Positions 1 to 60,219 of a stretch of 60,219 nt of DNA are shown one piece after another. The notes under the pieces were generated by a model. It did no database searches. It was not told the DNA's origin and was given only the letters and a program-made list of their open reading frames with translations. The stretch spans positions 1 through 60,219 of the forward strand of contig NZ_VBVX01000004.1 in assembly GCF_005981925.1 (NCBI RefSeq). The letters are read 5' to 3'. Positions within the stretch are counted from its first letter, which is position 1. Each line of letters begins with the position of its first letter. The translations under genes were made by a program, and so were the position numbers. Origin of the DNA: Streptomyces albidochromogenes. GTDB lineage: Bacteria; Actinomycetota; Actinomycetes; Streptomycetales; Streptomycetaceae.

Positions 1-12
1 CACCCGGCCGCC

Positions 13-1221
13 TCACGCCCCCGACAGCCGGAACGCGTCCAGGGCCAGCGTCATCTCGATCAGGTCCCGTGGCCGCGACAGCGAACGCGACGTCAGCTGT
101 TCGAGCCGCCGCAAGCGGTTGAAGACCGTGTTCCGGTGGCAATACAGCCGCCCGGCGGTCCGCCCCGCCGACCCCTCGCACGCCAGCCACGCGTCCAGCG
201 TCTCCAGCAGCACACCCCGGTCCGCCGGGTCGAGCCCCATCAGATTGCCGAACACGTCCGCCACCAGCCGCTCCGCCAGCTCCGGCTGACTGACCACCAG
301 CGCCGTCGGCATCCGCTCGTCGAGCCGTACGATCCCGGTCGCGTCCGGCGCGCACGTCCGCAGCGCCAGGTCCGCGAGCCGCCGCGCCCGGCCCAGGGCC
401 GCCAGCCCCTCCACCACCGGGCTGATCCCGCCCGGCCCCGGGCAACGCCCGGCGAGCAGCTCCGACAGGGCGGCCGGCGTCGTCTCCTCGCCCAGCGAGA
501 CGACGCCCACCTCGCAGTCCGTGCGCATCCGCCAGATGAACCGCATCCCGGCGCCCTGGATCCGCCGGTGGAACGGCTCGCGCCCGTCCCGCCGCTCCAG
601 CCGCAGCACCACCACCGCGTACCGCCCCTGCTCCGGCAGATCGAGGCCGGCCGCCGCGCGGGCCGCGAGGGCCGGTGAGTCCTCGCCCTCCAGCAGGGCG
701 TCCAGCAGCGCCTGGAGCCGCTCGTCGGTACGGTGGCGCAGTTCGGCCTCGGTCGCCCGGTACGCCTCCGAGGCCGTCGCCGTCTCCGCGTCCACCGCCG
801 CGAACACCGTCGTGGCCGCCCGCATCAGCACCGCGAGCCGCTCCGGACCGCCGCCCTCCGCCCCTTCCGCGCCCTCCAGCAGCGCGTCCCAGATCAGGTA
901 GCCGGCCTGCCGGTACGAGTGCACCAGCAGCTCCAGCGGAAAGCCCTGCTGGGCCCGCCGCCGCCCGGTCCACTCCGCGTACTCCAGATCCCGGCGCGGC
1001 TCCGTCTTCGGCGCGGAGATCGCCTCGATGCCGATCCGCATCGCGCGCTCGGTCTCCTGCCAGTGCTGGTCCTGCGACAGGACCCGCGTGTACAGCGGCG
1101 AGTGCGCGTGCAGCTCGCGCAGGTGCCGGTCCACCAGGTCCGGCAGCCGGTCAAGCAGCGCCGTACATGCCTCGGTCAGCACTGCCCAGTCGTGTCCCGT
1201 CCGTGCTCTGCGGCCTCCCAT
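13..1221 (-). CDS. PucR-type helix-turn-helix transcriptional regulator
   Basis: A 402-residue cytoplasmic regulator. The C-terminal 60 residues form the PucR-type helix-turn-helix (CHRNTVFNRLRRLEQL), the family's usual DNA-binding end. The N-terminal 150 residues form an alpha-helical sensor-like region, and the middle (RYAVVVLRLERR onward) resembles the degenerate GGDEF-like segment of CdaR/PucR proteins. The ATG at 1221 was chosen because upstream reading loses family character; no clear ribosome binding site precedes it, so the start is uncertain. It is divergent from the importer operon, and an inverted repeat lies between them, so control of the importer and of itself is inferred. PucR-family proteins usually sense small nitrogenous metabolites; the ligand here is unknown. 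Confidence 0.85.
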   Translation of the reverse strand: MGGRRARTGHDWAVLTEACTALLDRLPDLVDRHLRELHAHSPLYTRVLSQDQHWQETERAMRIGIEAISAPKTEPRRDLEYAEWTGRRRAQQGFPLELLVHSYRQAGYLIWDALLEGAEGAEGGGPERLAVLMRAATTVFAAVDAETATASEAYRATEAELRHRTDERLQALLDALLEGEDSPALAARAAAGLDLPEQGRYAVVVLRLERRDGREPFHRRIQGAGMRFIWRMRTDCEVGVVSLGEETTPAALSELLAGRCPGPGGISPVVEGLAALGRARRLADLALRTCAPDATGIVRLDERMPTALVVSQPELAERLVADVFGNLMGLDPADRGVLLETLDAWLACEGSAGRTAGRLYCHRNTVFNRLRRLEQLTSRSLSRPRDLIEMTLALDAFRLSGA

Positions 1222-1275
1222 GGGGCGAGAGCGTGCCACGTGCCGTGCCGTGCCGACAGCCCCCTGACACGCGGT

Positions 1276-1293
1276 GTTGTGCGCGTGCACAAC
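1276..1293. promoter_or_regulatory. inverted-repeat operator candidate between pucR-like and importer genes
   Basis: GTTGTGC-GCGT-GCACAAC has perfect 7-bp arms and a 4-bp centre. A further GTTGTGC half-site lies at 1325-1331. Both sit in the 181-bp divergent intergenic region, the expected place for a regulator binding site. Assignment to the PucR-type protein is inference. Confidence 0.5.
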
Positions 1294-1402
1294 CGTCCGC
1301 GGGTGCGGCTGGTCACCGGCAGCGGTTGTGCCGCGAGCCGTGGACGGCGGCCCCCGCCGGTGCTGAGGTGAGCGCCATCGAACGGCCCGAGGAAGGGGTG
1401 CC

Positions 1403-2212
1403 ATGGCGGGCGCCGCATTGGAAATACGGGATCTTTCGGCGGGGTACGGACCCGTGCGGGCGCTGCGACACGTGTCGCTCACGCTGCCCGAGGGGTCCGT
1501 CGTCGCCGTACTGGGCAGCAACGGAGCGGGCAAGTCCACGCTCCTGCGCGCCATCTCCCGCACACTGTCGTTCCACGGCGGAGCGGTCACCGGGGGCACC
1601 GTCGCCTTCGGCGGCCGGCCGCTGACGGGCCTGACACCCGACCGGGTGGTGGCGGCCGGGCTGTGCCAAGTCCCGGAAGGGCGCCAGGTGTTCGCCCGGA
1701 TGACGGTGACCGACAACCTGCGCGCCGGCGCCCTGGGCGCCACCGGGAACCGCGCCGCCCAGGCCGCCGCGCTGCGCCGCGTCCACGAGCTGTTCCCGGT
1801 CCTGGCCGAACGCGCCGGGCAGCGCGCGGGGCTCCTCTCCGGCGGTGAGCAGCAGATGCTGGCGGTCGGCAGGGCCCTGATGGCCGGCCCGATGCTGCTG
1901 CTCCTGGACGAGCCCTCACTCGGGCTCGCTCCGCTGATGGCCCAGCGGATCGCCGAGACGATCACAGAGATCAACGCCCAGGGCACGGCCGTACTGCTCG
2001 TCGAACAGAACGCCGCCATCGCCCTGCGTCTCGCCTCGCACGCGTACGTCCTCGACGTCGGCGAGGTCGTCCTGTCCGGGCCCGCCGACGAGCTGGCCGC
2101 CTCCGACGAGGTGCGCCGCCGCTACCTGGGCGTCGTCGACGAGGACGCCGCCGCCGACGCCTCCGAGGCGGTGGCGGCCCACCGCACCCTCAGCGTCTGG
2201 GAGGGCGAATGA
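1403..2212 (+). CDS. livF: ABC importer ATP-binding protein, LivF type
   Basis: One of two nucleotide-binding subunits of a branched-chain-amino-acid-type ABC importer, acting on the inner face of the membrane. Walker A is GSNGAGKST near residues 37-45, the signature is LSGGEQQ near 145-151, and Walker B is LLLLDEPSLGLAP. The LivF subfamily shows in the short length (269 aa) and the PEGRQVF motif. The ATG at 1403 follows a GAGGAAGGGG stretch. It is the first gene of the operon, and its stop overlaps the livG start by four bases. The transported substrate cannot be read from the ATPase; amides, urea or other small nitrogen compounds are alternatives to leucine, isoleucine and valine. Confidence 0.92.
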   Translation: MAGAALEIRDLSAGYGPVRALRHVSLTLPEGSVVAVLGSNGAGKSTLLRAISRTLSFHGGAVTGGTVAFGGRPLTGLTPDRVVAAGLCQVPEGRQVFARMTVTDNLRAGALGATGNRAAQAAALRRVHELFPVLAERAGQRAGLLSGGEQQMLAVGRALMAGPMLLLLDEPSLGLAPLMAQRIAETITEINAQGTAVLLVEQNAAIALRLASHAYVLDVGEVVLSGPADELAASDEVRRRYLGVVDEDAAADASEAVAAHRTLSVWEGE

Positions 2213-2991
2213 GCACCGGGGCCCCGACGCTGGAAGTGCGGGACCTGACCGTACGGTTCGCCGGCCTGACGGCCCTGGACGGGATCGGCTTCACCGTACG
2301 GCCGGGAACGGTGCACGCCGTCATCGGACCCAACGGCGCCGGCAAGTCCACCTGCTTCAACGTCCTGTCCGGCGTGTACCGGGCCACCTCCGGCAGCGTC
2401 CGCTTCGGCGGCGAGGAGCTGACCGGCCTGCCGGCCCACCGGATCGCGGACCTCGGTGTCGCCAGGACCTTCCAGAACCTCGCCCTGCCGCCCGGAGCCA
2501 CGGTCGAGGACAGCCTGATGCTCGGCCGGCACCGGCTCACCCGCACCGGCTTCGTCGCGGCGGGCCTCGGGCTGCCGTACGCCGTGCGCGAGGAGGCCCG
2601 GCACCGCGAACGCGTCCGGGAGATCGCCGCGTTCGTCGGTCTTGAGGACCAGCTGGCCCGCCCCGCCGGGACCCTCCCGTACGGGCAGCAGAAGCTCGCC
2701 GAGCTGGCCCGCGCCCTGTGCATGGAGCCCAAGCTGCTGCTCCTCGACGAGCCGGTCGCCGGGATGACCGCCGGTGAGCGCCGGGCCACCGCCGCCGTCG
2801 TCGCAGGCGTACGGGACAGCCTCGGCATCTCCATCGTGCTGGTCGAGCACGACATGGGGGTGGTGATGCGGCTCGCCGACTCCGTGACCGTCCTCGACTT
2901 CGGTCGGCTGATCGCCGACGGGACGCCCGCGTCCGTCCAGTCCGACCCCGCCGTCGTCCGCGCCTACCTGGGAGAGGAGGCCACCTCATGA
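2209..2991 (+). CDS. livG: ABC importer ATP-binding protein, LivG type
   Basis: The second ATPase of the importer, 260 aa. Walker A is GPNGAGKST near residues 40-48, the signature is the LivG-like variant LPYGQQK, and Walker B is LLLLDEPVAGM followed by the EHDMGVVMRLAD switch region. The C terminus (YLGEE) is typical of LivG. It overlaps livF by an ATGA and livH by four bases, so the subunits are probably translationally coupled. LivG pairs with LivF as a heterodimer under the LivH/LivM permeases; this is family knowledge. Confidence 0.93.
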   Translation: MSTGAPTLEVRDLTVRFAGLTALDGIGFTVRPGTVHAVIGPNGAGKSTCFNVLSGVYRATSGSVRFGGEELTGLPAHRIADLGVARTFQNLALPPGATVEDSLMLGRHRLTRTGFVAAGLGLPYAVREEARHRERVREIAAFVGLEDQLARPAGTLPYGQQKLAELARALCMEPKLLLLDEPVAGMTAGERRATAAVVAGVRDSLGISIVLVEHDMGVVMRLADSVTVLDFGRLIADGTPASVQSDPAVVRAYLGEEATS

Positions 2992-3878
2992 CCACCTTCG
3001 CCGAACTGCTCCTCAACGGGATCTCGATCGGTTCCGTCTACGCCCTGATCGCCCTCGGCTTCGTGGTGATCTTCCGCGCCACCGAGGTCGTCAACTTCGC
3101 CCACGCCTCGCTGCTCCTCGCCGGCGGTTACGTCACCGCCGTGCTGCACGACGACATCGGCTTCTGGCTCGCCCTGCTCGCCGGGATCGGCGGCGCCGCC
3201 GCCGTCGGCGCCGGCGTCGAGTTCCTGGTGATGCGCCGCTACCGGGGCTCGAACCACAGTGTGCTGGCCATCGTGACCATCGGCGTCGACATCCTGCTCA
3301 CCACCGAACTGACGCGCCGCATCGGCACCGACGTCCTCGCCCTGGGCGACCCCTGGGGCGACTCCGTCCTGACCGTCGCGGGGGTGAGCGTCGCGCACAC
3401 CCGCATCGCCGCGTTCGTCGCCGCCGGCCTGCTCATCACGGCGTTCCTGCTCGCCTTCCGCCTCACCTCCTGGGGGGTGGCGATGCGCGCCGCCGCCGAG
3501 AACTCCGAGACCGCCGCGCTGATGGGCGTACGCCTGGGCCGGGTCTCGCTCGGCGCCTGGGCGGTGGCGGGCGGCCTCGCCGCCGTCGCCGCGCTGTTCC
3601 TGACGGTCTTCCCGACGCCGGGGCTCGAACGCTCCACCTCGCTCGCCGCCATGAAGGCGTTCCCCGCCGCGATCCTGGGCGGTCTCGACTCCACCACCGG
3701 AGCGCTCGTCGGCGGCTTCCTCGTCGGCATCACGGAATCGCTCGCCACCGGCTACCAGGGCGACCTGACGTTCCTCGGCCGCGGCATCGGCGACCTGGCG
3801 CCGTACCTCGTGATGGTCGCCGTCCTGCTGGTCCGCCCGGCCGGCCTCTTCGGCACGAAGGAGCTGGCCCGTGTCTGA
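2988..3878 (+). CDS. livH: ABC importer permease, LivH type
   Basis: An integral membrane permease of 296 aa with about eight hydrophobic segments. The LivH hallmarks are the N-terminal ISIGSVYALIALGFVVI segment and the conserved cytoplasmic loop RAAAENSETAALMGV near residues 165-180, which contacts the ATPases. A later segment (PAAILGGLDSTTGALVGG) is typical for the family. Translation overlaps livG by an ATGA and livM by eight bases. It forms the translocation pore with LivM. Confidence 0.92.
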   Translation: MTTFAELLLNGISIGSVYALIALGFVVIFRATEVVNFAHASLLLAGGYVTAVLHDDIGFWLALLAGIGGAAAVGAGVEFLVMRRYRGSNHSVLAIVTIGVDILLTTELTRRIGTDVLALGDPWGDSVLTVAGVSVAHTRIAAFVAAGLLITAFLLAFRLTSWGVAMRAAAENSETAALMGVRLGRVSLGAWAVAGGLAAVAALFLTVFPTPGLERSTSLAAMKAFPAAILGGLDSTTGALVGGFLVGITESLATGYQGDLTFLGRGIGDLAPYLVMVAVLLVRPAGLFGTKELARV

Positions 3879-4929
3879 ACCGATCAAGCGGCTGCGCCGC
3901 CCGGCGCTGTGGACCGCCGGAGCGGTCCTGCTGCTCGCCCTGCCGTTCTACCTCGACCGGTTCTGGCTCCAGGCCGGCCTGTTCGCGATGGCCGCCGCCA
4001 TCGGCGCCATCGGGCTCAACCTGCTGACCGGCGCCACCGGCCAGCTCTCCATGGGCCACGCCTTCTTCCTCGCCGTCGGGGCGTACGGCTACTGCGTCCT
4101 CGCCGGGGACTCCACCGCCACGCTCACCGGCCTGAACCTCCCCAGCTGGCTGGCGGCGGTCCTGGCCGTGGCGCTCGCGGGCGTCGCCGGCGGGCTGTTC
4201 AGCCCCATCGCGGGCCGCCTCCAGGGCGCGTACCTCGGCATCGCCACCCTCGCGCTGATCTTCATCGGCCAGCACGTGCTCTTCAACGCGCACGACCTGA
4301 CCGGCGGCTTCAACGGCCGCGACGTTCCCCCGCTCAGCCTCTTCGGCGTCACCTTCGACGAATCCGAGCTGCTGGTGGCCGCCGTGCCCTTCGGCAGCGC
4401 CGAGAAGCTCTGGTACGTCGCCCTGCTCGCCCTGGCCGGCTGCGCGCTCTTCGCCCGCGGCGTACTGCGCGGGCGCCCCGGACGGGCCATGAACGCCATC
4501 CGCGACCACCGCATCGCCGCGGGGGTCATGGGTGTCCCGGTGGCCCGCTACCGGGCCGGGGTGTTCGTCCTGTCCTCCATGTACGCGGGCCTGGCGGGCG
4601 TCCTGCTCGCGCTGGTCTTCCAGCGGACCGTGCCGGAGTACTTCGGCATGATCCTGTCCCTCGAATACCTGGCCATGATCGTCATCGGCGGTCTCGGCTC
4701 GGTCGCGGGAGCGGTGGTGGGGGCCGTGTTCGTCTCCCTGCTGCCCCAGCTCCTCACCCGGTACAGCGACGCCCTGCCCCTCGTCTCCGCCCCCGGTACG
4801 GGCGGGGTCGCTCCGGGCGAGGCGTCCCGGTACCTCTACGGCGCCGCCGTTGTCGCGGTGGTGCTCTTCCTGCCGGGCGGCCTGGTGCGGCCGGCCCTCC
4901 GGCGCAAGACGACAACCCCAGGGGAGTAA
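3871..4929 (+). CDS. livM: ABC importer permease, LivM type
   Basis: A membrane permease of 352 aa. The LivM signature GLNLLTGATGQLSMGHAFF lies near residues 47-65, and the EAA-like loop MNAIRDHRIAAGVMGVPVARY near 207-227 should dock onto the ATPases. The C-terminal 70 residues include a less conserved insertion (SAPGTGGVAPGEASRY) before the last helix. The GTG start overlaps livH. The binding-protein gene follows two bases after the stop. Confidence 0.92.
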   Translation: MSEPIKRLRRPALWTAGAVLLLALPFYLDRFWLQAGLFAMAAAIGAIGLNLLTGATGQLSMGHAFFLAVGAYGYCVLAGDSTATLTGLNLPSWLAAVLAVALAGVAGGLFSPIAGRLQGAYLGIATLALIFIGQHVLFNAHDLTGGFNGRDVPPLSLFGVTFDESELLVAAVPFGSAEKLWYVALLALAGCALFARGVLRGRPGRAMNAIRDHRIAAGVMGVPVARYRAGVFVLSSMYAGLAGVLLALVFQRTVPEYFGMILSLEYLAMIVIGGLGSVAGAVVGAVFVSLLPQLLTRYSDALPLVSAPGTGGVAPGEASRYLYGAAVVAVVLFLPGGLVRPALRRKTTTPGE

Positions 4930-4931
4930 CG

Positions 4932-6209
4932 ATGCCCACGCGTACCCAGGTCACCAGAACCACCGCCGCCACGCTGGCGGCCCTGCTCGCGCTGACCGCG
5001 GCCGGATGCAGCTCCAAGGCGAAGGACAGCGGCAAGGACGGAGACAAGCCGAGCGCCGGCGGGATCAAGACCGGACAGGGCGTCACGGACAAGACGATCA
5101 AGCTCGGTGTACTGACCGACATGACCGGCGTCTACGCCTCGCTCGGCAAGAGCGTCACCCAGGCCCAGCAGCTGTACGCGAAGCAGATCAACGCCGACGG
5201 CGGCATCTGCGGCCGGAAGGTCGAACTCGTGGTCCGCGACCACGGCTACGACCCGCAGAAGGCCGTCTCCGGCTACACCGAGCTGTCGCCGCAGGTCCTC
5301 GGCTTCGCCCAGTTCATCGGCTCGCCCTTCGTCGCCGCCGTCAAGCAGCGCGTCGACGGCCAGGACAAGGGCCTGGTCATCCCCCAGGCGTGGTCCGCGT
5401 CCCTGCTGGGCAGCCCGTACATCCGCGTCATAGGCAACACGTACGACGTCGAGACGATCAACGCCGTCGACTTCCTCATGAAGGAGAAGGGCCTCAAGAA
5501 GGGCGACAAGCTCGGGCACGTCTACTTCGAGGGGGACTATGGCGAGAACGCCCTGGCCGGAGCGAAGTACGCCGCCGGGGAGGCCGGCCTCACCGTCGTC
5601 GAGCAGAAGATCAAGCCGACCGACAACGACATGACGGCCCAGGTGGCCTCGCTCAAGAAGGCCGGGGTCAAGGGCGTGGTGATCAGCGCGGGACCGCGCC
5701 AGGCCGCCTCGTTCGTCGGGGTCGCGGCGGCGGTCAAGCTCCAGGCGCCGATCATCGGCAACAACTCGGCGTTCTCGCCGCAGCTCCTCGCCACCCAGGC
5801 CGGCCCGGCGCTGACGAAGAACTACTACGTGGCCTCACCCACCCAGCCCATCGGCACCGACAGCCCGGCGGCCAAGAAGCTCGTCGCCGACTACAGGGCG
5901 GCGTACCCCTCGGACGCGCTCGACAACGGCGTGGTGGCCGGCTGGACGGCGGCCTCCGTCTTCGGGGAGGCGCTGAAGAAGGCGTGCGCGGCGAAGGACC
6001 TCACGCGCGAGGGCGTCGACAAGGCCCTGCTGACGATCGACGCGTACGACTCGGGCTTCGGGACCACCCACGACTTCACCGACCCGAAGGCGCCCTCCTC
6101 GCGCCAGACGGTCGTCCTGCGGCCGGACAAGAAGGCGACCGGAGGCATGAAGGTGGTCCGCGAGGCGGAGGTCTCCCAGGCCGCCGAGAGCTTCACCGTG
6201 GGCGGCTGA
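4932..6209 (+). CDS. livK: ABC importer substrate-binding lipoprotein, LivK type
   Basis: The extracellular binding protein of the importer, 425 aa, anchored as a lipoprotein. The N-terminal hydrophobic stretch ends in a TAAGC lipobox with Cys near residue 25, followed by a Ser/Lys/Asp/Gly linker. The periplasmic-binding fold of the Leu/Ile/Val family starts at IKLGVLTDMTGVYASLGK and carries INADGGICGRKVELVVRD. The ATG at 4932 is two bases after livM. The binding protein comes last here, whereas many liv operons place it first. Ligand identity is open; the ligand-binding residues cannot be judged without alignment. Confidence 0.92.
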   Translation: MPTRTQVTRTTAATLAALLALTAAGCSSKAKDSGKDGDKPSAGGIKTGQGVTDKTIKLGVLTDMTGVYASLGKSVTQAQQLYAKQINADGGICGRKVELVVRDHGYDPQKAVSGYTELSPQVLGFAQFIGSPFVAAVKQRVDGQDKGLVIPQAWSASLLGSPYIRVIGNTYDVETINAVDFLMKEKGLKKGDKLGHVYFEGDYGENALAGAKYAAGEAGLTVVEQKIKPTDNDMTAQVASLKKAGVKGVVISAGPRQAASFVGVAAAVKLQAPIIGNNSAFSPQLLATQAGPALTKNYYVASPTQPIGTDSPAAKKLVADYRAAYPSDALDNGVVAGWTAASVFGEALKKACAAKDLTREGVDKALLTIDAYDSGFGTTHDFTDPKAPSSRQTVVLRPDKKATGGMKVVREAEVSQAAESFTVGG

Positions 6210-6230
6210 CGGCCCGCGCGCGGCACCACG

Positions 6231-6268
6231 GCCGAGGGCCCCGGGGAAGCGTCCCCGGGGCCCTCGGC
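6231..6268. terminator. bidirectional terminator between livK and pssA
   Basis: A perfect 17-bp inverted repeat (GCCGAGGGCCCCGGGGA and its complement) closes on the four-base loop AGCG. It lies between the convergent livK and pssA genes, so it can end both transcripts. Confidence 0.9.
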
Positions 6269-6288
6269 CGTACCTGCGGTACGAACGG

Positions 6289-7146
6289 TTACGGCAGCTG
6301 CGCCGCGCGCGCCACGCGACGGTTGTCGCGGAAGGTGTTCACCCGCCGCGCCGTGGCGAAGAGCGGGATGACCGCGCCCAGGACCACCTGGAGCGCGCAG
6401 CCGGTCGCCAGCAGGACCTGACCGCCCGGGGCGTCGAACGCCCAGGCCGCCAGCAGCCCCATGGCGCCCACGATCCAGCCGAGCATCGCCACCGCGAGGA
6501 CGCCCCGCGGCTTGGGGTACTCGACCCGGCTCACCATCAGCCACGCGACGCCGATGATGGCGAGCAGCGTGGGGATGAAGGGGAGCTCCAGGAGGACGAT
6601 CGAGACGACCGTGAGCGCGCCGAAGGGGCTCGGCATGCCCTGGAACATGCCGTCCTTCATGGTGACGCAGGAGAATCTGGCCAGCCGCAGGACCACCGCC
6701 AGCAGCACCACGATCGCCGCGAGCGCCGATACGCGCTGGTGGGCGTCGTCCGCGACCATCCCGTACACGAGCACGAAGTAGGCCGGGGCGAGCCCGAAGC
6801 TGATCAGGTCGGAGAGGTTGTCCAGCTCCGCGCCCATGGGCGAGCTGCGGAGCTTGCGCGCCACCAGCCCGTCGCAGAGGTCGAAGATCGCCGCGAGGAG
6901 CATCAGGATGACGGCGGTCGCGGCGCTGTGCCGCGCCATGCCGGTCTCCTGGCTGCCCTGGAGGTGCGGGATGAGGATTCCGGTGGTGGTGAAGTACACC
7001 GCCATGAATCCGCAGGTCGCGTTGCCGAGTGTGAGGGTGTCCGCTATCGACAGCCTCAAAGAGAGCGGCATGTCCTCGGCGTCGGCGTTCTCGTCCTCGG
7101 CCTCCGGCACCCAGCCGGCCCGTGTCTCGGGATCAGTCACGGTCAA
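6289..7146 (-). CDS. pssA: CDP-diacylglycerol--serine O-phosphatidyltransferase
   Basis: Makes phosphatidylserine from CDP-diacylglycerol and serine at the membrane. The CDP-alcohol phosphotransferase motif D-G-x2-A-R-x8-G-x3-D-x3-D is complete (Asp92, Gly93, Ala96, Arg97, Gly106 region, Asp109, Asp113). About six to eight hydrophobic helices follow an acidic N-terminal 25 residues. The start is uncertain: the TTG at 7146 gives MTVTDPE, and a GTG at 7140 is an alternative. The gene overlaps the end of psd, so the two consecutive enzymes of phosphatidylethanolamine synthesis are probably coupled. Confidence 0.93.
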   Translation of the reverse strand: MTVTDPETRAGWVPEAEDENADAEDMPLSLRLSIADTLTLGNATCGFMAVYFTTTGILIPHLQGSQETGMARHSAATAVILMLLAAIFDLCDGLVARKLRSSPMGAELDNLSDLISFGLAPAYFVLVYGMVADDAHQRVSALAAIVVLLAVVLRLARFSCVTMKDGMFQGMPSPFGALTVVSIVLLELPFIPTLLAIIGVAWLMVSRVEYPKPRGVLAVAMLGWIVGAMGLLAAWAFDAPGGQVLLATGCALQVVLGAVIPLFATARRVNTFRDNRRVARAAQLP

Positions 7147-7789
7147 TTCGAGTCACCCCCGCGGTGGTCGCCTGACCGACCTCTACGTCGACCTCGACAC
7201 CCTCCGGGAGGTAGATGTCGACGCGCGATCCGAAGCGGATCAGGCCGATGCGCTCGCCCTGCTCGACCTTGGTGCCCTGCGGCACGTACGGGACGATGCG
7301 ACGCGCGACCGCGCCGGCGATCTGCACCATCTCGATGTCACCGAGCTCGGTGTCGAAGTGCCAGACAACGCGCTCGTTGTTCTCGCTCTCCTTGTTGAAC
7401 GCCGGTACGAACCCGCCGGGGATGTGCTCGACCGACGTCACCGTGCCCGCGAGGGGGGCACGGTTGACGTGGACGTTCAGCGGGCTCATGAAGATCGCGA
7501 CGCGGGTACGTCCGTCCTTCCACGGCATGATGCTCTGCACCACTCCGTCGGCCGGGGAAATGACCCGGCCCTGGGTGATCTCGCGCTCGGGGTCGCGGAA
7601 GAACCACAGCATGCCCGCCGCGAGCGCGGTGGTGGGCACGGCGACAGCGGCCCAGCGGCCGGACTTGCGGGCCCGGGCCAGGCTGAGCGCCGCGGTGGCG
7701 ACGGTCGGCAGAAGCCACGGCGATGCTCCGCGAGCAAGGCGTCCATTGAGGAGGCCGTCGCGTGGTGCAGAGGTTTGGCTGTGGGGCAT
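7133..7789 (-). CDS. psd: phosphatidylserine decarboxylase proenzyme
   Basis: Decarboxylates phosphatidylserine to phosphatidylethanolamine. At 218 aa it belongs to the short PSD-A type. The self-cleavage site Gly187-Ser188 in IRFGSRVD yields the pyruvoyl prosthetic group on the small alpha chain. The conserved SPADG segment is at residues 79-83 and MSPLNVHVNRAP near 101-112, with a hydrophobic stretch around 48-64. The ATG at 7789 is preferred over an upstream TTG at 7825 because a GAAGG ribosome binding site lies just ahead. It overlaps pssA downstream. Confidence 0.93.
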   Translation of the reverse strand: MPHSQTSAPRDGLLNGRLARGASPWLLPTVATAALSLARARKSGRWAAVAVPTTALAAGMLWFFRDPEREITQGRVISPADGVVQSIMPWKDGRTRVAIFMSPLNVHVNRAPLAGTVTSVEHIPGGFVPAFNKESENNERVVWHFDTELGDIEMVQIAGAVARRIVPYVPQGTKVEQGERIGLIRFGSRVDIYLPEGVEVDVEVGQATTAGVTRIDRD

Positions 7790-7849
7790 GGATGACCTTC
7801 GTAGCGGATGATGCCGCGCTGGCAACAGGGGGACGGCGGCTTACCGGCG

Positions 7850-7880
7850 ATGGTAGCGGTTGCGGGCCGCAACTGGGCAA
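7850..7880 (-). promoter_or_regulatory. probable psd promoter with internal palindrome
   Basis: On the minus strand a TTGCCC element (7880-7875) and a TACCAT -10 (7855-7850) are separated by 19 nt. The 15-nt palindrome GTTGCGG-G-CCGCAAC (7859-7873) fills the spacer, which suggests a regulated promoter of psd-pssA. The start would lie about 54 nt ahead of psd. Confidence 0.4.
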
Positions 7881-7959
7881 GCCAGAAGCCGAGTCGACGG
7901 CCTGAAGCCGATAACAGGGTGTGATCTTTTTCGCGGTCATTTACCCACGAAAGGGGCAA

Positions 7960-9165
7960 TCAGCCCTGGAACCGGTACTCTTCGAGGAGTCGCCGACCGA
8001 TGATCATTTTCTGGATCTCGGCGGTACCTTCGCCGATGAGCAGCATCGGCGCCTCGCGGTAGAGGCGCTCGATCTCGTACTCCTTCGAGAACCCGTATCC
8101 GCCATGGATACGGAAGGCGTCCTCGACGACCTCCTTGCAGTATTCGGAGGCGAGGTACTTCGCCATCCCTGCCTCTAGGTCGTTTCGTTCCCCGGAGTCC
8201 TTTTTGCGTGCTGCGTTCACCATCATCGCATGCGCTGCCTCGACCTTGGTAGCCATCTCGGCCAGCTTGAACTGAATGGCCTGGTGCTGGGCGATGGGCT
8301 TTCCGAAAGTATGACGTTGCTGGGCATACGAGACACCCAGTTCGAACGCACGCTGTGCGACGCCGCAGCCACGCGCCGCCACGTTGACGCGGCCGACCTC
8401 GACGCCGTCCATCATTTGGTAAAACCCTCGGCCGGTGGTGCCGCCGAGTACACGATTGGCCGGAATGCGCAGTCCGTCCATGATGAGCTCGGTGGTGTCG
8501 ACCCCCTTGTAGCCCATCTTGTCGATCTTCCCGGGGATCGTCAGGCCGGGCCGCACCTCGCCGAAGCCCGCCTCCTTCTCCACCAGGAAGGTCGTCATCT
8601 GCTTGTGCGGGGCCGTGCCCTCGGGGAGACCCTCGTCACTGCGGCACAGGACGGCGACGAGCGTGGACGAGCCACCGTTGGTCAGCCACATCTTCTGGCC
8701 GTTCAGGACGTACTCGTCGCCGTCCTTCACGCCCTTGGACGTGATCGCCGACACGTCCGAGCCGAGCGCCGGCTCCGACATCGAGAACGCGCCCCGCACC
8801 TCGCCCAGCGCCATGCGCGGCAGGAACGTGTCCTTCTGCTCCTGCGTGCCGTGCTGCTTGAGCATGTACGCCACGATGAAGTGGGTGTTGATGATCCCGG
8901 AGACGCTCATCCAGCCGCGAGCTATCTCCTCGACGCACAGCGCGTATGTGAGAAGGGACTCACCCAGGCCGCCGTACTCCTCGGGGATCATCAGCCCGAA
9001 GAGCCCGAGCTCCTTGAGACCCTCGACGATCTCCGTCGGGTACTCGTCACGGTGCTCCAGCTCCGTGGCGACCGGAATGATCTCCTTGTCGACGAAGTTC
9101 CTGACCGTGGCCAGGATCTCCTGCTGGATGTCGGTCAGACCGGCGGTCTGGGCGAGACGGGCCAT
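7960..9165 (-). CDS. mcd: acyl-CoA dehydrogenase, probable (2S)-methylsuccinyl-CoA dehydrogenase
   Basis: An FAD-dependent acyl-CoA dehydrogenase of 401 aa with the usual three domains: N-terminal helices, the beta domain (FSMSEPALGSDVSAI near 130-145, WLTNGG near 165) and the C-terminal helices (RIHGGYGFSKEYEIERLYREA). Context at the end of the ccr-ecm-mcl-mch run predicts oxidation of methylsuccinyl-CoA to mesaconyl-CoA; motifs alone cannot fix the acyl substrate. It starts two bases after the mch stop. Part of the gene (about 8165-8480) uses A/T-ending codons, including CTA, TTT and AAA, unlike the rest, which suggests a mosaic origin. Confidence 0.88.
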   Translation of the reverse strand: MARLAQTAGLTDIQQEILATVRNFVDKEIIPVATELEHRDEYPTEIVEGLKELGLFGLMIPEEYGGLGESLLTYALCVEEIARGWMSVSGIINTHFIVAYMLKQHGTQEQKDTFLPRMALGEVRGAFSMSEPALGSDVSAITSKGVKDGDEYVLNGQKMWLTNGGSSTLVAVLCRSDEGLPEGTAPHKQMTTFLVEKEAGFGEVRPGLTIPGKIDKMGYKGVDTTELIMDGLRIPANRVLGGTTGRGFYQMMDGVEVGRVNVAARGCGVAQRAFELGVSYAQQRHTFGKPIAQHQAIQFKLAEMATKVEAAHAMMVNAARKKDSGERNDLEAGMAKYLASEYCKEVVEDAFRIHGGYGFSKEYEIERLYREAPMLLIGEGTAEIQKMIIGRRLLEEYRFQG

Positions 9166-9167
9166 GG

Positions 9168-9680
9168 CTACTTCTCCTGGGACTTCGGCTCCGGGCGGCC
9201 GGGCTGCTCGCCGCCGCGCTCCTTGATGTACGTCTCGGTCGGGACCATCACCTTGCGCCGGAACACGCAGACGACGGTGCCGTCCTGCTTGTAGCCCTTC
9301 GTCTCGACGTAGACGATGCCGCGGTCGTTCTTGGACTTCGACGGCGTCTTGTCCAGGACGGTCGTCTCGCCGTAGATCGTGTCGCCGTGGAAGGTCGGCG
9401 CGATGTGCTTGAGCGACTCGACCTCCAGGTTGGCGATCGCCTTCCCGGAGACGTCCGGCACCGACATGCCCAGCAGCAGCGAGTAGATGTAGTTGCCGAC
9501 GACGACGTTCTTGCCGAAGTCGGTCGTCTTCTCGGCGTAGTTGCTGTCCATGTGCAGCGGGTGGTGGTTCATGGTCAGCAGACAGAAGAGGTGGTCGTCG
9601 TACTCGGTGACCGTCTTCCCGGGCCAGTGCTTGTAGACCGCACCGACCTCGAACTCCTCGTACGTGCGTCCGAACTGCAT
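9168..9680 (-). CDS. mch: MaoC-like mesaconyl-CoA hydratase
   Basis: A hot-dog-fold hydratase of 170 aa. The MaoC catalytic pair should lie in the segment TMNHHPLHMDSNYA (Asp-His) near residues 36-49; the GNYIYSLLLGMSV helix follows. In the ethylmalonyl-CoA pathway this enzyme hydrates mesaconyl-C1-CoA to beta-methylmalyl-CoA, which its neighbour then cleaves; the assignment rests on context plus family. It lies two bases from each neighbouring gene, inside an uninterrupted five-gene minus-strand run. Confidence 0.88.
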   Translation of the reverse strand: MQFGRTYEEFEVGAVYKHWPGKTVTEYDDHLFCLLTMNHHPLHMDSNYAEKTTDFGKNVVVGNYIYSLLLGMSVPDVSGKAIANLEVESLKHIAPTFHGDTIYGETTVLDKTPSKSKNDRGIVYVETKGYKQDGTVVCVFRRKVMVPTETYIKERGGEQPGRPEPKSQEK

Positions 9681-9682
9681 GA

Positions 9683-10654
9683 TCAGGCCTCCGGGGCTTC
9701 GAACTTCGAGGTGCGCCGCATGCCGGCCGCGCGTCCCTTGCCGGAGATGACCAGCGCCATCTTGCGGCTCGCCTCGTCGATCATCTCGTCGCCGAGCATC
9801 GCCGAGCCCTTCTTGCCGCCCGCCTCGGAGGTGTAGTAGTCGTACGCGTCCAGGATCAGCTCCGCGTGGTCGAAGTCCTCCTGGGACGGCGAGAAGATCT
9901 CGTTCGCGGCGGCGACCTGGTCCGGGTGCAGCACCCACTTGCCGTCGAAACCGAGGGCGGCGGCGCGCTTGGCGACCGCCTTGTAGCCCTCCGGGTTGCG
10001 GATCTGGAGGTAGGGGCCGTCGATCGCCTGGAGGTTGTTGGCGCGGGCGGCCATCAGGATCCGCATCAGGATGTAGTGATAGGCGTCGGCGTCGTAGCCG
10101 GGCGGCTGCTCGCCGACGACCAGGGACTTCATGTTGATGGAGGCCATGAAGTCGGCCGGGCCGAAGATGATCGTCTCGACCCGGGGGGATGCCGTGGCGA
10201 TGGCGTTGACGTTGTTGAGGCCCTGCGCGTTCTCGATCTGCGCCTCGATGCCGATCTTGCCGACCTCGAAGCCCATCGTCTTCTCGATCTGCGTCAGCAG
10301 GAGGTCCAGCGCGACGACCTGCTGCGCGTCCTGGACCTTCGGCAGCATGATGCAGTCGAGGTTCTGGCCCGCGCCCTCCACCACCGTGACGACGTCGCGG
10401 TACGTCCACTCGGTGGTCCAGTCGTTGACGCGCACGACCCTGGTCTTGCCCGTCCAGTCACCCTCGTTGAGGAACTTCACGATGGTGTGCCGGGCCTCGG
10501 GCTTGGCGAGCGGCGCGCACGCGTCCTCCAGGTCGAGGAAGACCTGGTCGGCCGGGAGGCCCTGGGCCTTCTCCAGGAAGCGCGGGTTGGAGCCCGGCAC
10601 GGCGAGGCAGGAGCGGCGGGGGCGCAGCCGGTTCACGGGCTGGGGCGTGGTCAT
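9683..10654 (-). CDS. mcl: CitE-like beta-methylmalyl-CoA/malyl-CoA lyase
   Basis: A 323-aa member of the HpcH/HpaI-CitE aldolase family. It opens with RRSCLAVPGSNPRFLEKA; the acidic metal-binding residues fall in FLDLEDACAP and in GIEAQIENAQGL, and FGPADFMAS is conserved. In this pathway it cleaves beta-methylmalyl-CoA to glyoxylate and propionyl-CoA. The ATG at 10654 overlaps the ecm stop by four bases. Citrate lyase proper is unlikely because no CitD/CitF genes accompany it. Confidence 0.88.
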   Translation of the reverse strand: MTTPQPVNRLRPRRSCLAVPGSNPRFLEKAQGLPADQVFLDLEDACAPLAKPEARHTIVKFLNEGDWTGKTRVVRVNDWTTEWTYRDVVTVVEGAGQNLDCIMLPKVQDAQQVVALDLLLTQIEKTMGFEVGKIGIEAQIENAQGLNNVNAIATASPRVETIIFGPADFMASINMKSLVVGEQPPGYDADAYHYILMRILMAARANNLQAIDGPYLQIRNPEGYKAVAKRAAALGFDGKWVLHPDQVAAANEIFSPSQEDFDHAELILDAYDYYTSEAGGKKGSAMLGDEMIDEASRKMALVISGKGRAAGMRRTSKFEAPEA

Positions 10655-12663
10655 GCGGGGACCTCCAGAGGGTCGAGCTTGTTCGCTTTCCGGATCTCGT
10701 CGACGATACGGCCGATGATCTCCGTGATGCCGAAGTCCTTCGGGGTGAATACTGCGGCCACTCCGGCGGCCCGCAGCTCCGCGGCGTCCGCCGGCGGGAT
10801 GATCCCGCCCGCGATCACCGGAATGTCGGCGGCCCCGGCCTCCCGCAGGCGTACCAGCACGTCGGGCACCAGCTCGGCGTGCGAGCCGGACAGGATCGAC
10901 AGACCGACGCAGTGCACGTCCTCCGCGAGAGCGGCGCTCACGATCTGCTCGGGCGTCAGCCTGATGCCCTGGTAGACCACCTCGAACCCCGCGTCGCGGG
11001 CCCGTACGGCGATCTGCTCGGCGCCGTTGGAGTGCCCGTCCAGGCCGGGCTTGCCGACGAGCAGGCGCAGCCGCCCCGAGCCGAGGTCCTCGGCCGTACG
11101 GGCCACCTTGTCCCGTACGGCGGCGAGCGGCGTGCCCGCCTCGGCGGTGACGGCGACCGGTGCGCTGCTCACGCCCGTCGGCGCGCGGAACTCGCCGAAG
11201 ACGTCGCGCAGCGCCCAGGACCACTCGCCGGTGGTGACGCCCGCCCGGGCGCACTCGACGGTGGCGGCCATCAGGTTCTCGGTGCCCGCCGCGGCCTTCT
11301 TGAGGGCCGCCAGCGCCTCGGAGGCGCGGGCCTCGTCGCGGTTGTCGCGCCACTCGTGCAGCTTGGCGACGACGCGTGCCTCGTTGGCCGGGTCGACCGT
11401 CATGATCGCGCCGTCGAGGTCCGAGGTGAGCGGGCTCGGCTCGGTGGCCTCGTAACAGTTGACGCCGACGATCTTCTCGTCGCCGGACTCGATGCGCGCG
11501 CGGCGCTCGGCGTGCGAGGACACGAGCTGCGACTTGAGGTAGCCGGACTCGACGGCGGCCATCGCGCCGCCCATCTCCTCGATGCGGTCCATCTCGGCGA
11601 AGGAGTCGGCGACGAGCGCGTCCACCTTGGCCTCGATGACGTGCGACCCCGCGAAGATGTCCTCGTACTCCAGCAGGTCGCTCTCCAGGGCGAGGACCTG
11701 CTGGATGCGCAGCGACCACTGCTGGTCCCAGGGCCGGGGCAGGCCCAGCGCCTCGTTCCAGGCGGGGAGCTGCACGGCGCGGGCGCGGGCGTCCTTGGAG
11801 AGCGTGACGGCCAGCATCTCCAGGACGATGCGCTGGACGTTGTTCTCCGGCTGCGCCTCGGTGAGGCCGAGCGAGTTGACCTGCACGCCGTAGCGGAAGC
11901 GGCGCTGCTTCTCGTTCTCGATGCCGTACCGCTCGCGCGTGACCTTGTCCCAGATGCGGCCGAAGGCGCGCATCTTGCACATCTCCTCGACGAAGCGGAC
12001 GCCCGCGTTCACGAAGAAGGAGATACGGGCGACGACGTCCCCGAACTTCTCCGCCGGCACCTGACCGCTGTCCCGTACGGCGTCGAGGACGGCGATCGCC
12101 GTGCTCATGGCGTACGCGATCTCCTGGACCGGCGTGGCGCCGGCTTCCTGGAGGTGGTAGCTGCAGATGTTGATCGGGTTCCACTTGGGGATGTTGTTCA
12201 CCGTGTAGGTGATCATGTCCGTCGTCAGGCGCAGGCTGGGCACCGGCGGGAAGACATGCGTCCCGCGCGACAGGTACTCCTTCACGATGTCGTTCTGCGT
12301 CGTCCCCTGGAGCTTGGTGACGTCGGCGCCCTGCTCCTCCGCGACCACCTGGTACAGCGCCAGCAGCCACATGGCGGTGGCGTTGATGGTCATCGAGGTG
12401 TTCATCTGCTCCAGGGGGATGTCCTGGAACAGCCGCCGCATGTCACCGAGATGAGAGACCGGGACCCCGACCCGGCCGACCTCGCCGCGGGCGAGGATGT
12501 GGTCGGGGTCGTAGCCGGTCTGCGTCGGAAGGTCGAACGCCACCGACAGGCCCGTCTGGCCCTTGGCGAGGTTGTTGCGGTACAGCGCGTTGGACGCCTC
12601 GGCGGTCGAGTGGCCGGCGTACGTCCGCATGAGCCAGGGCCGGTCCTTCCGACGCTCGCTCAT
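10651..12663 (-). CDS. ecm: B12-dependent ethylmalonyl-CoA mutase (MeaA-like)
   Basis: A coenzyme-B12 mutase of 670 aa. The N-terminal TIM-barrel domain (residues about 1-500) carries the acyl-CoA mutase segments NINATAMW and FFVNAGVRFVEEMCKMRAFGRIWD. The C-terminal cobalamin domain has the base-off motif D-x-H-x2-G (GLDGHSNGAE) near residue 540 and the GGIIPP stretch. It rearranges ethylmalonyl-CoA to methylsuccinyl-CoA, directly after the Ccr reaction. The ATG shares one base with the ccr stop (TGATG). Methylmalonyl-CoA mutase is the alternative, but the ccr context argues for Ecm. Confidence 0.92.
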   Translation of the reverse strand: MSERRKDRPWLMRTYAGHSTAEASNALYRNNLAKGQTGLSVAFDLPTQTGYDPDHILARGEVGRVGVPVSHLGDMRRLFQDIPLEQMNTSMTINATAMWLLALYQVVAEEQGADVTKLQGTTQNDIVKEYLSRGTHVFPPVPSLRLTTDMITYTVNNIPKWNPINICSYHLQEAGATPVQEIAYAMSTAIAVLDAVRDSGQVPAEKFGDVVARISFFVNAGVRFVEEMCKMRAFGRIWDKVTRERYGIENEKQRRFRYGVQVNSLGLTEAQPENNVQRIVLEMLAVTLSKDARARAVQLPAWNEALGLPRPWDQQWSLRIQQVLALESDLLEYEDIFAGSHVIEAKVDALVADSFAEMDRIEEMGGAMAAVESGYLKSQLVSSHAERRARIESGDEKIVGVNCYEATEPSPLTSDLDGAIMTVDPANEARVVAKLHEWRDNRDEARASEALAALKKAAAGTENLMAATVECARAGVTTGEWSWALRDVFGEFRAPTGVSSAPVAVTAEAGTPLAAVRDKVARTAEDLGSGRLRLLVGKPGLDGHSNGAEQIAVRARDAGFEVVYQGIRLTPEQIVSAALAEDVHCVGLSILSGSHAELVPDVLVRLREAGAADIPVIAGGIIPPADAAELRAAGVAAVFTPKDFGITEIIGRIVDEIRKANKLDPLEVPA

Positions 12664-14000
12664 CAGATGTCCCGGAAGCGGTTGATGGCGTCGATGTGCT
12701 GCTCGCGGAGCTCGTGGTCGCGGACGCCGAGACCCTCCCGGGGTGCCAGCGCCAGCACGCCGACCTTGCCCTGGTGCAGGTTGCGGTGGACGTCGTACGC
12801 GGCCTGGCCGGTGTCCTCCAGCGAGTACACCTTCGACAGCGTCGGGTGGATCTTGCCCTTGGCGATGAGGCGGTTGGCCTCCCACGCCTCGCGGTAGTTC
12901 GCGAAGTGCGAGCCGATGATGCGCTTCAGCGACATCCACAGGTAGCGGTTGTCGTACTCGTGCATGTAGCCCGAGGTCGAGGCGCAGGTGGTGATCGTGC
13001 CGCCCTTGCGGGTGACGTAGACGGACGCGCCGAAGGTCTCACGGCCGGGGTGCTCGAAGACGATGTCGATGTCCTCGCCGCCGGTCAGCTCGCGGATGCG
13101 CTTGCCGAAGCGCTTCCACTCCTTGGGGTCCTGGGTGTGCTCGTCCTTCCAGAACTTGTAGCCCTCGGCGTTGCGGTCGATGATCGCCGTGGCGCCCATC
13201 GAGCGGCAGATGTCCGCCTTCTGGTCGCTGGAGACGACACAGATCGGGTTGGCGCCGCCGGCCAGCGCGAACTGGGTGGCGTAGGAGCCGAGTCCGCCGC
13301 TCGCGCCCCAGATCAGCACGTTGTCGCCCTGCTTCATGCCGGCGCCGTTGCGCGAGACGAGCTGGCGGTACGCCGTGGAGTTGACGAGGCCGGGGGCCGC
13401 CGCCTCCTCCCAGCTCAGGTGGCCGGGCTTGGGCATCAGCTGGTTGGACTTCACCAGTGCGATCTCGGCCAGCCCGCCGAAGTTGGTCTCGAAGCCCCAG
13501 ATGCGCTGCTCGGGGTCGAGCATCGTGTCGTTGTGGCCGTCGGAGGACTCCAGCTCGACGGACAGGCAGTGCGCGACGACCTCGTCCCCGGGCTTCCAGG
13601 CGTTCACGCCGGGGCCGGTGCGCAGGACGACGCCCGCGAGGTCGGAGCCGATGACGTGGTACGGGAGGTCGTGGCGCTTGCTCAGGTCGCTGAGCTTGCC
13701 GTACCGCTCCAGGAAGCCGAAGGTCGAGACCGGCTCGAAGATCGAGGTCCACACGGAGTTGTAGTTGACCGAGCTGGCCATGACCGCCACCAGGGCCTCG
13801 CCCGGGCCGAGCTCGGGCACCGGCACGTCCTCGACGTGGAGGGACTTGCGGGGGTCCTTGTCGCGGCTGGCGACGCCGGAGAACATCTCGGCCTCGTCCT
13901 TGTGCACGGTCACCGCGCGGTACGACTCGGGGATGGACAGGGCGGCGATGTCTGCCGCCGTGCTGTCCTGCGACTGGATCGCGTCCAGGATTTCCTTCAC
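12663..14000 (-). CDS. ccr: crotonyl-CoA carboxylase/reductase
   Basis: Reductively carboxylates crotonyl-CoA to ethylmalonyl-CoA with NADPH and CO2. It is a 445-aa medium-chain dehydrogenase with the GASGGLGSYA nucleotide-binding loop. The four residues reported to hold CO2 in a related enzyme (Asn81, Phe170, Glu171, His365) fall at exactly these positions here when counted from the GTG at 14000. That supports both function and start. A GGAGG ribosome binding site lies seven bases upstream. It heads the ccr-ecm-mcl-mch-dehydrogenase run and also supplies extender units to polyketide synthases. A sigma-70-like promoter 217 bp upstream gives a long leader. Confidence 0.96.
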   Translation of the reverse strand: MKEILDAIQSQDSTAADIAALSIPESYRAVTVHKDEAEMFSGVASRDKDPRKSLHVEDVPVPELGPGEALVAVMASSVNYNSVWTSIFEPVSTFGFLERYGKLSDLSKRHDLPYHVIGSDLAGVVLRTGPGVNAWKPGDEVVAHCLSVELESSDGHNDTMLDPEQRIWGFETNFGGLAEIALVKSNQLMPKPGHLSWEEAAAPGLVNSTAYRQLVSRNGAGMKQGDNVLIWGASGGLGSYATQFALAGGANPICVVSSDQKADICRSMGATAIIDRNAEGYKFWKDEHTQDPKEWKRFGKRIRELTGGEDIDIVFEHPGRETFGASVYVTRKGGTITTCASTSGYMHEYDNRYLWMSLKRIIGSHFANYREAWEANRLIAKGKIHPTLSKVYSLEDTGQAAYDVHRNLHQGKVGVLALAPREGLGVRDHELREQHIDAINRFRDI

Positions 14001-14177
14001 GGGTGCCTCCGGCGAAGCGCGTACTCGAGGGAACGCTTTGAGGGGAAACGTCGGGGTGTTGCTGTGGAGGTGTGCCGTCGGTTCGGCGGTGGTGCGGGTG
14101 TTCGGCAGCGCGGGTAGCGCGGGAGGTTGCCTGTGACGCAGGCGCCCGGGCGCGCAAACACGTGGTTTGCGGGGACA

Positions 14178-14208
14178 GCCGGCGTACGAAAGATCACTGC
14201 ACGCCGGC
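14178..14208 (-). other. hairpin near the 5' end of the ccr leader
   Basis: GCCGGCGT (14178-14185) pairs with ACGCCGGC (14201-14208) across 15 nt. It would fold near the 5' end of the predicted ccr transcript. A role in mRNA stability or control is possible but not shown. Confidence 0.35.
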
Positions 14209-14223
14209 CGCCCGGACGACATC

Positions 14224-14252
14224 AAGGTATGACACCCCGTGCCACGTGACAA
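14224..14252 (-). promoter_or_regulatory. sigma-70-like promoter of ccr
   Basis: On the minus strand TTGTCA (14252-14247) and TACCTT (14229-14224) are spaced by 17 nt. This is close to the HrdB-type consensus and among the clearest vegetative promoters in the window. It predicts a leader of about 217 nt before the ccr GTG. Confidence 0.7.
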
Positions 14253-14287
14253 GACACTGAGTGCCAACAATTTCTCTCACTTGTCAC
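14246..14287. promoter_or_regulatory. operator candidate overlapping the ccr -35 box
   Basis: GTGACAAG (14246-14253) and CTTGTCAC (14280-14287) are perfect 8-bp inverted arms 26 nt apart, with the smaller palindrome CACTGAGTG between them. The proximal arm covers the predicted -35 element. The TetR gene immediately upstream is the obvious candidate binder. Confidence 0.5.
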
Positions 14288-14342
14288 CTCGCCGTCACAC
14301 ATGAGCGATGATCGATCGATCCTCCTCATCACAGCACGCGAA

Positions 14343-14383
14343 GACGCCGCCCGCCTCCCGGGTCTCCGGGGGCGGACGGCGTC
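14343..14383 (-). terminator. terminator-like hairpin after the tetR gene
   Basis: Imperfect GC-rich stem: GACGCCG and CCGCC segments pair with CGGCG and GGCGG segments around a short loop. It lies 26 nt beyond the end of the TetR-family gene and separates it from the ccr promoter. Confidence 0.55.
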
Positions 14384-14408
14384 CGTGTGCGGGGGGAGCG
14401 AGGCCGTG

Positions 14409-15239
14409 TCAGGCCTTCTTGAGCGCCCGTTCGATCGTGCGCATGACCTCGTCAAGAGGGGCGTCCGTACGGGCCACGGTCACCAGCACGTCACCGGTCA
14501 CCGACGCCGACGCCGGGGGCTGGGCGGCGGGGGACGGCGCCGGCCTGGAGCGGCCCGCTCCGATGCCCGTGCCGAAGGTGTCGCGGACGATCGCGAACGC
14601 GTGGTCGAGCTGCGCCTCCACGTCGCCCTGGCCGCCCGCCCGCAGCCAGCGCCGCAGGACGTGGTTGTGGGCCGTCACGACGGCGGAGGCGGCCACCTCC
14701 GCCAGCAGGGGGTCGTCGTTGCCGTCGTGGTGGTCGCGCTCGTCGAAGTGGCCCAGCAGATATCGCGTGAACAGCCGCTCGTAACGGGCCACCGAGGCGA
14801 TCTCGGCCTCCCGGAGCGTCGGGACCTCGCGGGTGAGCTTGTAGCGGGCGACGGAGACCGCGGGGGATGCCGCGTACATCCGCATGACTTCCTTGATGCC
14901 CCGGCAGACCGTGTCCAGCGGGTGCTCGTGCGGGGACGCCGCGTTGAGCACCGCCTCCGCCCGCACGAGGGTGTCGTCGTGGTCCGGGAAGATCGCCTCT
15001 TCCTTGGAGCGGAAGTGCCGGAAGAAGGTCCGGCGCGCGACTCCGCCGGCGGCGGCGATCTCGTCGACGGTCGTCGCCTCGTACCCCTTCGTCGCGAACA
15101 GCTCCATCGCCGCGGCCGACAGTTCGCGGCGCATCTTGAGCCGCTGGGCGGCGGCCCGGCTGCCCGCGGCGCTCTCGGGGGCATCGGACGCGGAGCTCGT
15201 ACGGGACGGTCGTCGGGGGGAGTCAGCGGGCTGGGACAT
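14409..15239 (-). CDS. TetR-family regulator upstream of ccr
   Basis: A 276-aa TetR-family repressor candidate. After a disordered Ser/Pro/Ala N terminus of about 40 residues comes the TetR helix-turn-helix (AMELFATKGYEATTVDEIAAAGGVARRTFFRHFRSKEE in two stretches near 55-95). The C-terminal ligand domain has no recognised signature, and the final 60 residues are a Pro/Ala-rich linker plus a short helical tail. The ATG at 15239 was chosen because upstream candidates (15257, 15350) lack good ribosome binding sites. It lies directly before ccr in the same orientation, so it is the likely pathway regulator (inference). Confidence 0.88.
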   Translation of the reverse strand: MSQPADSPRRPSRTSSASDAPESAAGSRAAAQRLKMRRELSAAAMELFATKGYEATTVDEIAAAGGVARRTFFRHFRSKEEAIFPDHDDTLVRAEAVLNAASPHEHPLDTVCRGIKEVMRMYAASPAVSVARYKLTREVPTLREAEIASVARYERLFTRYLLGHFDERDHHDGNDDPLLAEVAASAVVTAHNHVLRRWLRAGGQGDVEAQLDHAFAIVRDTFGTGIGAGRSRPAPSPAAQPPASASVTGDVLVTVARTDAPLDEVMRTIERALKKA

Positions 15240-15336
15240 GCCCCGAACGTACTGCATCTGCGCAGGAGAGCGCGCCTGTGGGTGCGGGCCGCCGTCCGGC
15301 TCCAGCAGCCCGCCCCATCCGGTCACACCCTCCTGC

Positions 15337-17118
15337 TCAGCGCCCCGCATACTCCCGGAAGCCGCGTCCCGTCTTGCGGCCCAGGCATCCCGCGGCCACC
15401 AGGTGTTCGAGCAGCGGAGCCGGCGCCAGGCCCGGGTCGCGGAACTCGCGGTGCAGGACCTGCTCGATGGCGAGAGAGACGTCGAGCCCGACCACGTCGA
15501 GGAGCTCGAAGGGCCCCATCGGGTAGCCGCCGCCCAGCTTCATCGCGGCGTCGATGTCGTCCAGCGTCGCGTAGTGCTGCTCGACCATCTTGATCGCGTT
15601 GTTCAGGTACGGGAAGAGCAGCGCGTTCACGATGAATCCGGCGCGGTCGCCGCAGTCCACCGGGTGCTTGCGGATCTTGGCGCACACCTCGCGGACCGTC
15701 GCGTGCACGGCGTCCGAGGTCAGGACGGTACGGACGACCTCCACCAGCTTCATCGCGGGCGCCGGGTTGAAGAAGTGCATGCCGATCACGTCCTGCGGGC
15801 GCGAGGTCGCGCGGGCGCAGGCGACGACGGGCAGCGAGGACGTGGTCGTGGCGAGCACCGCGCCCGGCTTGCAGACCTTGTCGAGCCTCGCGAAGAGCTC
15901 CTGCTTGACCGTCAGGTCCTCGGCGACCGCCTCCACCGCCAGATCGACGTCGGAGAACGCGTCGAGCGAGCCGGCCGGAGTGACCCGGCCCAGCGTCTCC
16001 TCGCGCGCCTCGGCCGTCATCCGCCCCTTGTCGACGGAGCGGGCGAGGGACTTGGCGATCCGGGCCTTGGCCTTGTCCGCCTTCTCCTGGCTCCGGGCCG
16101 CGAGCACCACGTCGTACCCGGCCTTCGCGAACACCTCCGCGATGCCGGACGCCATCGTCCCGGACCCCGCGACGCCGACCGACCGCACCGGCCGGCCCGG
16201 GGTGGCCGTCGCCGACTCCAGCGGGGTGGAAGCGTCGCGCACCACCGTCTGGCTGCCGGGCGCCTCGTAGGTGTAGAAGCCCCGGCCCGACTTGCGGCCG
16301 CTCAGCCCCGCCTCGCTCAGCTGCTTGAGGATGGGCGCGGGGGCGTGCAGCCGGTCGTGCGACTCGGCGTACATGGCGTCCAGGACGGTGCGGGCCGTGT
16401 CGATGCCGATCAGGTCGAGCAGGGCCAGCGGGCCCATCGGCAGGCCGCAGCCCAGCCGCATCGCGGCGTCGATGTCCTCGCGGGAGGCGTACTTCGCCTC
16501 GTACATCGCGGCGGCCTGGTTCAGGTAGCCGAAGAGCAGGCCGTCGGCGACGAAACCGGGCCGGTCGCCGACCGCGACGGGCTCCTTGCCCAGATCGCGG
16601 GCGAGCGCGGTGACGGCCTCGACGGCCTGCGGCGCGGTGAGCACCGAGGACACGATCTCGACCAGCTTCATCGCGGGCGCCGGATTGAAGAAGTGCATGC
16701 CCAGCACCCGCTCGGGGTGCGCGGAGTCGGCGGCGAGGCGGGTCACGGACAGCGCGTTCGTGCCGGTCGCCAGGACCGCGGTGGGGCGCACGATGGCGTC
16801 GAGGGCGTGGAAGACCTGCTGCTTGGCCTCGTACGACTCGTGCACGACCTCGATCACCAGATCGGCTTCGGAGGCCGCCTGGAGATCGGAGAAGGTACGG
16901 AACCGGGCGAGGGCGTCGCGGCGCTCCTCGTCGGTGATCCGCCCGCGCTCCACCGCGCGGGCGGTGGATGCCTCCAGCGACGAGACGGCCAGCCGGGCGG
17001 CCTCCTCGCTGATGTCGATGCCGATGACTTCGCGGCCGGCGCGGGCCAGGACCTCGGCGATGCCGGTGCCCATGGTGCCGAGACCGACGACGGCGACGGT
17101 ACTGAGAGGGGTGTCCAT
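15337..17118 (-). CDS. hbdA: tandem-fused 3-hydroxybutyryl-CoA dehydrogenase
   Basis: A 593-aa protein made of two complete 3-hydroxyacyl-CoA dehydrogenases in a row. Each half has an NAD(P)-binding glycine loop (VGLGTMGTGIAEV near 12-24; AGSGTMASGIAEV near 310), the catalytic GMHFFNPAPAMKLVE segment and a C-terminal helical domain ending in GRKSGRGFY or GRKTGRGFREY. Single-copy enzymes are about 285 aa, so this is a gene duplication with fusion, and both copies look intact. Its likely role is to make 3-hydroxybutyryl-CoA from acetoacetyl-CoA, feeding Ccr. The ATG at 17118 follows CTGGAG. Confidence 0.92.
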   Translation of the reverse strand: MDTPLSTVAVVGLGTMGTGIAEVLARAGREVIGIDISEEAARLAVSSLEASTARAVERGRITDEERRDALARFRTFSDLQAASEADLVIEVVHESYEAKQQVFHALDAIVRPTAVLATGTNALSVTRLAADSAHPERVLGMHFFNPAPAMKLVEIVSSVLTAPQAVEAVTALARDLGKEPVAVGDRPGFVADGLLFGYLNQAAAMYEAKYASREDIDAAMRLGCGLPMGPLALLDLIGIDTARTVLDAMYAESHDRLHAPAPILKQLSEAGLSGRKSGRGFYTYEAPGSQTVVRDASTPLESATATPGRPVRSVGVAGSGTMASGIAEVFAKAGYDVVLAARSQEKADKAKARIAKSLARSVDKGRMTAEAREETLGRVTPAGSLDAFSDVDLAVEAVAEDLTVKQELFARLDKVCKPGAVLATTTSSLPVVACARATSRPQDVIGMHFFNPAPAMKLVEVVRTVLTSDAVHATVREVCAKIRKHPVDCGDRAGFIVNALLFPYLNNAIKMVEQHYATLDDIDAAMKLGGGYPMGPFELLDVVGLDVSLAIEQVLHREFRDPGLAPAPLLEHLVAAGCLGRKTGRGFREYAGR

Positions 17119-17464
17119 CACGGGACTCCAGAGAATGAGTGACGACTGAGGGCACACGCACCGCGCCGGAGGTACGCCAAGGGGCGCACGGCGAAAGGAG
17201 GTTGCGTGCGGAAGGGCTGATCCGAGGGACTGCGCGCTGCGCAGGGCGGGTCGAGCTGCGGGGCCGACGGACTCTGTCCCGGAGTCACGTCGCGGAAGAA
17301 CACCGAACCGACAGAACACTCGGGCGGCTGCGTCACCAGGCCGCCATGAGGTGATCATTCAGCGGGGGGTGGCCCGCTCACTTGAGAGTAACCGGCGAGT
17401 AACGAGCGCGCCAGACCTGGCGGGATGTGATCTGGGACGCCTGTGCGCTGCATACGCTTGCGCC
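17119..17464. other. 346-bp divergent intergenic region, hbdA / HEAT gene
   Basis: No convincing gene. It holds a palindrome CTGCGC-GCT-GCGCAG (17230-17244), a 7-nt direct repeat GAGTAAC at 17386 and 17397 (one helical turn apart) and, at its end, a leaderless-type -10 box for the HEAT gene. The palindrome may serve hbdA. Confidence 0.4.
17453..17458 (+). promoter_or_regulatory. -10 box of a leaderless transcript (HEAT gene)
   Basis: TACGCT matches TANNNT and ends six bases before the ATG at 17465, so transcription should begin at the start codon. No ribosome binding site is present. Confidence 0.55.
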
Positions 17465-18043
17465 ATGGACGAGGAGCTGCGGTCGCTCGCCGACCGGGTA
17501 CGGGGTGAGGCGCGGTCCGGGCCGGGTGGTGCAGCGGCGTACGAGCGGCTGCTCGCCACCGAGGACCCCGACGAACTGGCGGGCGTGCTCACGGAGACGC
17601 AGCGCCCTCTGTGGGCCCGCGAGATAGCCGCCTTCCGCCTCGGTTGCTCCGGCGACCGGCGGGCGTTCGAGACCCTGGTGCTGCTCCTCAACCACCGCGA
17701 CCCCGACCGGTGCGTCACCGCCGCGTACGCGCTGGCGCGCCTGGGCGACCCGCGCACCGCGCGCGCGGCGGCCGCGCTCGCCACGAACGCGCTGCGCACG
17801 GCGTACGCGCTGACGCCGGTGCGGCTGCTCACCGAACTCCGGGCGCCCGAGACCGTACCGGCGCTGATCACCACCCTGCGGGGGTTGCTCGCCCCGGCCA
17901 ACCCCCACTGGCGGGTGGCGCTGGCCTGCGTCGAGGGCCTGGGGCAGCTGCGCGACGCACGGGCGCGGCCGGTGCTGGAGGCGGCGCTGGGTCACCCCAG
18001 ACTGGGCGCCGCCGCGTCCGCCGCGCTCAGCCGCCTCGCGTAA
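17465..18043 (+). CDS. HEAT-repeat protein
   Basis: A 192-aa soluble, Ala/Leu/Arg-rich protein built of short helical repeats. At least four HEAT-like units can be seen (for example DRRAFETLVLLLNHRD, VTAAYALARLGDPRTARAA, ETVPALITTLRGLL, ACVEGLGQLRDARARPVLEAAL). Such proteins usually serve as protein-interaction scaffolds; no catalytic residues are apparent. The ATG at 17465 appears leaderless. Its last 52 bases overlap the convergent GNAT gene. Function unknown. Confidence 0.82.
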   Translation: MDEELRSLADRVRGEARSGPGGAAAYERLLATEDPDELAGVLTETQRPLWAREIAAFRLGCSGDRRAFETLVLLLNHRDPDRCVTAAYALARLGDPRTARAAAALATNALRTAYALTPVRLLTELRAPETVPALITTLRGLLAPANPHWRVALACVEGLGQLRDARARPVLEAALGHPRLGAAASAALSRLA

Positions 18044-18552
18044 CGCGTCTCGGGGACGGCGGTGCCGAGCACGTCGAACGGGGCCTCGGCGCCGTCCGGG
18101 ACGAAGCCGGCCCTCTCGTAGAAGCGGCGGGCGCGGGCGTTGCGGGTGAGGACCCACAGCAGCATCCGCGGGTGGCCGTCGGCGGCGGCGCGGGCCAGCA
18201 GCCCGGCGGTCAGCGCGCGGCCCGCGCCGGTGCCGTGGTGTTCGGGCAGTACGTACAGGGCGTACAGCTCGGCGTCCCCGGTCGGCCGGCCCGCCTCGTC
18301 GCGGTACGGGCCGCAGCAGCCCCAGCCCACGATCTCGCCGGCCCGCTCGGCGACCAGGTGGTGCGTCGTGCCGTCGTCCCCGGCGAGGTGGGCGCGGCGC
18401 CGGGCGGCGTCCTCCTGGACGCTCATCGCGTCGAGGTACGCCTGGGGCATCATCCCGGCGTACGCCGTCCGCCACCCCCGCACCCGCACCCGGGCCACGT
18501 TCTCGCAGTCGTCGAGGCCCATGTGCCGTATCCGCAGCTCGGCGGCGCTCAC
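17992..18552 (-). CDS. GNAT-family N-acetyltransferase
   Basis: A 186-aa acetyltransferase with the GNAT acetyl-CoA loop (VLPEHHGTGAGRALTAGLL) near 100-118 and the following LWVLTRNARARRFYERAGF helix-strand. The substrate is unknown. The GTG at 18552 follows GGGAG and shares a GTGA with the stop of the upstream SRPBCC gene, so the two are probably an operon. The C-terminal codons overlap the convergent HEAT gene by 52 bp. Confidence 0.87.
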   Translation of the reverse strand: MSAAELRIRHMGLDDCENVARVRVRGWRTAYAGMMPQAYLDAMSVQEDAARRRAHLAGDDGTTHHLVAERAGEIVGWGCCGPYRDEAGRPTGDAELYALYVLPEHHGTGAGRALTAGLLARAAADGHPRMLLWVLTRNARARRFYERAGFVPDGAEAPFDVLGTAVPETRYARRLSAADAAAPSLG

Positions 18553-19061
18553 GCGGCCGCGCTCCCGCCGGGCGTGAGGCGGCGGAGCAGCCGGACGTAC
18601 CGGCTCCAGCGGGCCGGGCGGGAGACGGCGCCCGTCAGCGCGGACTCGGCGCGGTCGAGGCTGTCCTCCAGGACCGCGTCGTGGAAGGCCCGGTAGGCGA
18701 GCGGCCAGCTGAGCAGGGCGGGGCCGCTCACCTTCATGGCGAGCGTGTGGCGCAGGACCGCCTGCCCCTCGCCCGCCGCGTGGACCGTGTACTCGTGGAA
18801 GCCGCCGAAACCGCGCGGCCCGCTGAACGCGAACCGGACCCACTCCCGGGGGACGTACGCCTCCACCGTGTACCGCACCGGTCCGTGGCCGCCCGAAGAG
18901 CCGGGCGCGAGCCCGTTGTCCAGCTCCATGGGCGGCCAGTGCTCACCGGGCCACAGCAGGTCGCCGGGGGTCGCGAGCGTGTCGAGGAGCGCGCCGGCCT
19001 CGCCGGCGGTGACGGGCAGGAGGCGCTCGTGGACGTTGAAGGCCGACATCGACGCTGGCAT
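18549..19061 (-). CDS. SRPBCC-family protein
   Basis: A 170-aa helix-grip (START/SRPBCC) protein: a strand-rich middle (YTVEAYVPREWVRFAF, FHEYTVHAAGEGQAVLRHTL) and a long C-terminal helix (AYRAFHDAVLEDSLDRAESAL). The family binds hydrophobic ligands; no ligand can be named. The ATG at 19061 has GGGAG five bases upstream. It is divergent from a TetR gene across 63 bp carrying two inverted repeats, so repression by that TetR protein is inferred. Confidence 0.8.
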   Translation of the reverse strand: MPASMSAFNVHERLLPVTAGEAGALLDTLATPGDLLWPGEHWPPMELDNGLAPGSSGGHGPVRYTVEAYVPREWVRFAFSGPRGFGGFHEYTVHAAGEGQAVLRHTLAMKVSGPALLSWPLAYRAFHDAVLEDSLDRAESALTGAVSRPARWSRYVRLLRRLTPGGSAAA

Positions 19062-19084
19062 GGGAGCTCCCGGAATCCGTTTTG

Positions 19085-19120
19085 GAGAGGTCTCTCTATT
19101 TAATTGGAGGGTACTCTCCA
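19085..19120. promoter_or_regulatory. two operator candidates with embedded -10 box of tetR
   Basis: GAGAG-GT-CTCTC (19085-19096) and the near-palindrome TGGAGGGTACTCTCCA (19105-19120) lie in the divergent gap. The second contains TACTCT (19112-19117), a -10 box seven bases before the TetR ATG, so binding would block both genes. Confidence 0.55.
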
Positions 19121-19124
19121 GAAC

Positions 19125-19712
19125 ATGGCGAGGCCACCCCGTTACGACACCTCACTGCTCCTCGACGCCGCCGTGCGCCTCGCGGCGGAGGGCGGCCCGG
19201 CCGCCGTCACCATGGCGGCGGTCGCCAAGGCGGTCGGCGCCCCGAGCGGCTCCGTCTACCACCGCTTCCCGTCCCGGTCGGCGCTGATGGCCGAGGTCTG
19301 GCTCCGTACCGTCGAGAGATTCCAGGAGGGGTACGTCGCCGTCCTGACCGCGTCCGGTGACCCGGGGCAGGCCGCCGTCGCCGCCTCGCGGCACGTGGTG
19401 GCCTGGAGCCGTACGCACCGGGAGGAGACCGCGCTGCTGCTGCACGGCCCCGAGGCGTTCGGCAGGGGCGCCTGGTCGCCGGAGCAGGCCGAACGCGCCG
19501 ACGCCGGCAATCGCCGGCTCTTCGGCCGGATCGCCGCCCTCGCGGCCGAGCTGGGCGCCCGCCACCCCGCGCAGACCGAGCGCGTCGCCCTCGCCCTCGT
19601 CGACCTGCCGCTCGCGCTCGTACGCCGTCATGTGCGGGGCGGCGGCCTCCTCCCCGCACACGCGGAACAACTCGCGGCGGACAGCACCGCCCTGCTGCTG
19701 TCCGATCTCTGA
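19125..19712 (+). CDS. TetR/AcrR-family regulator
   Basis: A 195-aa repressor candidate. The N-terminal helix-turn-helix (LDAAVRLAAEGGPAAVTMAAVAKAVGAPSGSVYHRFPSR in two parts, residues about 10-50) is canonical. The C-terminal domain is Ala-rich and helical with no assigned ligand. The ATG at 19125 is preferred over a TTG at 19104, which lies within the operator palindrome. The message appears leaderless. Autoregulation and control of the divergent SRPBCC-GNAT pair are inferred from the operators. Confidence 0.88.
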   Translation: MARPPRYDTSLLLDAAVRLAAEGGPAAVTMAAVAKAVGAPSGSVYHRFPSRSALMAEVWLRTVERFQEGYVAVLTASGDPGQAAVAASRHVVAWSRTHREETALLLHGPEAFGRGAWSPEQAERADAGNRRLFGRIAALAAELGARHPAQTERVALALVDLPLALVRRHVRGGGLLPAHAEQLAADSTALLLSDL

Positions 19713-19722
19713 GCCGCGCGCG

Positions 19723-19752
19723 GGGGCGCGTCCGGTACGTCCGCCGCGCCCC
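19723..19752. terminator. terminator-like hairpin between convergent genes
   Basis: GGGGCGCG (19723-19730) pairs with CGCGCCCC (19745-19752) over a 14-nt loop. It lies between the tetR stop and the end of the peptidase gene and could serve both. Confidence 0.6.
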
Positions 19753-19772
19753 GTGTCGCGGGCCCCGACGCC

Positions 19773-21362
19773 TCAGCCCCGGTAGCCCAGCAGCCCGTGC
19801 AGGGTGCTGCCCCGCGTCGGGGCCGCCGCCCGCTCCGGCGGCAGCGGCTTCGGATCGGGCAGCGCGTCGCAGACCGCGTCCGCTTCGCCGAGGCCGGAGC
19901 CGCGCGGCACCTCGCCGGTCGCGAGATAGTCCGCCAAGTGCCGGTCCAGGCACGCGTTTCCGCTCAGCGTGATGCCGTGGTTGCCGCCGCCGCTCTCGAC
20001 CACCAGCGCCGAGCCGGACAGCATCCGGTGCAGCGCGGCCCCGCCGGCGTACGGCGTGGCGGCGTCCTCCGTCGCCTGGAACAGCAGCGCCGGCGGCAGT
20101 TCGCCGTTCGTGACGTCCGGCGGGTCGAGCCGCCCGGTGGGCCAGAAGGCGCACGGCGCGTTGTACCAGGCGTTGTTCCAGGTGGAGAAGGGGGCCTTCT
20201 CGTGCACGTCCCAGTTGTCCTCGTGCCAGGTGCCCCAGTCGCGCGGCCACGACGCGTCCCGGCACTGCACCGCCGTGTAGACGCTGTAGCTGTTGTCGTC
20301 GGAGGCGTCGTTCGCGCCGAAGTTCTTGTACGCCGCCACCAGCGGGGCCGGGTCCTTGTCGTTCACGTACGACGCGAACGCCTCGGCGAGGTGCGGCCAG
20401 TAGCCGTTGAAGTACCCCCCGGGCAGGTACGTGTCCTCCAGCTCGGCCGGGCCCACCTTCCCGCCCCCCGGGCTCCGGCGCAGCGCCTCGCGCATCCGGT
20501 ACCACGCGGCTTCGACCGCTGCCGGGTCGCCGCCGAGCCCGTAGACCGCGTCGTGCCGGGCCACCCACGCGGCGAAGGCCTTGTGGCGGGCGTCGAACGC
20601 GTGGTCCTGCGCGATATTGTTGTCGTACCAGACGCCCGTCGGGTCGACGACGCTGTCGAGCGCGAGGCGCCGTACCCGCTGCGGGAAGAGCCGGGCGTAC
20701 ACCGCGCCGAGGTACGTGCCGTACGAGTAGCCGAAGTAGTTGATCCGCTGCGCCCCGAGCGCCCGGCGCACGACGTCCAGGTCCTTGGCCGCGCTCACGG
20801 TGTCGATGTACGGCAGCACGTCGCCGTACCTCTCGCCGCACGCCTCGGCGAACGCCCGCGCCCGCCCCACGCCGTCCCGCTCCTCCCGCGGTCCGCCCGG
20901 CACCGAATCGGGCCGCACGGCCGAGAAGTGCCCGGGCCGGCAGTCGAGGGCCGGCTCGCTCGCGCCCACACCGCGCGGGTCGAAGCCGATGACGTCGTAC
21001 TGCGCCGCCACCTTCTTCGGCAGCGAACCGGCGACGAACCCCGCCAGGGACCGGCCGCTGCCGCCCGGGCCGCCCGGGTTCACGAGCAGCGGTCCCTGGA
21101 ACTCCCGCGCGGTGTGCCGGACGCGCGACAGGGCCAGGGTGATCTTCCGGCCGTGCGGTTCGGCGTGGTCCAGGGGGACCTCGACCGAGGCGCACTGGAG
21201 CTGCGGATAGCTCTTGGTGCCGCACGCGGTCCAGGTGAGCGTGGTGCGCGCGGCGGGGCCGGCCGCTGACGCCGTGTCGGCCGAGACCGCCGGCGGTACG
21301 GCCGTGACCAGCCCGGCCACCGTCGTCCCGACGGCGAACAGCACTCCTGCGCGTTTCTTCAC
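19773..21362 (-). CDS. secreted S33 alpha/beta-hydrolase, tripeptidyl aminopeptidase-like
   Basis: A 529-aa exported serine peptidase. Residues 1-35 form a signal peptide (basic start, hydrophobic core, Ala-rich cleavage region). The oxyanion segment VNPGGPGGSG (94-103) and the nucleophile elbow GYSYG (Ser213) match Streptomyces Tap/SlpD-type enzymes. Asp433 (ATEDAATP) and His462 (GGGNHG) complete the triad. Such enzymes remove N-terminal tripeptides from extracellular substrates. The GTG at 21362 follows GGAGG and sits at the proper distance. Confidence 0.9.
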   Translation of the reverse strand: MKKRAGVLFAVGTTVAGLVTAVPPAVSADTASAAGPAARTTLTWTACGTKSYPQLQCASVEVPLDHAEPHGRKITLALSRVRHTAREFQGPLLVNPGGPGGSGRSLAGFVAGSLPKKVAAQYDVIGFDPRGVGASEPALDCRPGHFSAVRPDSVPGGPREERDGVGRARAFAEACGERYGDVLPYIDTVSAAKDLDVVRRALGAQRINYFGYSYGTYLGAVYARLFPQRVRRLALDSVVDPTGVWYDNNIAQDHAFDARHKAFAAWVARHDAVYGLGGDPAAVEAAWYRMREALRRSPGGGKVGPAELEDTYLPGGYFNGYWPHLAEAFASYVNDKDPAPLVAAYKNFGANDASDDNSYSVYTAVQCRDASWPRDWGTWHEDNWDVHEKAPFSTWNNAWYNAPCAFWPTGRLDPPDVTNGELPPALLFQATEDAATPYAGGAALHRMLSGSALVVESGGGNHGITLSGNACLDRHLADYLATGEVPRGSGLGEADAVCDALPDPKPLPPERAAAPTRGSTLHGLLGYRG

Positions 21363-21458
21363 TGAGCCTCCCGTGCTGGGGAACGCGGCTGTGAGGGACA
21401 CAGCCCCCGTCGCATCGTGCCGGAAAGTCAGGTGAAGTATGTGCTTATTAACACTTTT

Positions 21459-21485
21459 GTCTGTCGTGGCGTCTGTCGTGGCGTC
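21459..21485. repeat. short tandem repeat, 12-bp unit, 2.25 copies
   Basis: The unit GTCTGTCGTGGC occurs twice in a row, followed by GTC, and runs into the stop codon of the radical SAM gene. It adjoins an unusually AT-rich stretch (21434-21460). Confidence 0.8.
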
Positions 21486-22512
21486 AGAGCAGGGTGAGCT
21501 GCGTGGGGCCAGGAGTCTCGGGTTCGGCGGGCACCGGAACACGCCGGCGTACGCCGGGCCCGGACGGGCCTATGCCGAACTCGGTGGCGAGCTCGTGCAC
21601 CTGACGGGTGATCCGCCGCTGGTACCACTTGGGCGCGTACGCCCCTTCGGCGTACAGCCGCTCGTACCGCCGCACGAGGTGGGGGTGGTGCTCGGCGAGC
21701 CACGCCATGAACCACTCGCGCGCGCCCGGCCGCAGATGCAGGACGAGCGGGGTGACCGAGGTCGCGCCCGAGAGGGCGATCGCCCGGACCGTGGCCCGCA
21801 GCTGGTCGGGCGAGTCCCCGAGGAAGGGGACGACCGGGGCCATCAGGACGCCGCAGCCGATGCCGTGGTCCGTGAGGGTGCGTACGACGTCGAGGCGGCG
21901 CTCGGGGGAGGGCGTGCCCGGCTCGACCGTGCGCCACAGCTCCTGGTCGGTGAAGCCGACGGAGACGGAGATGCCGACATCGGTGACCTCGGCGGCCTGC
22001 ACCAGCAGGTCGAGGTCGCGCAGGATCAGCGTCCCCTTGGTCAGGATCGAGAAAGGGTTCGCGTGGTCGCGCAGAGCGGCGATGACGCCGGGCATCAGGC
22101 GGTAGCGGCCCTCGGCCCGCTGGTAGCAGTCGACGTTCGTGCCCATGGCGATGTGCGCGCCCTGCCAGCGGGACGAGGCGAGCTGGCCGCGCAGCAGCTC
22201 CGGCGCGTTGATCTTGACGATGATCTGGGAGTCGAAGTCCAGGCCGGTGTCGAGGTCCAGGTACGTGTGGGTCTTGCGGGCGAAGCAGTAGACGCACGCG
22301 TGCGTGCAGCCCCGGTAGGGATTGACCGTCCACTCGAACGGCATCCGGGAGGCGCCCGGCACCCGGTTCAGGATCGAGCGGGCCCGCACCTCGTGAAAGG
22401 TGATCCCCCGGAACTCGGGGGTGTCGAAGGTGCGGGTGGTCACCGCGTCCGTTCCGAAGAGCGCGGCCTCCCCGGTGGTGGCGGGGTTTTCGGCCAGATT
22501 GTTCCAGCGCAT
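21484..22512 (-). CDS. Rv2578c-family radical SAM protein
   Basis: A 342-aa radical S-adenosylmethionine protein. The [4Fe-4S] motif C-x3-C-x2-C is CTHACVYC near residues 69-76, preceded by the family's NPYRG segment and followed by KINAPELLR and ILTKGTLILRD. The length and SplB-like arrangement match the Rv2578c family. The reaction is unknown; relation to spore photoproduct lyase is distant. The ATG at 22512 has a GAGGAGG ribosome binding site. The gene reads toward the secreted peptidase but is separated from it by 121 bp. Confidence 0.88.
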   Translation of the reverse strand: MRWNNLAENPATTGEAALFGTDAVTTRTFDTPEFRGITFHEVRARSILNRVPGASRMPFEWTVNPYRGCTHACVYCFARKTHTYLDLDTGLDFDSQIIVKINAPELLRGQLASSRWQGAHIAMGTNVDCYQRAEGRYRLMPGVIAALRDHANPFSILTKGTLILRDLDLLVQAAEVTDVGISVSVGFTDQELWRTVEPGTPSPERRLDVVRTLTDHGIGCGVLMAPVVPFLGDSPDQLRATVRAIALSGATSVTPLVLHLRPGAREWFMAWLAEHHPHLVRRYERLYAEGAYAPKWYQRRITRQVHELATEFGIGPSGPGVRRRVPVPAEPETPGPTQLTLL

Positions 22513-22649
22513 GTGCGCCTCCTCGGTAGCACTGACCACAGAATAGAACACATGTTCCCTTCCGTCGCGCAACCCCGATTTTGGGCGGCCGCGTGGGAGG
22601 TGGTTGGGTAAGCCGCACCCTTGAAAACCCAAGTGCTGGAGGAACAGGC

Positions 22650-23093
22650 ATGGCGCAGGTCGAGGCCACCGCGGAGCGGATCATCGCGGCGGATGCGGAG
22701 ACGGTGTTCGACACGCTGGCCGACTACAGCGGCGCGCGCGAGAAGCTCCTGCCCGAGCACTTCTCCGCGTACGAGGTGCGCGAGGGCGGCGACGGCGAGG
22801 GCACCCTCGTCCACTGGAAGCTCCAGGCCACCAGCAAGCGCGTCCGTGACTGCCTGCTGGAGGTGACCGAGCCGACCGACGGGCAGCTCGTCGAGAAGGA
22901 CCGCAACTCGTCCATGGTCACCACCTGGACCGTCACCCCGGCCGGCGAGGGCAGGTCCAGGGCCGTCGTCACCACGGTGTGGAACGGCGCCGGCGGCATC
23001 GGCGGCTTCTTCGAGAAGACCTTCGCGCCCAAGGGCCTCGGCCGGATCTACGACGCCCTGCTCGCCAATCTCGCCGCCCACGTGGAGAAGTAG
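22650..23093 (+). CDS. SRPBCC-family (polyketide cyclase/dehydrase-like) protein
   Basis: A 147-aa single-domain helix-grip protein: an N-terminal strand (VEATAERIIAADAETVFDTL), a central sheet (GTLVHWKLQATSKRVRD, NSSMVTTWTVTPAGEGRSRAVVTTVW) and a C-terminal helix (KGLGRIYDALLANLAAHV). It is likely a small hydrophobic-ligand binder; no enzyme activity can be assigned. The ATG at 22650 follows GGAGG. It is divergent from the radical SAM gene with 137 bp between. Confidence 0.85.
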   Translation: MAQVEATAERIIAADAETVFDTLADYSGAREKLLPEHFSAYEVREGGDGEGTLVHWKLQATSKRVRDCLLEVTEPTDGQLVEKDRNSSMVTTWTVTPAGEGRSRAVVTTVWNGAGGIGGFFEKTFAPKGLGRIYDALLANLAAHVEK

Positions 23094-23392
23094 CCCCTCA
23101 CCGGTTCGGGTGGTCTTGCCGGCGCGCCGGTGGTGCGCCGCAGGCGCTCCCACCGGCGGTCGAGCCGCCCGCGTACGCCTGCCGCCCCGCTTGCTGCCCC
23201 GGCGCACCGGACGCGATCTTCAACTCGGCCACGCGGACCGAACCTTCGGGGCCCCGGCGGGCGTGGGCCGTTCGGAGTGCCGCCGGAGGTTCCCGGGCCG
23301 CACGGGCGCGCTGAGCGCGGCGGCGGCCGGTGCCGGGTCCTACGCTGGGCCCGGCCCCGGTGCGGGGCGCCGGTGGACCCCAGGGAGCGACG
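23094..23392. other. 299-bp intergenic region with terminator-like hairpin
   Basis: No supported gene. GCCGGTGG (23126-23133) can pair with CCACCGGC (23150-23157) after the SRPBCC gene, next to a 12-bp palindrome CCGGCGCGCCGG (23119-23130). A TACGCT at 23341-23346 may be the -10 of the methyltransferase gene. Confidence 0.45.
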
Positions 23393-24124
23393 ATGCCGGA
23401 GCAGGGCCCGGAGGCGGCCGACGCGCAGCGCGAGCACTGGCAGCGGACGTACGCCGGGCATCCGGGGATGTACGGCGAGGCTCCCTCGGCCGCCGCCGTC
23501 CACGCCGCCGCCGTGTTCTGCGTGGCGGGCGCCAGTGACGTACTGGAACTGGGGACGGGCCACGGGCGCGATGCCCTGTACTTCGCCGGCTGCGGCTTCA
23601 CCGTGCGCGCCACGGACTACAGCCCCGCGGGGCTGGAACAACTGACCACACAGGCCAAGGAGTTGGGCCTCGACCCGGCGGTGAGCGCCACCGTCCACGA
23701 CGTACGGCGCCCGCTGCCGCTGCCGGACCGGTCGGTGGACGCGGTGTTCGCCCACATGCTGATGTGCATGGCGCTGTCGACGCCGGAGATCCACCGGCTG
23801 ACGGACGAGGTACGACGGGTCCTGCGGCCCGGCGGCACGTTCGTCTACACCGTGCGGCACACCGGCGACGCCCACTACGGGGCGGGCACCGCACACGGTG
23901 ACGACATCTTCGAGCACGGCGGGTTCGCGGTCCACTTCTTCGACCGAGCGCTGGTCGACGCGCTGGCCCAGGGCTGGGACCTGCGCGAGGTCCACGCCTT
24001 CGAGGAGGGTGACCTGCCGCGCCGCCTCTGGCGGATCACGCAGACGCTGCCGGGCGGCCCGGCCCCGGCGCGGGAGGACGGCGAGCGGTGCGGCGACGGA
24101 CCGCCGCCGCGCCGGGACACGTGA
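23393..24124 (+). CDS. class I SAM-dependent methyltransferase
   Basis: A 243-aa methyltransferase. The SAM-binding glycine motif is LELGTGHGRDALYFA near residues 51-65, the acidic ribose-binding residue follows in RATDYSP, and the later VRRVLRPGGTFVYTVRH is typical. The substrate is unknown. The C-terminal 20 residues are a disordered, charged tail. The ATG at 23393 has a weak CAGGGA ribosome binding site. It stands alone, 79 bp before the peptidase operon. Confidence 0.87.
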   Translation: MPEQGPEAADAQREHWQRTYAGHPGMYGEAPSAAAVHAAAVFCVAGASDVLELGTGHGRDALYFAGCGFTVRATDYSPAGLEQLTTQAKELGLDPAVSATVHDVRRPLPLPDRSVDAVFAHMLMCMALSTPEIHRLTDEVRRVLRPGGTFVYTVRHTGDAHYGAGTAHGDDIFEHGGFAVHFFDRALVDALAQGWDLREVHAFEEGDLPRRLWRITQTLPGGPAPAREDGERCGDGPPPRRDT

Positions 24125-24189
24125 CGGACCGCCCCCGGACCAGACCTGTGGCGGCGCCGCCGGACCTGGCCGGGGCCGGCCCCGGCGCG

Positions 24190-24195
24190 TAACGT
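24190..24195 (+). promoter_or_regulatory. -10 box of the peptidase operon
   Basis: TAACGT ends eight bases before the ATG of the M55 gene, with no ribosome binding site between. This suggests a leaderless or near-leaderless transcript. Confidence 0.45.
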
Positions 24196-24203
24196 GATGC
24201 CGC

Positions 24204-25037
24204 ATGAAGATCCTCATCAGCGCCGACATGGAGGGCGCCACCGGCGTCACCTGGCCGGCCGATGTACTGCCGGGGACCCCGCAGTGGGAGCGCTGCCGCG
24301 CCCTGTTCACCTCGGACGTGAACGCCGCCGTCCTCGGCTTCTTCGACGGGGGCGCCGACGAGGTGCTCGTCAACGAGGCGCACTGGACCATGCGCAACCT
24401 CCTCCTGGAGCGGCTCGACGAGCGCGCCGCGATGCTCACGGGCCGCCACAAGTCGCTCAGCATGGTCGAAGGCGTGCAGCACGGCGACGTCGACGGCATC
24501 GCGTTCGTCGGCTACCACACCGGCGCAGGCGCCGAGGGCGTCCTGGCCCACACCTACCTCGCCAACTCCATCACCGGGGTGTGGGTGAACGGCGTACGGG
24601 CGAGCGAGGGCCTGCTCAACTCCCACGTCGTCGCGGAGTACGGCGTACCCGTGGTGCTCGTCACCGGCGACGACCTGACCTGCGAGGACGCCGAAGATTA
24701 CGCGCCCGCGGCCCGCAAGGTCGCCGTGAAGGACCACGTCTCGCGGTACGCCGCGGTCTGCCGCACCCCCGCCCGTACCGCCGCCGACATCAGGGCCGCC
24801 GCCAAGGAGGCGACGGCCCTGGCGGTACGTCACGACCCGGTGCGCGGCGGCCCTTTCGCGGTGGAGGTGGAGTTCGACGCGGAGCACCTCGCGGGGGCCG
24901 CCACCGTGGTGCCCGGGGTGGAGACGGCCGGGGAACGGCGTGTCGCGTACACCAGCGCCACGATGTATGAGGGCATTCGTACGTTCAAGGCCGTCACGAC
25001 GATCGTGTCGGCCGCGGTGGAGGAGCAGTATGGCTGA
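24204..25037 (+). CDS. dppA: M55-family D-aminopeptidase (DppA-like)
   Basis: A 277-aa zinc peptidase of the DppA family, which removes N-terminal D-amino acids from short peptides. The family's metal ligands are all visible: Asp8 and Glu10 in ADMEG, His60 in NEAHW, His105 in VGYHTG and Glu135 in RASEG. It is cytoplasmic, with no signal peptide. It is the first of four overlapping or adjacent peptidase genes, and its end overlaps the M20 gene by eight bases. Co-encoding with an LD-carboxypeptidase suggests salvage of D-amino-acid peptides from cell wall turnover (inference). Confidence 0.92.
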   Translation: MKILISADMEGATGVTWPADVLPGTPQWERCRALFTSDVNAAVLGFFDGGADEVLVNEAHWTMRNLLLERLDERAAMLTGRHKSLSMVEGVQHGDVDGIAFVGYHTGAGAEGVLAHTYLANSITGVWVNGVRASEGLLNSHVVAEYGVPVVLVTGDDLTCEDAEDYAPAARKVAVKDHVSRYAAVCRTPARTAADIRAAAKEATALAVRHDPVRGGPFAVEVEFDAEHLAGAATVVPGVETAGERRVAYTSATMYEGIRTFKAVTTIVSAAVEEQYG

Positions 25038-26394
25038 CAACCAGCCGGCCGGCGGGGGAGCGGCCGACGGCCTCACGATCGACGCGCTCGCGCTCGACGA
25101 AGTGGTGACGTTCACGTCCGACCTCATCCGGATCGACACCACCAACCGGGGCGGCGGCGACTGCCGCGAGCGCCCCGCCGCCGAGTACGTCGCCGAGCGG
25201 CTCGCCGGCGCCGGCCTGAGCCCACTGCTGCTCGAACGCACCCCCGGACGGACCAACGTCGTGGCCAGGATCGCCGGCACCGACCCGTCGGCCGACGCGC
25301 TCCTCGTCCACGGTCACCTCGACGTCGTACCGGCCGAGCCCGCCGACTGGAGCGTGCACCCCTTCTCCGGGGAGGTCCGCGACGGGGTGATCTGGGGGCG
25401 CGGCGCGATCGACATGAAGAACATGGACGCCATGGTCCTCGCGGTCGTGCGGGCCTGGGCCCGCACCGGCACCCGGCCGCGCCGCGACATCGTGCTCGCC
25501 TTCACCGCCGACGAGGAGGCCAGCGCGGTCGACGGCTCCGGCTTCCTCGCCACCGGCCACCCGGAACTCTTCGAGGGCTGCACGGAGGGCATCAGCGAAT
25601 CCGGCGCCTACACCTTCCACGCCGGGCCCGGCATGGAGATCTACCCGATCGCCGCGGGGGAGCGGGGCACCGGCTGGCTCAGACTCACCGGCGTCGGCAC
25701 CGCCGGACACGGCTCCAAGGTCAACCGGAACAACGCCGTGAGCCGGCTGGCCGCCGCCGTCGCCCGGATCGGGGCGCACGAGTGGCCGGTGCGGCTCACC
25801 CCGACCGTACGGGCCGGCCTCACCGCACTCGCCGCTCTGCACCAGTTCGACGCCCCCGACTTCGAGGCGCCGGACTTCGACGTGGACGCGCTGCTCAACA
25901 AGCTCGGGCCGGCCGCCGCGCTGTTCGAGGCGACGGTACGGGGGAGCGCCAACCCGACGATGCTGGACGCCGGGTACAAGGTGAACGTCATTCCGGGACG
26001 GGCGACCGCGTATGTCGACGGACGCTTCCTGCCCGGCGGCGAGGAGGAGTTCTGCCGGACGCTGGACCTGCTCACCGGGGACGGGGTGGACTGGGAGTTC
26101 CACCACAGGGAGACCGCCCTGCAGGCGCCGACCGACTCCCCGACGTACGCCCGACTGCGCGCGGCGGTGGAGCACTTCGCACCCGGCGGACACGTCGTGC
26201 CGTACTGCATGTCGGGCGGCACGGACGCCAAGCAGTTCTCGCGGCTCGGCATCACGGGCTACGGCTTCTCGCCGCTGAAGCTGCCGCCCGACTTCGACTA
26301 CCAGGCGCTCTTCCACGGCGTGGACGAACGCGTTCCCGTCGAGGCCCTCCACTTCGGCGTCCGCGTGCTCGATCATTACCTGAAGACCGCCTAG
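25030..26394 (+). CDS. M20-family metallopeptidase
   Basis: A 454-aa M20/M25/M40 peptidase. The zinc site residues are His96 (VHGHLDV), Asp128 (AIDMKN) and the Glu162-Glu163 pair (TADEEAS), with a late His in ALFHGVDERVP. The dimerisation domain spans roughly 210-340. Family members hydrolyse dipeptides, tripeptides or N-acyl amino acids; the exact substrate is unknown. The ATG at 25030 overlaps the M55 gene, so translation is probably coupled. Confidence 0.92.
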   Translation: MADNQPAGGGAADGLTIDALALDEVVTFTSDLIRIDTTNRGGGDCRERPAAEYVAERLAGAGLSPLLLERTPGRTNVVARIAGTDPSADALLVHGHLDVVPAEPADWSVHPFSGEVRDGVIWGRGAIDMKNMDAMVLAVVRAWARTGTRPRRDIVLAFTADEEASAVDGSGFLATGHPELFEGCTEGISESGAYTFHAGPGMEIYPIAAGERGTGWLRLTGVGTAGHGSKVNRNNAVSRLAAAVARIGAHEWPVRLTPTVRAGLTALAALHQFDAPDFEAPDFDVDALLNKLGPAAALFEATVRGSANPTMLDAGYKVNVIPGRATAYVDGRFLPGGEEEFCRTLDLLTGDGVDWEFHHRETALQAPTDSPTYARLRAAVEHFAPGGHVVPYCMSGGTDAKQFSRLGITGYGFSPLKLPPDFDYQALFHGVDERVPVEALHFGVRVLDHYLKTA

Positions 26395-26422
26395 CAGCGA
26401 CGAGCAGGGGGAGTTGGACGGC

Positions 26423-28414
26423 ATGGTGCCCACAGGGTCCTACGGAAGCTGGCCGTCGCCGATCGGCGCCGGCCTCGCCGCCTCGCACGACGGGCACCCC
26501 GAGTACGTCGGCGTGATCGGCGACGAGGTGTGGTGGACGGCGCCGCGCCCCACCGAGGGCGGACGGCGCGCGCTGATGCGCCGACGGGCCGACGGCGGCG
26601 AGGAATCGGTTCTGCCCGCGCCCTGGAACGTGCGCAGCAGAGTCATCGAGTACGGCGGCCGGCCCTGGGCCGGCGCGCGGCGCCCGGACGGCGGACCGCT
26701 CGTCGTCTTCGTCCACTTCCCCGACCAGCGGCTCTACGCGTACGAACCGGACGCGCCCGGCGCCGCGCCGCGCCCCCTCACCCCCGTGTCGGGGGTCGGC
26801 GGCGGACTGCGCTGGGTCGACCCGCAGCTGTGGCCGGAGCGCGGGGCGGCGGGCGAGGTGTGGTGCGTGCTGGAGGAGTTCACCGGCGAGGCGCCCACCG
26901 ACGTACGGCGCGTCCTCGTCGCCGTACCGCTGGACGGATCGGCCGCCGACGACCGGGCCGCCGTACGGGAACTGTCCGACGGCGCGCACCGCTTCGTCAC
27001 CGGGCCCCGCGTCTCGCCGGACGGCCGCCGGGCCGCCTGGATCGCCTGGGACCACCCCCGGATGCCCTGGGACGGCACCGAGGTGATCCTCGCGGACATC
27101 GCCGAAGACGGCGTGTTCCGGGAGCCCCGGCCGCTGGTGGGCGGGCCCGACGAGGCGATCGCCCAGATCGACTGGACCGCCGACGGGCAGCTGCTCTTCT
27201 CCAGTGACCGCAGCGGGTGGTGGAACCTCTACCGCGCGGACCCGCACGGGGGGACGGTGGCGCTGTGCTCCCGGGACGAGGAGTTCGGCGGGCCGCTCTG
27301 GAAGATCGGTCTGCGCTGGTTCCACCCGCTGGACAACGGCCTGGTCGCCGTCATCCACGGCAGCGGGGCCACCGCCCTCGGCATACTCGACCCGGAGAGC
27401 TGCGAGGTCGTCGACGCCGCCGGCCCCTGGACCGAGTGGGCCCCCACGCTCGCCGTGCACGGCAGCCGGGTCGTCGGCGTGGCCGCCAGCCCGCGCAGCG
27501 CGTACGAGGTCATGGAGCTCGACACCCGCACCGGGCGCACCCGCGTCATCGGCTCCGCGCACGACGACCCGGTCGACCCGTCCTTCTACCCCGAGCCGCA
27601 GATCCGCGTCTTCACCGGACCCGACGGCCGCGAGACGCACGCCCACATCTACCCGCCGCACAACCCCGGCCGCGTCGCGCCCGCCGACGAGCTGCCGCCG
27701 TACGTCGTGTGGGCGCACGGGGGACCGACCGGGCGCGCCCCGCTCGTACTCGACCTGGAGATCGCGTACTTCACCTCGCGCGGCATCGGAGTCGCCGAGG
27801 TCAACTACGGCGGGTCGGCCGGGTACGGGCGCGCGTACCGCGACCGGCTGCGCGAGCAGTGGGGCGTCGTGGACGTCGAGGACTGCGCCGCCGTCGCCGT
27901 CGCGCTCGCCGAGGAGGGCACCGCCGATCCGCGGCGGCTCGCGATCCGCGGCGGCAGCGCGGGCGGCTGGACCGCCGCCGCCTCGCTGGCCACCACCGAC
28001 GTGTACGCCTGCGGCACCGTCATGTACCCGATCCTGGACCTCACGGCCTGGGGGACGGGCGAGACCCACGACTTCGAGTCGCGGTACCTGGAGAGCCTCG
28101 TGGGGCCGCTCGCCGCCTGCGCCGACCGGTACCGCGACCGGTCGCCGGTGCGGCACGCCGACCGGATCACCGCGCCCTTCCTGCTGCTCCAGGGGCTCGA
28201 CGACGTGATCTGCCCGCCCGCGCAGTGCGAACGGTTCCTGGAACGCATGGCGGGGCGCGGCGTTCCGCACGCCTACCTCACCTTCGAGGGGGAGGGGCAC
28301 GGCTTCCGCAGGGCGGAGACCCTGACCCGGGTGCTGGAGGCTGAACTCGGCCTGTACGCGGAGGTGTTCGGCATCGACCGCGCCGACGTACCGCTGCTGG
28401 AGCTGTCCACGTGA
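26423..28414 (+). CDS. S9-family prolyl oligopeptidase-like serine peptidase
   Basis: A 663-aa cytoplasmic serine peptidase. Residues about 1-380 form a beta-propeller; residues 400-663 the alpha/beta-hydrolase domain. The catalytic triad is Ser512 (GGSAGGW), Asp594 (GLDDV) and His626 (GEGHGF). Such enzymes act on short peptides that fit through the propeller. The ATG at 26423 is preferred over a TTG at 26414 because GGGGGAG lies at the right distance. It ends with GTGA shared with the next gene. Confidence 0.93.
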   Translation: MVPTGSYGSWPSPIGAGLAASHDGHPEYVGVIGDEVWWTAPRPTEGGRRALMRRRADGGEESVLPAPWNVRSRVIEYGGRPWAGARRPDGGPLVVFVHFPDQRLYAYEPDAPGAAPRPLTPVSGVGGGLRWVDPQLWPERGAAGEVWCVLEEFTGEAPTDVRRVLVAVPLDGSAADDRAAVRELSDGAHRFVTGPRVSPDGRRAAWIAWDHPRMPWDGTEVILADIAEDGVFREPRPLVGGPDEAIAQIDWTADGQLLFSSDRSGWWNLYRADPHGGTVALCSRDEEFGGPLWKIGLRWFHPLDNGLVAVIHGSGATALGILDPESCEVVDAAGPWTEWAPTLAVHGSRVVGVAASPRSAYEVMELDTRTGRTRVIGSAHDDPVDPSFYPEPQIRVFTGPDGRETHAHIYPPHNPGRVAPADELPPYVVWAHGGPTGRAPLVLDLEIAYFTSRGIGVAEVNYGGSAGYGRAYRDRLREQWGVVDVEDCAAVAVALAEEGTADPRRLAIRGGSAGGWTAAASLATTDVYACGTVMYPILDLTAWGTGETHDFESRYLESLVGPLAACADRYRDRSPVRHADRITAPFLLLQGLDDVICPPAQCERFLERMAGRGVPHAYLTFEGEGHGFRRAETLTRVLEAELGLYAEVFGIDRADVPLLELST

Positions 28415-29346
28415 GCGTCGCGCCCCTGACCCGGCCCGCCCGGCTGCGGCCGGGGGCCCGGGTCGCCGTCGTGGCTCCCAGCGGGCCGGTCCCCGGGGAC
28501 CGGCTCCAGGAGGGGCTCGACATCCTGCGGGACTGGGGGCTCGACCCGGTCGCGGGGCGCCACGCGCTCGACGTCCACCCGGAGTTCGGCTACCTCGCCG
28601 GTGCGGACGAGGCGCGGGCCCGGGACCTGGAGGCGGCCTGGTGCGACCCGTCGGTGGACGCGGTGATCTGCGCACGCGGCGGGTACGGCGCCCAGCGCAT
28701 GGTCGACCTGGTCGACTGGGCGGCGATGCGGGCCGCCGGCCCGAAGGTCTTCGTCGGGTACAGCGACATCACGGCGCTGCACGAGGCGTTCGCCGTACGG
28801 CTGGGCCTGGCCACCCTGCACGGGCCGATGGCCGCCGCCGTCTCCTTCCTCAACGACGCCCGCACCCAGGAGTCGCTGCGGGCCACGCTCTTCGAGCCCG
28901 AGTCCGTCATGACGCTGAGCGCGCGGACCGCGGGCGTACTGGTCCCCGGCCGGGCACGCGGTGTGACGCTCGGCGGCTGCGTCAGCCTGCTCGCGGCCGG
29001 TCTCGGCGGCCCGCACGCGCGGGCCGGCGCGCGCGGTGGACTGCTCCTCGTCGAGGACATCGGCGAGGAGGCGTACCGCCTGGACCGGATCCTCACCCAA
29101 CTGCTGCGCTCCGGCTGGCTCGACGGCGTGGCGGGCGTCGCGCTCGGCTCGTGGGAGGACTGCGGCCCGTACGAGCAGGAGGTGCGGACGCTGCTGCGCG
29201 ACCGGCTGGCCCCGCTGGGGGTGCCGGTCGTCGAGGAGCTCGGCTTCGGGCACTGCGCGGGCGCCCTGACCGTGCCGCTGGGCGTTCCCGCCGTACTGGA
29301 CGCGGACGCCCGCTCCCTCACCCTCGACGTGCCGGCGCTGCGCTGA
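28411..29346 (+). CDS. ldcA: S66-family LD-carboxypeptidase (muramoyltetrapeptide carboxypeptidase-like)
   Basis: A 311-aa S66 peptidase. The nucleophile Ser118 (GYSDIT), Glu215 (LVEDIGEE) and His281 (FGHCAG) form the family's unusual Ser-Glu-His triad. LdcA enzymes release the terminal D-Ala from L,D-linked muropeptides in the cytoplasm during cell wall recycling. The GTG start overlaps the S9 gene by four bases. A microcin-C-resistance (MccF) role is the family alternative. Confidence 0.92.
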   Translation: MSVAPLTRPARLRPGARVAVVAPSGPVPGDRLQEGLDILRDWGLDPVAGRHALDVHPEFGYLAGADEARARDLEAAWCDPSVDAVICARGGYGAQRMVDLVDWAAMRAAGPKVFVGYSDITALHEAFAVRLGLATLHGPMAAAVSFLNDARTQESLRATLFEPESVMTLSARTAGVLVPGRARGVTLGGCVSLLAAGLGGPHARAGARGGLLLVEDIGEEAYRLDRILTQLLRSGWLDGVAGVALGSWEDCGPYEQEVRTLLRDRLAPLGVPVVEELGFGHCAGALTVPLGVPAVLDADARSLTLDVPALR

Positions 29347-29367
29347 CACCGGCGGACCGGGCCCCGG

Positions 29368-29868
29368 TCAGGCCGGCGGGTGGTCGCCCGTCGCGCCGTC
29401 GATGAGCTCGCGCAGGATGTCCATGTGGCCCGCGTGGCGCACGGTGTCCTCCAGCATGTGGATGAGCACCCAGCGCATCGACACCGTGCTCCCCGACCAC
29501 GAGGTGCCCGGGGTGTCGAGGTCCAGCTCCGCGACGGCCCGGTCGGCGGCGGCCCGCGCGCGGCCGTAGAACGCCACGATGTCCGCGGTCGACTCGCCCT
29601 CGGCCACCACGATGTCCTCGCCCTTGAACGGGTCGAACCAGAGCGGCTCGCTCTCCCGCCCGAACGTGGTGCAGAACCATCCGTACTCGACGCTCGCCAG
29701 GTGCTTCACCAGGCCGAGCAGGCTGGTCCCCGACGGGGTCATGGGGCGGCGCACCTGCTCGTCGTCGAGGCCGTCGAGCTTCCACAGCACGGCGTCACGG
29801 TGCCGGTCCAGGCTGGCCTGGAGGCTCTCCTTCTCGCCGCCGGTGAACGGCACACGCTTCGTCGTCAT
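29368..29868 (-). CDS. DinB-family (DUF664) protein
   Basis: A 166-aa four-helix-bundle protein of the DinB superfamily. The potential metal-binding histidines are in LVKHLASVEYGW near 54-65 and in HMLEDTVRHAGHMD near 138-151. Related proteins include thiol-dependent transferases using mycothiol or bacillithiol, which is plausible in an actinomycete but unproven. The message looks leaderless: TAGGTT (29880-29875) ends six bases before the ATG. Confidence 0.87.
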   Translation of the reverse strand: MTTKRVPFTGGEKESLQASLDRHRDAVLWKLDGLDDEQVRRPMTPSGTSLLGLVKHLASVEYGWFCTTFGRESEPLWFDPFKGEDIVVAEGESTADIVAFYGRARAAADRAVAELDLDTPGTSWSGSTVSMRWVLIHMLEDTVRHAGHMDILRELIDGATGDHPPA

Positions 29869-29985
29869 GTCCGGAACCTAACAGGGGGGTCTGACAACGT
29901 CCTTGCGTCCGGCGCCCGCCCGGTGCCGTCCTTCGCACGGCTGACTGACCGTCATTCCGCGGCCGGGGACGGGTCGGCAGTGGTA

Positions 29986-29997
29986 TGACACGTGTCA
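29986..29997. promoter_or_regulatory. 12-bp palindrome upstream of the secreted hydrolase
   Basis: TGACACGTGTCA is a perfect palindrome 60 bp ahead of the hydrolase start, in the DinB/hydrolase divergent gap. It is a good operator candidate; the binder is unknown. Confidence 0.4.
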
Positions 29998-30056
29998 CAG
30001 CGTGATCGGCGCCGCTGCTCACTCGTCGGCAAGGCGCCCCCAGTGTGGAGGTCCTC

Positions 30057-31865
30057 GTGCCCCGTAGCCGTCGCCGCCGTCCCGGCCGTCGCCCCGCCTC
30101 CGCATCGCGCGGACCACTCGTGCTCGCCCTCGGCGCCGCCCTCGCGGCGCCCCTCGCCCTCGCCGCCCCAGCGACCGCCGGGGAGCCGGCGGGCTTCACC
30201 GTCACCCCGCTGACGTTCACGGTCCGGGCGGGCGGCCGGCACTGCGCCGTGGACGCCGACCTGTACCGGCCCGCCGGGGTCGACCAGAACCGCCCCGCCC
30301 CCGCCGTCCTCACCACGAACGGCTTCGGAGGCAGCAAGGCCGACGGCTCCACCGACACCGTCGCCAAGGCCTTCGCGGCCCGCGGCTATGTCGCCCTCGC
30401 CTACTCCGGCCTCGGCTTCGGCAGGTCCGGCTGCCCCATCTCGCTCAACGACCCCGAGATCGACGGCAGGGCCGCGTCGGGCCTGATCGACTTCCTCGGC
30501 GGCACCCGCGCCGCCGACGACGGCACCCGCGCCGACTACGTCGTCAAGGACGGTCCGGGCGATCCGCGCGTCGGCATGATCGGCGGCTCCTACGGCGGCA
30601 CGATCCAGCTCGCCACCGCCGCGAACGACCCCCGCCCGGACGCCCTGGTGCCCCTGATCACCTGGAACGACCTCGCCTACTCGCTCGACCCGAACAACGC
30701 GAACGACCCGGCCGTGCCCGGCGCGTACAAGTACCAGTGGACGTCCGGCTTCTTCCTCATGGGCGAGGCGCAGGGGCTGCTGAACCCCGGCCTCGACCTG
30801 TCCCGGATCGGTGGCGGCGGCTGCCTCCACTTCGTCGCCCGGGCCTGCGAGACCACCCGGCTCCTCGCCACCGGCAGCTACCCCGCCGCACGGACCGCCC
30901 GGATGCTCGCCTACGCGCGCGGCGTCTCCCCGGCGACCTACCTCCACCGGGTCGAGACGCCCACCTTGATCGTCCAGGGCCAGGCCGACACCCTGTTCAA
31001 CCTCAACGAGGCCGAGGCGACGTACAAGGCGCTCAAGGCGCGGGGCACCGAGGCCCGCATGATCTGGCAGTCCTGGGGCCACAGCGGCGGCATGTCCGCC
31101 CCGGCGCCCGGCGAGCTCGACCTCGGGCGGGGCAACCTGGAGACGAGTTACGTCGGCCGGCGCGTCCTCGCCTGGTTCGACCGCCACCTGCACGGCCGGA
31201 AGGGCACGGACACCGGCCCCGCCTTCGCGTACTACCGCGACTGGCGCGGCGGCTACGGCACGGCCGACGCGCCGCCCGCCCTCTCGCGGAAGGTCTACCT
31301 CTCCGGCGACGGGAAGCTCGTCGACGACCGCGCCGAGGTCGTGCGCGGCGCCCGCGAGTACCGCAACCGCCTGCTGGCCACCAGCCACTCCGAGAACTCG
31401 CTGGCCGGCCTCACCGGCCTGCCGGAGCGCGCGCCGAGCGACACCCCGGGCACCTACCTGGGCTGGTCGACCGGGCCGCTCAAGACCCCGGTGGATGTCG
31501 TCGGCGCGCCGAGGGCGACCCTCAGGGTCGTCTCCCCGGCGACCGAACGCGTCCAGGACTCCGGCGACGCGGCCGACCGGCTCGTCCTCTTCGCCAAGCT
31601 GTACGACGTCGCCCCCGACGGCACGAAGACACTGGTGCACCGGCTCGTCGCGCCGGTCCGGGTGCCCGACGTGCGGCGCCCGTTCACGGTGTCGCTGCCC
31701 GGCATCGTGCACCGGTACCCGAAGGGGCACCGGCTGGAGTTCGTCGTCGCGGCGAGCGACGACGCGTACTACGGCAACCGCGGGATCAGGCCGGTGACCG
31801 TCACCAGCGCCCCCGGGGACACCGGCGTACTGGAGCTCCCCGTGGTCAGCGGCTCGCTCGGCTGA
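30057..31865 (+). CDS. secreted CocE/NonD-type alpha/beta hydrolase (X-Pro dipeptidyl-peptidase-like)
   Basis: A 602-aa exported hydrolase. Residues 1-45 form an Arg-rich start, a hydrophobic core and an Ala-rich cleavage zone. The nucleophile elbow is GGSYGG (Ser178), the acid lies in VQGQADTLF and the base in SWGHSGG. The C-terminal 200 residues form the beta-sandwich seen in cocaine esterase and S15 peptidases. Esterase or peptidase activity cannot be told apart by eye. The GTG at 30057 has GGAGG five bases upstream. Confidence 0.88.
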   Translation: MPRSRRRRPGRRPASASRGPLVLALGAALAAPLALAAPATAGEPAGFTVTPLTFTVRAGGRHCAVDADLYRPAGVDQNRPAPAVLTTNGFGGSKADGSTDTVAKAFAARGYVALAYSGLGFGRSGCPISLNDPEIDGRAASGLIDFLGGTRAADDGTRADYVVKDGPGDPRVGMIGGSYGGTIQLATAANDPRPDALVPLITWNDLAYSLDPNNANDPAVPGAYKYQWTSGFFLMGEAQGLLNPGLDLSRIGGGGCLHFVARACETTRLLATGSYPAARTARMLAYARGVSPATYLHRVETPTLIVQGQADTLFNLNEAEATYKALKARGTEARMIWQSWGHSGGMSAPAPGELDLGRGNLETSYVGRRVLAWFDRHLHGRKGTDTGPAFAYYRDWRGGYGTADAPPALSRKVYLSGDGKLVDDRAEVVRGAREYRNRLLATSHSENSLAGLTGLPERAPSDTPGTYLGWSTGPLKTPVDVVGAPRATLRVVSPATERVQDSGDAADRLVLFAKLYDVAPDGTKTLVHRLVAPVRVPDVRRPFTVSLPGIVHRYPKGHRLEFVVAASDDAYYGNRGIRPVTVTSAPGDTGVLELPVVSGSLG

Positions 31866-31866
31866 G

Positions 31867-31897
31867 GGCCCGGCGGGCGGCGCGCCCCGCGGCCGGG
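31867..31897 (+). terminator. terminator-like hairpin after the secreted hydrolase
   Basis: GCCCGGC (31867-31873) pairs with GCCGGGC (31891-31897), directly after the stop codon. No U-run follows, as is usual for actinomycetes. Confidence 0.45.
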
Positions 31898-31943
31898 CGC
31901 CCCGTGCGGTGGCGCGGGCGGCCGGCCGACGTAGCCTGGCCGC

Positions 31944-32486
31944 ATGTCCGAAAGCGCCGTACGGGGAGCCGAGGGGCCTCGCGTCGTCCTGCGCCGTTTC
32001 AGCCAGGCCGACGCCGAGGAGTTCACCGCGCGGGCGCGCGAGAGCAGGAGCCTGCACCACCCGTGGCTCTTCCCGCCGGAGCGGCCCGCGGCGTACGCCG
32101 CCTACGCGGCTCCGCTCATCGACAACCCGGCCCGGGTCGGCTACCTGGTGTGCGAGCGCTCCGACGGCGCGATCGCCGGCTTCATCAACATCAACAACAT
32201 CGTCGGGGGCGGCTTCCTGTGCGGCGTGCTGGGTTACGGCGCGTTCGCGCACGCGGCGGGCCGGGGCCTGATGAGCGAGGGCCTCGGCCTGGTCATGGAG
32301 CAGGCGTTCGGGCCCCTCGGCCTGCACCGGCTGGAGGCCAACATCCAGCCCGCGAACGAGGCGTCCCTGGCGCTCGTCCGCAGGGCCGGCTTCCGGCTGG
32401 AGGGCTACTCGCCCGACTTCGTGTACGTCGACGGCGCCTGGCGCGACCACGAGCGGTGGGCGGTCACCACAGAGATGCGGCGCTGA
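31944..32486 (+). CDS. GNAT acetyltransferase, RimJ/RimL-like
   Basis: A 180-aa acetyltransferase of the ribosomal-protein/N-terminal type: VVLRRFSQADAEEF at the start, the acetyl-CoA loop around AHAAGRGLMSEGLGLVMEQAF, and the LEANIQPANEASLALVRRAGF signature near 128-148. Possible substrates are protein N termini, but this is not fixed. A TAGCCT -10 box (31932-31937) ends six bases before the ATG, with no ribosome binding site, so it is probably leaderless. Confidence 0.88.
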   Translation: MSESAVRGAEGPRVVLRRFSQADAEEFTARARESRSLHHPWLFPPERPAAYAAYAAPLIDNPARVGYLVCERSDGAIAGFININNIVGGGFLCGVLGYGAFAHAAGRGLMSEGLGLVMEQAFGPLGLHRLEANIQPANEASLALVRRAGFRLEGYSPDFVYVDGAWRDHERWAVTTEMRR

Positions 32487-32523
32487 CGGGAGCCCGCCCG
32501 GAGTCCGGTTGCGGCGGCCCGGC

Positions 32524-32859
32524 TCAGCGGCCCTTGCGGTTGATCCTCATGGTGTCCTGGTCGGTCGCCGTGGACCGCAGATCGCGGTAGCCGTGCCCCA
32601 GATCGTCCAGCGCCGTCCGCGCCATGTCCTGCGCGATCGCGGCCGCCATCTCCTCCCCGTCCGCCGCGTCGGACACCACCTCGAAGCGGTACGTGAAGTG
32701 CCGCAGGGCCGCGTCGTACGCCAGCGAACCCTCCGGCGTGAACTTCATCCGCGCCAGGCCGTGGTCGTCCGCGCCGGCGGCCAGCCGCGCCCTCGACTCG
32801 TCCGTCAGATTGTCCCAAGTCCCGCGCACGATCACCCGGTACGTGTGCTCCGTGGTCAT
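32524..32859 (-). CDS. DUF6204-like small protein
   Basis: A 111-aa conserved small protein of unknown role. It is predicted alpha/beta (YRVIVRGTWDNLTDESRARL, HFTYRFEVVSD, a helix EEMAAAIAQDMARTALDDLG). No catalytic motif is seen. The ATG at 32859 has a clean GGAGGACC ribosome binding site. It is divergent from the DUF5107 gene and convergent with the GNAT gene. Confidence 0.75.
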   Translation of the reverse strand: MTTEHTYRVIVRGTWDNLTDESRARLAAGADDHGLARMKFTPEGSLAYDAALRHFTYRFEVVSDAADGEEMAAAIAQDMARTALDDLGHGYRDLRSTATDQDTMRINRKGR

Positions 32860-32995
32860 GAGGTCCTCCGCGCTCTGGTCGGTGTGCGACGTGCGGGTCC
32901 AGCGTAGGACCCCCTGGTCAGGGAGGCACCCGGCATGTTCGGATGGTCGTCCGGGCGCCGGTGGACGGCGGTCCGTGTGAGGGAGTGAGGCTGCC

Positions 32996-34969
32996 TTGGC
33001 CACGACCGTGCGACGTGCCGTACTGACTCTGCCCGCCGCCCCTTTGGGGCCGGAGAACCCGCTGCCCGGACTCCGGCCGCTCGACGAGCAGCACGTCGTC
33101 GACGAGCGTACGCGCGCGGCGCTCCCGCGCGACATGGCCCGCCAGGTCGGCCACGAACCGCTGCGCACGCTGCTGCCGGTGCGCGTCCTGGACGGGTACG
33201 GGCGCGAGCGGACGCCGACGGACCTGGACACGATCGTCATCGAGAACGACCGGCTGCGGGCGACCGTACTGCCCGGTCTCGGCGGGCGCGTGCACTCGCT
33301 GTTCCACAAGCCGACCGGACGCGAACTCCTCTACCGCAACCCGGTCCTCCAGCCCGCCGACTTCGCCCTGAACGGCGCCTGGTTCTCCGGCGGCCTGGAG
33401 TGGAACATCGGCGCCACCGGACACACGACGCTGTCCTGCGCCCCGCTGCACGCCGCGATCGTGCCCGCCCCCGACGGCGGCGACATGGTCCGCCTCTGGG
33501 AGTGGGAGCGGCTGCGCGACCTGCCGTTCCAGGTGGACCTGTGGCTGCCGGCCGACTCCGACTTCCTGTACGTCGGCGTCCGCATACGCAACCCGCACGA
33601 GCGGACCGTCCCCACCTACTGGTGGTCCAACATCGCGGTCCCCGAGGACGAGCGGACCAGGGTGCTCGCCCCGGCGGACGAGGCGTGGCACTTCGGGTAC
33701 GAACGCAGCCTGCGGCGCGTGCCCGTGCCGGTGTCCGGCGGGGTCGACCGCACGTACCCGCTGCGCGGCGAGTACCCCGCCGACTACTTCTACGAGGTGC
33801 CCGAGGCGTCCCGCAAGTGGATCGCCTCGCTCGACGCCGAGGGCCGGGGCCTCGTCCAGACCTCCACCGACACGCTCGGCGGGCGCAAGCTCTTCCTGTG
33901 GGGCTCGGGGCGGGGCGGGCGGCGCTGGCAGCAGTGGCTGACCGAGCCCGGCACCCCGGGGTACGCCGAGATCCAGGCCGGTCTCGCCCGTACGCAGCTG
34001 GAGCACGTACCGCTGGGGGCCGGGGCCGAGTTCAGCTGGCTGGAGGCGTACGGTCCGCTGGCCGCGGATCCCGCGGCGGTGCACGGCGAGGACTGGGCGG
34101 CGGCGCGAGCGGAGGCGGAGGCCCGGCTGGAGGCGGCGCTGCCCCGGGCGCGGGTGGACGCGGCGTACGAGGCGTGGCGGCCGTACGCCGACCACGAGCC
34201 GGGCGAACCGCTCGCCACCGGCTCCGGGTGGGGCGCGCTGGAGGTCCTGCGCGCCGGTCACCAGCTGCCGGGCACGCCCTTCGGTGAGGCGACGCTGGGC
34301 GAACAGCAGGCACCGTGGCGGGAGTTGCTGCGCAGTGGCACGTTCCCGTCACCGGACGGGGCGGCCTCCCCGCCCGGTGTCTCCCTCGTCGCGCAGCACT
34401 GGCGGGACATGCTGGAGACGGCGCCGGCCGACCCCCTCACCGAGTACCACCTCGGGGTCGCCCAGTGGCACGCGGGGGACGTGGCGCAGGCGGTGCGCAG
34501 CTGGGAGCGCGGGCTGCGGTCCGCGTCCTCCCGGTGGCCGCTGCTGCGCTGCCTCGCGGTCGCCGACCTCGACGCGGGCAACGCGGGGCGCGCCGCCGAC
34601 CACTACGCCGAGGCGTTCGAGGACCTGTGCCGGGAGCGGGGCGACGGCGAGGCGTGGCGCGCGGCGACGGCCGCGCTGGGACGCGAGGCGATCGCCGCGC
34701 TGCTCGACGCGGGGCGCACCGGGGCGGCGCGCGCGGTCTGGGGGGAACTGCCCGACGACCTGCGGGACAGCGGGCGCTTCCGGCTCGTCGAGGCGCGGCT
34801 CCTGGTCGCCGAGGGCGACAGGGCGGGCGCCCGCGCCCTCTTCGACGCCGGCTTCGAGGTGCCGGACCTGCGGGAGGGCGCGGAGGTGCTCGGCGAGGTG
34901 TGGGCGGGGACCGGCGACGATCCGCTGCCCGACGCGTACGACTACCGGATGCGGCCCGCGGCGCGCTAG
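32996..34969 (+). CDS. DUF5107/TPR protein
   Basis: A 657-aa protein. The first 350 residues look like the galactose-mutarotase-type beta-sandwich of DUF5107 (IENDRLRATVLPGLGGRVHSL, GLEWNIGATGHTTLS). The last 250 are helical TPR-like repeats (EYHLGVAQWHAGDVAQAVRSWERGL). This pair occurs in proteins thought to act on carbohydrates, but no reaction is known. A TTG start at 32996 follows GAGG; it is the best-supported start. The stop lies seven bases before the convergent VOC gene. Confidence 0.82.
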   Translation: MATTVRRAVLTLPAAPLGPENPLPGLRPLDEQHVVDERTRAALPRDMARQVGHEPLRTLLPVRVLDGYGRERTPTDLDTIVIENDRLRATVLPGLGGRVHSLFHKPTGRELLYRNPVLQPADFALNGAWFSGGLEWNIGATGHTTLSCAPLHAAIVPAPDGGDMVRLWEWERLRDLPFQVDLWLPADSDFLYVGVRIRNPHERTVPTYWWSNIAVPEDERTRVLAPADEAWHFGYERSLRRVPVPVSGGVDRTYPLRGEYPADYFYEVPEASRKWIASLDAEGRGLVQTSTDTLGGRKLFLWGSGRGGRRWQQWLTEPGTPGYAEIQAGLARTQLEHVPLGAGAEFSWLEAYGPLAADPAAVHGEDWAAARAEAEARLEAALPRARVDAAYEAWRPYADHEPGEPLATGSGWGALEVLRAGHQLPGTPFGEATLGEQQAPWRELLRSGTFPSPDGAASPPGVSLVAQHWRDMLETAPADPLTEYHLGVAQWHAGDVAQAVRSWERGLRSASSRWPLLRCLAVADLDAGNAGRAADHYAEAFEDLCRERGDGEAWRAATAALGREAIAALLDAGRTGAARAVWGELPDDLRDSGRFRLVEARLLVAEGDRAGARALFDAGFEVPDLREGAEVLGEVWAGTGDDPLPDAYDYRMRPAAR

Positions 34970-34976
34970 GGCCGGA

Positions 34977-35330
34977 TCAGGCGACCGGGCGCCGGTCGAC
35001 GTACTCGAAGACCGAACCGTCCGGGTGCGCGGCGATCAGGTTGCGGCCGACGGGGGTGGGGACGGGGCCCGCCACGATGCGGGCGCCGGCCCCGGCCAGG
35101 GCGGCGCCCGCCGCGTCCACGTCGTCGACGGCGATGGTCGCCGACACCTTGCGCAGGACTTCGAGTTCGGACTCGGGGCCGCTCATCAGGAGGAAGCAGC
35201 CGACCGCCGCCACGGACACCCCGCCGCGCTCGAAGCGCAGCGCGCGGCTCCCGGTGAGGCGTTCGTAGAAGCCCACCGTGGGCTCCAGGTCGTCGACGCA
35301 GATGCGCAGCGTGGTTCCGAGGATCTCCAT
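34977..35330 (-). CDS. VOC-superfamily (glyoxalase-like) protein
   Basis: A 117-aa single glyoxalase/bleomycin-resistance fold with two beta-alpha-beta modules (LRICVDDLEPTVGFYERLTG and TIAVDDVDAAGAALAGAG). The FEYVDRR end carries a possible metal-ligand Glu; the His ligand is not obvious, so catalysis is doubtful. A TACGCT box (35343-35338) ends seven bases before the ATG at 35330, so the gene is probably leaderless. Confidence 0.85.
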   Translation of the reverse strand: MEILGTTLRICVDDLEPTVGFYERLTGSRALRFERGGVSVAAVGCFLLMSGPESELEVLRKVSATIAVDDVDAAGAALAGAGARIVAGPVPTPVGRNLIAAHPDGSVFEYVDRRPVA

Positions 35331-35379
35331 GCGTCCCAGCGTAGTTGCTCGCATCCACACCCGGCGGGGGTACGCCGGC

Positions 35380-36189
35380 TCACGCCCGGCACAGCACCTC
35401 GCCGTGCGGCACCATGAACCACGCGTCCTCCCGCTCGCCCCACTCCCGCCACGCGGTCGCGATCGCCGTCAGGTCCTGCCGGGTCGCGTGGCCGCCGGTC
35501 ACGGCCAGTTCGGCGTACCCGGACGCCGTCGTGCGCTCCGCCCACAGGCCGCTCCACCACGCCCGCTCCGGCGGCGTCGCGAAACACCACACCCCGGCCG
35601 AGGGGCGTACGTCGGTGAAGCCGGCCCGGCGCGCCCACGACAGGAGTCTGCGGCCGGCGTCCGGTTCGCCGCCGTTCGCCCGGGCCACCCGGCCGTACAG
35701 CCGCTGCCAGTCGTCCATCAGCGGCACCTGCGGGAACCACGTCATCGCCGCGTAGTCGCTGTCGCGCGCCGCGACGACGCCGCCCGGGCGGCACACACGG
35801 CGCATCTCGCGCAGGGCGCGCACCGGATCGCCCACGTGCTGGAGCACCTGGTGCGCGTGGACGACGTCGAAGGAGTCGTCGGGGAAGTCCAGCGCGTGGA
35901 CGTCGGCCACCGCGAACTCCACGTTGCGCAGACCGCGTTCGGCCGCCACCTCGCGGGCCCGCCCGAGCACGTCCCCGGCCGCGTCGACCGCCGTCACCCG
36001 GCCGGGGGCGACCAGCGCGGCAAGGTCCGCCGTGATGGTGCCGGGGCCGCAGCCCACGTCCAGGGCGTCCAGCCCCGGCCGCAGATCGCCCAGGAGGTAC
36101 GCCGCCGAGTTGGCGGCCGTGCGCCAGGTGTGCGAGCGCAGCACCGACTCGTGGTGTCCGTGGGTGTAGACGGCGGTCTCCTCCGGCAT
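35380..36189 (-). CDS. UbiE/Methyltransf_11-type SAM methyltransferase
   Basis: A 269-aa methyltransferase. The SAM motif is LDVGCGPGTITADLA near residues 42-56; AVDAAGD, VVHAHQVLQHVGDP and MRRVCRPGGVVAARDSDY follow in the canonical order. The substrate is unknown. The ATG at 36189 follows a GGAGGA ribosome binding site. Upstream are two 12-nt direct repeats and an 11-bp palindrome that may regulate it. Confidence 0.88.
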   Translation of the reverse strand: MPEETAVYTHGHHESVLRSHTWRTAANSAAYLLGDLRPGLDALDVGCGPGTITADLAALVAPGRVTAVDAAGDVLGRAREVAAERGLRNVEFAVADVHALDFPDDSFDVVHAHQVLQHVGDPVRALREMRRVCRPGGVVAARDSDYAAMTWFPQVPLMDDWQRLYGRVARANGGEPDAGRRLLSWARRAGFTDVRPSAGVWCFATPPERAWWSGLWAERTTASGYAELAVTGGHATRQDLTAIATAWREWGEREDAWFMVPHGEVLCRA

Positions 36190-36235
36190 GGGCGTACTCC
36201 TCCTCCGGGCGGCGTCCGGTGCGGACGCGCTGCGC

Positions 36236-36291
36236 CGTACGGTACGCCGCCGCGCCGAGATGTGAGACGCCTATCTCGGGATGTGATACGC
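36236..36291. promoter_or_regulatory. palindrome plus 12-nt direct repeats upstream of methyltransferase
   Basis: CGTAC-G-GTACG at 36236-36246. GATGTGAGACGC (36259-36270) and GATGTGATACGC (36280-36291) are direct repeats 21 bp apart. A 7-bp hairpin CCGAGAT/ATCTCGG (36255-36279) overlaps them and may end the LLM transcript. Confidence 0.45.
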
Positions 36292-36311
36292 GAGTCGAGG
36301 TGCCGGCGGGG

Positions 36312-37274
36312 TCAGTTCTCCCGCACCCGTGGCAGCACCTCGGTGCGGTAGAAGTCGAAGAACCCCCGCTGGCCGGGCCCGATCTGGTGCACATACACCC
36401 GGTCGAACCCGGCTTCGGCGTACGCCAGCAGTCCGCGCACGTGCGCCTCGACGTCGTCGCCGCAGACCACGTTCGAGGCGACCATGTCCTCGGTGACGAG
36501 GGCCGACGCCTGCTCGAAGTGGCGTGGCGCCGGCAGCACCTGGCCGAGTTCGCCGGGGAGCCGGTCACTCGGCCACAGCCGGTGGGCGGTGCGCACCGCC
36601 TCGTCGCGGTCCGGCCCGTAACAGACCTTCGTCCCGCCGCTCACCGGCTTGGCGCCCCCGCCGCCCTTGCGGAAACGGGACACCGCCTCCGCGTCGGGGG
36701 CCATGGTGATCAGGCCGTCGCCGACCCGCGAGGCCAGAGACATGGCCCGCGGGCCGAACGCCGAGACGTCGATGGGGACATGCTCGTCCGGCACGGTGTA
36801 GAGCCGGGCGTTCTCCACCGTGTAGTGCTTGCCCTCGTGGCTGACCTCGTTGCCGTCGAAGAGATTGCGGATCAGCAGCACGGCTTCCTCCAGCATCTCC
36901 AGCCGCACCCGCGCGCCGGGCCAAGGGCCGCCCAGGATGTGCTCGTTGAGCGCCTCGCCGCTGCCCACCCCGAGCCGGAACCGCCCGTCGCCGAGCTGTA
37001 CGGCCGCCGTGGCGGCGGCCTGCGCCACCACCGCCGGGTGCATCCGTACGGTCGGGCAGGTCACGGCGGTCTGCACCGGGAGCGACACCGCCTCGGACAG
37101 CGCGCCGATCACCGACCAGACGAAGGGGCTCTGCCCCTGCTCCTCGTTCCACGGGTGGTAGTGGTCGGAGATCCACAACGCCTGGAAGCCCGCCTGCTCG
37201 GCCATCCGCGCCTGCTCCACCAGTTCGGCCGGGCCGAACTCCTCGGTCGACAGGAAGTATCCGTACTCGGTCAT
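36312..37274 (-). CDS. LLM-class F420-dependent oxidoreductase
   Basis: A 320-aa luciferase-like TIM-barrel oxidoreductase resembling F420-dependent glucose-6-phosphate dehydrogenases: YGYFLSTEEFGP at the start, WISDHYHPWNEEQGQSPFVW near 35-54, RFRLGVGSGEALNEHI near 94-109. F420 use is typical of actinomycete members; the substrate is unknown. It is divergent from the NDH-like gene, with a SigB-like promoter 39 bp upstream of the ATG at 37274. Confidence 0.88.
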   Translation of the reverse strand: MTEYGYFLSTEEFGPAELVEQARMAEQAGFQALWISDHYHPWNEEQGQSPFVWSVIGALSEAVSLPVQTAVTCPTVRMHPAVVAQAAATAAVQLGDGRFRLGVGSGEALNEHILGGPWPGARVRLEMLEEAVLLIRNLFDGNEVSHEGKHYTVENARLYTVPDEHVPIDVSAFGPRAMSLASRVGDGLITMAPDAEAVSRFRKGGGGAKPVSGGTKVCYGPDRDEAVRTAHRLWPSDRLPGELGQVLPAPRHFEQASALVTEDMVASNVVCGDDVEAHVRGLLAYAEAGFDRVYVHQIGPGQRGFFDFYRTEVLPRVREN

Positions 37275-37312
37275 GGGGGCGCCTCCCGGGCGAGCGGTTC
37301 CTGAACGGCGGG

Positions 37313-37336
37313 TAACCCGGCCCCTGAACGGGAAAC
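37313..37336 (-). promoter_or_regulatory. SigB-type promoter candidate of the LLM gene
   Basis: On the minus strand GTTT, 14 nt, GGGTTA. The -35 is perfect; the -10 deviates from GGGTAC/T in its second half. Confidence 0.5.
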
Positions 37337-37350
37337 GCGGGCCGCCCGGT

Positions 37351-37375
37351 GTTTGCCCCTGGGGGACGGGGGCAC
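37351..37375 (+). promoter_or_regulatory. SigB-type promoter candidate of the NDH-like gene
   Basis: GTTT, 15 nt, GGGCAC. The same layout, including GTTTGCCC, occurs before the sigma factor gene at 53842-53866. Confidence 0.45.
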
Positions 37376-37418
37376 CGGGAAGGTCCACCGCACCCGCCCC
37401 GCCCACGAGGTGAACGCA

Positions 37419-38771
37419 GTGACCCGAAACCGTCCCCGCATCGTCGTCGTGGGAGCGGGATTCGCCGGCCACCAGGCCGCGAAGACCCTCTCCCGGCAGC
37501 TGCGGGACAACGCCGAGATCGTCCTGCTCAACCCCACCGACTACTTTCTCTACCTCCCGCTCCTGCCACAGGTCGCCGCCGGCATCCTCGAACCGCGCCG
37601 GGTGACGGTCTCGCTGCCGGGGACGCTTCCGCGCGTACGGCTGGTCCTCGGCGAGGCGGACCGTGTCGACCTCGCGGCCCGCCGCGTGCACTACACCGGC
37701 CCCGAGGACGACAAGGGCGAGCTGGAGTACGACCGGCTCGTCCTGGCCGTCGGCAGCGTCAACAAGCTGCTGCCCGTCCCCGGCGTCGCCGAGCACGCCC
37801 ACGGTTTCCGCGGGCTGCCCGAAGCGCTCTACCTGCGCGACCACGTGACCCGCCAGATCGAACTCGCGGCCGCCACCGGCGACCCGGACGAGTGCGCCGC
37901 GCGCTGCACCTTCGTCGTCGTCGGCGCCGGATACACCGGCACCGAGGTCGCGGCCCAGGGGAAGATGTTCACCGACGCCCTCGTCCGCAGGCAGCGCGCC
38001 TGGCGGCACGCCGGGCACAAGCCGCGCTGGCTGCTGCTGGACATCGCGCCGAGGGTCCTGCCCGAACTCGACCGGCGGCTGTCACGGACGGCCGACACGG
38101 TGCTGCGCGGGCGCGGAGTCGACGTACGGACCGGGACGTCCGTCAAGGAGGCCACCCGCGAAGGAGTCCTGCTGGACGACGGGGAGTTCGTCGACACCAG
38201 GACCGTCGTCTGGTGTGTCGGCGTACGGCCCGATCCGCTCGTCTCGGAGGTCGGCCTGCCCGTCGAGCGCGGGCGGCTCCTCGTCGAGCCGACCCTCAAC
38301 GTGCCCGGCCACCCGGAGGTCTTCGCCTGCGGCGACGCGGCGGCCGTGCCCGACCTCACCCGGCCGGGGGAGTTCACCCCGATGACCGCGCAGCACGCCG
38401 CCCGGCAGGGCAAGGTGGCCGGCCGCAATGTCGCCGCCTCCCTCGGGTACGGGGAGCAGCAGCGGTACAAGCACAACGACCTGGGGTTCGTCGTGGACCT
38501 CGGCGGCGTCAAGGCCGCCGCCAACCCGCTCGGCGTACACCTGTCCGGCCCGGTCGCGGGCGCGGTCACCCGCGGCTACCACCTCGCCGCCATGCCGGGC
38601 AACCGGATCCGGGTCGCCGCCGACTGGCTGCTCGACGCCGTCCTGCCGCGCCAGGCCGTGCAGCTGGGCCTCGTCCGGTCCTGGTCGGTGCCCCTCGACA
38701 CGGCGTCACCGGAACTGGCCAGGGTCCCCGGCGGGCGCGGCCGGGCGGAGCAGAGTGAACCCGACGGGTGA
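37419..38771 (+). CDS. NAD(P)/FAD-dependent oxidoreductase, NDH-2-like
   Basis: A 450-aa flavoprotein resembling type II NADH dehydrogenase, which passes electrons from NADH to quinone without pumping protons. The FAD loop is VVVGAGFAGHQAA near residues 8-20, the NAD loop VVVGAGYTGTEVA near 163-175, and FACGDAAAVPD closes the FAD site. The C-terminal helical end may bind the membrane. The GTG at 37419 has GAGG eight bases upstream. The transketolase gene follows after 28 bp, so the two may be co-transcribed. Confidence 0.87.
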   Translation: MTRNRPRIVVVGAGFAGHQAAKTLSRQLRDNAEIVLLNPTDYFLYLPLLPQVAAGILEPRRVTVSLPGTLPRVRLVLGEADRVDLAARRVHYTGPEDDKGELEYDRLVLAVGSVNKLLPVPGVAEHAHGFRGLPEALYLRDHVTRQIELAAATGDPDECAARCTFVVVGAGYTGTEVAAQGKMFTDALVRRQRAWRHAGHKPRWLLLDIAPRVLPELDRRLSRTADTVLRGRGVDVRTGTSVKEATREGVLLDDGEFVDTRTVVWCVGVRPDPLVSEVGLPVERGRLLVEPTLNVPGHPEVFACGDAAAVPDLTRPGEFTPMTAQHAARQGKVAGRNVAASLGYGEQQRYKHNDLGFVVDLGGVKAAANPLGVHLSGPVAGAVTRGYHLAAMPGNRIRVAADWLLDAVLPRQAVQLGLVRSWSVPLDTASPELARVPGGRGRAEQSEPDG

Positions 38772-38799
38772 CCGCCAGGGAGCGACCACAGGGAGTGAC

Positions 38800-40665
38800 A
38801 TGGACAGGGAACAGTTCAGCGAGCTCGGGCAGCAGCTCAGGGTGGACGCGGTACGGGCCGCCGACGCCGCGCAGTCGGGCCATCCGACGTCGTCGATGTC
38901 GGCGGCCGACCTCGCGGCGGTGCTCCTCGGCGGCCACCTGCGCTACGACTTCGACCAGCCCGGCCATCCGGGCAACGACCGGCTGATCCTCTCGAAGGGC
39001 CATGCCTCCCCGCTGCTGTACGCCATGTACCGGGCGGCCGGCGTCATCGACGACGAGGAACTCCTCACCTACCGGCGGCGCGGCAGCCGCCTCGAAGGGC
39101 ACCCGACGCCCAGGCTCCCGTGGGTGGACGTGGCGACGGGGTCGCTCGGGCAGGGCCTGCCGGTCGGGGTCGGCGTGGCGCTGGCGGGCAAGCGCCTGGA
39201 CCGGGCCCCGTACCGCGTCTGGGTGCTCAGCGGCGACAGCGAGATGGCCGAGGGGTCGGTGTGGGAGGCCGCCGAGCACGCCGCCCACGAGCACCTCGAC
39301 AACCTCACCCTGGTCGTCGACGTCAACCGGCTCGGCCAGCGCGGACCCACCCGGCACGAGTGGGACCTGGGGGCGTACAGCCGTCGGCTGCACGCGTTCG
39401 GCTGGCACACCGTCGAGGTCGACGGCCACGACGTCGAGGCCGTGAACGCCGCCTTCGACGAGGCGCGGTCGACCACCGGCCGCCCCACCGCCGTCATCGC
39501 CCGCACCCGCAAGGGGCGCGGCGTCGCCGCGGTGGAGGACAAGGAAGGCATGCACGGCAAGCCGCTGAAGGACGCCGACAGCGCGATCCGGGAACTCGGC
39601 GGGCCGCGTTTCGTCCGGGTGGAGGTGGCGAAGCCGGCCGCCGCGCGGGCGTCCGCCCTGCTGACCGCACCCCTCGGCGAACTGAGGCTGCCGCGCTACG
39701 AGAAGGGCGGCGACGAGGTCGCCACCCGCAACGCCTACGGCGAGGCGCTCGCCGCGCTCGGGTCCGCGCGCGGCGACGTCGTGGCCCTCGACGGCGAGGT
39801 GAGCGACTCGACCCGGTCGCAGTTCTTCGCCAAGGAGCACCCCGACCGGTTCTTCGAGTGCTACATCGCGGAACAGCAACTGGTCGCCGCGGCCGTCGGC
39901 ATGCAGACACGGGGTTACGTCCCGTACGCCTCGTCCTTCGCGGCGTTCCTGAGCCGCGCGCACGACTTCATCCGCATGGCGGCGGTCAGCCGGGCCGGCA
40001 TCAACCTGGCGGGCTCGCACGCCGGAGTCGCCATCGGCGAGGACGGCCCGTCCCAGATGGGCCTCGAAGATCTCGCGCTGTTCCGCGCCGTGCACGGCAG
40101 CACCGTCCTGTACCCCTGCGACGCCAACCAGACCGCCAGGCTCGTCGCCGCGATGGCGCAGGGCGACGCGCGCAGCCGGGGCGTGCGCTACCTGCGCACC
40201 AGCCGCAGCGCCATGCCGGTCATCTACGGGCCCGACGAGGAGTTCCCCGTCGGAGGCAGCAAGCTGCTGCGCTCCGGCGAGGACGACGTGCTGACCCTGA
40301 TCGCCGCCGGGGTGACGGTCCACGAGGCGCTGCGCGCCGCGGACCTCCTCGCGCGGGACGGCGTGCCGGTGCGGGTCCTCGACCTGTACTCGGTCAAGCC
40401 CGTCGACGAGCCGGCGGTGCAGGAGGCGGCCGAACGCACCGGCTGCCTGGTGACGGTCGAGGACCACCACCCCCAGGGCGGCCTGGGCGACGCGGTCGCC
40501 GAAGTGTTCTCCGACGGCCGCCCGGCCCCGAGGCTGGTGCGCCTGGCCGTGGGGAACATGCCCGGCTCGGCCACCGGGCAGGAACAGCTCGGCGCCGCGG
40601 GGATCGACGCCGACTCGATCGTGGCCGCCGTACAGCTCCTGGCCGAGAAGGTGCTCGTACGGTGA
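38800..40665 (+). CDS. tkt: transketolase
   Basis: A 621-aa full-length transketolase of the shorter type (classical bacterial TktA is about 660-700 aa). The TPP/Mg motif GDSEMAEG...N lies near residues 145-172. The pyrimidine-binding domain begins near 305 (TRNAYGEALAALG), with the catalytic Glu in CYIAEQQLVAAAVG and AIGEDGPSQMGLEDLALFR after it. The C-terminal domain (450-621) is complete. It shuttles two-carbon units in the pentose phosphate pathway. A second, housekeeping tkt is expected elsewhere in the genome (inference). Confidence 0.93.
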   Translation: MDREQFSELGQQLRVDAVRAADAAQSGHPTSSMSAADLAAVLLGGHLRYDFDQPGHPGNDRLILSKGHASPLLYAMYRAAGVIDDEELLTYRRRGSRLEGHPTPRLPWVDVATGSLGQGLPVGVGVALAGKRLDRAPYRVWVLSGDSEMAEGSVWEAAEHAAHEHLDNLTLVVDVNRLGQRGPTRHEWDLGAYSRRLHAFGWHTVEVDGHDVEAVNAAFDEARSTTGRPTAVIARTRKGRGVAAVEDKEGMHGKPLKDADSAIRELGGPRFVRVEVAKPAAARASALLTAPLGELRLPRYEKGGDEVATRNAYGEALAALGSARGDVVALDGEVSDSTRSQFFAKEHPDRFFECYIAEQQLVAAAVGMQTRGYVPYASSFAAFLSRAHDFIRMAAVSRAGINLAGSHAGVAIGEDGPSQMGLEDLALFRAVHGSTVLYPCDANQTARLVAAMAQGDARSRGVRYLRTSRSAMPVIYGPDEEFPVGGSKLLRSGEDDVLTLIAAGVTVHEALRAADLLARDGVPVRVLDLYSVKPVDEPAVQEAAERTGCLVTVEDHHPQGGLGDAVAEVFSDGRPAPRLVRLAVGNMPGSATGQEQLGAAGIDADSIVAAVQLLAEKVLVR

Positions 40666-40682
40666 GAGCGCGGCGGGGTGTG

Positions 40683-40713
40683 GGTGGCGGGATGCCCTGA
40701 ACATCCCGCCACC
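40683..40713 (+). terminator. strong terminator after transketolase
   Basis: GGTGGCGGGATG and CATCCCGCCACC form a perfect 12-bp stem over a 7-nt loop, with further GCGGGG/CCCCGC pairing outside. Confidence 0.85.
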
Positions 40714-40800
40714 CTCCCCGCGCCGCGCGGGCCCGCCGGGAGCGGGCCCGCGCCCGTGCGGCCGCGCGCACGACGACGGAGCGAGCCCGGGAGAGGGACG

Positions 40801-41715
40801 ATGAGCGACACCACCACCATCAGGGCCGGACGCCGCACGGTGACCGTCCACCGCCCCGGGAAGGTCCTCTTCCCCGACTGCGGTCTCACCAAGGCCGACC
40901 TCGCCGGCTACTACCGGCGGGTGGCGGCGTTCATGGTGCCCCAACTGCGCGACCGGCCCCTGATGCTGGAACGCCGGCCCGACGGGACCGGCGGACCGCG
41001 CTTCATGCAGAAGGAGACGCCGGAGCACTACCCGGACTGGGTGCGCCGGGTCCGGGTCGCCAAGGAGGGCGGCACGGTCACCCACACCGTGTGCGACAAC
41101 ACCGCCACCCTCGTCTTCCTGGCCGACCAGGCGTGCCTGACCCTCCACCGGTGGCTCTCCCGGGCCGACCGCGTCGAGTGGCCCGACCGGCTGGTCTTCG
41201 ACCTGGACCCGGCGGGGGACGACTTCCCGGCCGTACGGGAGGCGGCGTACCGGCTCGGTGAACTCCTCGACCAGCTGCGGCTGCCGTCCACGCTCATGAC
41301 CACCGGTTCCAAGGGCCTGCACGTGATCGTGCCCCTCGACGGGCACACCACGTTCGACGACTCCCGCGCCTTCGCCAGGGACGTGGCCGAGACGCTGGCC
41401 GAGCGGCGTCCCGACGAGCTGACGACGGCCGTACGCAAGGAGGCCCGCGGCGGCCGGCTCTTCCTGGACGTCGGACGCAACGCCTACGCGCAGACCGCCG
41501 TCGCCCCCTGGTCGGTCCGCCCGGGCGAGGGCGCGCCGGTCGCCGCTCCGATCTCCTGGGAGCAGCTCGACGACAAGGAACTCACCGCGCGCACCTGGGC
41601 GTTGACCGACCCCGACGGCGTACTGGAACAGGCCCGCGCGAACCCCTGGTCGGGCGTCACGTCCAGGGGCCGCGCGCTCGGCCCGGCGCGCCGGCGGCTG
41701 CGCGCCCTGCGCTGA
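40801..41715 (+). CDS. stand-alone LigD-type primase-polymerase
   Basis: A 304-aa archaeo-eukaryotic primase-type polymerase matching the polymerase domain of LigD, which fills gaps during non-homologous end joining. The catalytic acids lie in VFDLDPAGDD near residues 136-145 and in LFLDVGRN near 220-227, with the TGSKGLHVIVP loop between them. No ligase or nuclease domain is fused, and no ku gene lies in the window. The ATG follows a GAGAGGG stretch. Confidence 0.9.
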   Translation: MSDTTTIRAGRRTVTVHRPGKVLFPDCGLTKADLAGYYRRVAAFMVPQLRDRPLMLERRPDGTGGPRFMQKETPEHYPDWVRRVRVAKEGGTVTHTVCDNTATLVFLADQACLTLHRWLSRADRVEWPDRLVFDLDPAGDDFPAVREAAYRLGELLDQLRLPSTLMTTGSKGLHVIVPLDGHTTFDDSRAFARDVAETLAERRPDELTTAVRKEARGGRLFLDVGRNAYAQTAVAPWSVRPGEGAPVAAPISWEQLDDKELTARTWALTDPDGVLEQARANPWSGVTSRGRALGPARRRLRALR

Positions 41716-41738
41716 ACGAAGCGCGGCGGCAGCCCCTG

Positions 41739-43211
41739 TCAGGCGTTCTCGCGGGCCGGGCCGGATTCCGTCACGGCGCTGAGCGGCGCGGCGATCGACT
41801 CCAGGCTCCGGCGCTCGCTCTTGACGCCCAGCACCGACTCGACCACCCCGGCGGCGACCATCAGCGCGGCGCCGACGCAGAACGCCAGGGTCGTGTCGGC
41901 GCGCTCCCCGCTGCTCACCAGGCCGTTGAACAGCAGCGGTCCGGTGATGCCGCCGAGGGCGGTGCCGACGGCGTAGAAGAAGGAGATGCACATCGCGCGC
42001 GTCTCCAGGGGAAAGACCTCGCTCACCGTCAGGTACGCCGAACTGGCCCCGGCGGAGGCGAAGAAGAGCACCGCGCACCAGCACGCGGTGAGCGTCACGG
42101 CGGACAGCGAGCCCTGCTGGAAGAGGTACGCCGTACCGAACAGCAGCAGACCGGACACGATGTAGGTACCGGCGATCATGGGCACGCGGCCGACACTGTC
42201 GAAGAAGTGGCCGAGGACCAGCGGGCCGAGCAGGTTGCCGACCGCGATCACCGCGAAGTAGTACGCCGTGGAGCCGACCGGCACGTCGAAGAACTCGGTC
42301 AGGATGACGGCGTAACCGAAGGTGATCGAGTTGTAGAGGAACGCCTGGCCGATGAAGAGCGACAGGCCGAGCGCCGTGCGCCCCCGGTACTGCGCGAAGA
42401 CCGTGCGCACGATGGTGCCGAAGCCGATGGACTTCCGCTGCCGGATGGCGATCTCCTCGTCCGGCACGGCGAGCCGCTTCCCGGTCTCCTGCTCCACCTG
42501 CTGTTCCACGCCGTCGACGATCCGGTCCGCCTCGTCCACCCGCCCGCGGATGAACAGCCAGCGCGGACTCTCCGGCACGTGCCGGCGGACCAGCAGGATG
42601 GCGAGGCCGAGCACCACGCCGGTCGCGAAGGCGAGCCGCCAGCCCAGGTCCTTCGGGAACAGGTCCGTGTCGAGGAACGCGACCGACGCGAGCGCGCCGA
42701 GCGCCGCGCCCGCCCAGAAGGTGCCGTTGATGATGAGGTCGATGCGGCCGCGCAGCCGGCCCGGGATCAGTTCGTCGATGGCCGAGTTGATGGCGGCGTA
42801 CTCGCCCCCGATGCCGAAACCGGTGAAGAAGCGGCAGAGATAGAAGAACCAGGCGGTTTCGGAAAAGGCGGTGGCCGCCGTCGCCGCGAGGTAGACCGCC
42901 AGCGTGATCATGAACAGCTTCTTGCGGCCGTAGATGTCGGTAAGCCGGCCGAAGAAGAGGGCGCCCACGCATGCTCCGGCCACATACAGGGCAGCAGCCC
43001 ACGTGGTCACCTGAACGGTGGTGATGTCGATGCCGCTGCCTTCTTCGGCGAGGCGGCCCACGATGTTGCCGACGATGGTCACTTCGAGGCCGTCGAGGAC
43101 CCACACCGTCCCCAGGCCGATGACGATCCGCCAGTGCCACGGTGACCACGGGAGGCGGTCGAGCCTCGCCGGAATGCGGGTGCGAATCACCCCGGTGTCC
43201 GTTGATGTCAT
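41739..43211 (-). CDS. MFS transporter, sugar-porter-like
   Basis: A 490-aa major facilitator with twelve predicted helices. GRLTDIYGRKKLF (loop 2-3 motif) lies near residues 87-99 and RFFTGFGIGGEYAAINSAIDELIP near 130-153; the large central loop (about 220-270) is charged. This type resembles the sugar and aromatic-acid transporters; the cargo is unknown. The message may be leaderless: the GGGTAC of a SigB-type promoter ends nine bases before the ATG and no ribosome binding site exists. Confidence 0.88.
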   Translation of the reverse strand: MTSTDTGVIRTRIPARLDRLPWSPWHWRIVIGLGTVWVLDGLEVTIVGNIVGRLAEEGSGIDITTVQVTTWAAALYVAGACVGALFFGRLTDIYGRKKLFMITLAVYLAATAATAFSETAWFFYLCRFFTGFGIGGEYAAINSAIDELIPGRLRGRIDLIINGTFWAGAALGALASVAFLDTDLFPKDLGWRLAFATGVVLGLAILLVRRHVPESPRWLFIRGRVDEADRIVDGVEQQVEQETGKRLAVPDEEIAIRQRKSIGFGTIVRTVFAQYRGRTALGLSLFIGQAFLYNSITFGYAVILTEFFDVPVGSTAYYFAVIAVGNLLGPLVLGHFFDSVGRVPMIAGTYIVSGLLLFGTAYLFQQGSLSAVTLTACWCAVLFFASAGASSAYLTVSEVFPLETRAMCISFFYAVGTALGGITGPLLFNGLVSSGERADTTLAFCVGAALMVAAGVVESVLGVKSERRSLESIAAPLSAVTESGPARENA

Positions 43212-43220
43212 CACACGCGG

Positions 43221-43245
43221 GTACCCGGACAGAAACGAACAACGC
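43221..43245 (-). promoter_or_regulatory. SigB-type promoter candidate of the MFS gene
   Basis: On the minus strand GCGT, 15 nt, GGGTAC. The -10 is perfect and followed by CCGCGTG, as before the PAP2-DAGK gene. It fits the GNNT-N14-16-GGGTAC form. Confidence 0.5.
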
Positions 43246-43259
43246 TCGGACACCGCGGA

Positions 43260-43284
43260 GTTTGGGCCCGGAGTCACGGGATAC
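43260..43284 (+). promoter_or_regulatory. SigB-like promoter candidate of the gas vesicle operon
   Basis: GTTT, 14 nt, GGGATAC, 19 bp before the gvpO ATG. The -35 and spacing fit; the -10 is imperfect. Confidence 0.4.
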
Positions 43285-43302
43285 ACGATGACGGAGGCTG
43301 CA

Positions 43303-43674
43303 ATGGCAAATACATCCGGTACTTCCGGAAAGTCTGATACGTCCAATGCGTCCGACAACGAAGAGAAGAACGAGAAGAGTTCACAGAGCACGTCATCCAG
43401 CAAGACGGAAAGCCTGCCGGGCCCGATGGAGGTGCTGCGCGGAGCGCGGGCACAACTGGCGGAGCTCACCGGCATGGAGGCCGAGTCGGTCTCGTCCTTC
43501 GAACGCACGGAGGACGACGGCTGGGTGTTGCGGGTCGAGGTCCTCGAACTGGCCAGGGTCCCCGACACCATGAGCCTCCTCGCGTCGTACGAAGTCACTC
43601 TCGACGCCCACGGAGCGCTCACCGGCTACCGGCGCGTCAGCCGCTACGAGCGCGGCAGGGCGGACCGTTCATAG
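43303..43674 (+). CDS. gvpO: gas vesicle protein GvpO
   Basis: A 123-aa GvpO, an accessory gas vesicle protein found in actinomycetes and haloarchaea. Residues 1-42 are a Ser/Thr/Lys/Glu-rich disordered tail with unusually many A/T-ending codons. The conserved GvpO domain follows (ARAQLAELTGMEAESVSSFER, DGWVLRVEVLELARVPDTMSLLASYEV, RVSRYERGR). The ATG at 43303 is preferred over 43288 because GGAGG lies between them at the right distance. It is first in the operon O-A-F-G-J-L-S-K. Confidence 0.92.
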   Translation: MANTSGTSGKSDTSNASDNEEKNEKSSQSTSSSKTESLPGPMEVLRGARAQLAELTGMEAESVSSFERTEDDGWVLRVEVLELARVPDTMSLLASYEVTLDAHGALTGYRRVSRYERGRADRS

Positions 43675-43703
43675 ACACCCGACATTAAGGAGGGCTGGTC
43701 GGC

Positions 43704-44135
43704 ATGACCGTAGTCCCGGCACAGCAAGGTGGAGGCGGCGGCGGTACCAGCGGCCTCTACGACGTCCTGGAGCTCGTCCTCGACCGGGGACTCGTGATCG
43801 ACGCGTTCGTACGTGTCTCCCTGGTCGGCATCGAGATCCTCAAGATCGACATCCGCGTCGTGGTGGCCAGCGTCGACACGTACCTGCGCTTCGCCGAAGC
43901 CTGCAACCGCCTCGACCTCGAAACCGGCGCCAACAAGAGCCCCGGCCTCCCGGAGATCGTGGGCGACGTCACCGAGTCCGGCGCGAGGGGCAAGTCCAAG
44001 GGGGCGCTGTCCGGCGCCGCCGAGACCCTCTCGGGCGCCTTCCAGCAGGTGCGCGGCGGTGACGACGAGAAGGCCGAGTCGAGGACGAGCAGCCGGCGCA
44101 GCAGCACGTCCCGCCGGAAGGAGGAGCAGGAGTGA
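43704..44135 (+). CDS. gvpA: gas vesicle structural protein GvpA
   Basis: A 143-aa GvpA-family protein. The core (residues 15-75: [44 protein letters not shown]) is the conserved shell-forming helix-strand-strand-helix unit. A tail of about 70 residues rich in Ser, Arg, Glu and Gly follows, far longer than in cyanobacterial GvpA (about 70 aa in total). A strong AAGGAGGG ribosome binding site suggests high expression. It shares a GTGA with gvpF. Confidence 0.93.
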
Positions 44136-44848
44136 GTACGTACGTCTACGGGATCGCCCGCGGAAACCACCCCGAACTGCCCGAGCCGACCAACGGTGTC
44201 GGCGAGCCGCCGATGCCCGTACGGGCCCTGCGGACCGGCGAACTGACCGCCCTGGTCAGCGACGCGCCCGAGGACCTCAGGCCCAAGCGCCGCGACCTGC
44301 TGGCGCACCAGACCGTGCTGGCGGAGGCCGGCGCCGTGGGCGCGGTACTGCCGATGCGCTTCGGCAGTCTGTCGACCGACGACGAGTCGGTGCGCACGGT
44401 GCTCGCCGAGCGCGAGAAGCACTACCTGGAGCGGCTCGACGCGCTCGACAACAAGGTCGAGTACAACGTGAAGGCCTCGCACGACGAGGAGGCCGTCCTG
44501 CACCAGGTACTGGCCGACGACCCCGAACTGCGCGCCCTCAACGAGGCAAACCGCGCGGCCGGCGGCGGCACGTACGAGCAGAAGCTGCGGCTCGGCGAGC
44601 GCGTCGTGCAGGCGGTGCAGCAGCGCGAGAAGCGCGACGGCGAACTGGTCCGCCAGGCCCTGGAGGGGGCGGCGGGAGACATCAGCCCCGGCCCCGACAG
44701 CAGCGGCTGGCTGGCGAACATCTCGTTCCTCGTCGACCGCGACAGCACGGCGGACTTCGTCGAGGCCGTGGACGCCCTGCGCAAGGAACACCCCCACCTC
44801 GTGCTCCAGGTGAACGGCCCACTGCCTCCTTACAGCTTCGTGGAGTGA
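44132..44848 (+). CDS. gvpF: gas vesicle protein GvpF
   Basis: A 238-aa GvpF/GvpL-family accessory protein with two ferredoxin-like alpha/beta parts: [18 protein letters not shown] at the start, [24 protein letters not shown] near 56-79, VEYNVKAS near 110 and the conserved end [12 protein letters not shown]. GvpF is thought to act in assembly, touching the growing shell. The GTG start overlaps gvpA. Confidence 0.93.
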
Positions 44849-44854
44849 CGCCGC

Positions 44855-45091
44855 ATGGGCCTCCTGGGAGAGCTGCTCCTCCTGCCCCTGGCCCCTGTCC
44901 GCGGCACCTCCTGGGTGCTGCGGCAGGTGGTCACGGAGGCGGAGCGCCAGTACTACGATCCGTCGGCCATCCAGCGTGAACTCTCCGCCCTGGAGCGGCA
45001 GCTCGATGCCGGAGAGATCGACGAGGCCGAATTCGACCGCCGTGAGGACGAACTCCTCGACCGGCTGGAGAAGAGGAACCCGGCACCATGA
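44855..45091 (+). CDS. gvpG: gas vesicle protein GvpG
   Basis: A 78-aa GvpG: a hydrophobic N terminus (GLLGELLLLPLAPVRGTSWV) and a helical, acidic remainder (AIQRELSALERQLDAGEIDEAEFDRREDELLDRL in two helices) likely to form a coiled coil. It is a small assembly factor. It starts six bases after gvpF, and its stop overlaps the next small ORF as ATGA. Confidence 0.92.
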   Translation: MGLLGELLLLPLAPVRGTSWVLRQVVTEAERQYYDPSAIQRELSALERQLDAGEIDEAEFDRREDELLDRLEKRNPAP

Positions 45092-45135
45092 CCTACCGTG
45101 AGCGCGCGGCCGACGAAAGCCGGGCCCGCCGATGA
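45088..45135 (+). CDS. 15-codon ORF bridging gvpG and gvpJ
   Basis: A small ORF, MTYRERAADESRARR, overlaps the gvpG stop by ATGA at its start and the gvpJ start by ATGA at its end. In many streptomycetes (from memory, cluster order O-A-F-G-Y-Z-J-L-S-K) gvpY and gvpZ lie here. The exact double coupling suggests either a remnant left by an in-frame deletion of Y-Z or a coupling relay that keeps ribosomes moving into gvpJ. It may not make a functional peptide. Confidence 0.5.
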   Translation: MTYRERAADESRARR

Positions 45136-45473
45136 CGACGCCCAACAGACTTCCCGACCCGTACGGCTCCCAGGGCGGCGGCGCGAATCTCGCCGACATT
45201 TTGGAGCGCGTGCTGGACAAGGGCGTCGTCATCGCGGGAGACATCAAGATCAATCTCCTGGACATCGAACTCCTCACCATCAAACTGCGTCTCATCGTCG
45301 CCTCCGTCGACAAGGCGAAGGAAATGGGCATCGACTGGTGGGAGGACGACCCGTCGCTCTCCTCCGGCGCCCGGCGACGTGAACTCGCCGAGGAGAACGA
45401 GCGGTTGCAGCGCCGCATCGCCGACCTGGAGGCGGCGCCGGCCCAGGTGGAACGCAAGGACGACGAGGCATGA
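45132..45473 (+). CDS. gvpJ: gas vesicle protein GvpJ (GvpA family)
   Basis: A 113-aa GvpA-family minor protein. The core NLADILERVLDKGVVIAGDIKINLLDIELLTIKLRLIVASVDK spans about residues 19-61 (quoted in parts: VLDKGVVIAGDIKI, LIVASVDKAKEMG). A WWEDDP segment and a short coiled coil (ELAEENERLQRRIADLEAA) follow. GvpJ is a nucleation or tip-shaping paralogue of GvpA. The ATG overlaps the small ORF and the stop overlaps gvpL. Confidence 0.92.
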   Translation: MTTPNRLPDPYGSQGGGANLADILERVLDKGVVIAGDIKINLLDIELLTIKLRLIVASVDKAKEMGIDWWEDDPSLSSGARRRELAEENERLQRRIADLEAAPAQVERKDDEA

Positions 45474-46300
45474 ACGAACTGCGGTACGTGTACGCGGTGA
45501 CCCGCCCCTTCGACGGCGTACTCCCCGAGGGCGTGCGCGGCCTCGGCGGTGAGCCGCCCCGGTTGCTCGACCACGGCGACCTGGTCGCCGTGGTCGGCGC
45601 GGTGCCGGCCGAGGACTTCGCCGAGGCGCCGCTCAAGAAGCGCCTGGAGGACCTCGACTGGCTCACCGCCACCGCCCGCGCCCACGAGGCGGTCATCGGC
45701 GCCATGACCACCGTGACCTGCACGGTGCCACTGCGCCTGGCCACCGTGTGCGTCGACGACAGCGGAGTGCGCAGGCTGCTCGACGCGGGCCGCGACCGCT
45801 TCACGACGACGCTGGAGCGGCTGGAAGGGCGCGTCGAGTGGGGCGTCAAGGTGTACGCCGACCCCCAGCCGGACCCGGCGACGCCCGGGCCGGCCGGGTC
45901 CGACGGGCCCTCGGCCGCGCCGCGCGAGCGGCCCGCCGCACCCGCCTCCGGCCGCGACTACCTGCGCCGGCGCCTGAGCAGCCGCCAGGCCCGCGAAGGG
46001 GTGTGGGAGCGCGCCGAGGCCCTGTCGCGCACGCTCCACGCGGAACTCTCGCAGCGCGCCCAGGCCGCCGCCCTGCACCGCCCGCAGGACTCCCGGCTCT
46101 CCGAGGCGCGCGGGCAGAACGTACTCAACGCGGCCTACCTGGTGCCGCGCGAGAGCAGCCAGGAGTTCGTCGCGGAGGTCGGCCGGCTGACGCCGCGGGA
46201 CCAGGGCGTACGGGTGGAACTGACGGGCCCGTGGGCTCCGTACTCCTTCGCGGGACAGGCCGGACAGGCCGGGCCCGACGAGGCGGGGACGGGCCGATGA
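45470..46300 (+). CDS. gvpL: gas vesicle protein GvpL (GvpL/F family)
   Basis: A 276-aa member of the GvpL/GvpF family, longer than the GvpF here because of a Pro/Ala-rich linker (residues about 130-155). Conserved parts are LRYVYAVTRPFDG, ARAHEAVIGAMTTVTCTVPLRLATV, VEWGVKVYAD and the end VELTGPWAPYSFAG. It is probably an assembly factor that binds other Gvp proteins. The ATG overlaps gvpJ, and the stop overlaps gvpS as ATGA. Confidence 0.92.
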   Translation: MNELRYVYAVTRPFDGVLPEGVRGLGGEPPRLLDHGDLVAVVGAVPAEDFAEAPLKKRLEDLDWLTATARAHEAVIGAMTTVTCTVPLRLATVCVDDSGVRRLLDAGRDRFTTTLERLEGRVEWGVKVYADPQPDPATPGPAGSDGPSAAPRERPAAPASGRDYLRRRLSSRQAREGVWERAEALSRTLHAELSQRAQAAALHRPQDSRLSEARGQNVLNAAYLVPRESSQEFVAEVGRLTPRDQGVRVELTGPWAPYSFAGQAGQAGPDEAGTGR

Positions 46301-46512
46301 CGGCGCAGCCCACCGACGCCGGCCCTCTCGCCCAGCGCCAGCTCGCCCTCGTCGACCTCCTGGACCGGCTGCTCGCCGGCGGGGTCGTGATCACGGGCGA
46401 CCTCACCCTGCGCATCGCCGACGTCGACCTCGTACGGGTCGACCTCAACGCCCTCATCAGCTCCGTCAACGTCGACGTGCCGTCCCCGTTCGAGGAGGAG
46501 GAGTCCCTGTGA
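46297..46512 (+). CDS. gvpS: gas vesicle protein GvpS (GvpA family)
   Basis: A 71-aa GvpA-family protein that keeps the core helix and strand (LALVDLLDRLLAGGVVITGD, IADVDLVRVDLNALISSV) and ends in an acidic tail (FEEEESL). It is the third GvpA-like paralogue in the operon, likely a minor component. The ATG overlaps gvpL, and the stop overlaps the gvpK GTG. Confidence 0.9.
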   Translation: MTAQPTDAGPLAQRQLALVDLLDRLLAGGVVITGDLTLRIADVDLVRVDLNALISSVNVDVPSPFEEEESL

Positions 46513-46808
46513 CCGCCGAGAGCACCGAAGGACGCCGCCGCGTCGAGCTGGACGCCGACACCGTCGAACGCGACCTCGTCAAGCTCGTCCTGACGGTCGT
46601 GGAGCTGCTGCGTCAGCTGATGGAGCGCCAGGCGCTGCGCCGGGTGGAGACCGGCGACCTCAGCGAGGAGCAGGAGGAGCGGATCGGCATGACGCTCATG
46701 CTCCTGGAGGACCGCATGGACGTCCTGCGCACCCGGTTCGGACTCGAACCCGAGGACCTCAACATCGACCTGGGACCCCTGGGACCGCTGCTGCCCAGGG
46801 GCGAATAG
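46509..46808 (+). CDS. gvpK: gas vesicle protein GvpK
   Basis: A 99-aa GvpK with the conserved sequence ERDLVKLVLTVVELLRQLMERQALRRVE near residues 20-47 and RIGMTLMLLEDRMDVLRTRFGL near 59-80. It is needed for vesicle formation in other organisms, with an unclear role. It is the last gene of the operon. The GTG start overlaps gvpS. Confidence 0.93.
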   Translation: MTAESTEGRRRVELDADTVERDLVKLVLTVVELLRQLMERQALRRVETGDLSEEQEERIGMTLMLLEDRMDVLRTRFGLEPEDLNIDLGPLGPLLPRGE

Positions 46809-46853
46809 GAACACCGGGGAAACACCACGGAACGCACAGTACGGAAAAGGAAA

Positions 46854-46881
46854 GGGGCGGCGGCCCGAAGGCCGCCGCCCC
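46854..46881. terminator. terminator between gvpK and the CDF gene
   Basis: A perfect 12-bp stem (GGGGCGGCGGCC and its complement) with a CGAA loop on the plus strand. A T-rich run (TTTCCTTTT) follows only on the minus strand, so it also terminates a minus-strand transcript. Confidence 0.85.
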
Positions 46882-46883
46882 GG

Positions 46884-46922
46884 TCATCTCGACATGCCCA
46901 CCAGCAGAAGAACCGGAACCAT
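46884..46922 (-). CDS. 12-residue ORF with perfect Shine-Dalgarno
   Basis: MVPVLLLVGMSR is preceded by AGGAGGTG at ideal spacing and followed directly by a strong terminator with a T-run. It would form a very short minus-strand transcript. A leader or signalling peptide or a decoy translation site are possibilities; no family is recognised and the promoter is not clear. Confidence 0.4.
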   Translation of the reverse strand: MVPVLLLVGMSR

Positions 46923-46990
46923 GGTGTGCACCTCCTGAGCTCCGAGTGCCCTCATTCCCCCCTCGTACACCGCGCACACGGAGAGCCCAC

Positions 46991-47971
46991 GTGACCCAGA
47001 AGTCCGACCGCGAGACCCGTAACACCGTCCTGGTGGCTCTCGCCGCCAACCTCGTCATAGCCGTCGCGAAAACAGTCGGCGGACTGGTGTCCGGTTCGCC
47101 CGCGCTGCTCTCCGAGGCCGCGCACTCCGTGGCGGACAGCGTCAACGAGGTCTTCCTGCTCGCCGCCCTGCGCCGCAGCCGCCGCCCGGCCGACCGGAAG
47201 CACCCCTTCGGATACGGCAAGGAGCGCTACTTCTGGTCCCTGCTGGCCGCCGTCGGCATCTTCGTCATGGGCGGCTGCTTCTCCGTCTACCAGGGCTTCG
47301 AAGCGCTGGGCGCGGCGAACGGCCAGGAGTCGCACACCGGTTACCTCGCCGGGCTCGCCGTCCTCGGCGTCGCCCTGCTCGCCGAGGGCACGTCCCTCGC
47401 CCGCGCCCTCTACCAGGCACACCGCCAGCCGGGCGCCGGCATCGGCGACGACCCGGCGCTGCGCACGGTCGTCGCCGAGGACGGCACGGCCGTGGTCGGT
47501 GTGCTCCTCGCCGCCGCCGGCATGGCACTTCACCTGGTGACCGGGGACGCCGTCTACGAGGCCGTCGCGTCCTTCTCCATCGGACTGCTGCTGGGGTACG
47601 TCGCCTTCCGGCTCGGCCGGGAAGCCCGCGCCCAGCTCATCGGCGAGGCCGCCGCCCCCGAACTGCGGGCCGACATCCGCCGGCTCGTCGAGGCGCAGCC
47701 CGAGATCGACAACGTCGCCGAACTGCTGACCATGCAGATGGGGCTCGACTCGCTCCTGGTGGCCGCCCGCGTCGATCTGGCGCCGGGACTGGACAGCGAG
47801 GAGGTGGAGCTCGTCTGCGTACGCATCAAGAAGTCCGTGAAAAAGACCTGGCCGCAGGCCGACCAGGTCTTTCTCGATGTTACCGAGGCCCCTTCCGACG
47901 CCGAGGACTCGGGTGGAGCCCCGGCCGCAGCCGCGGGGGCCGTTACTGCTGAAGCGGACGGTAGACGGTGA
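46991..47971 (+). CDS. cation diffusion facilitator (CDF) transporter
   Basis: A 326-aa metal/proton antiporter. The first membrane metal site is in SEAAHSVADSVNE (His and Asp) near residues 38-50; the second is in VAEDGTAVVG near 160, with Glu-Asp in place of the usual His/Asp pair, which may shift specificity. About six helices are followed by a C-terminal domain (200-300). Zn, Fe, Mn or Co export is typical. The GTG at 46991 follows GGAGAGCC. It overlaps the convergent PAP2-DAGK gene by 29 bp. Confidence 0.9.
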   Translation: MTQKSDRETRNTVLVALAANLVIAVAKTVGGLVSGSPALLSEAAHSVADSVNEVFLLAALRRSRRPADRKHPFGYGKERYFWSLLAAVGIFVMGGCFSVYQGFEALGAANGQESHTGYLAGLAVLGVALLAEGTSLARALYQAHRQPGAGIGDDPALRTVVAEDGTAVVGVLLAAAGMALHLVTGDAVYEAVASFSIGLLLGYVAFRLGREARAQLIGEAAAPELRADIRRLVEAQPEIDNVAELLTMQMGLDSLLVAARVDLAPGLDSEEVELVCVRIKKSVKKTWPQADQVFLDVTEAPSDAEDSGGAPAAAAGAVTAEADGRR

Positions 47972-49463
47972 GGGCCTCGTGGGCCTTGTCGATGACGAAC
48001 TCCTCGGGCGCCGGGGCCACTTCACCGTCGTACGCGAGCAGGGTGCCCGGCGCGAGGCCCGAGATCCACACCCGGCGCAGCCGCTGCGCCGCGTGCACGG
48101 GGGAGCGGCTCAGCGGCCCGGCCAGCGCCGCCGCAAGCAGCCGCAGGCCCGGCAGCCGCCCGCCGTGCACCACGCGCACGTCGAGCAGCCCGTCGGCCAG
48201 GTCCAGGCGGCGGCCGGGGGTCGGGCCGAGGCGCTGGTACATGCCGTTGCCGGCGAACAGCATCCACAGCGCGCGCCGGCGCCCCTTGTGCTCTCCGATG
48301 GTGGCCTCCAGCGGCCGCTCGCCGCGCAGCACCTCCGCCGCCGCCAGGATGCCGGCGGGCCAGCCGCCGATGCGCGGCCCCCAGTGCTCCCTGATCCGTA
48401 CCAGCTCGGGATAGACGCCCAGGCTGAAGGTGTTGAGGAAGTGGCCCGGTTCGCCGTCGGGGCCGGGCCCCGGCGTGAACCGGCCCAGGTCGACCTTGAC
48501 CGCGTCGCCGGACTCCAGGGCCCGGCAGGTGTCCTGGACCTCCTCGATGCCCAGGTCGTACGCGAAGTGGTTCAGCGTGCCGCCGGGGAACACGGCGAGC
48601 GGCACCCCGCGGGCGGCGGCGACGACCGCGGCCCGGTTCACCGTGCCGTCCCCGCCGCAGACCCCGATCGCCCGGCCCTGCTGCGCCGCCTTCTCCAGCT
48701 CGGCGGACAGGGCGTCGGGTTCGCACTCGACGACCTCCGCGCGCGGCAGCGCGTCGCGCACCAGCGCCGCCTTCGCGGCGGCCGAGCCCGACCGCTTGTT
48801 GACGACGACGACCAGGTCCTGGCCGGCGGGGAGCGCCGGCGCCTCGGTGTACGGCCGGCCGGGCGCCGGGATCTGCCCCCGCGTCGGTACGAGCCCGCGC
48901 ACCGCGAACGCCGCCCCGACCCCCAGGGCCGCGCCCACCAGGACGTCGCTGGGGTAGTGCGCGCCCGTGTAGATGCGGGAGAAGGCAACCGACGCCGCCA
49001 CCGGCGCGACGACCGCCCCCCACCCCTTGGACTCCAGCGCGACGCCCGTCGCGAAGGCGGCGGCGGAGGCGGAGTGCCCGGAGGGGAAGGAGGTGGTGAT
49101 GGGCTGGCGCTTGAGCTGGCGGATCAGCGGCACGGAGTCCAGGACGGGCCTGACCCGGCGCACCGAACGCTTCCCCACGGTGTTGACCGCGAGGGAGGCC
49201 AGCGCGAGGGAGGCGAGACCGCGCACGGCGGCCCGGCGGGCGCGGGTGCTGCCGCCGACGGCCGCTATCCCGGCGGCCGTGCCGAACCACAGCACGCCGT
49301 GGTTCGCCCCGTGGCTGAGACGCGGCAGGACGCGGTCCGCGCCCGGCCAGTGATGGGTCGCCACGCCGTGGAAAAGCGCCCGGTCCCGGGCGCTCAGCCA
49401 GGAGGCGATCCGTCCCGACGGCCGGGGCGGGATGTGCGCGTGTGCGGAAGACGCAGAAGACAT
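47943..49463 (-). CDS. PAP2 phosphatase-diacylglycerol kinase fusion
   Basis: A 506-aa bifunctional lipid enzyme. The N-terminal type-2 phosphatidic acid phosphatase has all three motifs: K-x6-RP (residues 98-106), PSGH (127-130) and SR-x5-H-x3-D (162-173). The C-terminal lipid kinase domain has CGGDGTVN near 272-279 and FPGGTLNHFAYDLGI. Together these could interconvert phosphatidate and diacylglycerol. A SigB-type promoter ends nine bases before the ATG, with no ribosome binding site, suggesting a leaderless stress transcript. Confidence 0.92.
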   Translation of the reverse strand: MSSASSAHAHIPPRPSGRIASWLSARDRALFHGVATHHWPGADRVLPRLSHGANHGVLWFGTAAGIAAVGGSTRARRAAVRGLASLALASLAVNTVGKRSVRRVRPVLDSVPLIRQLKRQPITTSFPSGHSASAAAFATGVALESKGWGAVVAPVAASVAFSRIYTGAHYPSDVLVGAALGVGAAFAVRGLVPTRGQIPAPGRPYTEAPALPAGQDLVVVVNKRSGSAAAKAALVRDALPRAEVVECEPDALSAELEKAAQQGRAIGVCGGDGTVNRAAVVAAARGVPLAVFPGGTLNHFAYDLGIEEVQDTCRALESGDAVKVDLGRFTPGPGPDGEPGHFLNTFSLGVYPELVRIREHWGPRIGGWPAGILAAAEVLRGERPLEATIGEHKGRRRALWMLFAGNGMYQRLGPTPGRRLDLADGLLDVRVVHGGRLPGLRLLAAALAGPLSRSPVHAAQRLRRVWISGLAPGTLLAYDGEVAPAPEEFVIDKAHEALTVYRPLQQ

Positions 49464-49472
49464 GGCACGCGA

Positions 49473-49498
49473 GTACCCGTCCCGCGCCCTTCCGAATC
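49473..49498 (-). promoter_or_regulatory. SigB-type promoter candidate of the PAP2-DAGK gene
   Basis: On the minus strand GATT, 16 nt, GGGTAC. The -10 is perfect and followed by TCGCGTG and the ATG. Confidence 0.5.
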
Positions 49499-49680
49499 AA
49501 CGCCCCACCCGGGCGGGCTCCACGCCCCGCGGCCCGGGCCCCGTGCGGACGGCCGGGGCGGCGGCCCGGACGGGTGCCCGGGGGGCGGGACGTTCGTACA
49601 GTGGGGTGAGGAATGGGAGGTCCGTTTCCCCCTCCGGGATGTCTGACGGGACGTGCACGGCGAGTACCCGAAGGTGAACC

Positions 49681-50280
49681 ATGAACACCACCGATTCGAA
49701 CCCGCTCCTCAGCCGCCACAGCGACGCCCTCGCCCTCTTCGGCGGCCATGTGCACGCCGTGCGCGAGGACCAGTGGCAGGCGTCCACGCCCTGCACCGAC
49801 TGGTCGGTGCGCGACCTCGTCAACCATCTGACCGTGGAACAGCTGTGGGTGCCCCCGCTGGTCACCGAGCGGCGCCCCATCGACGAGGGCGCCGACGGCG
49901 GCTTCGGCTTCGACCCCGAGGGCGACGCGCTGGGCGAGGACCCGGTGGCGGCCTGGGACCGGGCGGCGACGGCCGCCCGCGAGGCGTTCGCGGCGCCGGG
50001 CGCGCTGGATCGGACGGTGCACCTGTCGTACGGGGAGACCCCCTGTGCGGCGTACTGCGCCCAGATGGTGGCCGACCTGGTCGTGCACGCGTGGGACCTG
50101 GCGCGGGGCATCGGCGCCGACGAGCGGCTGCCGGCCGACCTCGTGGACTTCGCGGTGCGCGAAGTGGGCCCGTACTCCGCCGAACTGGAGAAGAGCGGCC
50201 TGTTCGCCGCTCCGGTGGAGCCGCCCCCGGGCGCCGACGTGCAGACCAAACTGCTCGCTCTGCTGGGCCGCCGCGTCTGA
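49681..50280 (+). CDS. TIGR03086-type maleylpyruvate-isomerase-like protein
   Basis: A 199-aa DinB/MDMPI-fold protein. The N-terminal helix pair has TPCTDWSVRDLVNHLTVEQLWV with the family's Trp and metal-binding His (near residues 38-58), and a second His lies in DLVVHAWDLARG near 132-143. Members may use mycothiol; the substrate is unknown. The ATG at 49681 follows GAAGGTGAACC. Confidence 0.88.
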   Translation: MNTTDSNPLLSRHSDALALFGGHVHAVREDQWQASTPCTDWSVRDLVNHLTVEQLWVPPLVTERRPIDEGADGGFGFDPEGDALGEDPVAAWDRAATAAREAFAAPGALDRTVHLSYGETPCAAYCAQMVADLVVHAWDLARGIGADERLPADLVDFAVREVGPYSAELEKSGLFAAPVEPPPGADVQTKLLALLGRRV

Positions 50281-50293
50281 CGGCCGGCCGGGC

Positions 50294-50334
50294 CGCCCCC
50301 GGCCCCGGCCCCCCACGGGCCCGGGCCGGGGGCG
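50294..50334. terminator. terminator between convergent genes
   Basis: CGCCCCCGGCCC (50294-50305) pairs with GGGCCGGGGGCG (50323-50334), between the TIGR03086 gene and the PfpI-like gene. Confidence 0.8.
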
Positions 50335-50342
50335 AAGCCGCG

Positions 50343-50891
50343 TCAGGGCTTGGCGGCCCGCGCGAACTCCTCGGTGAAGGCGGTGCAGAACGCCTTCAGG
50401 TCGTCCGGCTTGCGGCTGGTGATCAGCGTGGCGGGCGTCGCGTCGCACACCTTGACCTGCTCGTCGACCCAGGTGCCGCCCGCGTTGCGGATGTCCGTAC
50501 GCAGACTCGGCCACGAGGTCAGCGTCCTGCCGCGCAGCACGTCCGCCTCGACGAGCGTCCAGGGACCGTGACAGATGGACGCGACGGGCTTGCCCGCGTC
50601 GAAGAAGGCGCGCACGAACGCCACGGCCTTCTCGTCCATCCGCAGGAAGTCCGGGTTGGCGACGCCGCCCGGCAGCACCAGGCCGCCGTACTCCTCCACC
50701 GAGGCGTCGCCGACCACCTGGTCGACGGGAAACGTGTCCGCCTTGTCGAGGTGGTGGAACGCCTGAACGCTGCCCGGCTTCGTGGAGACCAGCCGGGGCG
50801 TGTCACCCGTGTCGGTCACCGCCTGCCAGGGCTCGGTGAGTTCGACCTGCTCGACGCCCTCGGGCGCCACGAGAAACGCGATCCGCATCAT
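50343..50891 (-). CDS. PfpI/DJ-1-family protein
   Basis: A 182-aa class I glutamine amidotransferase-like protein of the PfpI (Hsp31/YhbO) branch. The nucleophile elbow is ASICHGP with Cys107 and His108; an early Glu (VEQVELTEPW) can complete the site. Family members act on glycated or damaged proteins or as glyoxalases; which applies is unknown. The ATG at 50891 follows GGAAGGGAG. It is 55 bp downstream of the CBS gene and probably shares its SigB-type promoter. Confidence 0.88.
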   Translation of the reverse strand: MMRIAFLVAPEGVEQVELTEPWQAVTDTGDTPRLVSTKPGSVQAFHHLDKADTFPVDQVVGDASVEEYGGLVLPGGVANPDFLRMDEKAVAFVRAFFDAGKPVASICHGPWTLVEADVLRGRTLTSWPSLRTDIRNAGGTWVDEQVKVCDATPATLITSRKPDDLKAFCTAFTEEFARAAKP

Positions 50892-50946
50892 GCTCCCTTC
50901 CTGGAAATGTGTGGTGCCGCGGTGTGTCCGCCGTCCGCCCGGCGTC

Positions 50947-51384
50947 TCAGAAGCCGGCGTCGGGACCGGGGGTGGGCGCGGACCTGCTGATGTCGGCGAG
51001 CGCCGACCGCGGGTCCTGGAACTCCGCGAGGTCGCCGATGCTCACCACGCCGAGCGGGCGGCCGTCCTCGACGACCGGAAGCCGCCTGATGGCGTGCTGC
51101 CGCATCAGCGTGACGGCCGTCGACACCTCGTCGTCCGGCCCGACGCACACCGGCGCCGGCGTGCACACGGACTGGGCGTTGACCGTGAGGGGATCGAAGC
51201 CGTCCGCGACCGCGCGCAGCGCGATGTCCCGGTCGGTGAGCACACCGATCAACTGGTTGTCCCGCGCCACCAGCACATCACCGATGTCCTGCGCGCGCAT
51301 CAGCTGCGCCGCCTCCACGAGCGAGGCGTCGGGCCGCACGGCCGCGACCCCCGCCGTCATGACTTCCCTCACGAACTGGGCCAT
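50947..51384 (-). CDS. CBS-domain pair protein
   Basis: A 145-aa protein consisting of two CBS domains (VREVMTAGVAAVRPDASLVEAA..., then QSVCTPAPVCVGPDDEVSTAVTLM... with RRLPVVEDGRPLGVVSIGDLAE). Such proteins bind AMP, ATP or NAD(H) and act as energy or redox sensors; the partner is unknown. The ATG at 51384 follows AGGCGG. A near-perfect SigB-type promoter lies 46 bp upstream, and the PfpI-like gene follows in the same direction. Confidence 0.92.
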   Translation of the reverse strand: MAQFVREVMTAGVAAVRPDASLVEAAQLMRAQDIGDVLVARDNQLIGVLTDRDIALRAVADGFDPLTVNAQSVCTPAPVCVGPDDEVSTAVTLMRQHAIRRLPVVEDGRPLGVVSIGDLAEFQDPRSALADISRSAPTPGPDAGF

Positions 51385-51429
51385 GGCTGTCCGCCTCATC
51401 TCTTCACTCGCTGTCGGCTACCGGCGCGG

Positions 51430-51453
51430 GTACCCGTGGCGCGGGTCGCAAAC
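51430..51453 (-). promoter_or_regulatory. SigB-type promoter of the CBS-PfpI pair
   Basis: On the minus strand GTTT, exactly 14 nt, GGGTAC: a full match to the B. subtilis/Streptomyces SigB-type consensus, and the best such element in the window. Confidence 0.75.
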
Positions 51454-51747
51454 ATGCGCCGGTCCCGTCCCCCGGTCCGTCCGTCGATTCCCCGCCGCCC
51501 GCGTGTTTGGAGCCCGGCGCACAGGGGACCCGGTGCGCGGCCGAGCGGCCACTTGGGAAGAGGGACGGCCTCCGGGCGCGTTCCCGCACCGCTTCGAACG
51601 GCGGCGGCGCGGGACGCGCCCGGAGTTCTGCCGCGCCCCGGGACCCCGCCCGGGTCCAGCTCGCCCGCGAAGTGTCACTTCCACGGGTTTGCCCGTCGCC
51701 GTCCTGGTGACCCGGCCCCCAGGCCGTCCCTCAGGAAGGACAGGGCC
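51454..51747. other. intergenic region upstream of the 48-aa membrane protein gene
   Basis: No supported gene. A GTTTGCCC element at 51687-51694 resembles the -35 part of the SigB-like promoters at 37351 and 53842, but the -10 (TGGTGA at 51705-51710) fits poorly. Confidence 0.35.
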
Positions 51748-51894
51748 ATGGTGGGCTTAGCCGTGCTGATCCCGGTGCTCGTGCCGGTGTTCATGCTGGG
51801 CGTGATCATCGCGCTCGGCCGCTACGAGGAATTCATACTGACCGCGCGGGCCAAGGGCGCGCGTCACCGCCGGACGGGACCGGTCAGGCGGTGA
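51748..51894 (+). CDS. 48-residue single-span membrane protein
   Basis: One transmembrane helix (LAVLIPVLVPVFMLGVIIAL, residues 4-23) is followed by a basic cytoplasmic tail (RAKGARHRRTGPVRR). The AGGAAGGA ribosome binding site is strong and the codon use typical. No family is recognised. It lies between the CBS and TPP-enzyme genes, inside the stress neighbourhood, and could be a small stress membrane protein. Confidence 0.6.
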   Translation: MVGLAVLIPVLVPVFMLGVIIALGRYEEFILTARAKGARHRRTGPVRR

Positions 51895-51936
51895 CGGAAC
51901 GCACCAGGCCGGGGCAGCCCCCCGGCCCTGCGGAGG

Positions 51937-53742
51937 TCAGTCGTCCGCGCCCGGCCTGGGGCTGCCCGGCAGGAACTCCTGGAACTTCGACTTCAGACCC
52001 TGCTTCATCACCGCCGCCCCGTCGGCGTCCCCCTTCAGCAGCGCCGAAGCCGTCGCCTCGATCTGCTCCCACGTCGCGTGCGGCGGGATCGGCGGCACCG
52101 ACGGATCGGTGACGAAGTCCAGCACCACCGGGCCGTCCGCCGCCAGCGCGGCCCGCCACGCGCCCTCGACCTCCTCCGGCTTCTCCACCCGGATCCCGGT
52201 CAGGCCGATCGACTCGGCGAACGCCGCGTACGACACGTCGGGGAGCGACTGCGAGGGCAGGAACGACGGCGCGCCGCCCATCGCCCGCAGCTCCCAGGTG
52301 ACCTGGTTCAGGTCCCGGTTGTTGTAGACGGCGACCACCAGCCGCGGATCGTCCCACAGGTGGCGGTACTTCGCGACCGAGATCAGCTCCGCCATGCCGT
52401 TCATCTGCATCGCCCCGTCGCCGACGAGCGCGATCGCGGGACGGTTCGGGTGCGCGAACTTCGCCCCGATCGCATACGGCACACCGCACCCCATCGTGGC
52501 CAGCGTCCCCGACAGCGACGCCCGCATGTCGCCGCGCAGGCGCACATGGCGTGCGAACCAGTTGGTGGCCGACCCCGAGTCGGCCGTCACCATCGCGTGG
52601 TCCGGCAGCAGCGGCGACAGGGCCGCCGCCACGTGCTCCGGGTTGACCGGGTCGGCGGACAGGGCGGCCCGCCGCTCCATGATCTCCGTCCACCGCTCGA
52701 CGCCCGCGCAGATCTCGTCGAACCAGTCCCGCGCCTCGTTGCGCCGCAGCAGCGGGATCAGCTGGCGCAGGGTCGCCCGCGCGTCGCCGACCAGGTTCAC
52801 CTCGTACGGGTAGCGCATCCCGATCATGTGCGGGTCGATGTCGATCTGCACCGCGCGGGCCTTGCCGAACTCCGGGAGGAACTGGGCGTACGGGAAGCTG
52901 GAACCGATCGTCAGCAGCGTGTCGCAGTCCCGCATCATCTCGTACGACGGACGGGTGCCCAGCAGCCCGATGGAGCCCGTGACGTACGGCAGCTCGTCGG
53001 ACAGCACGTCCTTGCCGAGCAGCGCCTTCGCGACGCCCGCGCCCAGCAGCTCCGCGACCTCCGCGACCTCGGCCCGCGCCCCCGCGGCGCCCTGACCGGC
53101 CAGGATCGCCACCTTGTCGCCGGCGTTGAGCACGTCCGCCGCCCGCCGCAGCGCGTCCGGCGACGGCATCGCGGTCCAGCTGCTGCGGTCCAGGCTGGAG
53201 GGGACCATCTTGAAGGCGTGCGGCGGCGGCGTGTACTCCAGCTCCTGCACGTCCGCCGGCACGATGACCGCCGTGGGACAGCGCCGGGCGTACGCCGTGC
53301 GGATCGCCCGGTCCAGCACGTTCGGCAGCTGCTCGGGCACGGTCACCGTCTCGACGAAGTCGGAGGCGACGTCCTTGAACAGCGAGTGCAGATCGACCTC
53401 CTGCTGGTACGAGCCGCCCATGGCGCTGCGCGCGGTCTGCCCGACGATGGCCACCACCGGCACGTGGTCGAGCTTGGCGTCGTACAGGCCGTTGAGGAGG
53501 TGGATCGCACCGGGCCCGGAGGTCGCGACGCACACGCCGAGCCGGTTGCCGAACTTGGCGTATCCGACCGCCTCGAACGCGGACATCTCCTCGTGGCGGG
53601 ACTGGATGAAGCGGGGCTGGTCGTCGGCGCGCCCCCAGGCCGCCAGCAGGCCGTTGATGCCGTCACCCGGATAGCCGAAGACGCACTCGACTCCCCACTC
53701 GCGCAGGCGCGACAGGATCCGGTCGGCAACGTCGGTGCTCAT
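51937..53742 (-). CDS. TPP-dependent enzyme, pyruvate oxidase/acetolactate synthase-like
   Basis: A 601-aa thiamine diphosphate enzyme. The catalytic Glu lies in SRHEEMSAFEAVGYAK near residues 48-63. The central FAD/NAD-type domain is near 200-330. The TPP/Mg motif GDGAMQMNG...NN lies near 425-455. It resembles PoxB-type pyruvate oxidases more than biosynthetic acetolactate synthase, and no small subunit gene adjoins it. The ATG at 53742 has GGAGG eight bases upstream. It is divergent from the sigma factor gene, with a SigB-type promoter (53794-53818). Confidence 0.88.
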   Translation of the reverse strand: MSTDVADRILSRLREWGVECVFGYPGDGINGLLAAWGRADDQPRFIQSRHEEMSAFEAVGYAKFGNRLGVCVATSGPGAIHLLNGLYDAKLDHVPVVAIVGQTARSAMGGSYQQEVDLHSLFKDVASDFVETVTVPEQLPNVLDRAIRTAYARRCPTAVIVPADVQELEYTPPPHAFKMVPSSLDRSSWTAMPSPDALRRAADVLNAGDKVAILAGQGAAGARAEVAEVAELLGAGVAKALLGKDVLSDELPYVTGSIGLLGTRPSYEMMRDCDTLLTIGSSFPYAQFLPEFGKARAVQIDIDPHMIGMRYPYEVNLVGDARATLRQLIPLLRRNEARDWFDEICAGVERWTEIMERRAALSADPVNPEHVAAALSPLLPDHAMVTADSGSATNWFARHVRLRGDMRASLSGTLATMGCGVPYAIGAKFAHPNRPAIALVGDGAMQMNGMAELISVAKYRHLWDDPRLVVAVYNNRDLNQVTWELRAMGGAPSFLPSQSLPDVSYAAFAESIGLTGIRVEKPEEVEGAWRAALAADGPVVLDFVTDPSVPPIPPHATWEQIEATASALLKGDADGAAVMKQGLKSKFQEFLPGSPRPGADD

Positions 53743-53793
53743 ACGAAGGGCCTCCTACGGGCGGTGCGGTTGAAAAGAGCAGCACTCTGCCGA

Positions 53794-53818
53794 GTACCAG
53801 GCATACGGACAGGGAAAC
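53794..53818 (-). promoter_or_regulatory. SigB-type promoter candidate of the TPP enzyme
   Basis: On the minus strand GTTT, 15 nt, TGGTAC, one base off GGGTAC. Confidence 0.55.
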
Positions 53819-53841
53819 CGGACCGCCGTAAAACCCGACCC

Positions 53842-53866
53842 GTTTGCCCTCCCGAAGCGGGGGCAC
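53842..53866 (+). promoter_or_regulatory. SigB-type promoter candidate of the sigma factor gene
   Basis: GTTT, 15 nt, GGGCAC, one base off GGGTAC. It suggests autoregulation, with a leader of about 135 nt. Confidence 0.5.
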
Positions 53867-54010
53867 GTGCTCCATGTGCTTCGGACCGGAGGCACGTCCG
53901 TGGGAGCGGCAGTTCAAGCGCTCCGGGCGTGTCACGTCCGGACGCTGCGAAAACTCCCCCCGCGGTGACACCCGTCCGCCGTCTGCACCGTTCAGGGAGT
54001 TGCAACGAAG

Positions 54011-54805
54011 ATGCGTACCACCTCAGCCCGCAGGACGCACCCGCACCACGATGCCCCCGACACCTCCGAGGACTTCCGCCGTCTGTGCGCCATGCCCGAG
54101 GGCGAGGAGCGGGACGCGCTGCGCCAGGAGATCGTGAACGCCTGGCTGCCGATGGCGGACCGGCTCGCGAGCCGGTTCCGCAACCGCGGGGAGGCCATCG
54201 AGGACCTGCGCCAGGTGGCCGCGCTGGGCCTGGTCAAGGCGGTGGACCGGTACGACCCGGACCACGGCTCGGCCTTCGAGAGCTACGCCGTGCCGACGAT
54301 CACCGGTGAGATCAAGCGCCACTTCCGCGACCACATGTGGACCCTGCACGTGCCGCGCCGCGTCCAGGACCTGCGCAACCGCGTCCGTGCCGCCAGCCAG
54401 GAGCTGTCCGCGACCGTGTCGGGCCCCGCCCCCACCGTCGCGGAGATCGCCGAGAAGGCCGGCATGACCGAGGAGGAGGCCCTCACGGGTCTCGAGGCGC
54501 TCGACTCCTTCACCGCGCTGTCCCTCGACGCCCAGCTGCCCGGAACGGGCGACGGATACTCGCTCAGCGACGCGCTGGGCGGCCCCGACGGCGCCCTCGA
54601 CGTCATCGTCGACCGGGAGGCCGTCAAGCCGGCCCTCAACCGGCTCCCGGAGCGCGAGAAGAAGATCCTCTACATGCGCTTCTTCCGCGACATGACGCAG
54701 AGCAGCATCGCCGAGGACCTCGGGCTCTCCCAGATGCACGTCTCCCGGCTGATCAGCCGCTGCTGCACCCGTCTGCGCGACGAGGCCCTGCGGGACGCCG
54801 CATAG
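54011..54805 (+). CDS. SigB/SigF-type RNA polymerase sigma factor
   Basis: A 264-aa stress/sporulation-type sigma factor. Region 2 (LADRLASRF is read as ADRLASRFRNRGEAIEDLRQVAALGLVKAVDRYDP in parts, then ESYAVPTITGEIKRHFRD) lies near 45-110, region 3 near 115-170, and region 4 (LPEREKKILYMRFFRDMTQSSIAEDLGLSQMHVSRLI in parts) near 205-250. This subfamily is normally held by RsbW-type anti-sigma factors; none is adjacent. The ATG at 54011 has a weak GGGAG upstream. Its 3' end overlaps the convergent PAS-GAF gene by 53 bp. Confidence 0.93.
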   Translation: MRTTSARRTHPHHDAPDTSEDFRRLCAMPEGEERDALRQEIVNAWLPMADRLASRFRNRGEAIEDLRQVAALGLVKAVDRYDPDHGSAFESYAVPTITGEIKRHFRDHMWTLHVPRRVQDLRNRVRAASQELSATVSGPAPTVAEIAEKAGMTEEEALTGLEALDSFTALSLDAQLPGTGDGYSLSDALGGPDGALDVIVDREAVKPALNRLPEREKKILYMRFFRDMTQSSIAEDLGLSQMHVSRLISRCCTRLRDEALRDAA

Positions 54806-55982
54806 CGAGCGCCGCATGGCGGGACATCAGGTCCATGACCTGGCCCTCCGCCATGGAGAACGCCCGCCGGGGACCCGTACGGAACAGGGTGAGCACCCCC
54901 TGCACGGGTCCGGTGGACCCTGCCCCGGCCCCGTCGGCGCCCGGCGCCGTCAGCGGCACGCACAGCAGCGAGGTGACGTCCGCCCGTACGAGCACCGGAT
55001 CGCCCGCCGGGTCGTGACCGAAGCCGTCCGTGTCCTCCGGCCGCACCTGGAGGGTCGCGGAGCCGCCCCGGGCGGCCTCCACCACCAGCGGGCAGCCGGA
55101 CGGGTCCTGGCCGGCCAGCACCTGCGCGAGGTCTTCGCCGCCCGGTCCGCCCGGTCCGAGCACGAGCGTGCGCTTGATCGGCCCTCCGGCGACGACATCG
55201 GCGACCACCCAGTCGGCGAAACGTTCGTGCAGCACCCGTGCGGCGGCCTCCAGGGCGGCCTCGGGGTCCTCGGGCGGGGCGGACAGCAGCGCGGTGGTCA
55301 TCGCGTCGACGAGGTCCAGGCGCTCCGCGTACCGGGTCGTCTCCCGCAGATCCGGCAGCGCGGTGCGCCTCCGGCCCGCCGCGACCGCCCGCGTCGACGG
55401 GTACGCGCCGGCCTGGCGCCCGGAGACCGCGTTCTGGAAGACGACGAGCACCGCCGGATGCGTCTCGTCCGGCGGGCGCAGCGCGGTCAGGGTGGCCAGC
55501 AGCCGATCGTCGGGCCGCTGCTGGAGATGGACGGCCAGGCTCCGGTCGCCCTCGCCGCGCGCCACGGCGGCGGCCTGCGAACGGAACGCGGCCCGGTCCC
55601 CGGGGCTCAGCAGCGCCGCCAGCGGACGCCCCGTCGCGTACCCGGCCCGGACACCGGTGAGCCCCGTCGCGGCGAAGTTCATCCGCCGTACGACGGTCTC
55701 CCTGTCCACCAGCGCGACCGGCACCGGAAGCCGCTGGAACAGGGCCTTGAGCAGCTGCCGCTCCTGCCGCTCCTGCCGGTCGGGGGACGCGGCGTTCGGG
55801 GCGACGGCCCGCAGCCGCTCGTACCGGGGCCACAAGGTGTCGGCGACGTGCCGCAATTCGAACAGAGCGGCGTCCAGGACGGCGAGGTGCTCGTCGGGCG
55901 GCAGGGCGCGCGCGGCCCTCAACTCTCCGACCCGTCTGACGAAATCTGCCAGCTCCGCGCCGAAGTCGTCCGTCTGCGTCAT
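54753..55982 (-). CDS. PAS-GAF sensor protein without output domain
   Basis: A 409-aa sensory protein. An N-terminal helical part is followed by a PAS domain (LPVPVALVDRETVVRRMNFAATGLTG, near 88-115) and a GAF-like domain near 225-390 (VLHERFADWVVADVV, VTSLLCVPLTAP, GVLTLFR). Many streptomycete homologues end in a PP2C (SpoIIE-like) phosphatase; here the protein stops after GAF with a short tail. Its position convergent with a SigB-type gene suggests a role in sigma control (inference). Its 3' end overlaps that gene by 53 bp. Confidence 0.85.
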   Translation of the reverse strand: MTQTDDFGAELADFVRRVGELRAARALPPDEHLAVLDAALFELRHVADTLWPRYERLRAVAPNAASPDRQERQERQLLKALFQRLPVPVALVDRETVVRRMNFAATGLTGVRAGYATGRPLAALLSPGDRAAFRSQAAAVARGEGDRSLAVHLQQRPDDRLLATLTALRPPDETHPAVLVVFQNAVSGRQAGAYPSTRAVAAGRRRTALPDLRETTRYAERLDLVDAMTTALLSAPPEDPEAALEAAARVLHERFADWVVADVVAGGPIKRTLVLGPGGPGGEDLAQVLAGQDPSGCPLVVEAARGGSATLQVRPEDTDGFGHDPAGDPVLVRADVTSLLCVPLTAPGADGAGAGSTGPVQGVLTLFRTGPRRAFSMAEGQVMDLMSRHAALAMRRPAGPRRADGCSSG

Positions 55983-56006
55983 ACGAGAAAGCTAACGGGT
56001 CCGGCG

Positions 56007-56031
56007 GTTTTGCGGACAGGGTGGTGGGAAG
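56007..56031 (+). promoter_or_regulatory. SigB-type promoter candidate of the ANTAR gene
   Basis: GTTT, 15 nt, GGGAAG, fitting the GGGWA form of SigB -10 boxes. Confidence 0.4.
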
Positions 56032-56057
56032 CCGCACAGAGAAGGGAGAACTCCGCC

Positions 56058-56774
56058 ATGCTGTCCGAGCTGTCCCAGCAGGAAGTCCAGCGGCCCGAAC
56101 CCGACTCCTCGGTGCGCACGCTCTCCGAGCTGGCGCAGCAGTCCGCGCGGTGCGCCCCCGCCAGCTGCGGCGCCGTGGCGACGATCGCCGACGGCGGCGC
56201 CGAACGGCGCACCACGGCGACCCACCCGGATCTGGACACCCTCGCCTCCGTCCAGCTCGCCGTGGGGGACGGGCCGATCCCCACCGCGCTCGACCGCGGG
56301 GAGCCCGTGGGCGCGCGGGACCTGCTGGTCGACGAGCGGTGGCCCGAGTACCGGGCACTGGCGCTCGACTCCGGCGTACGGGCCAGTGTGACCCTCCCGT
56401 TCCGCCGCGACGGCATCGAGGTCACCGTCAGCCTCTACGGCTTCCGGCCCGGCTCCCTGGAACGCGCGGCGTACGGCCCCGTCAACGTCCTGGGCGAGCA
56501 GGTGACCGCCGGTCTCGTCCGTGACCGGTGCTACCGGGCGGCCCTCGCCGAGGTGGACCAGCTGGAGACGGCCCTGCGCTCGCGCGCCGTCATCGACCAG
56601 GCCAGCGGGATCGTGATGCATGTGCTGGGCTGCGACAGCGCGCAGGCGTTCGCCGTGCTGCGGCAGATGTCCCAGCAGGAGAACCGCAAGCTGGCCCAGG
56701 TCGCGGAGTCGGTCGTCGAAGGCAGGGGACATGGCCTGGAAAGCGCCCTGGCCCGGCTCGCGCGGCGCCCCTAG
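56058..56774 (+). CDS. GAF-ANTAR RNA-binding antiterminator-type regulator
   Basis: A 238-aa protein with a GAF domain (residues about 30-165: ASVQLAVGDGPIPTALDRGEPV, VRASVTLPFRRDG) and a C-terminal ANTAR domain (SRAVIDQASGIVMHVLGCDSAQAFAVLRQMSQ in two parts, near 175-225). ANTAR proteins bind twin hairpins in RNA to prevent termination. The ligand and target are unknown. The ATG at 56058 has GGGAGAA upstream. It is divergent from the PAS-GAF gene, and the next gene starts 42 bp later. Confidence 0.92.
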   Translation: MLSELSQQEVQRPEPDSSVRTLSELAQQSARCAPASCGAVATIADGGAERRTTATHPDLDTLASVQLAVGDGPIPTALDRGEPVGARDLLVDERWPEYRALALDSGVRASVTLPFRRDGIEVTVSLYGFRPGSLERAAYGPVNVLGEQVTAGLVRDRCYRAALAEVDQLETALRSRAVIDQASGIVMHVLGCDSAQAFAVLRQMSQQENRKLAQVAESVVEGRGHGLESALARLARRP

Positions 56775-56816
56775 GATCACCCCTCCTGTCCTCTTCGACG
56801 TGCGAGGAGTTCCGCG

Positions 56817-58055
56817 ATGAGCGCTGCGACGACGTCCGGACCCGGTCCCTCCCGGCCCGGCGGGGTGGACCGCCGCGACCTGCTGAAACTGCTCGCGGCG
56901 AGCCCGGTGGCGCCCGTGGCCGCGCAGTGGGCCGCCGCCGGACCGGTGTCGGCGGCCCCGTCCGGGGCCCTCACCGCGCCGGGCATCGCCAAGCCGCTGC
57001 CGGCCGAGCTGTTCACGATCCGGGGCACCAACGCCGAGACCGCCCCGGGCGCCTTCGCCGGAACCGGCAGGATCACCCCGGCCGACCGGTTCTTCGTACG
57101 CAACCACACCTCCACACCCCGGCTCGGTGAGTCCGAGTGGCGGCTGACCGTGTGGGGCGACGGGCTGAGCGGCGGGCCGGTCCGGTTCACGTACGGACAG
57201 CTGCGCTCACTGCCCTCCGTCACCCGCACGGCCTTCCTGGAATGCGCGGGCAACGGCCGCGACTACTACGCCACCCAGCAGGGCCAGTCCGTCACCGGCA
57301 CGCCCTGGACGCTCGGCGCCATCGGCGTGGCGCGCTGGCGCGGCGTGCGGCTCGCCGACGTACTGCGGCGCGCCGGCATCGGCGGGCAGGCGGTCGACGT
57401 GATGCCGCGCGGCCTGGACGACGCGTACGTCACCGACGGCGTCAGTTTCGGCCGGCCGCGCAGGCCGCTGCCGGTCGCCAAGGCGATGGACGACGTGATC
57501 CTGGCGTACGAGATGAACGGCGAGCCCCTGCCGTACGACCACGGCTTCCCGGTGCGCGTCGTCGTGCCGTCCTGGGTCGGCATCGCGTCCATCAAGTGGC
57601 TCGGTGACATCGAGGTGAGCGCCACGGCGCTGTCCTCGCCGTGGACCACGCGGTCCTACCGGATGTTCGGCGCGGCGTACCCGCCGGAGGGGAGCGCCCC
57701 GCTCACCCGCCAGACGATCAAGAGCATGTTCGAGTGCGCGCCGGGAGCCCTCTTCGCCCCGGGCAGGACCCACCACCTGACCGGCCGCTCCTGGTCGGCG
57801 GCGGCCGCCGTGCGCACGGTGGAGGTCAGCACGGACGGCGGCGCGCACTGGCGGCGCGCGAAGCTGCGCGACACCCCGCACCGGGACAGCTGGGTCCGGT
57901 GGTCGGTGGACTGGCGTCCGCGCCACGACGGGCCGGCCGTGCTGCTGGCCCGCGCGACGGACGCGCGGGGCAACACCCAGCCCCCGGCCTCGGTGCACAA
58001 CACGCAGGGCTACCTGTTCGACGCGGTGGTGCGCCACCGGGTCACCGTGGGCTGA
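56817..58055 (+). CDS. Tat-exported molybdopterin-dependent oxidoreductase (sulfite oxidase-like)
   Basis: A 412-aa enzyme of the sulfite oxidase/YedY superfamily. The twin-arginine signal DRRDLLKLLA lies at residues 18-27, with Ala-rich cleavage near 47. The Mo-binding cysteine is Cys143 in FLECAGNGR. The cofactor-binding stretch GVARWRGVRLADVLRRAGI and the C-terminal Mo-co dimerisation domain (290-410) follow. It acts outside the membrane with the pterin cofactor inserted before export. The substrate (sulfite or another sulfoxide) is unknown, and no haem domain is fused. The ATG follows GAGGAGT. Confidence 0.9.
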   Translation: MSAATTSGPGPSRPGGVDRRDLLKLLAASPVAPVAAQWAAAGPVSAAPSGALTAPGIAKPLPAELFTIRGTNAETAPGAFAGTGRITPADRFFVRNHTSTPRLGESEWRLTVWGDGLSGGPVRFTYGQLRSLPSVTRTAFLECAGNGRDYYATQQGQSVTGTPWTLGAIGVARWRGVRLADVLRRAGIGGQAVDVMPRGLDDAYVTDGVSFGRPRRPLPVAKAMDDVILAYEMNGEPLPYDHGFPVRVVVPSWVGIASIKWLGDIEVSATALSSPWTTRSYRMFGAAYPPEGSAPLTRQTIKSMFECAPGALFAPGRTHHLTGRSWSAAAAVRTVEVSTDGGAHWRRAKLRDTPHRDSWVRWSVDWRPRHDGPAVLLARATDARGNTQPPASVHNTQGYLFDAVVRHRVTVG

Positions 58056-58166
58056 GCGGAGCCCCGGCGGCCGGCCCCCTGGTCCGGGCCGCGCCACTAC
58101 AGGGGGCGGTGACAGGGGGGTGACGTGTGCATGCGTGTCGCCGTGCGGGGAAAGTGAGCCTTGGCC

Positions 58167-58180
58167 GACGTGATCACGTC
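58167..58180. promoter_or_regulatory. 14-bp perfect palindrome, operator candidate
   Basis: GACGTGATCACGTC is perfectly self-complementary and flanked by GGCC on both sides. It lies 122 bp before the aminotransferase-like gene in a 246-bp gap. Confidence 0.5.
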
Positions 58181-58257
58181 CGGCCGGGACCGGCCCCGCC
58201 GGCCCGGTGCGGAGCCGATCAGCTGGGATTCGCCCGCAAGCGCCGTACCGGAACCAC

Positions 58258-58273
58258 CCGTATAACCGTATAC
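58258..58273. promoter_or_regulatory. CCGTATA direct repeat with inverted GTATA/TATAC
   Basis: CCGTATA occurs twice, 8 bp apart, and GTATA-ACCG-TATAC (58260-58273) is an inverted repeat in the same place. GntR/MocR-type sites often look like this. It lies 28 bp before the start of the aminotransferase-like gene. Confidence 0.45.
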
Positions 58274-58301
58274 AGGGCCAGATCGGCGTGGAGGTGACCG
58301 C

Positions 58302-59519
58302 ATGCAGCGGACGGTCGAGGAAGGGCGCGGCCCCGTCCGGTACGGGCCGCCCGCCCCCGCTCCCGGCCTGCCCGTCCTGCCGGAGCTGTCCGCCGTCTTC
58401 GCCGCGGCCGCCGGGCGCACCCACGCCGAGCCCCCCGGCGGCGGGCCCGCCCTGCGCGGGGCTGCCGCCGCGTACTGGTGGCGGCGCGGACTGCAGAGCG
58501 AGGCGCGGTGCGTCGCGGTCGCCTCCGGCGCCCAGCCGCTGCTGTTCGCGCTGATGGCCGCCGTCGGCGGAGACGTCCTGCTGCCGCGGCCCTGCCCCGC
58601 CTGGTGGGTCCCGCAGGCCACGATGCTCGGCCGGGCGGCGTACCACGTGCCCACGCCGGCCGAGTGCGGCGGCGTGACCGATCCGTTCGCGCTGCTGGAG
58701 ACCGTACGGCGGGTCCGCGACGAGGGCGGCGACCCGCGTCTGCTGCTGCTGTGCGTCCCCGACGACCCGACGGCCACCGTCGCCCCGCCCGAAGTGGTGC
58801 ACGAGGTCTGCGAGGCGGCGGTCTCCGAGGGCCTGCACATCATCAGCGACGAGACCTGGCTGGACACGCTCCACCGGCCGCAGGAGACGGTGTTCGTCAG
58901 CCCCGCCGAGATGTTCCCCGGGCAGGTCACCGTGCTCGCCGACCTGGCGGGCGCGTACACCCCGGCGAGCTGGCCCGCCGCCCTCGCCCGCTGCCCCCTC
59001 ACCGCGTACGGCGCGGCGCTGCACGCCAGGACCCTGGACCTGCTGACCGCGATCGGCGCCGTCGTCGCGGGGCCCGTCGCCGAGGCGGCGACGTACGCGC
59101 TCGGCGAGCCCGAGCCGGTCGCCGTCCGGCTCAGGAGCGCCGCCGCGCTGCACGCGCGCGTGGCCGCCGCGGCGCACCGCGCGGTCCTCGCCGTCGGCGC
59201 GCTCGCCCGGCCGCCCCAGGCCGGCCGCCACCTGTACGCCGACCTCGGCCCCCTGCGCGCCGGCCTCGCCGCCCGCCGGGTCACCGACTCCATGGACCTG
59301 GAGAACTACCTGAGCGAACGCCTCGGGGTCCCCGCACCCGGCGGTCACCGGTTCGGCGACGAGATGGGCGGGCTGCGCGTGCGGATCGCCACCGCTCCGC
59401 TGCTCGGGGCAACCCCGCAGGAGCGTCTGGAGTCCCTCTCGTCGGCACAGCCACTGGAACTTCCGCACGTGGCCGACGCGTTGAGCACCTTCGCGACGGC
59501 CTTCGACGAACTTCGCTGA
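58302..59519 (+). CDS. aminotransferase-fold protein lacking the catalytic lysine
   Basis: A 405-aa protein with the layout of fold-type-I PLP enzymes. The glycine/serine substrate-loop region is SGAQPLLFALMAAVGGDVLLPRPCPAWW near 80-107 (in parts), PDDPTAT stands where NPTG is expected, and ISDETW stands where the PLP-N1-binding Asp lies. The protein contains no lysine at all, so a PLP Schiff base cannot form. It is either a pseudoenzyme with a binding role or a regulator. A GGAGGTG ribosome binding site supports the ATG at 58302. Two regulatory repeats lie upstream. Confidence 0.8.
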   Translation: MQRTVEEGRGPVRYGPPAPAPGLPVLPELSAVFAAAAGRTHAEPPGGGPALRGAAAAYWWRRGLQSEARCVAVASGAQPLLFALMAAVGGDVLLPRPCPAWWVPQATMLGRAAYHVPTPAECGGVTDPFALLETVRRVRDEGGDPRLLLLCVPDDPTATVAPPEVVHEVCEAAVSEGLHIISDETWLDTLHRPQETVFVSPAEMFPGQVTVLADLAGAYTPASWPAALARCPLTAYGAALHARTLDLLTAIGAVVAGPVAEAATYALGEPEPVAVRLRSAAALHARVAAAAHRAVLAVGALARPPQAGRHLYADLGPLRAGLAARRVTDSMDLENYLSERLGVPAPGGHRFGDEMGGLRVRIATAPLLGATPQERLESLSSAQPLELPHVADALSTFATAFDELR

Positions 59520-59557
59520 ACCCCATCCGGCGTACGCCACCGAACGGAGCCCCCTCG

Positions 59558-60219
59558 ATGTCCCAGACGCAGGCGCAGACCGAGCAGCAGACCGAGCGGC
59601 ACACCGCGCCCGCCCGCACCGGAGCCGGAACCGGCACGCTCGCTCCGCCCCGCCCGCTGGGCGAGATCCGCACCTGGCCCCGGTCGTTCGCCGACCGCCT
59701 CACCACCCCGCTCCCCGGCGTCAAGGCGTTCGCCAGACTCGCCCGCGAGGGCGCGTTCCGCCCGGGCCCCGAGGGCCTGCGCGATGTCGCCCTGGTGCCG
59801 TACGAGCCGGGCCCGCTGCCCGCCGCCGACGTCTCCACCGTCGCCGTCACCTGGGCCGGGCACGCCAGCTGGGTCGTCCGCATAGGCGGGCTCACCGTCC
59901 TCACCGACCCCGTCTGGTCGCAGAAGATCCTCGGTACGCCGGCCCGGGTCACGCCGGTCGGCGTCCGCTGGGAGGACCTGCCGCAGATCGACGCGGTGGT
60001 CATCAGCCACAACCACTACGACCACCTGGACGCCCCCACCCTCAAGCGCCTCCCGCACGACACGCCGCTCTTCGTCCCGGCCGGACTCGCCCGCTGGTGC
60101 CGGCGCCGCGGCTTCACCCGGGTCACCGAGCTCGACTGGTGGGAGGGCGCCGAACTCGGCGGTGTCCGCTTCGACTTCGTCCCCGCCCACCACTGGAGCA
60201 AGCGCTCCCTCACCGACAC
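59558..60219 (+). CDS. MBL-fold hydrolase, UlaG/NAPE-PLD-like (cut by window end)
   Basis: The first 220 codons of a metallo-beta-lactamase-fold protein. A disordered Gln/Thr-rich start is followed by VTWAGHASWVVRIGG and LTDPVW near 96-119; the metal motif H-x-H-x-D-H is SHNHYDHLD (His151, His153, Asp155, His156). AHHWSKRS near the end is typical of the NAPE-PLD/UlaG branch, suggesting a phosphodiesterase or lactonase. The gene runs beyond 60219, so its end is unknown. It starts 38 bp after the aminotransferase-like gene and may be in its operon. Confidence 0.88.
   Translation, partial: MSQTQAQTEQQTERHTAPARTGAGTGTLAPPRPLGEIRTWPRSFADRLTTPLPGVKAFARLAREGAFRPGPEGLRDVALVPYEPGPLPAADVSTVAVTWAGHASWVVRIGGLTVLTDPVWSQKILGTPARVTPVGVRWEDLPQIDAVVISHNHYDHLDAPTLKRLPHDTPLFVPAGLARWCRRRGFTRVTELDWWEGAELGGVRFDFVPAHHWSKRSLTD

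Follow-up and report, generated by a model that had tools for sequence, protein, structure and literature searches.

The locus of a SigB-type sigma factor gene in Streptomyces albidochromogenes raises the question of whether the promoter-like elements around it form one local regulon, or whether something else is conserved there. The window, i.e. the whole stretch of 60,219 nucleotides that was analysed, carries nine elements of one form which an earlier note had read as up to nine promoters of a single, autoregulated set. All nine letter strings were present as described, and the proteins encoded behind them were those named. For S. coelicolor, both a gvp promoter under SigB control and a SigB sigma cascade have been described earlier (PMC5733086, PMC8346170, PMC3184153, in their available text). 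What is new here is a leader block downstream of the sigma promoter which recurs on paralogs, and the conserved core of the locus is a promoter-plus-leader module rather than a nine-promoter regulon. The elements are given below with their scores in a matrix built from Table 2 of PMC8346170, which lists 24 mapped promoters of S. coelicolor (scores in the training set, 7.6-15.5).

37312..37336, minus strand: SigB-type promoter of the LLM (F420 family) gene, score 12.5 (register from 37312), conserved
37351..37375, plus strand: SigB-type promoter of the NDH gene, score 11.8, conservation differing between ortholog sets
43221..43245, minus strand: weak element of the MFS gene, score 7.3
43260..43284, plus strand: candidate promoter of gvpO, score 12.0, degenerate in most relatives
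49473..49498, minus strand: candidate promoter of PAP2-DAGK, score 12.1, kept in few relatives
51430..51453, minus strand: full-consensus candidate promoter of the CBS gene, score 14.3, kept in few relatives
53794..53818, minus strand: candidate promoter of the TPP enzyme gene, pointing away from the sigma promoter, score 11.1
53842..53866, plus strand: SigB-type promoter of the sigma gene, GTTTGC-N13-GGGCAC, score 11.8
56007..56031, plus strand: SigB-type promoter of the ANTAR gene, GTTTTG-N13-GGGAAG, score 12.3

That these elements are mere chance matches in GC-rich DNA is scarcely credible. The pattern GTTT-N14/15/16-GGGTAC with at most one mismatch, counted in all DNA of the same genome, intergenic and other, gave 84, 117 and 76 matches for the three spacings (277 in total), and the pattern read backwards gave 52, 88 and 78. 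The exact form GTTTN14-16GGGTA showed no clear genome-wide excess (11 matches versus 9 backwards), which is what chance would predict. Against this stand the conservation of sites at fixed places across dozens of species and a local excess: the 18.7-kb stretch 37313-56031 holds 11 of the 277 matches (one begins 1 base before it) where 0.71 were expected from the whole genome, with a Poisson probability of 3e-10, or about 1e-7 once multiplied by the count of such stretches. The enrichment which the earlier note had proposed to look for in about 37-57 kb is thus real. Seven of the 11 matches are sites of that note, the MFS and ANTAR elements failing the one-mismatch cut, and the four others start at 40110, 43201, 49664 and 51505.

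Conservation separated the sites. A site was counted as conserved where the region upstream of an ortholog scored at least 11, a value reached by about 1-7% of shuffled sequences (shuffles kept dinucleotides in the set giving 33/40 for sigma, 2/3 for LLM and 0/17 for PAP2, and base counts only elsewhere). The sigma site reached this score in 66 of the 78 named loci and in 33 of 40 further ones, the ANTAR site in 56 of 59 orthologs (shuffles, 3.5%), and the LLM site in 9/10 and 2/3 orthologs of two sets which have genomes in common. The NDH site was found at 11 or above in 9/29 relatives of one set (25/29 at 10 or above) and in 0/9 of a third set (2/9 at 10 or above). For TPP the counts were 0/10 and 7/34, the mean in the latter set being 10.0 compared with 7.2 in shuffles. 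The CBS element, a full consensus match as claimed and the top scorer of the nine, reached 11 in only 4/22 and 5/49 relatives, with identical hexamers and spacing in 4/49, so the best match is not a broadly conserved one. The PAP2 site did so in 0/17 and 5/45 relatives and the gvpO site in 2/29 and 1/27, the gvpO counts being the same at 10 or above; several relatives hold GTTTGG or GTTTGC at the gvpO position together with a different −10. No MFS ortholog was found in the compared loci of relatives, and the weak MFS element is probably not a promoter of the SigB-type class.

Judged from these scores, the sites kept in other Streptomyces are those of sigma, ANTAR, LLM and, mostly, NDH, with TPP partly kept, whereas those of gvpO, CBS and PAP2 lack broad conservation. 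If a SigB-type promoter is defined by GTTT/GNNT and GGGTAC/T-like hexamers 12-15 nt apart and conserved, the sigma, ANTAR, LLM and mostly the NDH sites belong to the class; the MFS element falls outside it by its score, and the CBS, PAP2 and gvpO elements by the conservation part of the definition. The view of the locus as a SigB-type neighbourhood, with its sigma gene behind a SigB-type promoter, was therefore borne out by the local density and by the conservation of these four sites. It is, on the other hand, very improbable that all nine elements are one local set under this sigma factor, its own promoter included. The density of matches and the reported SigB regulation of the S. coelicolor gvp operon promoter (PMC5733086, available text) speak for such a regulon, but the MFS element is weak and without ortholog, CBS and PAP2 are narrowly kept and gvpO is mostly degenerate, so this part of the earlier note is unsupported. 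Moreover, almost all of the 24 promoters tested in S. coelicolor served at least two of its nine SigB homologues, according to the available text of PMC8346170. Because SigB homologues share promoters in this way, autoregulation is possible but not assignable to this particular sigma factor from the sequence.

The genes that matter for the rest of the argument are the following.

54011..54805, plus strand: SigB/SigF/SigG-family sigma factor, 264 aa (TIGR02980; Pfam regions 2, 3 and 4)
54753..55982, minus strand: PAS-domain protein (PF08448), between the sigma and ANTAR genes
56058..56774, plus strand: ANTAR-domain protein, 238 aa, domain at residues 167-220 (PF03861, E 8e-20)

The sigma factor passes TIGR02980 with 282 bits (cut-off 234), all three Pfam regions being present. 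A 77% identical sigma factor in S. violaceoruber NRRL S-981 adjoins DJ1, CBS and TPP genes, and the sigma locus is linked to gvp genes in several congeners. In S. coelicolor, sigK (SCO6520) lies, by gene number, near the gvp cluster (SCO6499-6508). The genes here may correspond to SigK, SigL and SigM.

The nearly invariant element of the locus, which escaped the earlier note together with its recurrence on paralogs, lies immediately 3' of the sigma promoter.

53876..53908, plus strand: nearly invariant leader block GTGCTTCGGAC[N]GGAGGCACGTCCGTGGGAGCG, found by alignments and pattern searches

The block is about 30 letters long and begins 9 nt past the −10 hexamer of the sigma promoter, which would place it some 3 nt past the point where transcription is predicted to start. 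Of 293 genomes sampled from the order, 170 have it, every one a Streptomyces, while the backward control occurred in one genome; in 30 of 30 block loci examined from this search a sigma gene lies downstream. A sample of 81 genomes contained 66 copies, in 38 genomes, and none of the backward control. Of these copies, 63 precede a listed SigB-type sigma gene and the other three precede broken or shortened sigma genes. The block is present in 76 of 80 named sigma loci compared with none of 20 random 20-kb stretches; two of the four exceptions lack upstream DNA (L177, L195), one has a one-letter insertion (L215), and in L169 the block is also missing. A SigB-type promoter occurs in the 60 nt upstream of the block in 46 of 48 loci, paralogs included (7% when shuffled). 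Six loci had no sigma row (L285-L288, L290, L302), five of which were inspected by eye, L302 being the same place as L287. The block stands on several sigma paralogs which belong to separately supported sigma clades. A search of the 60,219 bases against Rfam gave no match at the gathering score and nothing near the cut-off in 53600-54100, and no description of the leader, its letters or an ANTAR-SigB link was found by text searches of open-licence PMC papers, the 14 papers with matching letters appearing from their titles to deal with other matters.

The block can be drawn as part of two mutually overlapping hairpins.

53876..53895, plus strand: hairpin A, in which 53876-53881 pairs with 53890-53895
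53892..53932, plus strand: alternative hairpin B, in which 53892-53899 pairs with 53925-53932, overlapping letters of hairpin A
53954..53958, plus strand: CUCCC, a possible partner of GUGGGAG in the block or of the sigma Shine-Dalgarno sequence at 53995-53999

In 75 distinct blocks the six core pairs of hairpin A contain 18 changed-but-paired cells, mostly U-G wobbles, confined to four pairs and possibly reflecting few independent events; the only double change sits in the L288 copy, whose sigma gene looks decayed. There is one real break, in a tandem copy, when the chance match L055/L201 and the probably gapped rows L020/L068 are set aside, and the closing pair 53882-53889 is not conserved. 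Hairpin B in its extended form has 89.2% of cells paired, compared with 30-65% when the strands are slid and 88.7% after shuffling of the 3' letters between sequences. Its covariation is weak, with three double-change cells against 1.1 in shuffles (16/500) and a covariation score equalled in 50/500. RNAalifold found no double change among its predicted pairs, and single-sequence folds were only moderately stable (z −1.3 to −2.6). The leader alignment comprised 64 of 66 leaders (L171 and L205 left out) after the exclusion of two long ones.

These data bear on a DNA-level explanation, in which the block is an operator and a repressor or activator bound just downstream of the start tunes the SigB-type promoter. 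Near-total invariance with little covariation is typical of a protein site, the block adjoins the predicted transcription start, and a MarR-type gene is divergent from the second-clade sigma gene in L299. However, the wobbles of hairpin A spoil the symmetry of the DNA yet stay paired, which argues for an RNA rather than a DNA element, and the distance between the −10 hexamer and the block, which varies from 8 to 12 nt among loci, favours RNA as well. In addition, three columns of the partner strand of hairpin B vary almost only among pairing letters. We thus consider an operator possible but rather unlikely.

Several more specific RNA devices were rejected. The block ends with GGAGG-N7-GTG, resembling a ribosome site and a start codon (GTG in 77 of 86 leaders; another codon in 9, one of them ATG), but the frames, lengths and stops of this would-be upstream reading frame are not conserved. 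In the same 86 leaders there was no conserved short reading frame such as a leader-peptide attenuator would need. The pairings of CUCCC with GUGGGAG and with the Shine-Dalgarno sequence had 90.0% and 85.0% of cells paired, respectively, nothing above shuffles, although the latter pairing occurs in the predicted fold of the window; an anti-Shine-Dalgarno switch (CUCCC/GGGAG, GUGGGAG/CUCCCAC; 85-90% complementary) is accordingly kept just as a hypothesis. A pseudoknot between loop letters CGGAC and GUCCG was discarded: of its five pairs, three carry mismatches, in 7, 3 and 2 of the 64 aligned rows, and none of these is compensated.

The block might also serve some other role as RNA, either as a signal for processing or stability or as the 5' portion of a small RNA that sigma mRNAs release. 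The possible hairpin at the extreme 5' end would suit such a role, as would the broken or decayed sigma genes that still hold promoter and block (L285, L286, L288). Nevertheless, all 66 copies in the 81 genomes precede a sigma gene or its remains, and the 64-row alignment shows fair conservation also of the region ahead of the sigma start with its Shine-Dalgarno sequence, both of which make this explanation quite unlikely.

The reading that fits best, and which we hold with moderate confidence, is an RNA leader that gates the expression of the stress sigma factor, its likeliest reader being a nearby ANTAR protein. The 4 kb downstream contain an ANTAR gene in 41 of 63 loci of the close relatives of this sigma factor, in 17 of 19 loci of a second sigma clade, there in opposite orientation, and in 2 of 3 loci of a third group. 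The background was zero in 632 kb of other loci, which may be an undercount since the ANTAR model was built from the domain of the window plus hits in the same loci and is not independent of them. Block and ANTAR gene do not always go together: 22 of the 63 loci that carry the block lack an ANTAR gene in this 4-kb range, and ANTAR genes also lie near sigma loci L047 and L050, which are block-less at a cut of at most five substitutions. The co-location of the genes is plain, and a functional link between ANTAR protein and leader would follow from it by inference.

In the proposed mechanism, a SigB-type promoter, recognized as such by its conservation, would start the sigma message a few letters before the near-invariant block, and the same promoter-plus-block unit stands on several paralogous SigB-family sigma genes. 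The block, acting as RNA, may form a 5' hairpin that restrains or permits the translation of the stress sigma message or its elongation; one SigB-type factor could then transcribe the gene of the next without this being enough for the next to be made. Among possible readers of the hairpin, the likeliest would be an ANTAR-domain RNA-binding protein, often encoded near these sigma genes and, beside this one, under its own conserved SigB-type promoter. The neighbouring SigB-type sites (LLM and NDH; in some lineages TPP, gvpO, CBS and PAP2) would be ordinary stress promoters. A wider proposal, that a shared RNA switch on SigB-family paralogs, each with a SigB-type promoter and the common 5' hairpin, lets ANTAR proteins of neighbouring genes (in this clade also behind a SigB-type promoter) decide post-transcriptionally which step of the cascade is released, is more tentative and, in our view, doubtful.

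The leader resembles known systems in part. In the S. coelicolor network of SigB, SigK, SigL, SigM and others, SigB-type promoters likewise drive stress sigma genes in an osmotic cascade, whereas the control described in the available text of PMC8346170 and PMC3184153 consists of promoters, anti-sigma factors and proteolysis, with no shared mRNA leader or ANTAR link. The gas vesicle operon SCO6496-6508 with its SigB-regulated promoter (PMC5733086, available text) represents the same type of neighbourhood and regulatory class; here, by contrast, LigD is separated by an MFS gene from gvpO, whose element is degenerate in most relatives. Autoregulation of Bacillus subtilis SigB also places a SigB-type promoter before a SigB-type gene, but the model is described without a leader element in the introduction of PMC8346170. 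Actinobacterial ANTAR-target RNAs share a leader element near an ANTAR gene and, if the closing pair of hairpin A forms, a six-letter hairpin loop; unlike the leader found here, in which one hairpin, with loop GGACNG, is invariant and the second is variable, they have two hairpins with A1 and G4 in each hexaloop (PMC8164766, available text), so the leader lies outside that class as defined. The dauA and livJ leader motifs (PMC11109978) and ydaO riboswitches (PMC10117811) are structured Streptomyces leaders too, which, going by their descriptions in the available text, belong to other genes.

What keeps nine SigB homologues of overlapping promoter preference apart is left open in section 2.4 of PMC8346170. 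A leader common to several sigma genes would add a post-transcriptional control point, testable by a simple reporter since the element is short, almost invariant and easily mutated, and the proximity of the ANTAR gene suggests a candidate RNA-binding partner. The leader could also help to explain why the SigK transcript increases during differentiation while the protein decreases, a mismatch ascribed to post-translational control in the introduction of PMC8346170. If the wider proposal is true, the leader would represent a new class of ANTAR target and an RNA checkpoint within the general-stress sigma cascade.

The SigB-type promoter neighbourhood that the earlier note had proposed at 37313-56031 is partly real, and most of it is of a kind already known. 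All nine of its promoter strings are present (LLM, 37313-37336; NDH, 37351-37375; MFS, 43221-43245; gvpO, 43260-43284; PAP2-DAGK, 49473-49498; CBS, 51430-51453; TPP, 53794-53818; sigma, 53842-53866; ANTAR, 56007-56031) and the gene names, from LLM through ANTAR, were borne out. The genes encode an F420-family LLM oxidoreductase, an NAD(P)H oxidoreductase (NDH), a transketolase, a LigD primase, an MFS protein, the products of a gas vesicle cluster (gvpO, a gvpA-type gene, gvpF, gvpG, a second gas-vesicle structural type, gvpL, gvpK), and cation efflux, PAP2-DAGK, DJ-1, CBS, TPP enzyme, sigma factor, PAS and ANTAR proteins. The sigma factor passed the SigB/SigF/SigG family cut-off. The window corresponds to contig 472 in a genome of 7.27 Mb; among the best 80 of 532 relatives, all named loci carrying the same sigma gene are from Streptomyces, the closest of those listed being Streptomyces chryseus JCM 4737, with a 100% identical sigma protein. 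Synteny with parts of the gene block extends to many of the 40 congener loci compared, which lack the MFS gene: this gene (window 41739-43220) lies between the LigD primase gene and gvpO only here, and no ortholog was found there in the 40 loci. A methyltransferase gene (window 35380-36189) adjoins LLM here, but many relatives have it between PAP2 and the gvp genes.

The elements were scored with a matrix built from 24 mapped S. coelicolor promoters (PMC8346170, Table 2). Eight of the nine scored 11.1-14.3 and MFS 7.3. With one mismatch at most, GTTT-N14-16-GGGTAC occurs 277 times in the genome to which the window belongs, and 11 of these matches fall in the 18.7-kb stretch against 0.71 expected; on this count, which covers all DNA, coding included, the density is therefore not equal elsewhere. 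The exact form gave no clear excess genome-wide (11 versus 9 for the backward control). A strong matrix match (13.1) with no obvious target lies within the cation-efflux gene (window 46954-46979, minus strand), and a full-consensus site on another contig of the same genome (C141, 2678-2703, minus strand) is nearly identical to the mapped S. coelicolor SCO3557 promoter, an internal check of the pattern.

Conservation, taken as a score of at least 11 in the upstream regions of orthologs, divides these sites. The sigma site is kept in 66 of 78 named loci and in 33 of 40 others (the 40 include paralogs), the ANTAR site in 56 of 59 orthologs, and the LLM site in 9/10 and 2/3 orthologs of two sets. 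NDH often retains an element like GTTTGG-N13-GGGGAC (score of at least 10 in 25/29 of one set and 2/9 of another), and the TPP site is partially kept (7/34 and 0/10). By contrast, broad conservation was not found for CBS (5/49), PAP2 (5/45) or gvpO (2/29 and 1/27), so that the proposed neighbourhood holds for its local density and its sigma, ANTAR, LLM and, mostly, NDH sites but not for these members or the low-scoring MFS. Among other genes, gvpK (0/26), MDMPI (0/35), MT (1/43), TK (0/8) and DJ-1 (2/45) matched the shuffled rate or came close to it; gvpL (2/20), gvpF (1/10), AT (4/65) and PAS (6/49) somewhat exceeded it, so isolated sites scoring this high arise by chance or lineage.

The sigma gene is preceded by a nearly invariant leader block, GTGCTTCGGAC[N]GGAGGCACGTCCGTGGGAGCG, which starts 9 nt past the -10 hexamer. 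The features of this part of the window are:
53842-53866 (+), SigB-type promoter of the sigma gene
53876-53908, leader block
53876-53881 with 53890-53895, predicted hairpin A
53892-53899 with 53925-53932, predicted hairpin B, an alternative pairing
53954-53969, second conserved leader segment
54011-54805 (+), sigma gene
56058-56774 (+), ANTAR gene

In an alignment upstream of the sigma gene from 28 genomes, the block was better conserved than the promoter. Mean information in a 64-sequence leader alignment was 1.85 bits in columns 1-34, 1.15 in columns 46-66 and 1.37 in columns 121-145. With up to six substitutions allowed, the block was present in 76 of the 80 named sigma loci (the best 80 of 532 relatives) and in 25/29, 12/20 and 18/20 loci of other sigma sets that have some genomes in common; 20 random 20-kb stretches contained none. 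It has no Rfam match, and its reading as a uORF was ruled out. The predicted leader measures 124 nt. Its second conserved segment, about 42-57 nt ahead of the sigma start, is CUCCCACGGUGAC-like in many species.

With at most three mismatches allowed, the block has one copy in the window's own genome, and genome searches with a 30-letter form found 66 copies, spread over 38 of the 81 Streptomyces genomes sampled (backward control, none), with up to four copies per genome and three in S. violaceoruber NRRL S-981. In an order-wide sample, 170 of 293 genomes carried it, all among the 273 Streptomyces, and it was absent from the 20 sampled genomes outside this genus; the backward control matched one genome. 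In the copies examined, the block goes with a SigB-type sigma gene or with what is left of one. For 63 of the 66 copies, a listed SigB-type sigma gene follows on the same strand at a distance of no more than 400 nt, and the other three (loci L285, L286 and L287) precede SigB-type sigma frames that appear by eye to be broken or shortened. In all 30 loci fetched from the order-wide sample, the block is followed by a sigma gene on the same strand. Among seven further copies chosen from the two samples as odd or from other clades (L288-L294), a sigma row was obtained for five, L290 shows by eye the beginning of a sigma frame, and L288 only a short stretch resembling a sigma N-terminus ahead of another gene. 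In L290 (genome G280, contig C2, 765500-768500) the block core is tandemly duplicated ahead of the apparent SigB-type sigma gene start. In 46 of 48 loci, the 60 nt preceding the block hold a SigB-type promoter that scores at least 10 (shuffled, 7%), with the -10 ending 8-12 nt before the block; L287 and L302 are one place. No such promoter was found at this score in L289 and L294. Promoter and block persist on the broken- or decayed-looking sigma genes of L285, L286 and L288.

In a sigma tree of 93 rows, in which bootstrap support is not fully settled, block-bearing genes are spread over several supported clades, including a 19-row clade (98/98) and a 3-row clade (100/95). The block was present with up to six substitutions in 88 of 92 sigma rows, which is not a prevalence, since the rows were partly selected by the block. 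The block-bearing paralogs may be sigK, sigL and sigM, a guess from gene positions. One hint comes from locus L293, where an anti-sigma-type ATPase gene (HATPase_c_2; RsbA match below cut-off) precedes a sigma gene of the 3-row clade, resembling the S. coelicolor rsmA-sigM pair, whose genes are numerically adjacent (SCO7313 and SCO7314; PMC3184153).

The block is probably an RNA element. Over 75 distinct blocks, two odd rows being set aside from the pair counts, hairpin A, with six core pairs (GUGCUU/AGGCAC), shows 18 changed cells in them that are still paired, 12 of them by one wobble at pair 2-19. There is one double change (T2C with A19G, in L288) and one real break, in the second copy of the L290 duplication; 14/75 blocks do not keep the closing pair, 7-14. 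The changes are mostly U-G wobbles, compatible with an RNA helix but not favoured in a DNA palindrome. The alternative, that the block is a DNA operator, we consider less probable, though still a serious one: the changes are confined to four pairs and may reflect few events, and the L288 double change stands beside a decayed-looking sigma gene. RNAalifold gave hairpin A on both alignments and part of a GUGGG-CUCCCAC pairing on the longer one, its pairs containing no double changes on either. Hairpin B was paired in 89.2% of cells; sliding the partner strand gave 30-65% and shuffling it 88.7%. With one of its strands nearly constant, hairpin B shows weak covariation. Two longer pairings that might hide or free the Shine-Dalgarno sequence were 85-90% complementary, nothing above shuffles.

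ANTAR genes often lie in proximity to the conserved promoter and block. Of the 63 named loci with sufficient flanking sequence, 41 have an ANTAR gene within 4 kb downstream of the block on the same strand. In the second sigma clade, 17/19 loci have one on the opposite strand, some 1.1-1.3 kb downstream, and in the small clade 2/3 have one on the same strand, some 1.4-1.5 kb downstream; these differing arrangements make simple hitch-hiking less likely. Pfam confirmed several of the domains. No ANTAR gene was found in 632 kb of other loci, a zero that is a lower bound because the search model was trained on hits in the block loci. Against the link, 22 of the 63 loci have no ANTAR gene within 4 kb, and some sigma loci in which no block was recognised also have an ANTAR gene nearby (L047, which has a weak block at six substitutions, and L050). 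ANTAR proteins are described as binding dual-hairpin RNAs (PMC8164766); the known ANTAR-target motif was not found in the block, which is thus not classed as an ANTAR target. Unlike the ANTAR gene beside this sigma gene, those beside paralogs mostly showed no clear SigB-type promoter in a rough scan. At a second-clade locus (L299, 929-1384, minus strand) a MarR-family gene is divergent from the sigma gene.

Much of the setting is familiar from S. coelicolor. A SigB-regulated promoter has been described for its gas vesicle operon SCO6496-6508 (PMC5733086), in which gvpK is SCO6508 (PMC2631018); the numerically adjacent SCO6509 has a mapped SigB-dependent promoter, and sigK (SCO6520) is one of the osmotically induced sigma genes (PMC8346170). 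SigB directs sigL and sigM (PMC3184153). Almost all of the 24 promoters tested were used by at least two of nine SigB homologues (PMC8346170), so which sigma factor uses a particular site here cannot be told from the sequence.

We propose that the block is transcribed as part of the sigma-gene message, where hairpin A may form in the leader RNA and control translation or elongation; the ANTAR protein would then be a candidate reader of the block. The discordance of sigK transcript and protein in S. coelicolor, called post-translational (PMC8346170), would equally fit a translational gate, without testing it. As far as Rfam and literature searches tell, the leader is undescribed, and it is the part worth a bench test.
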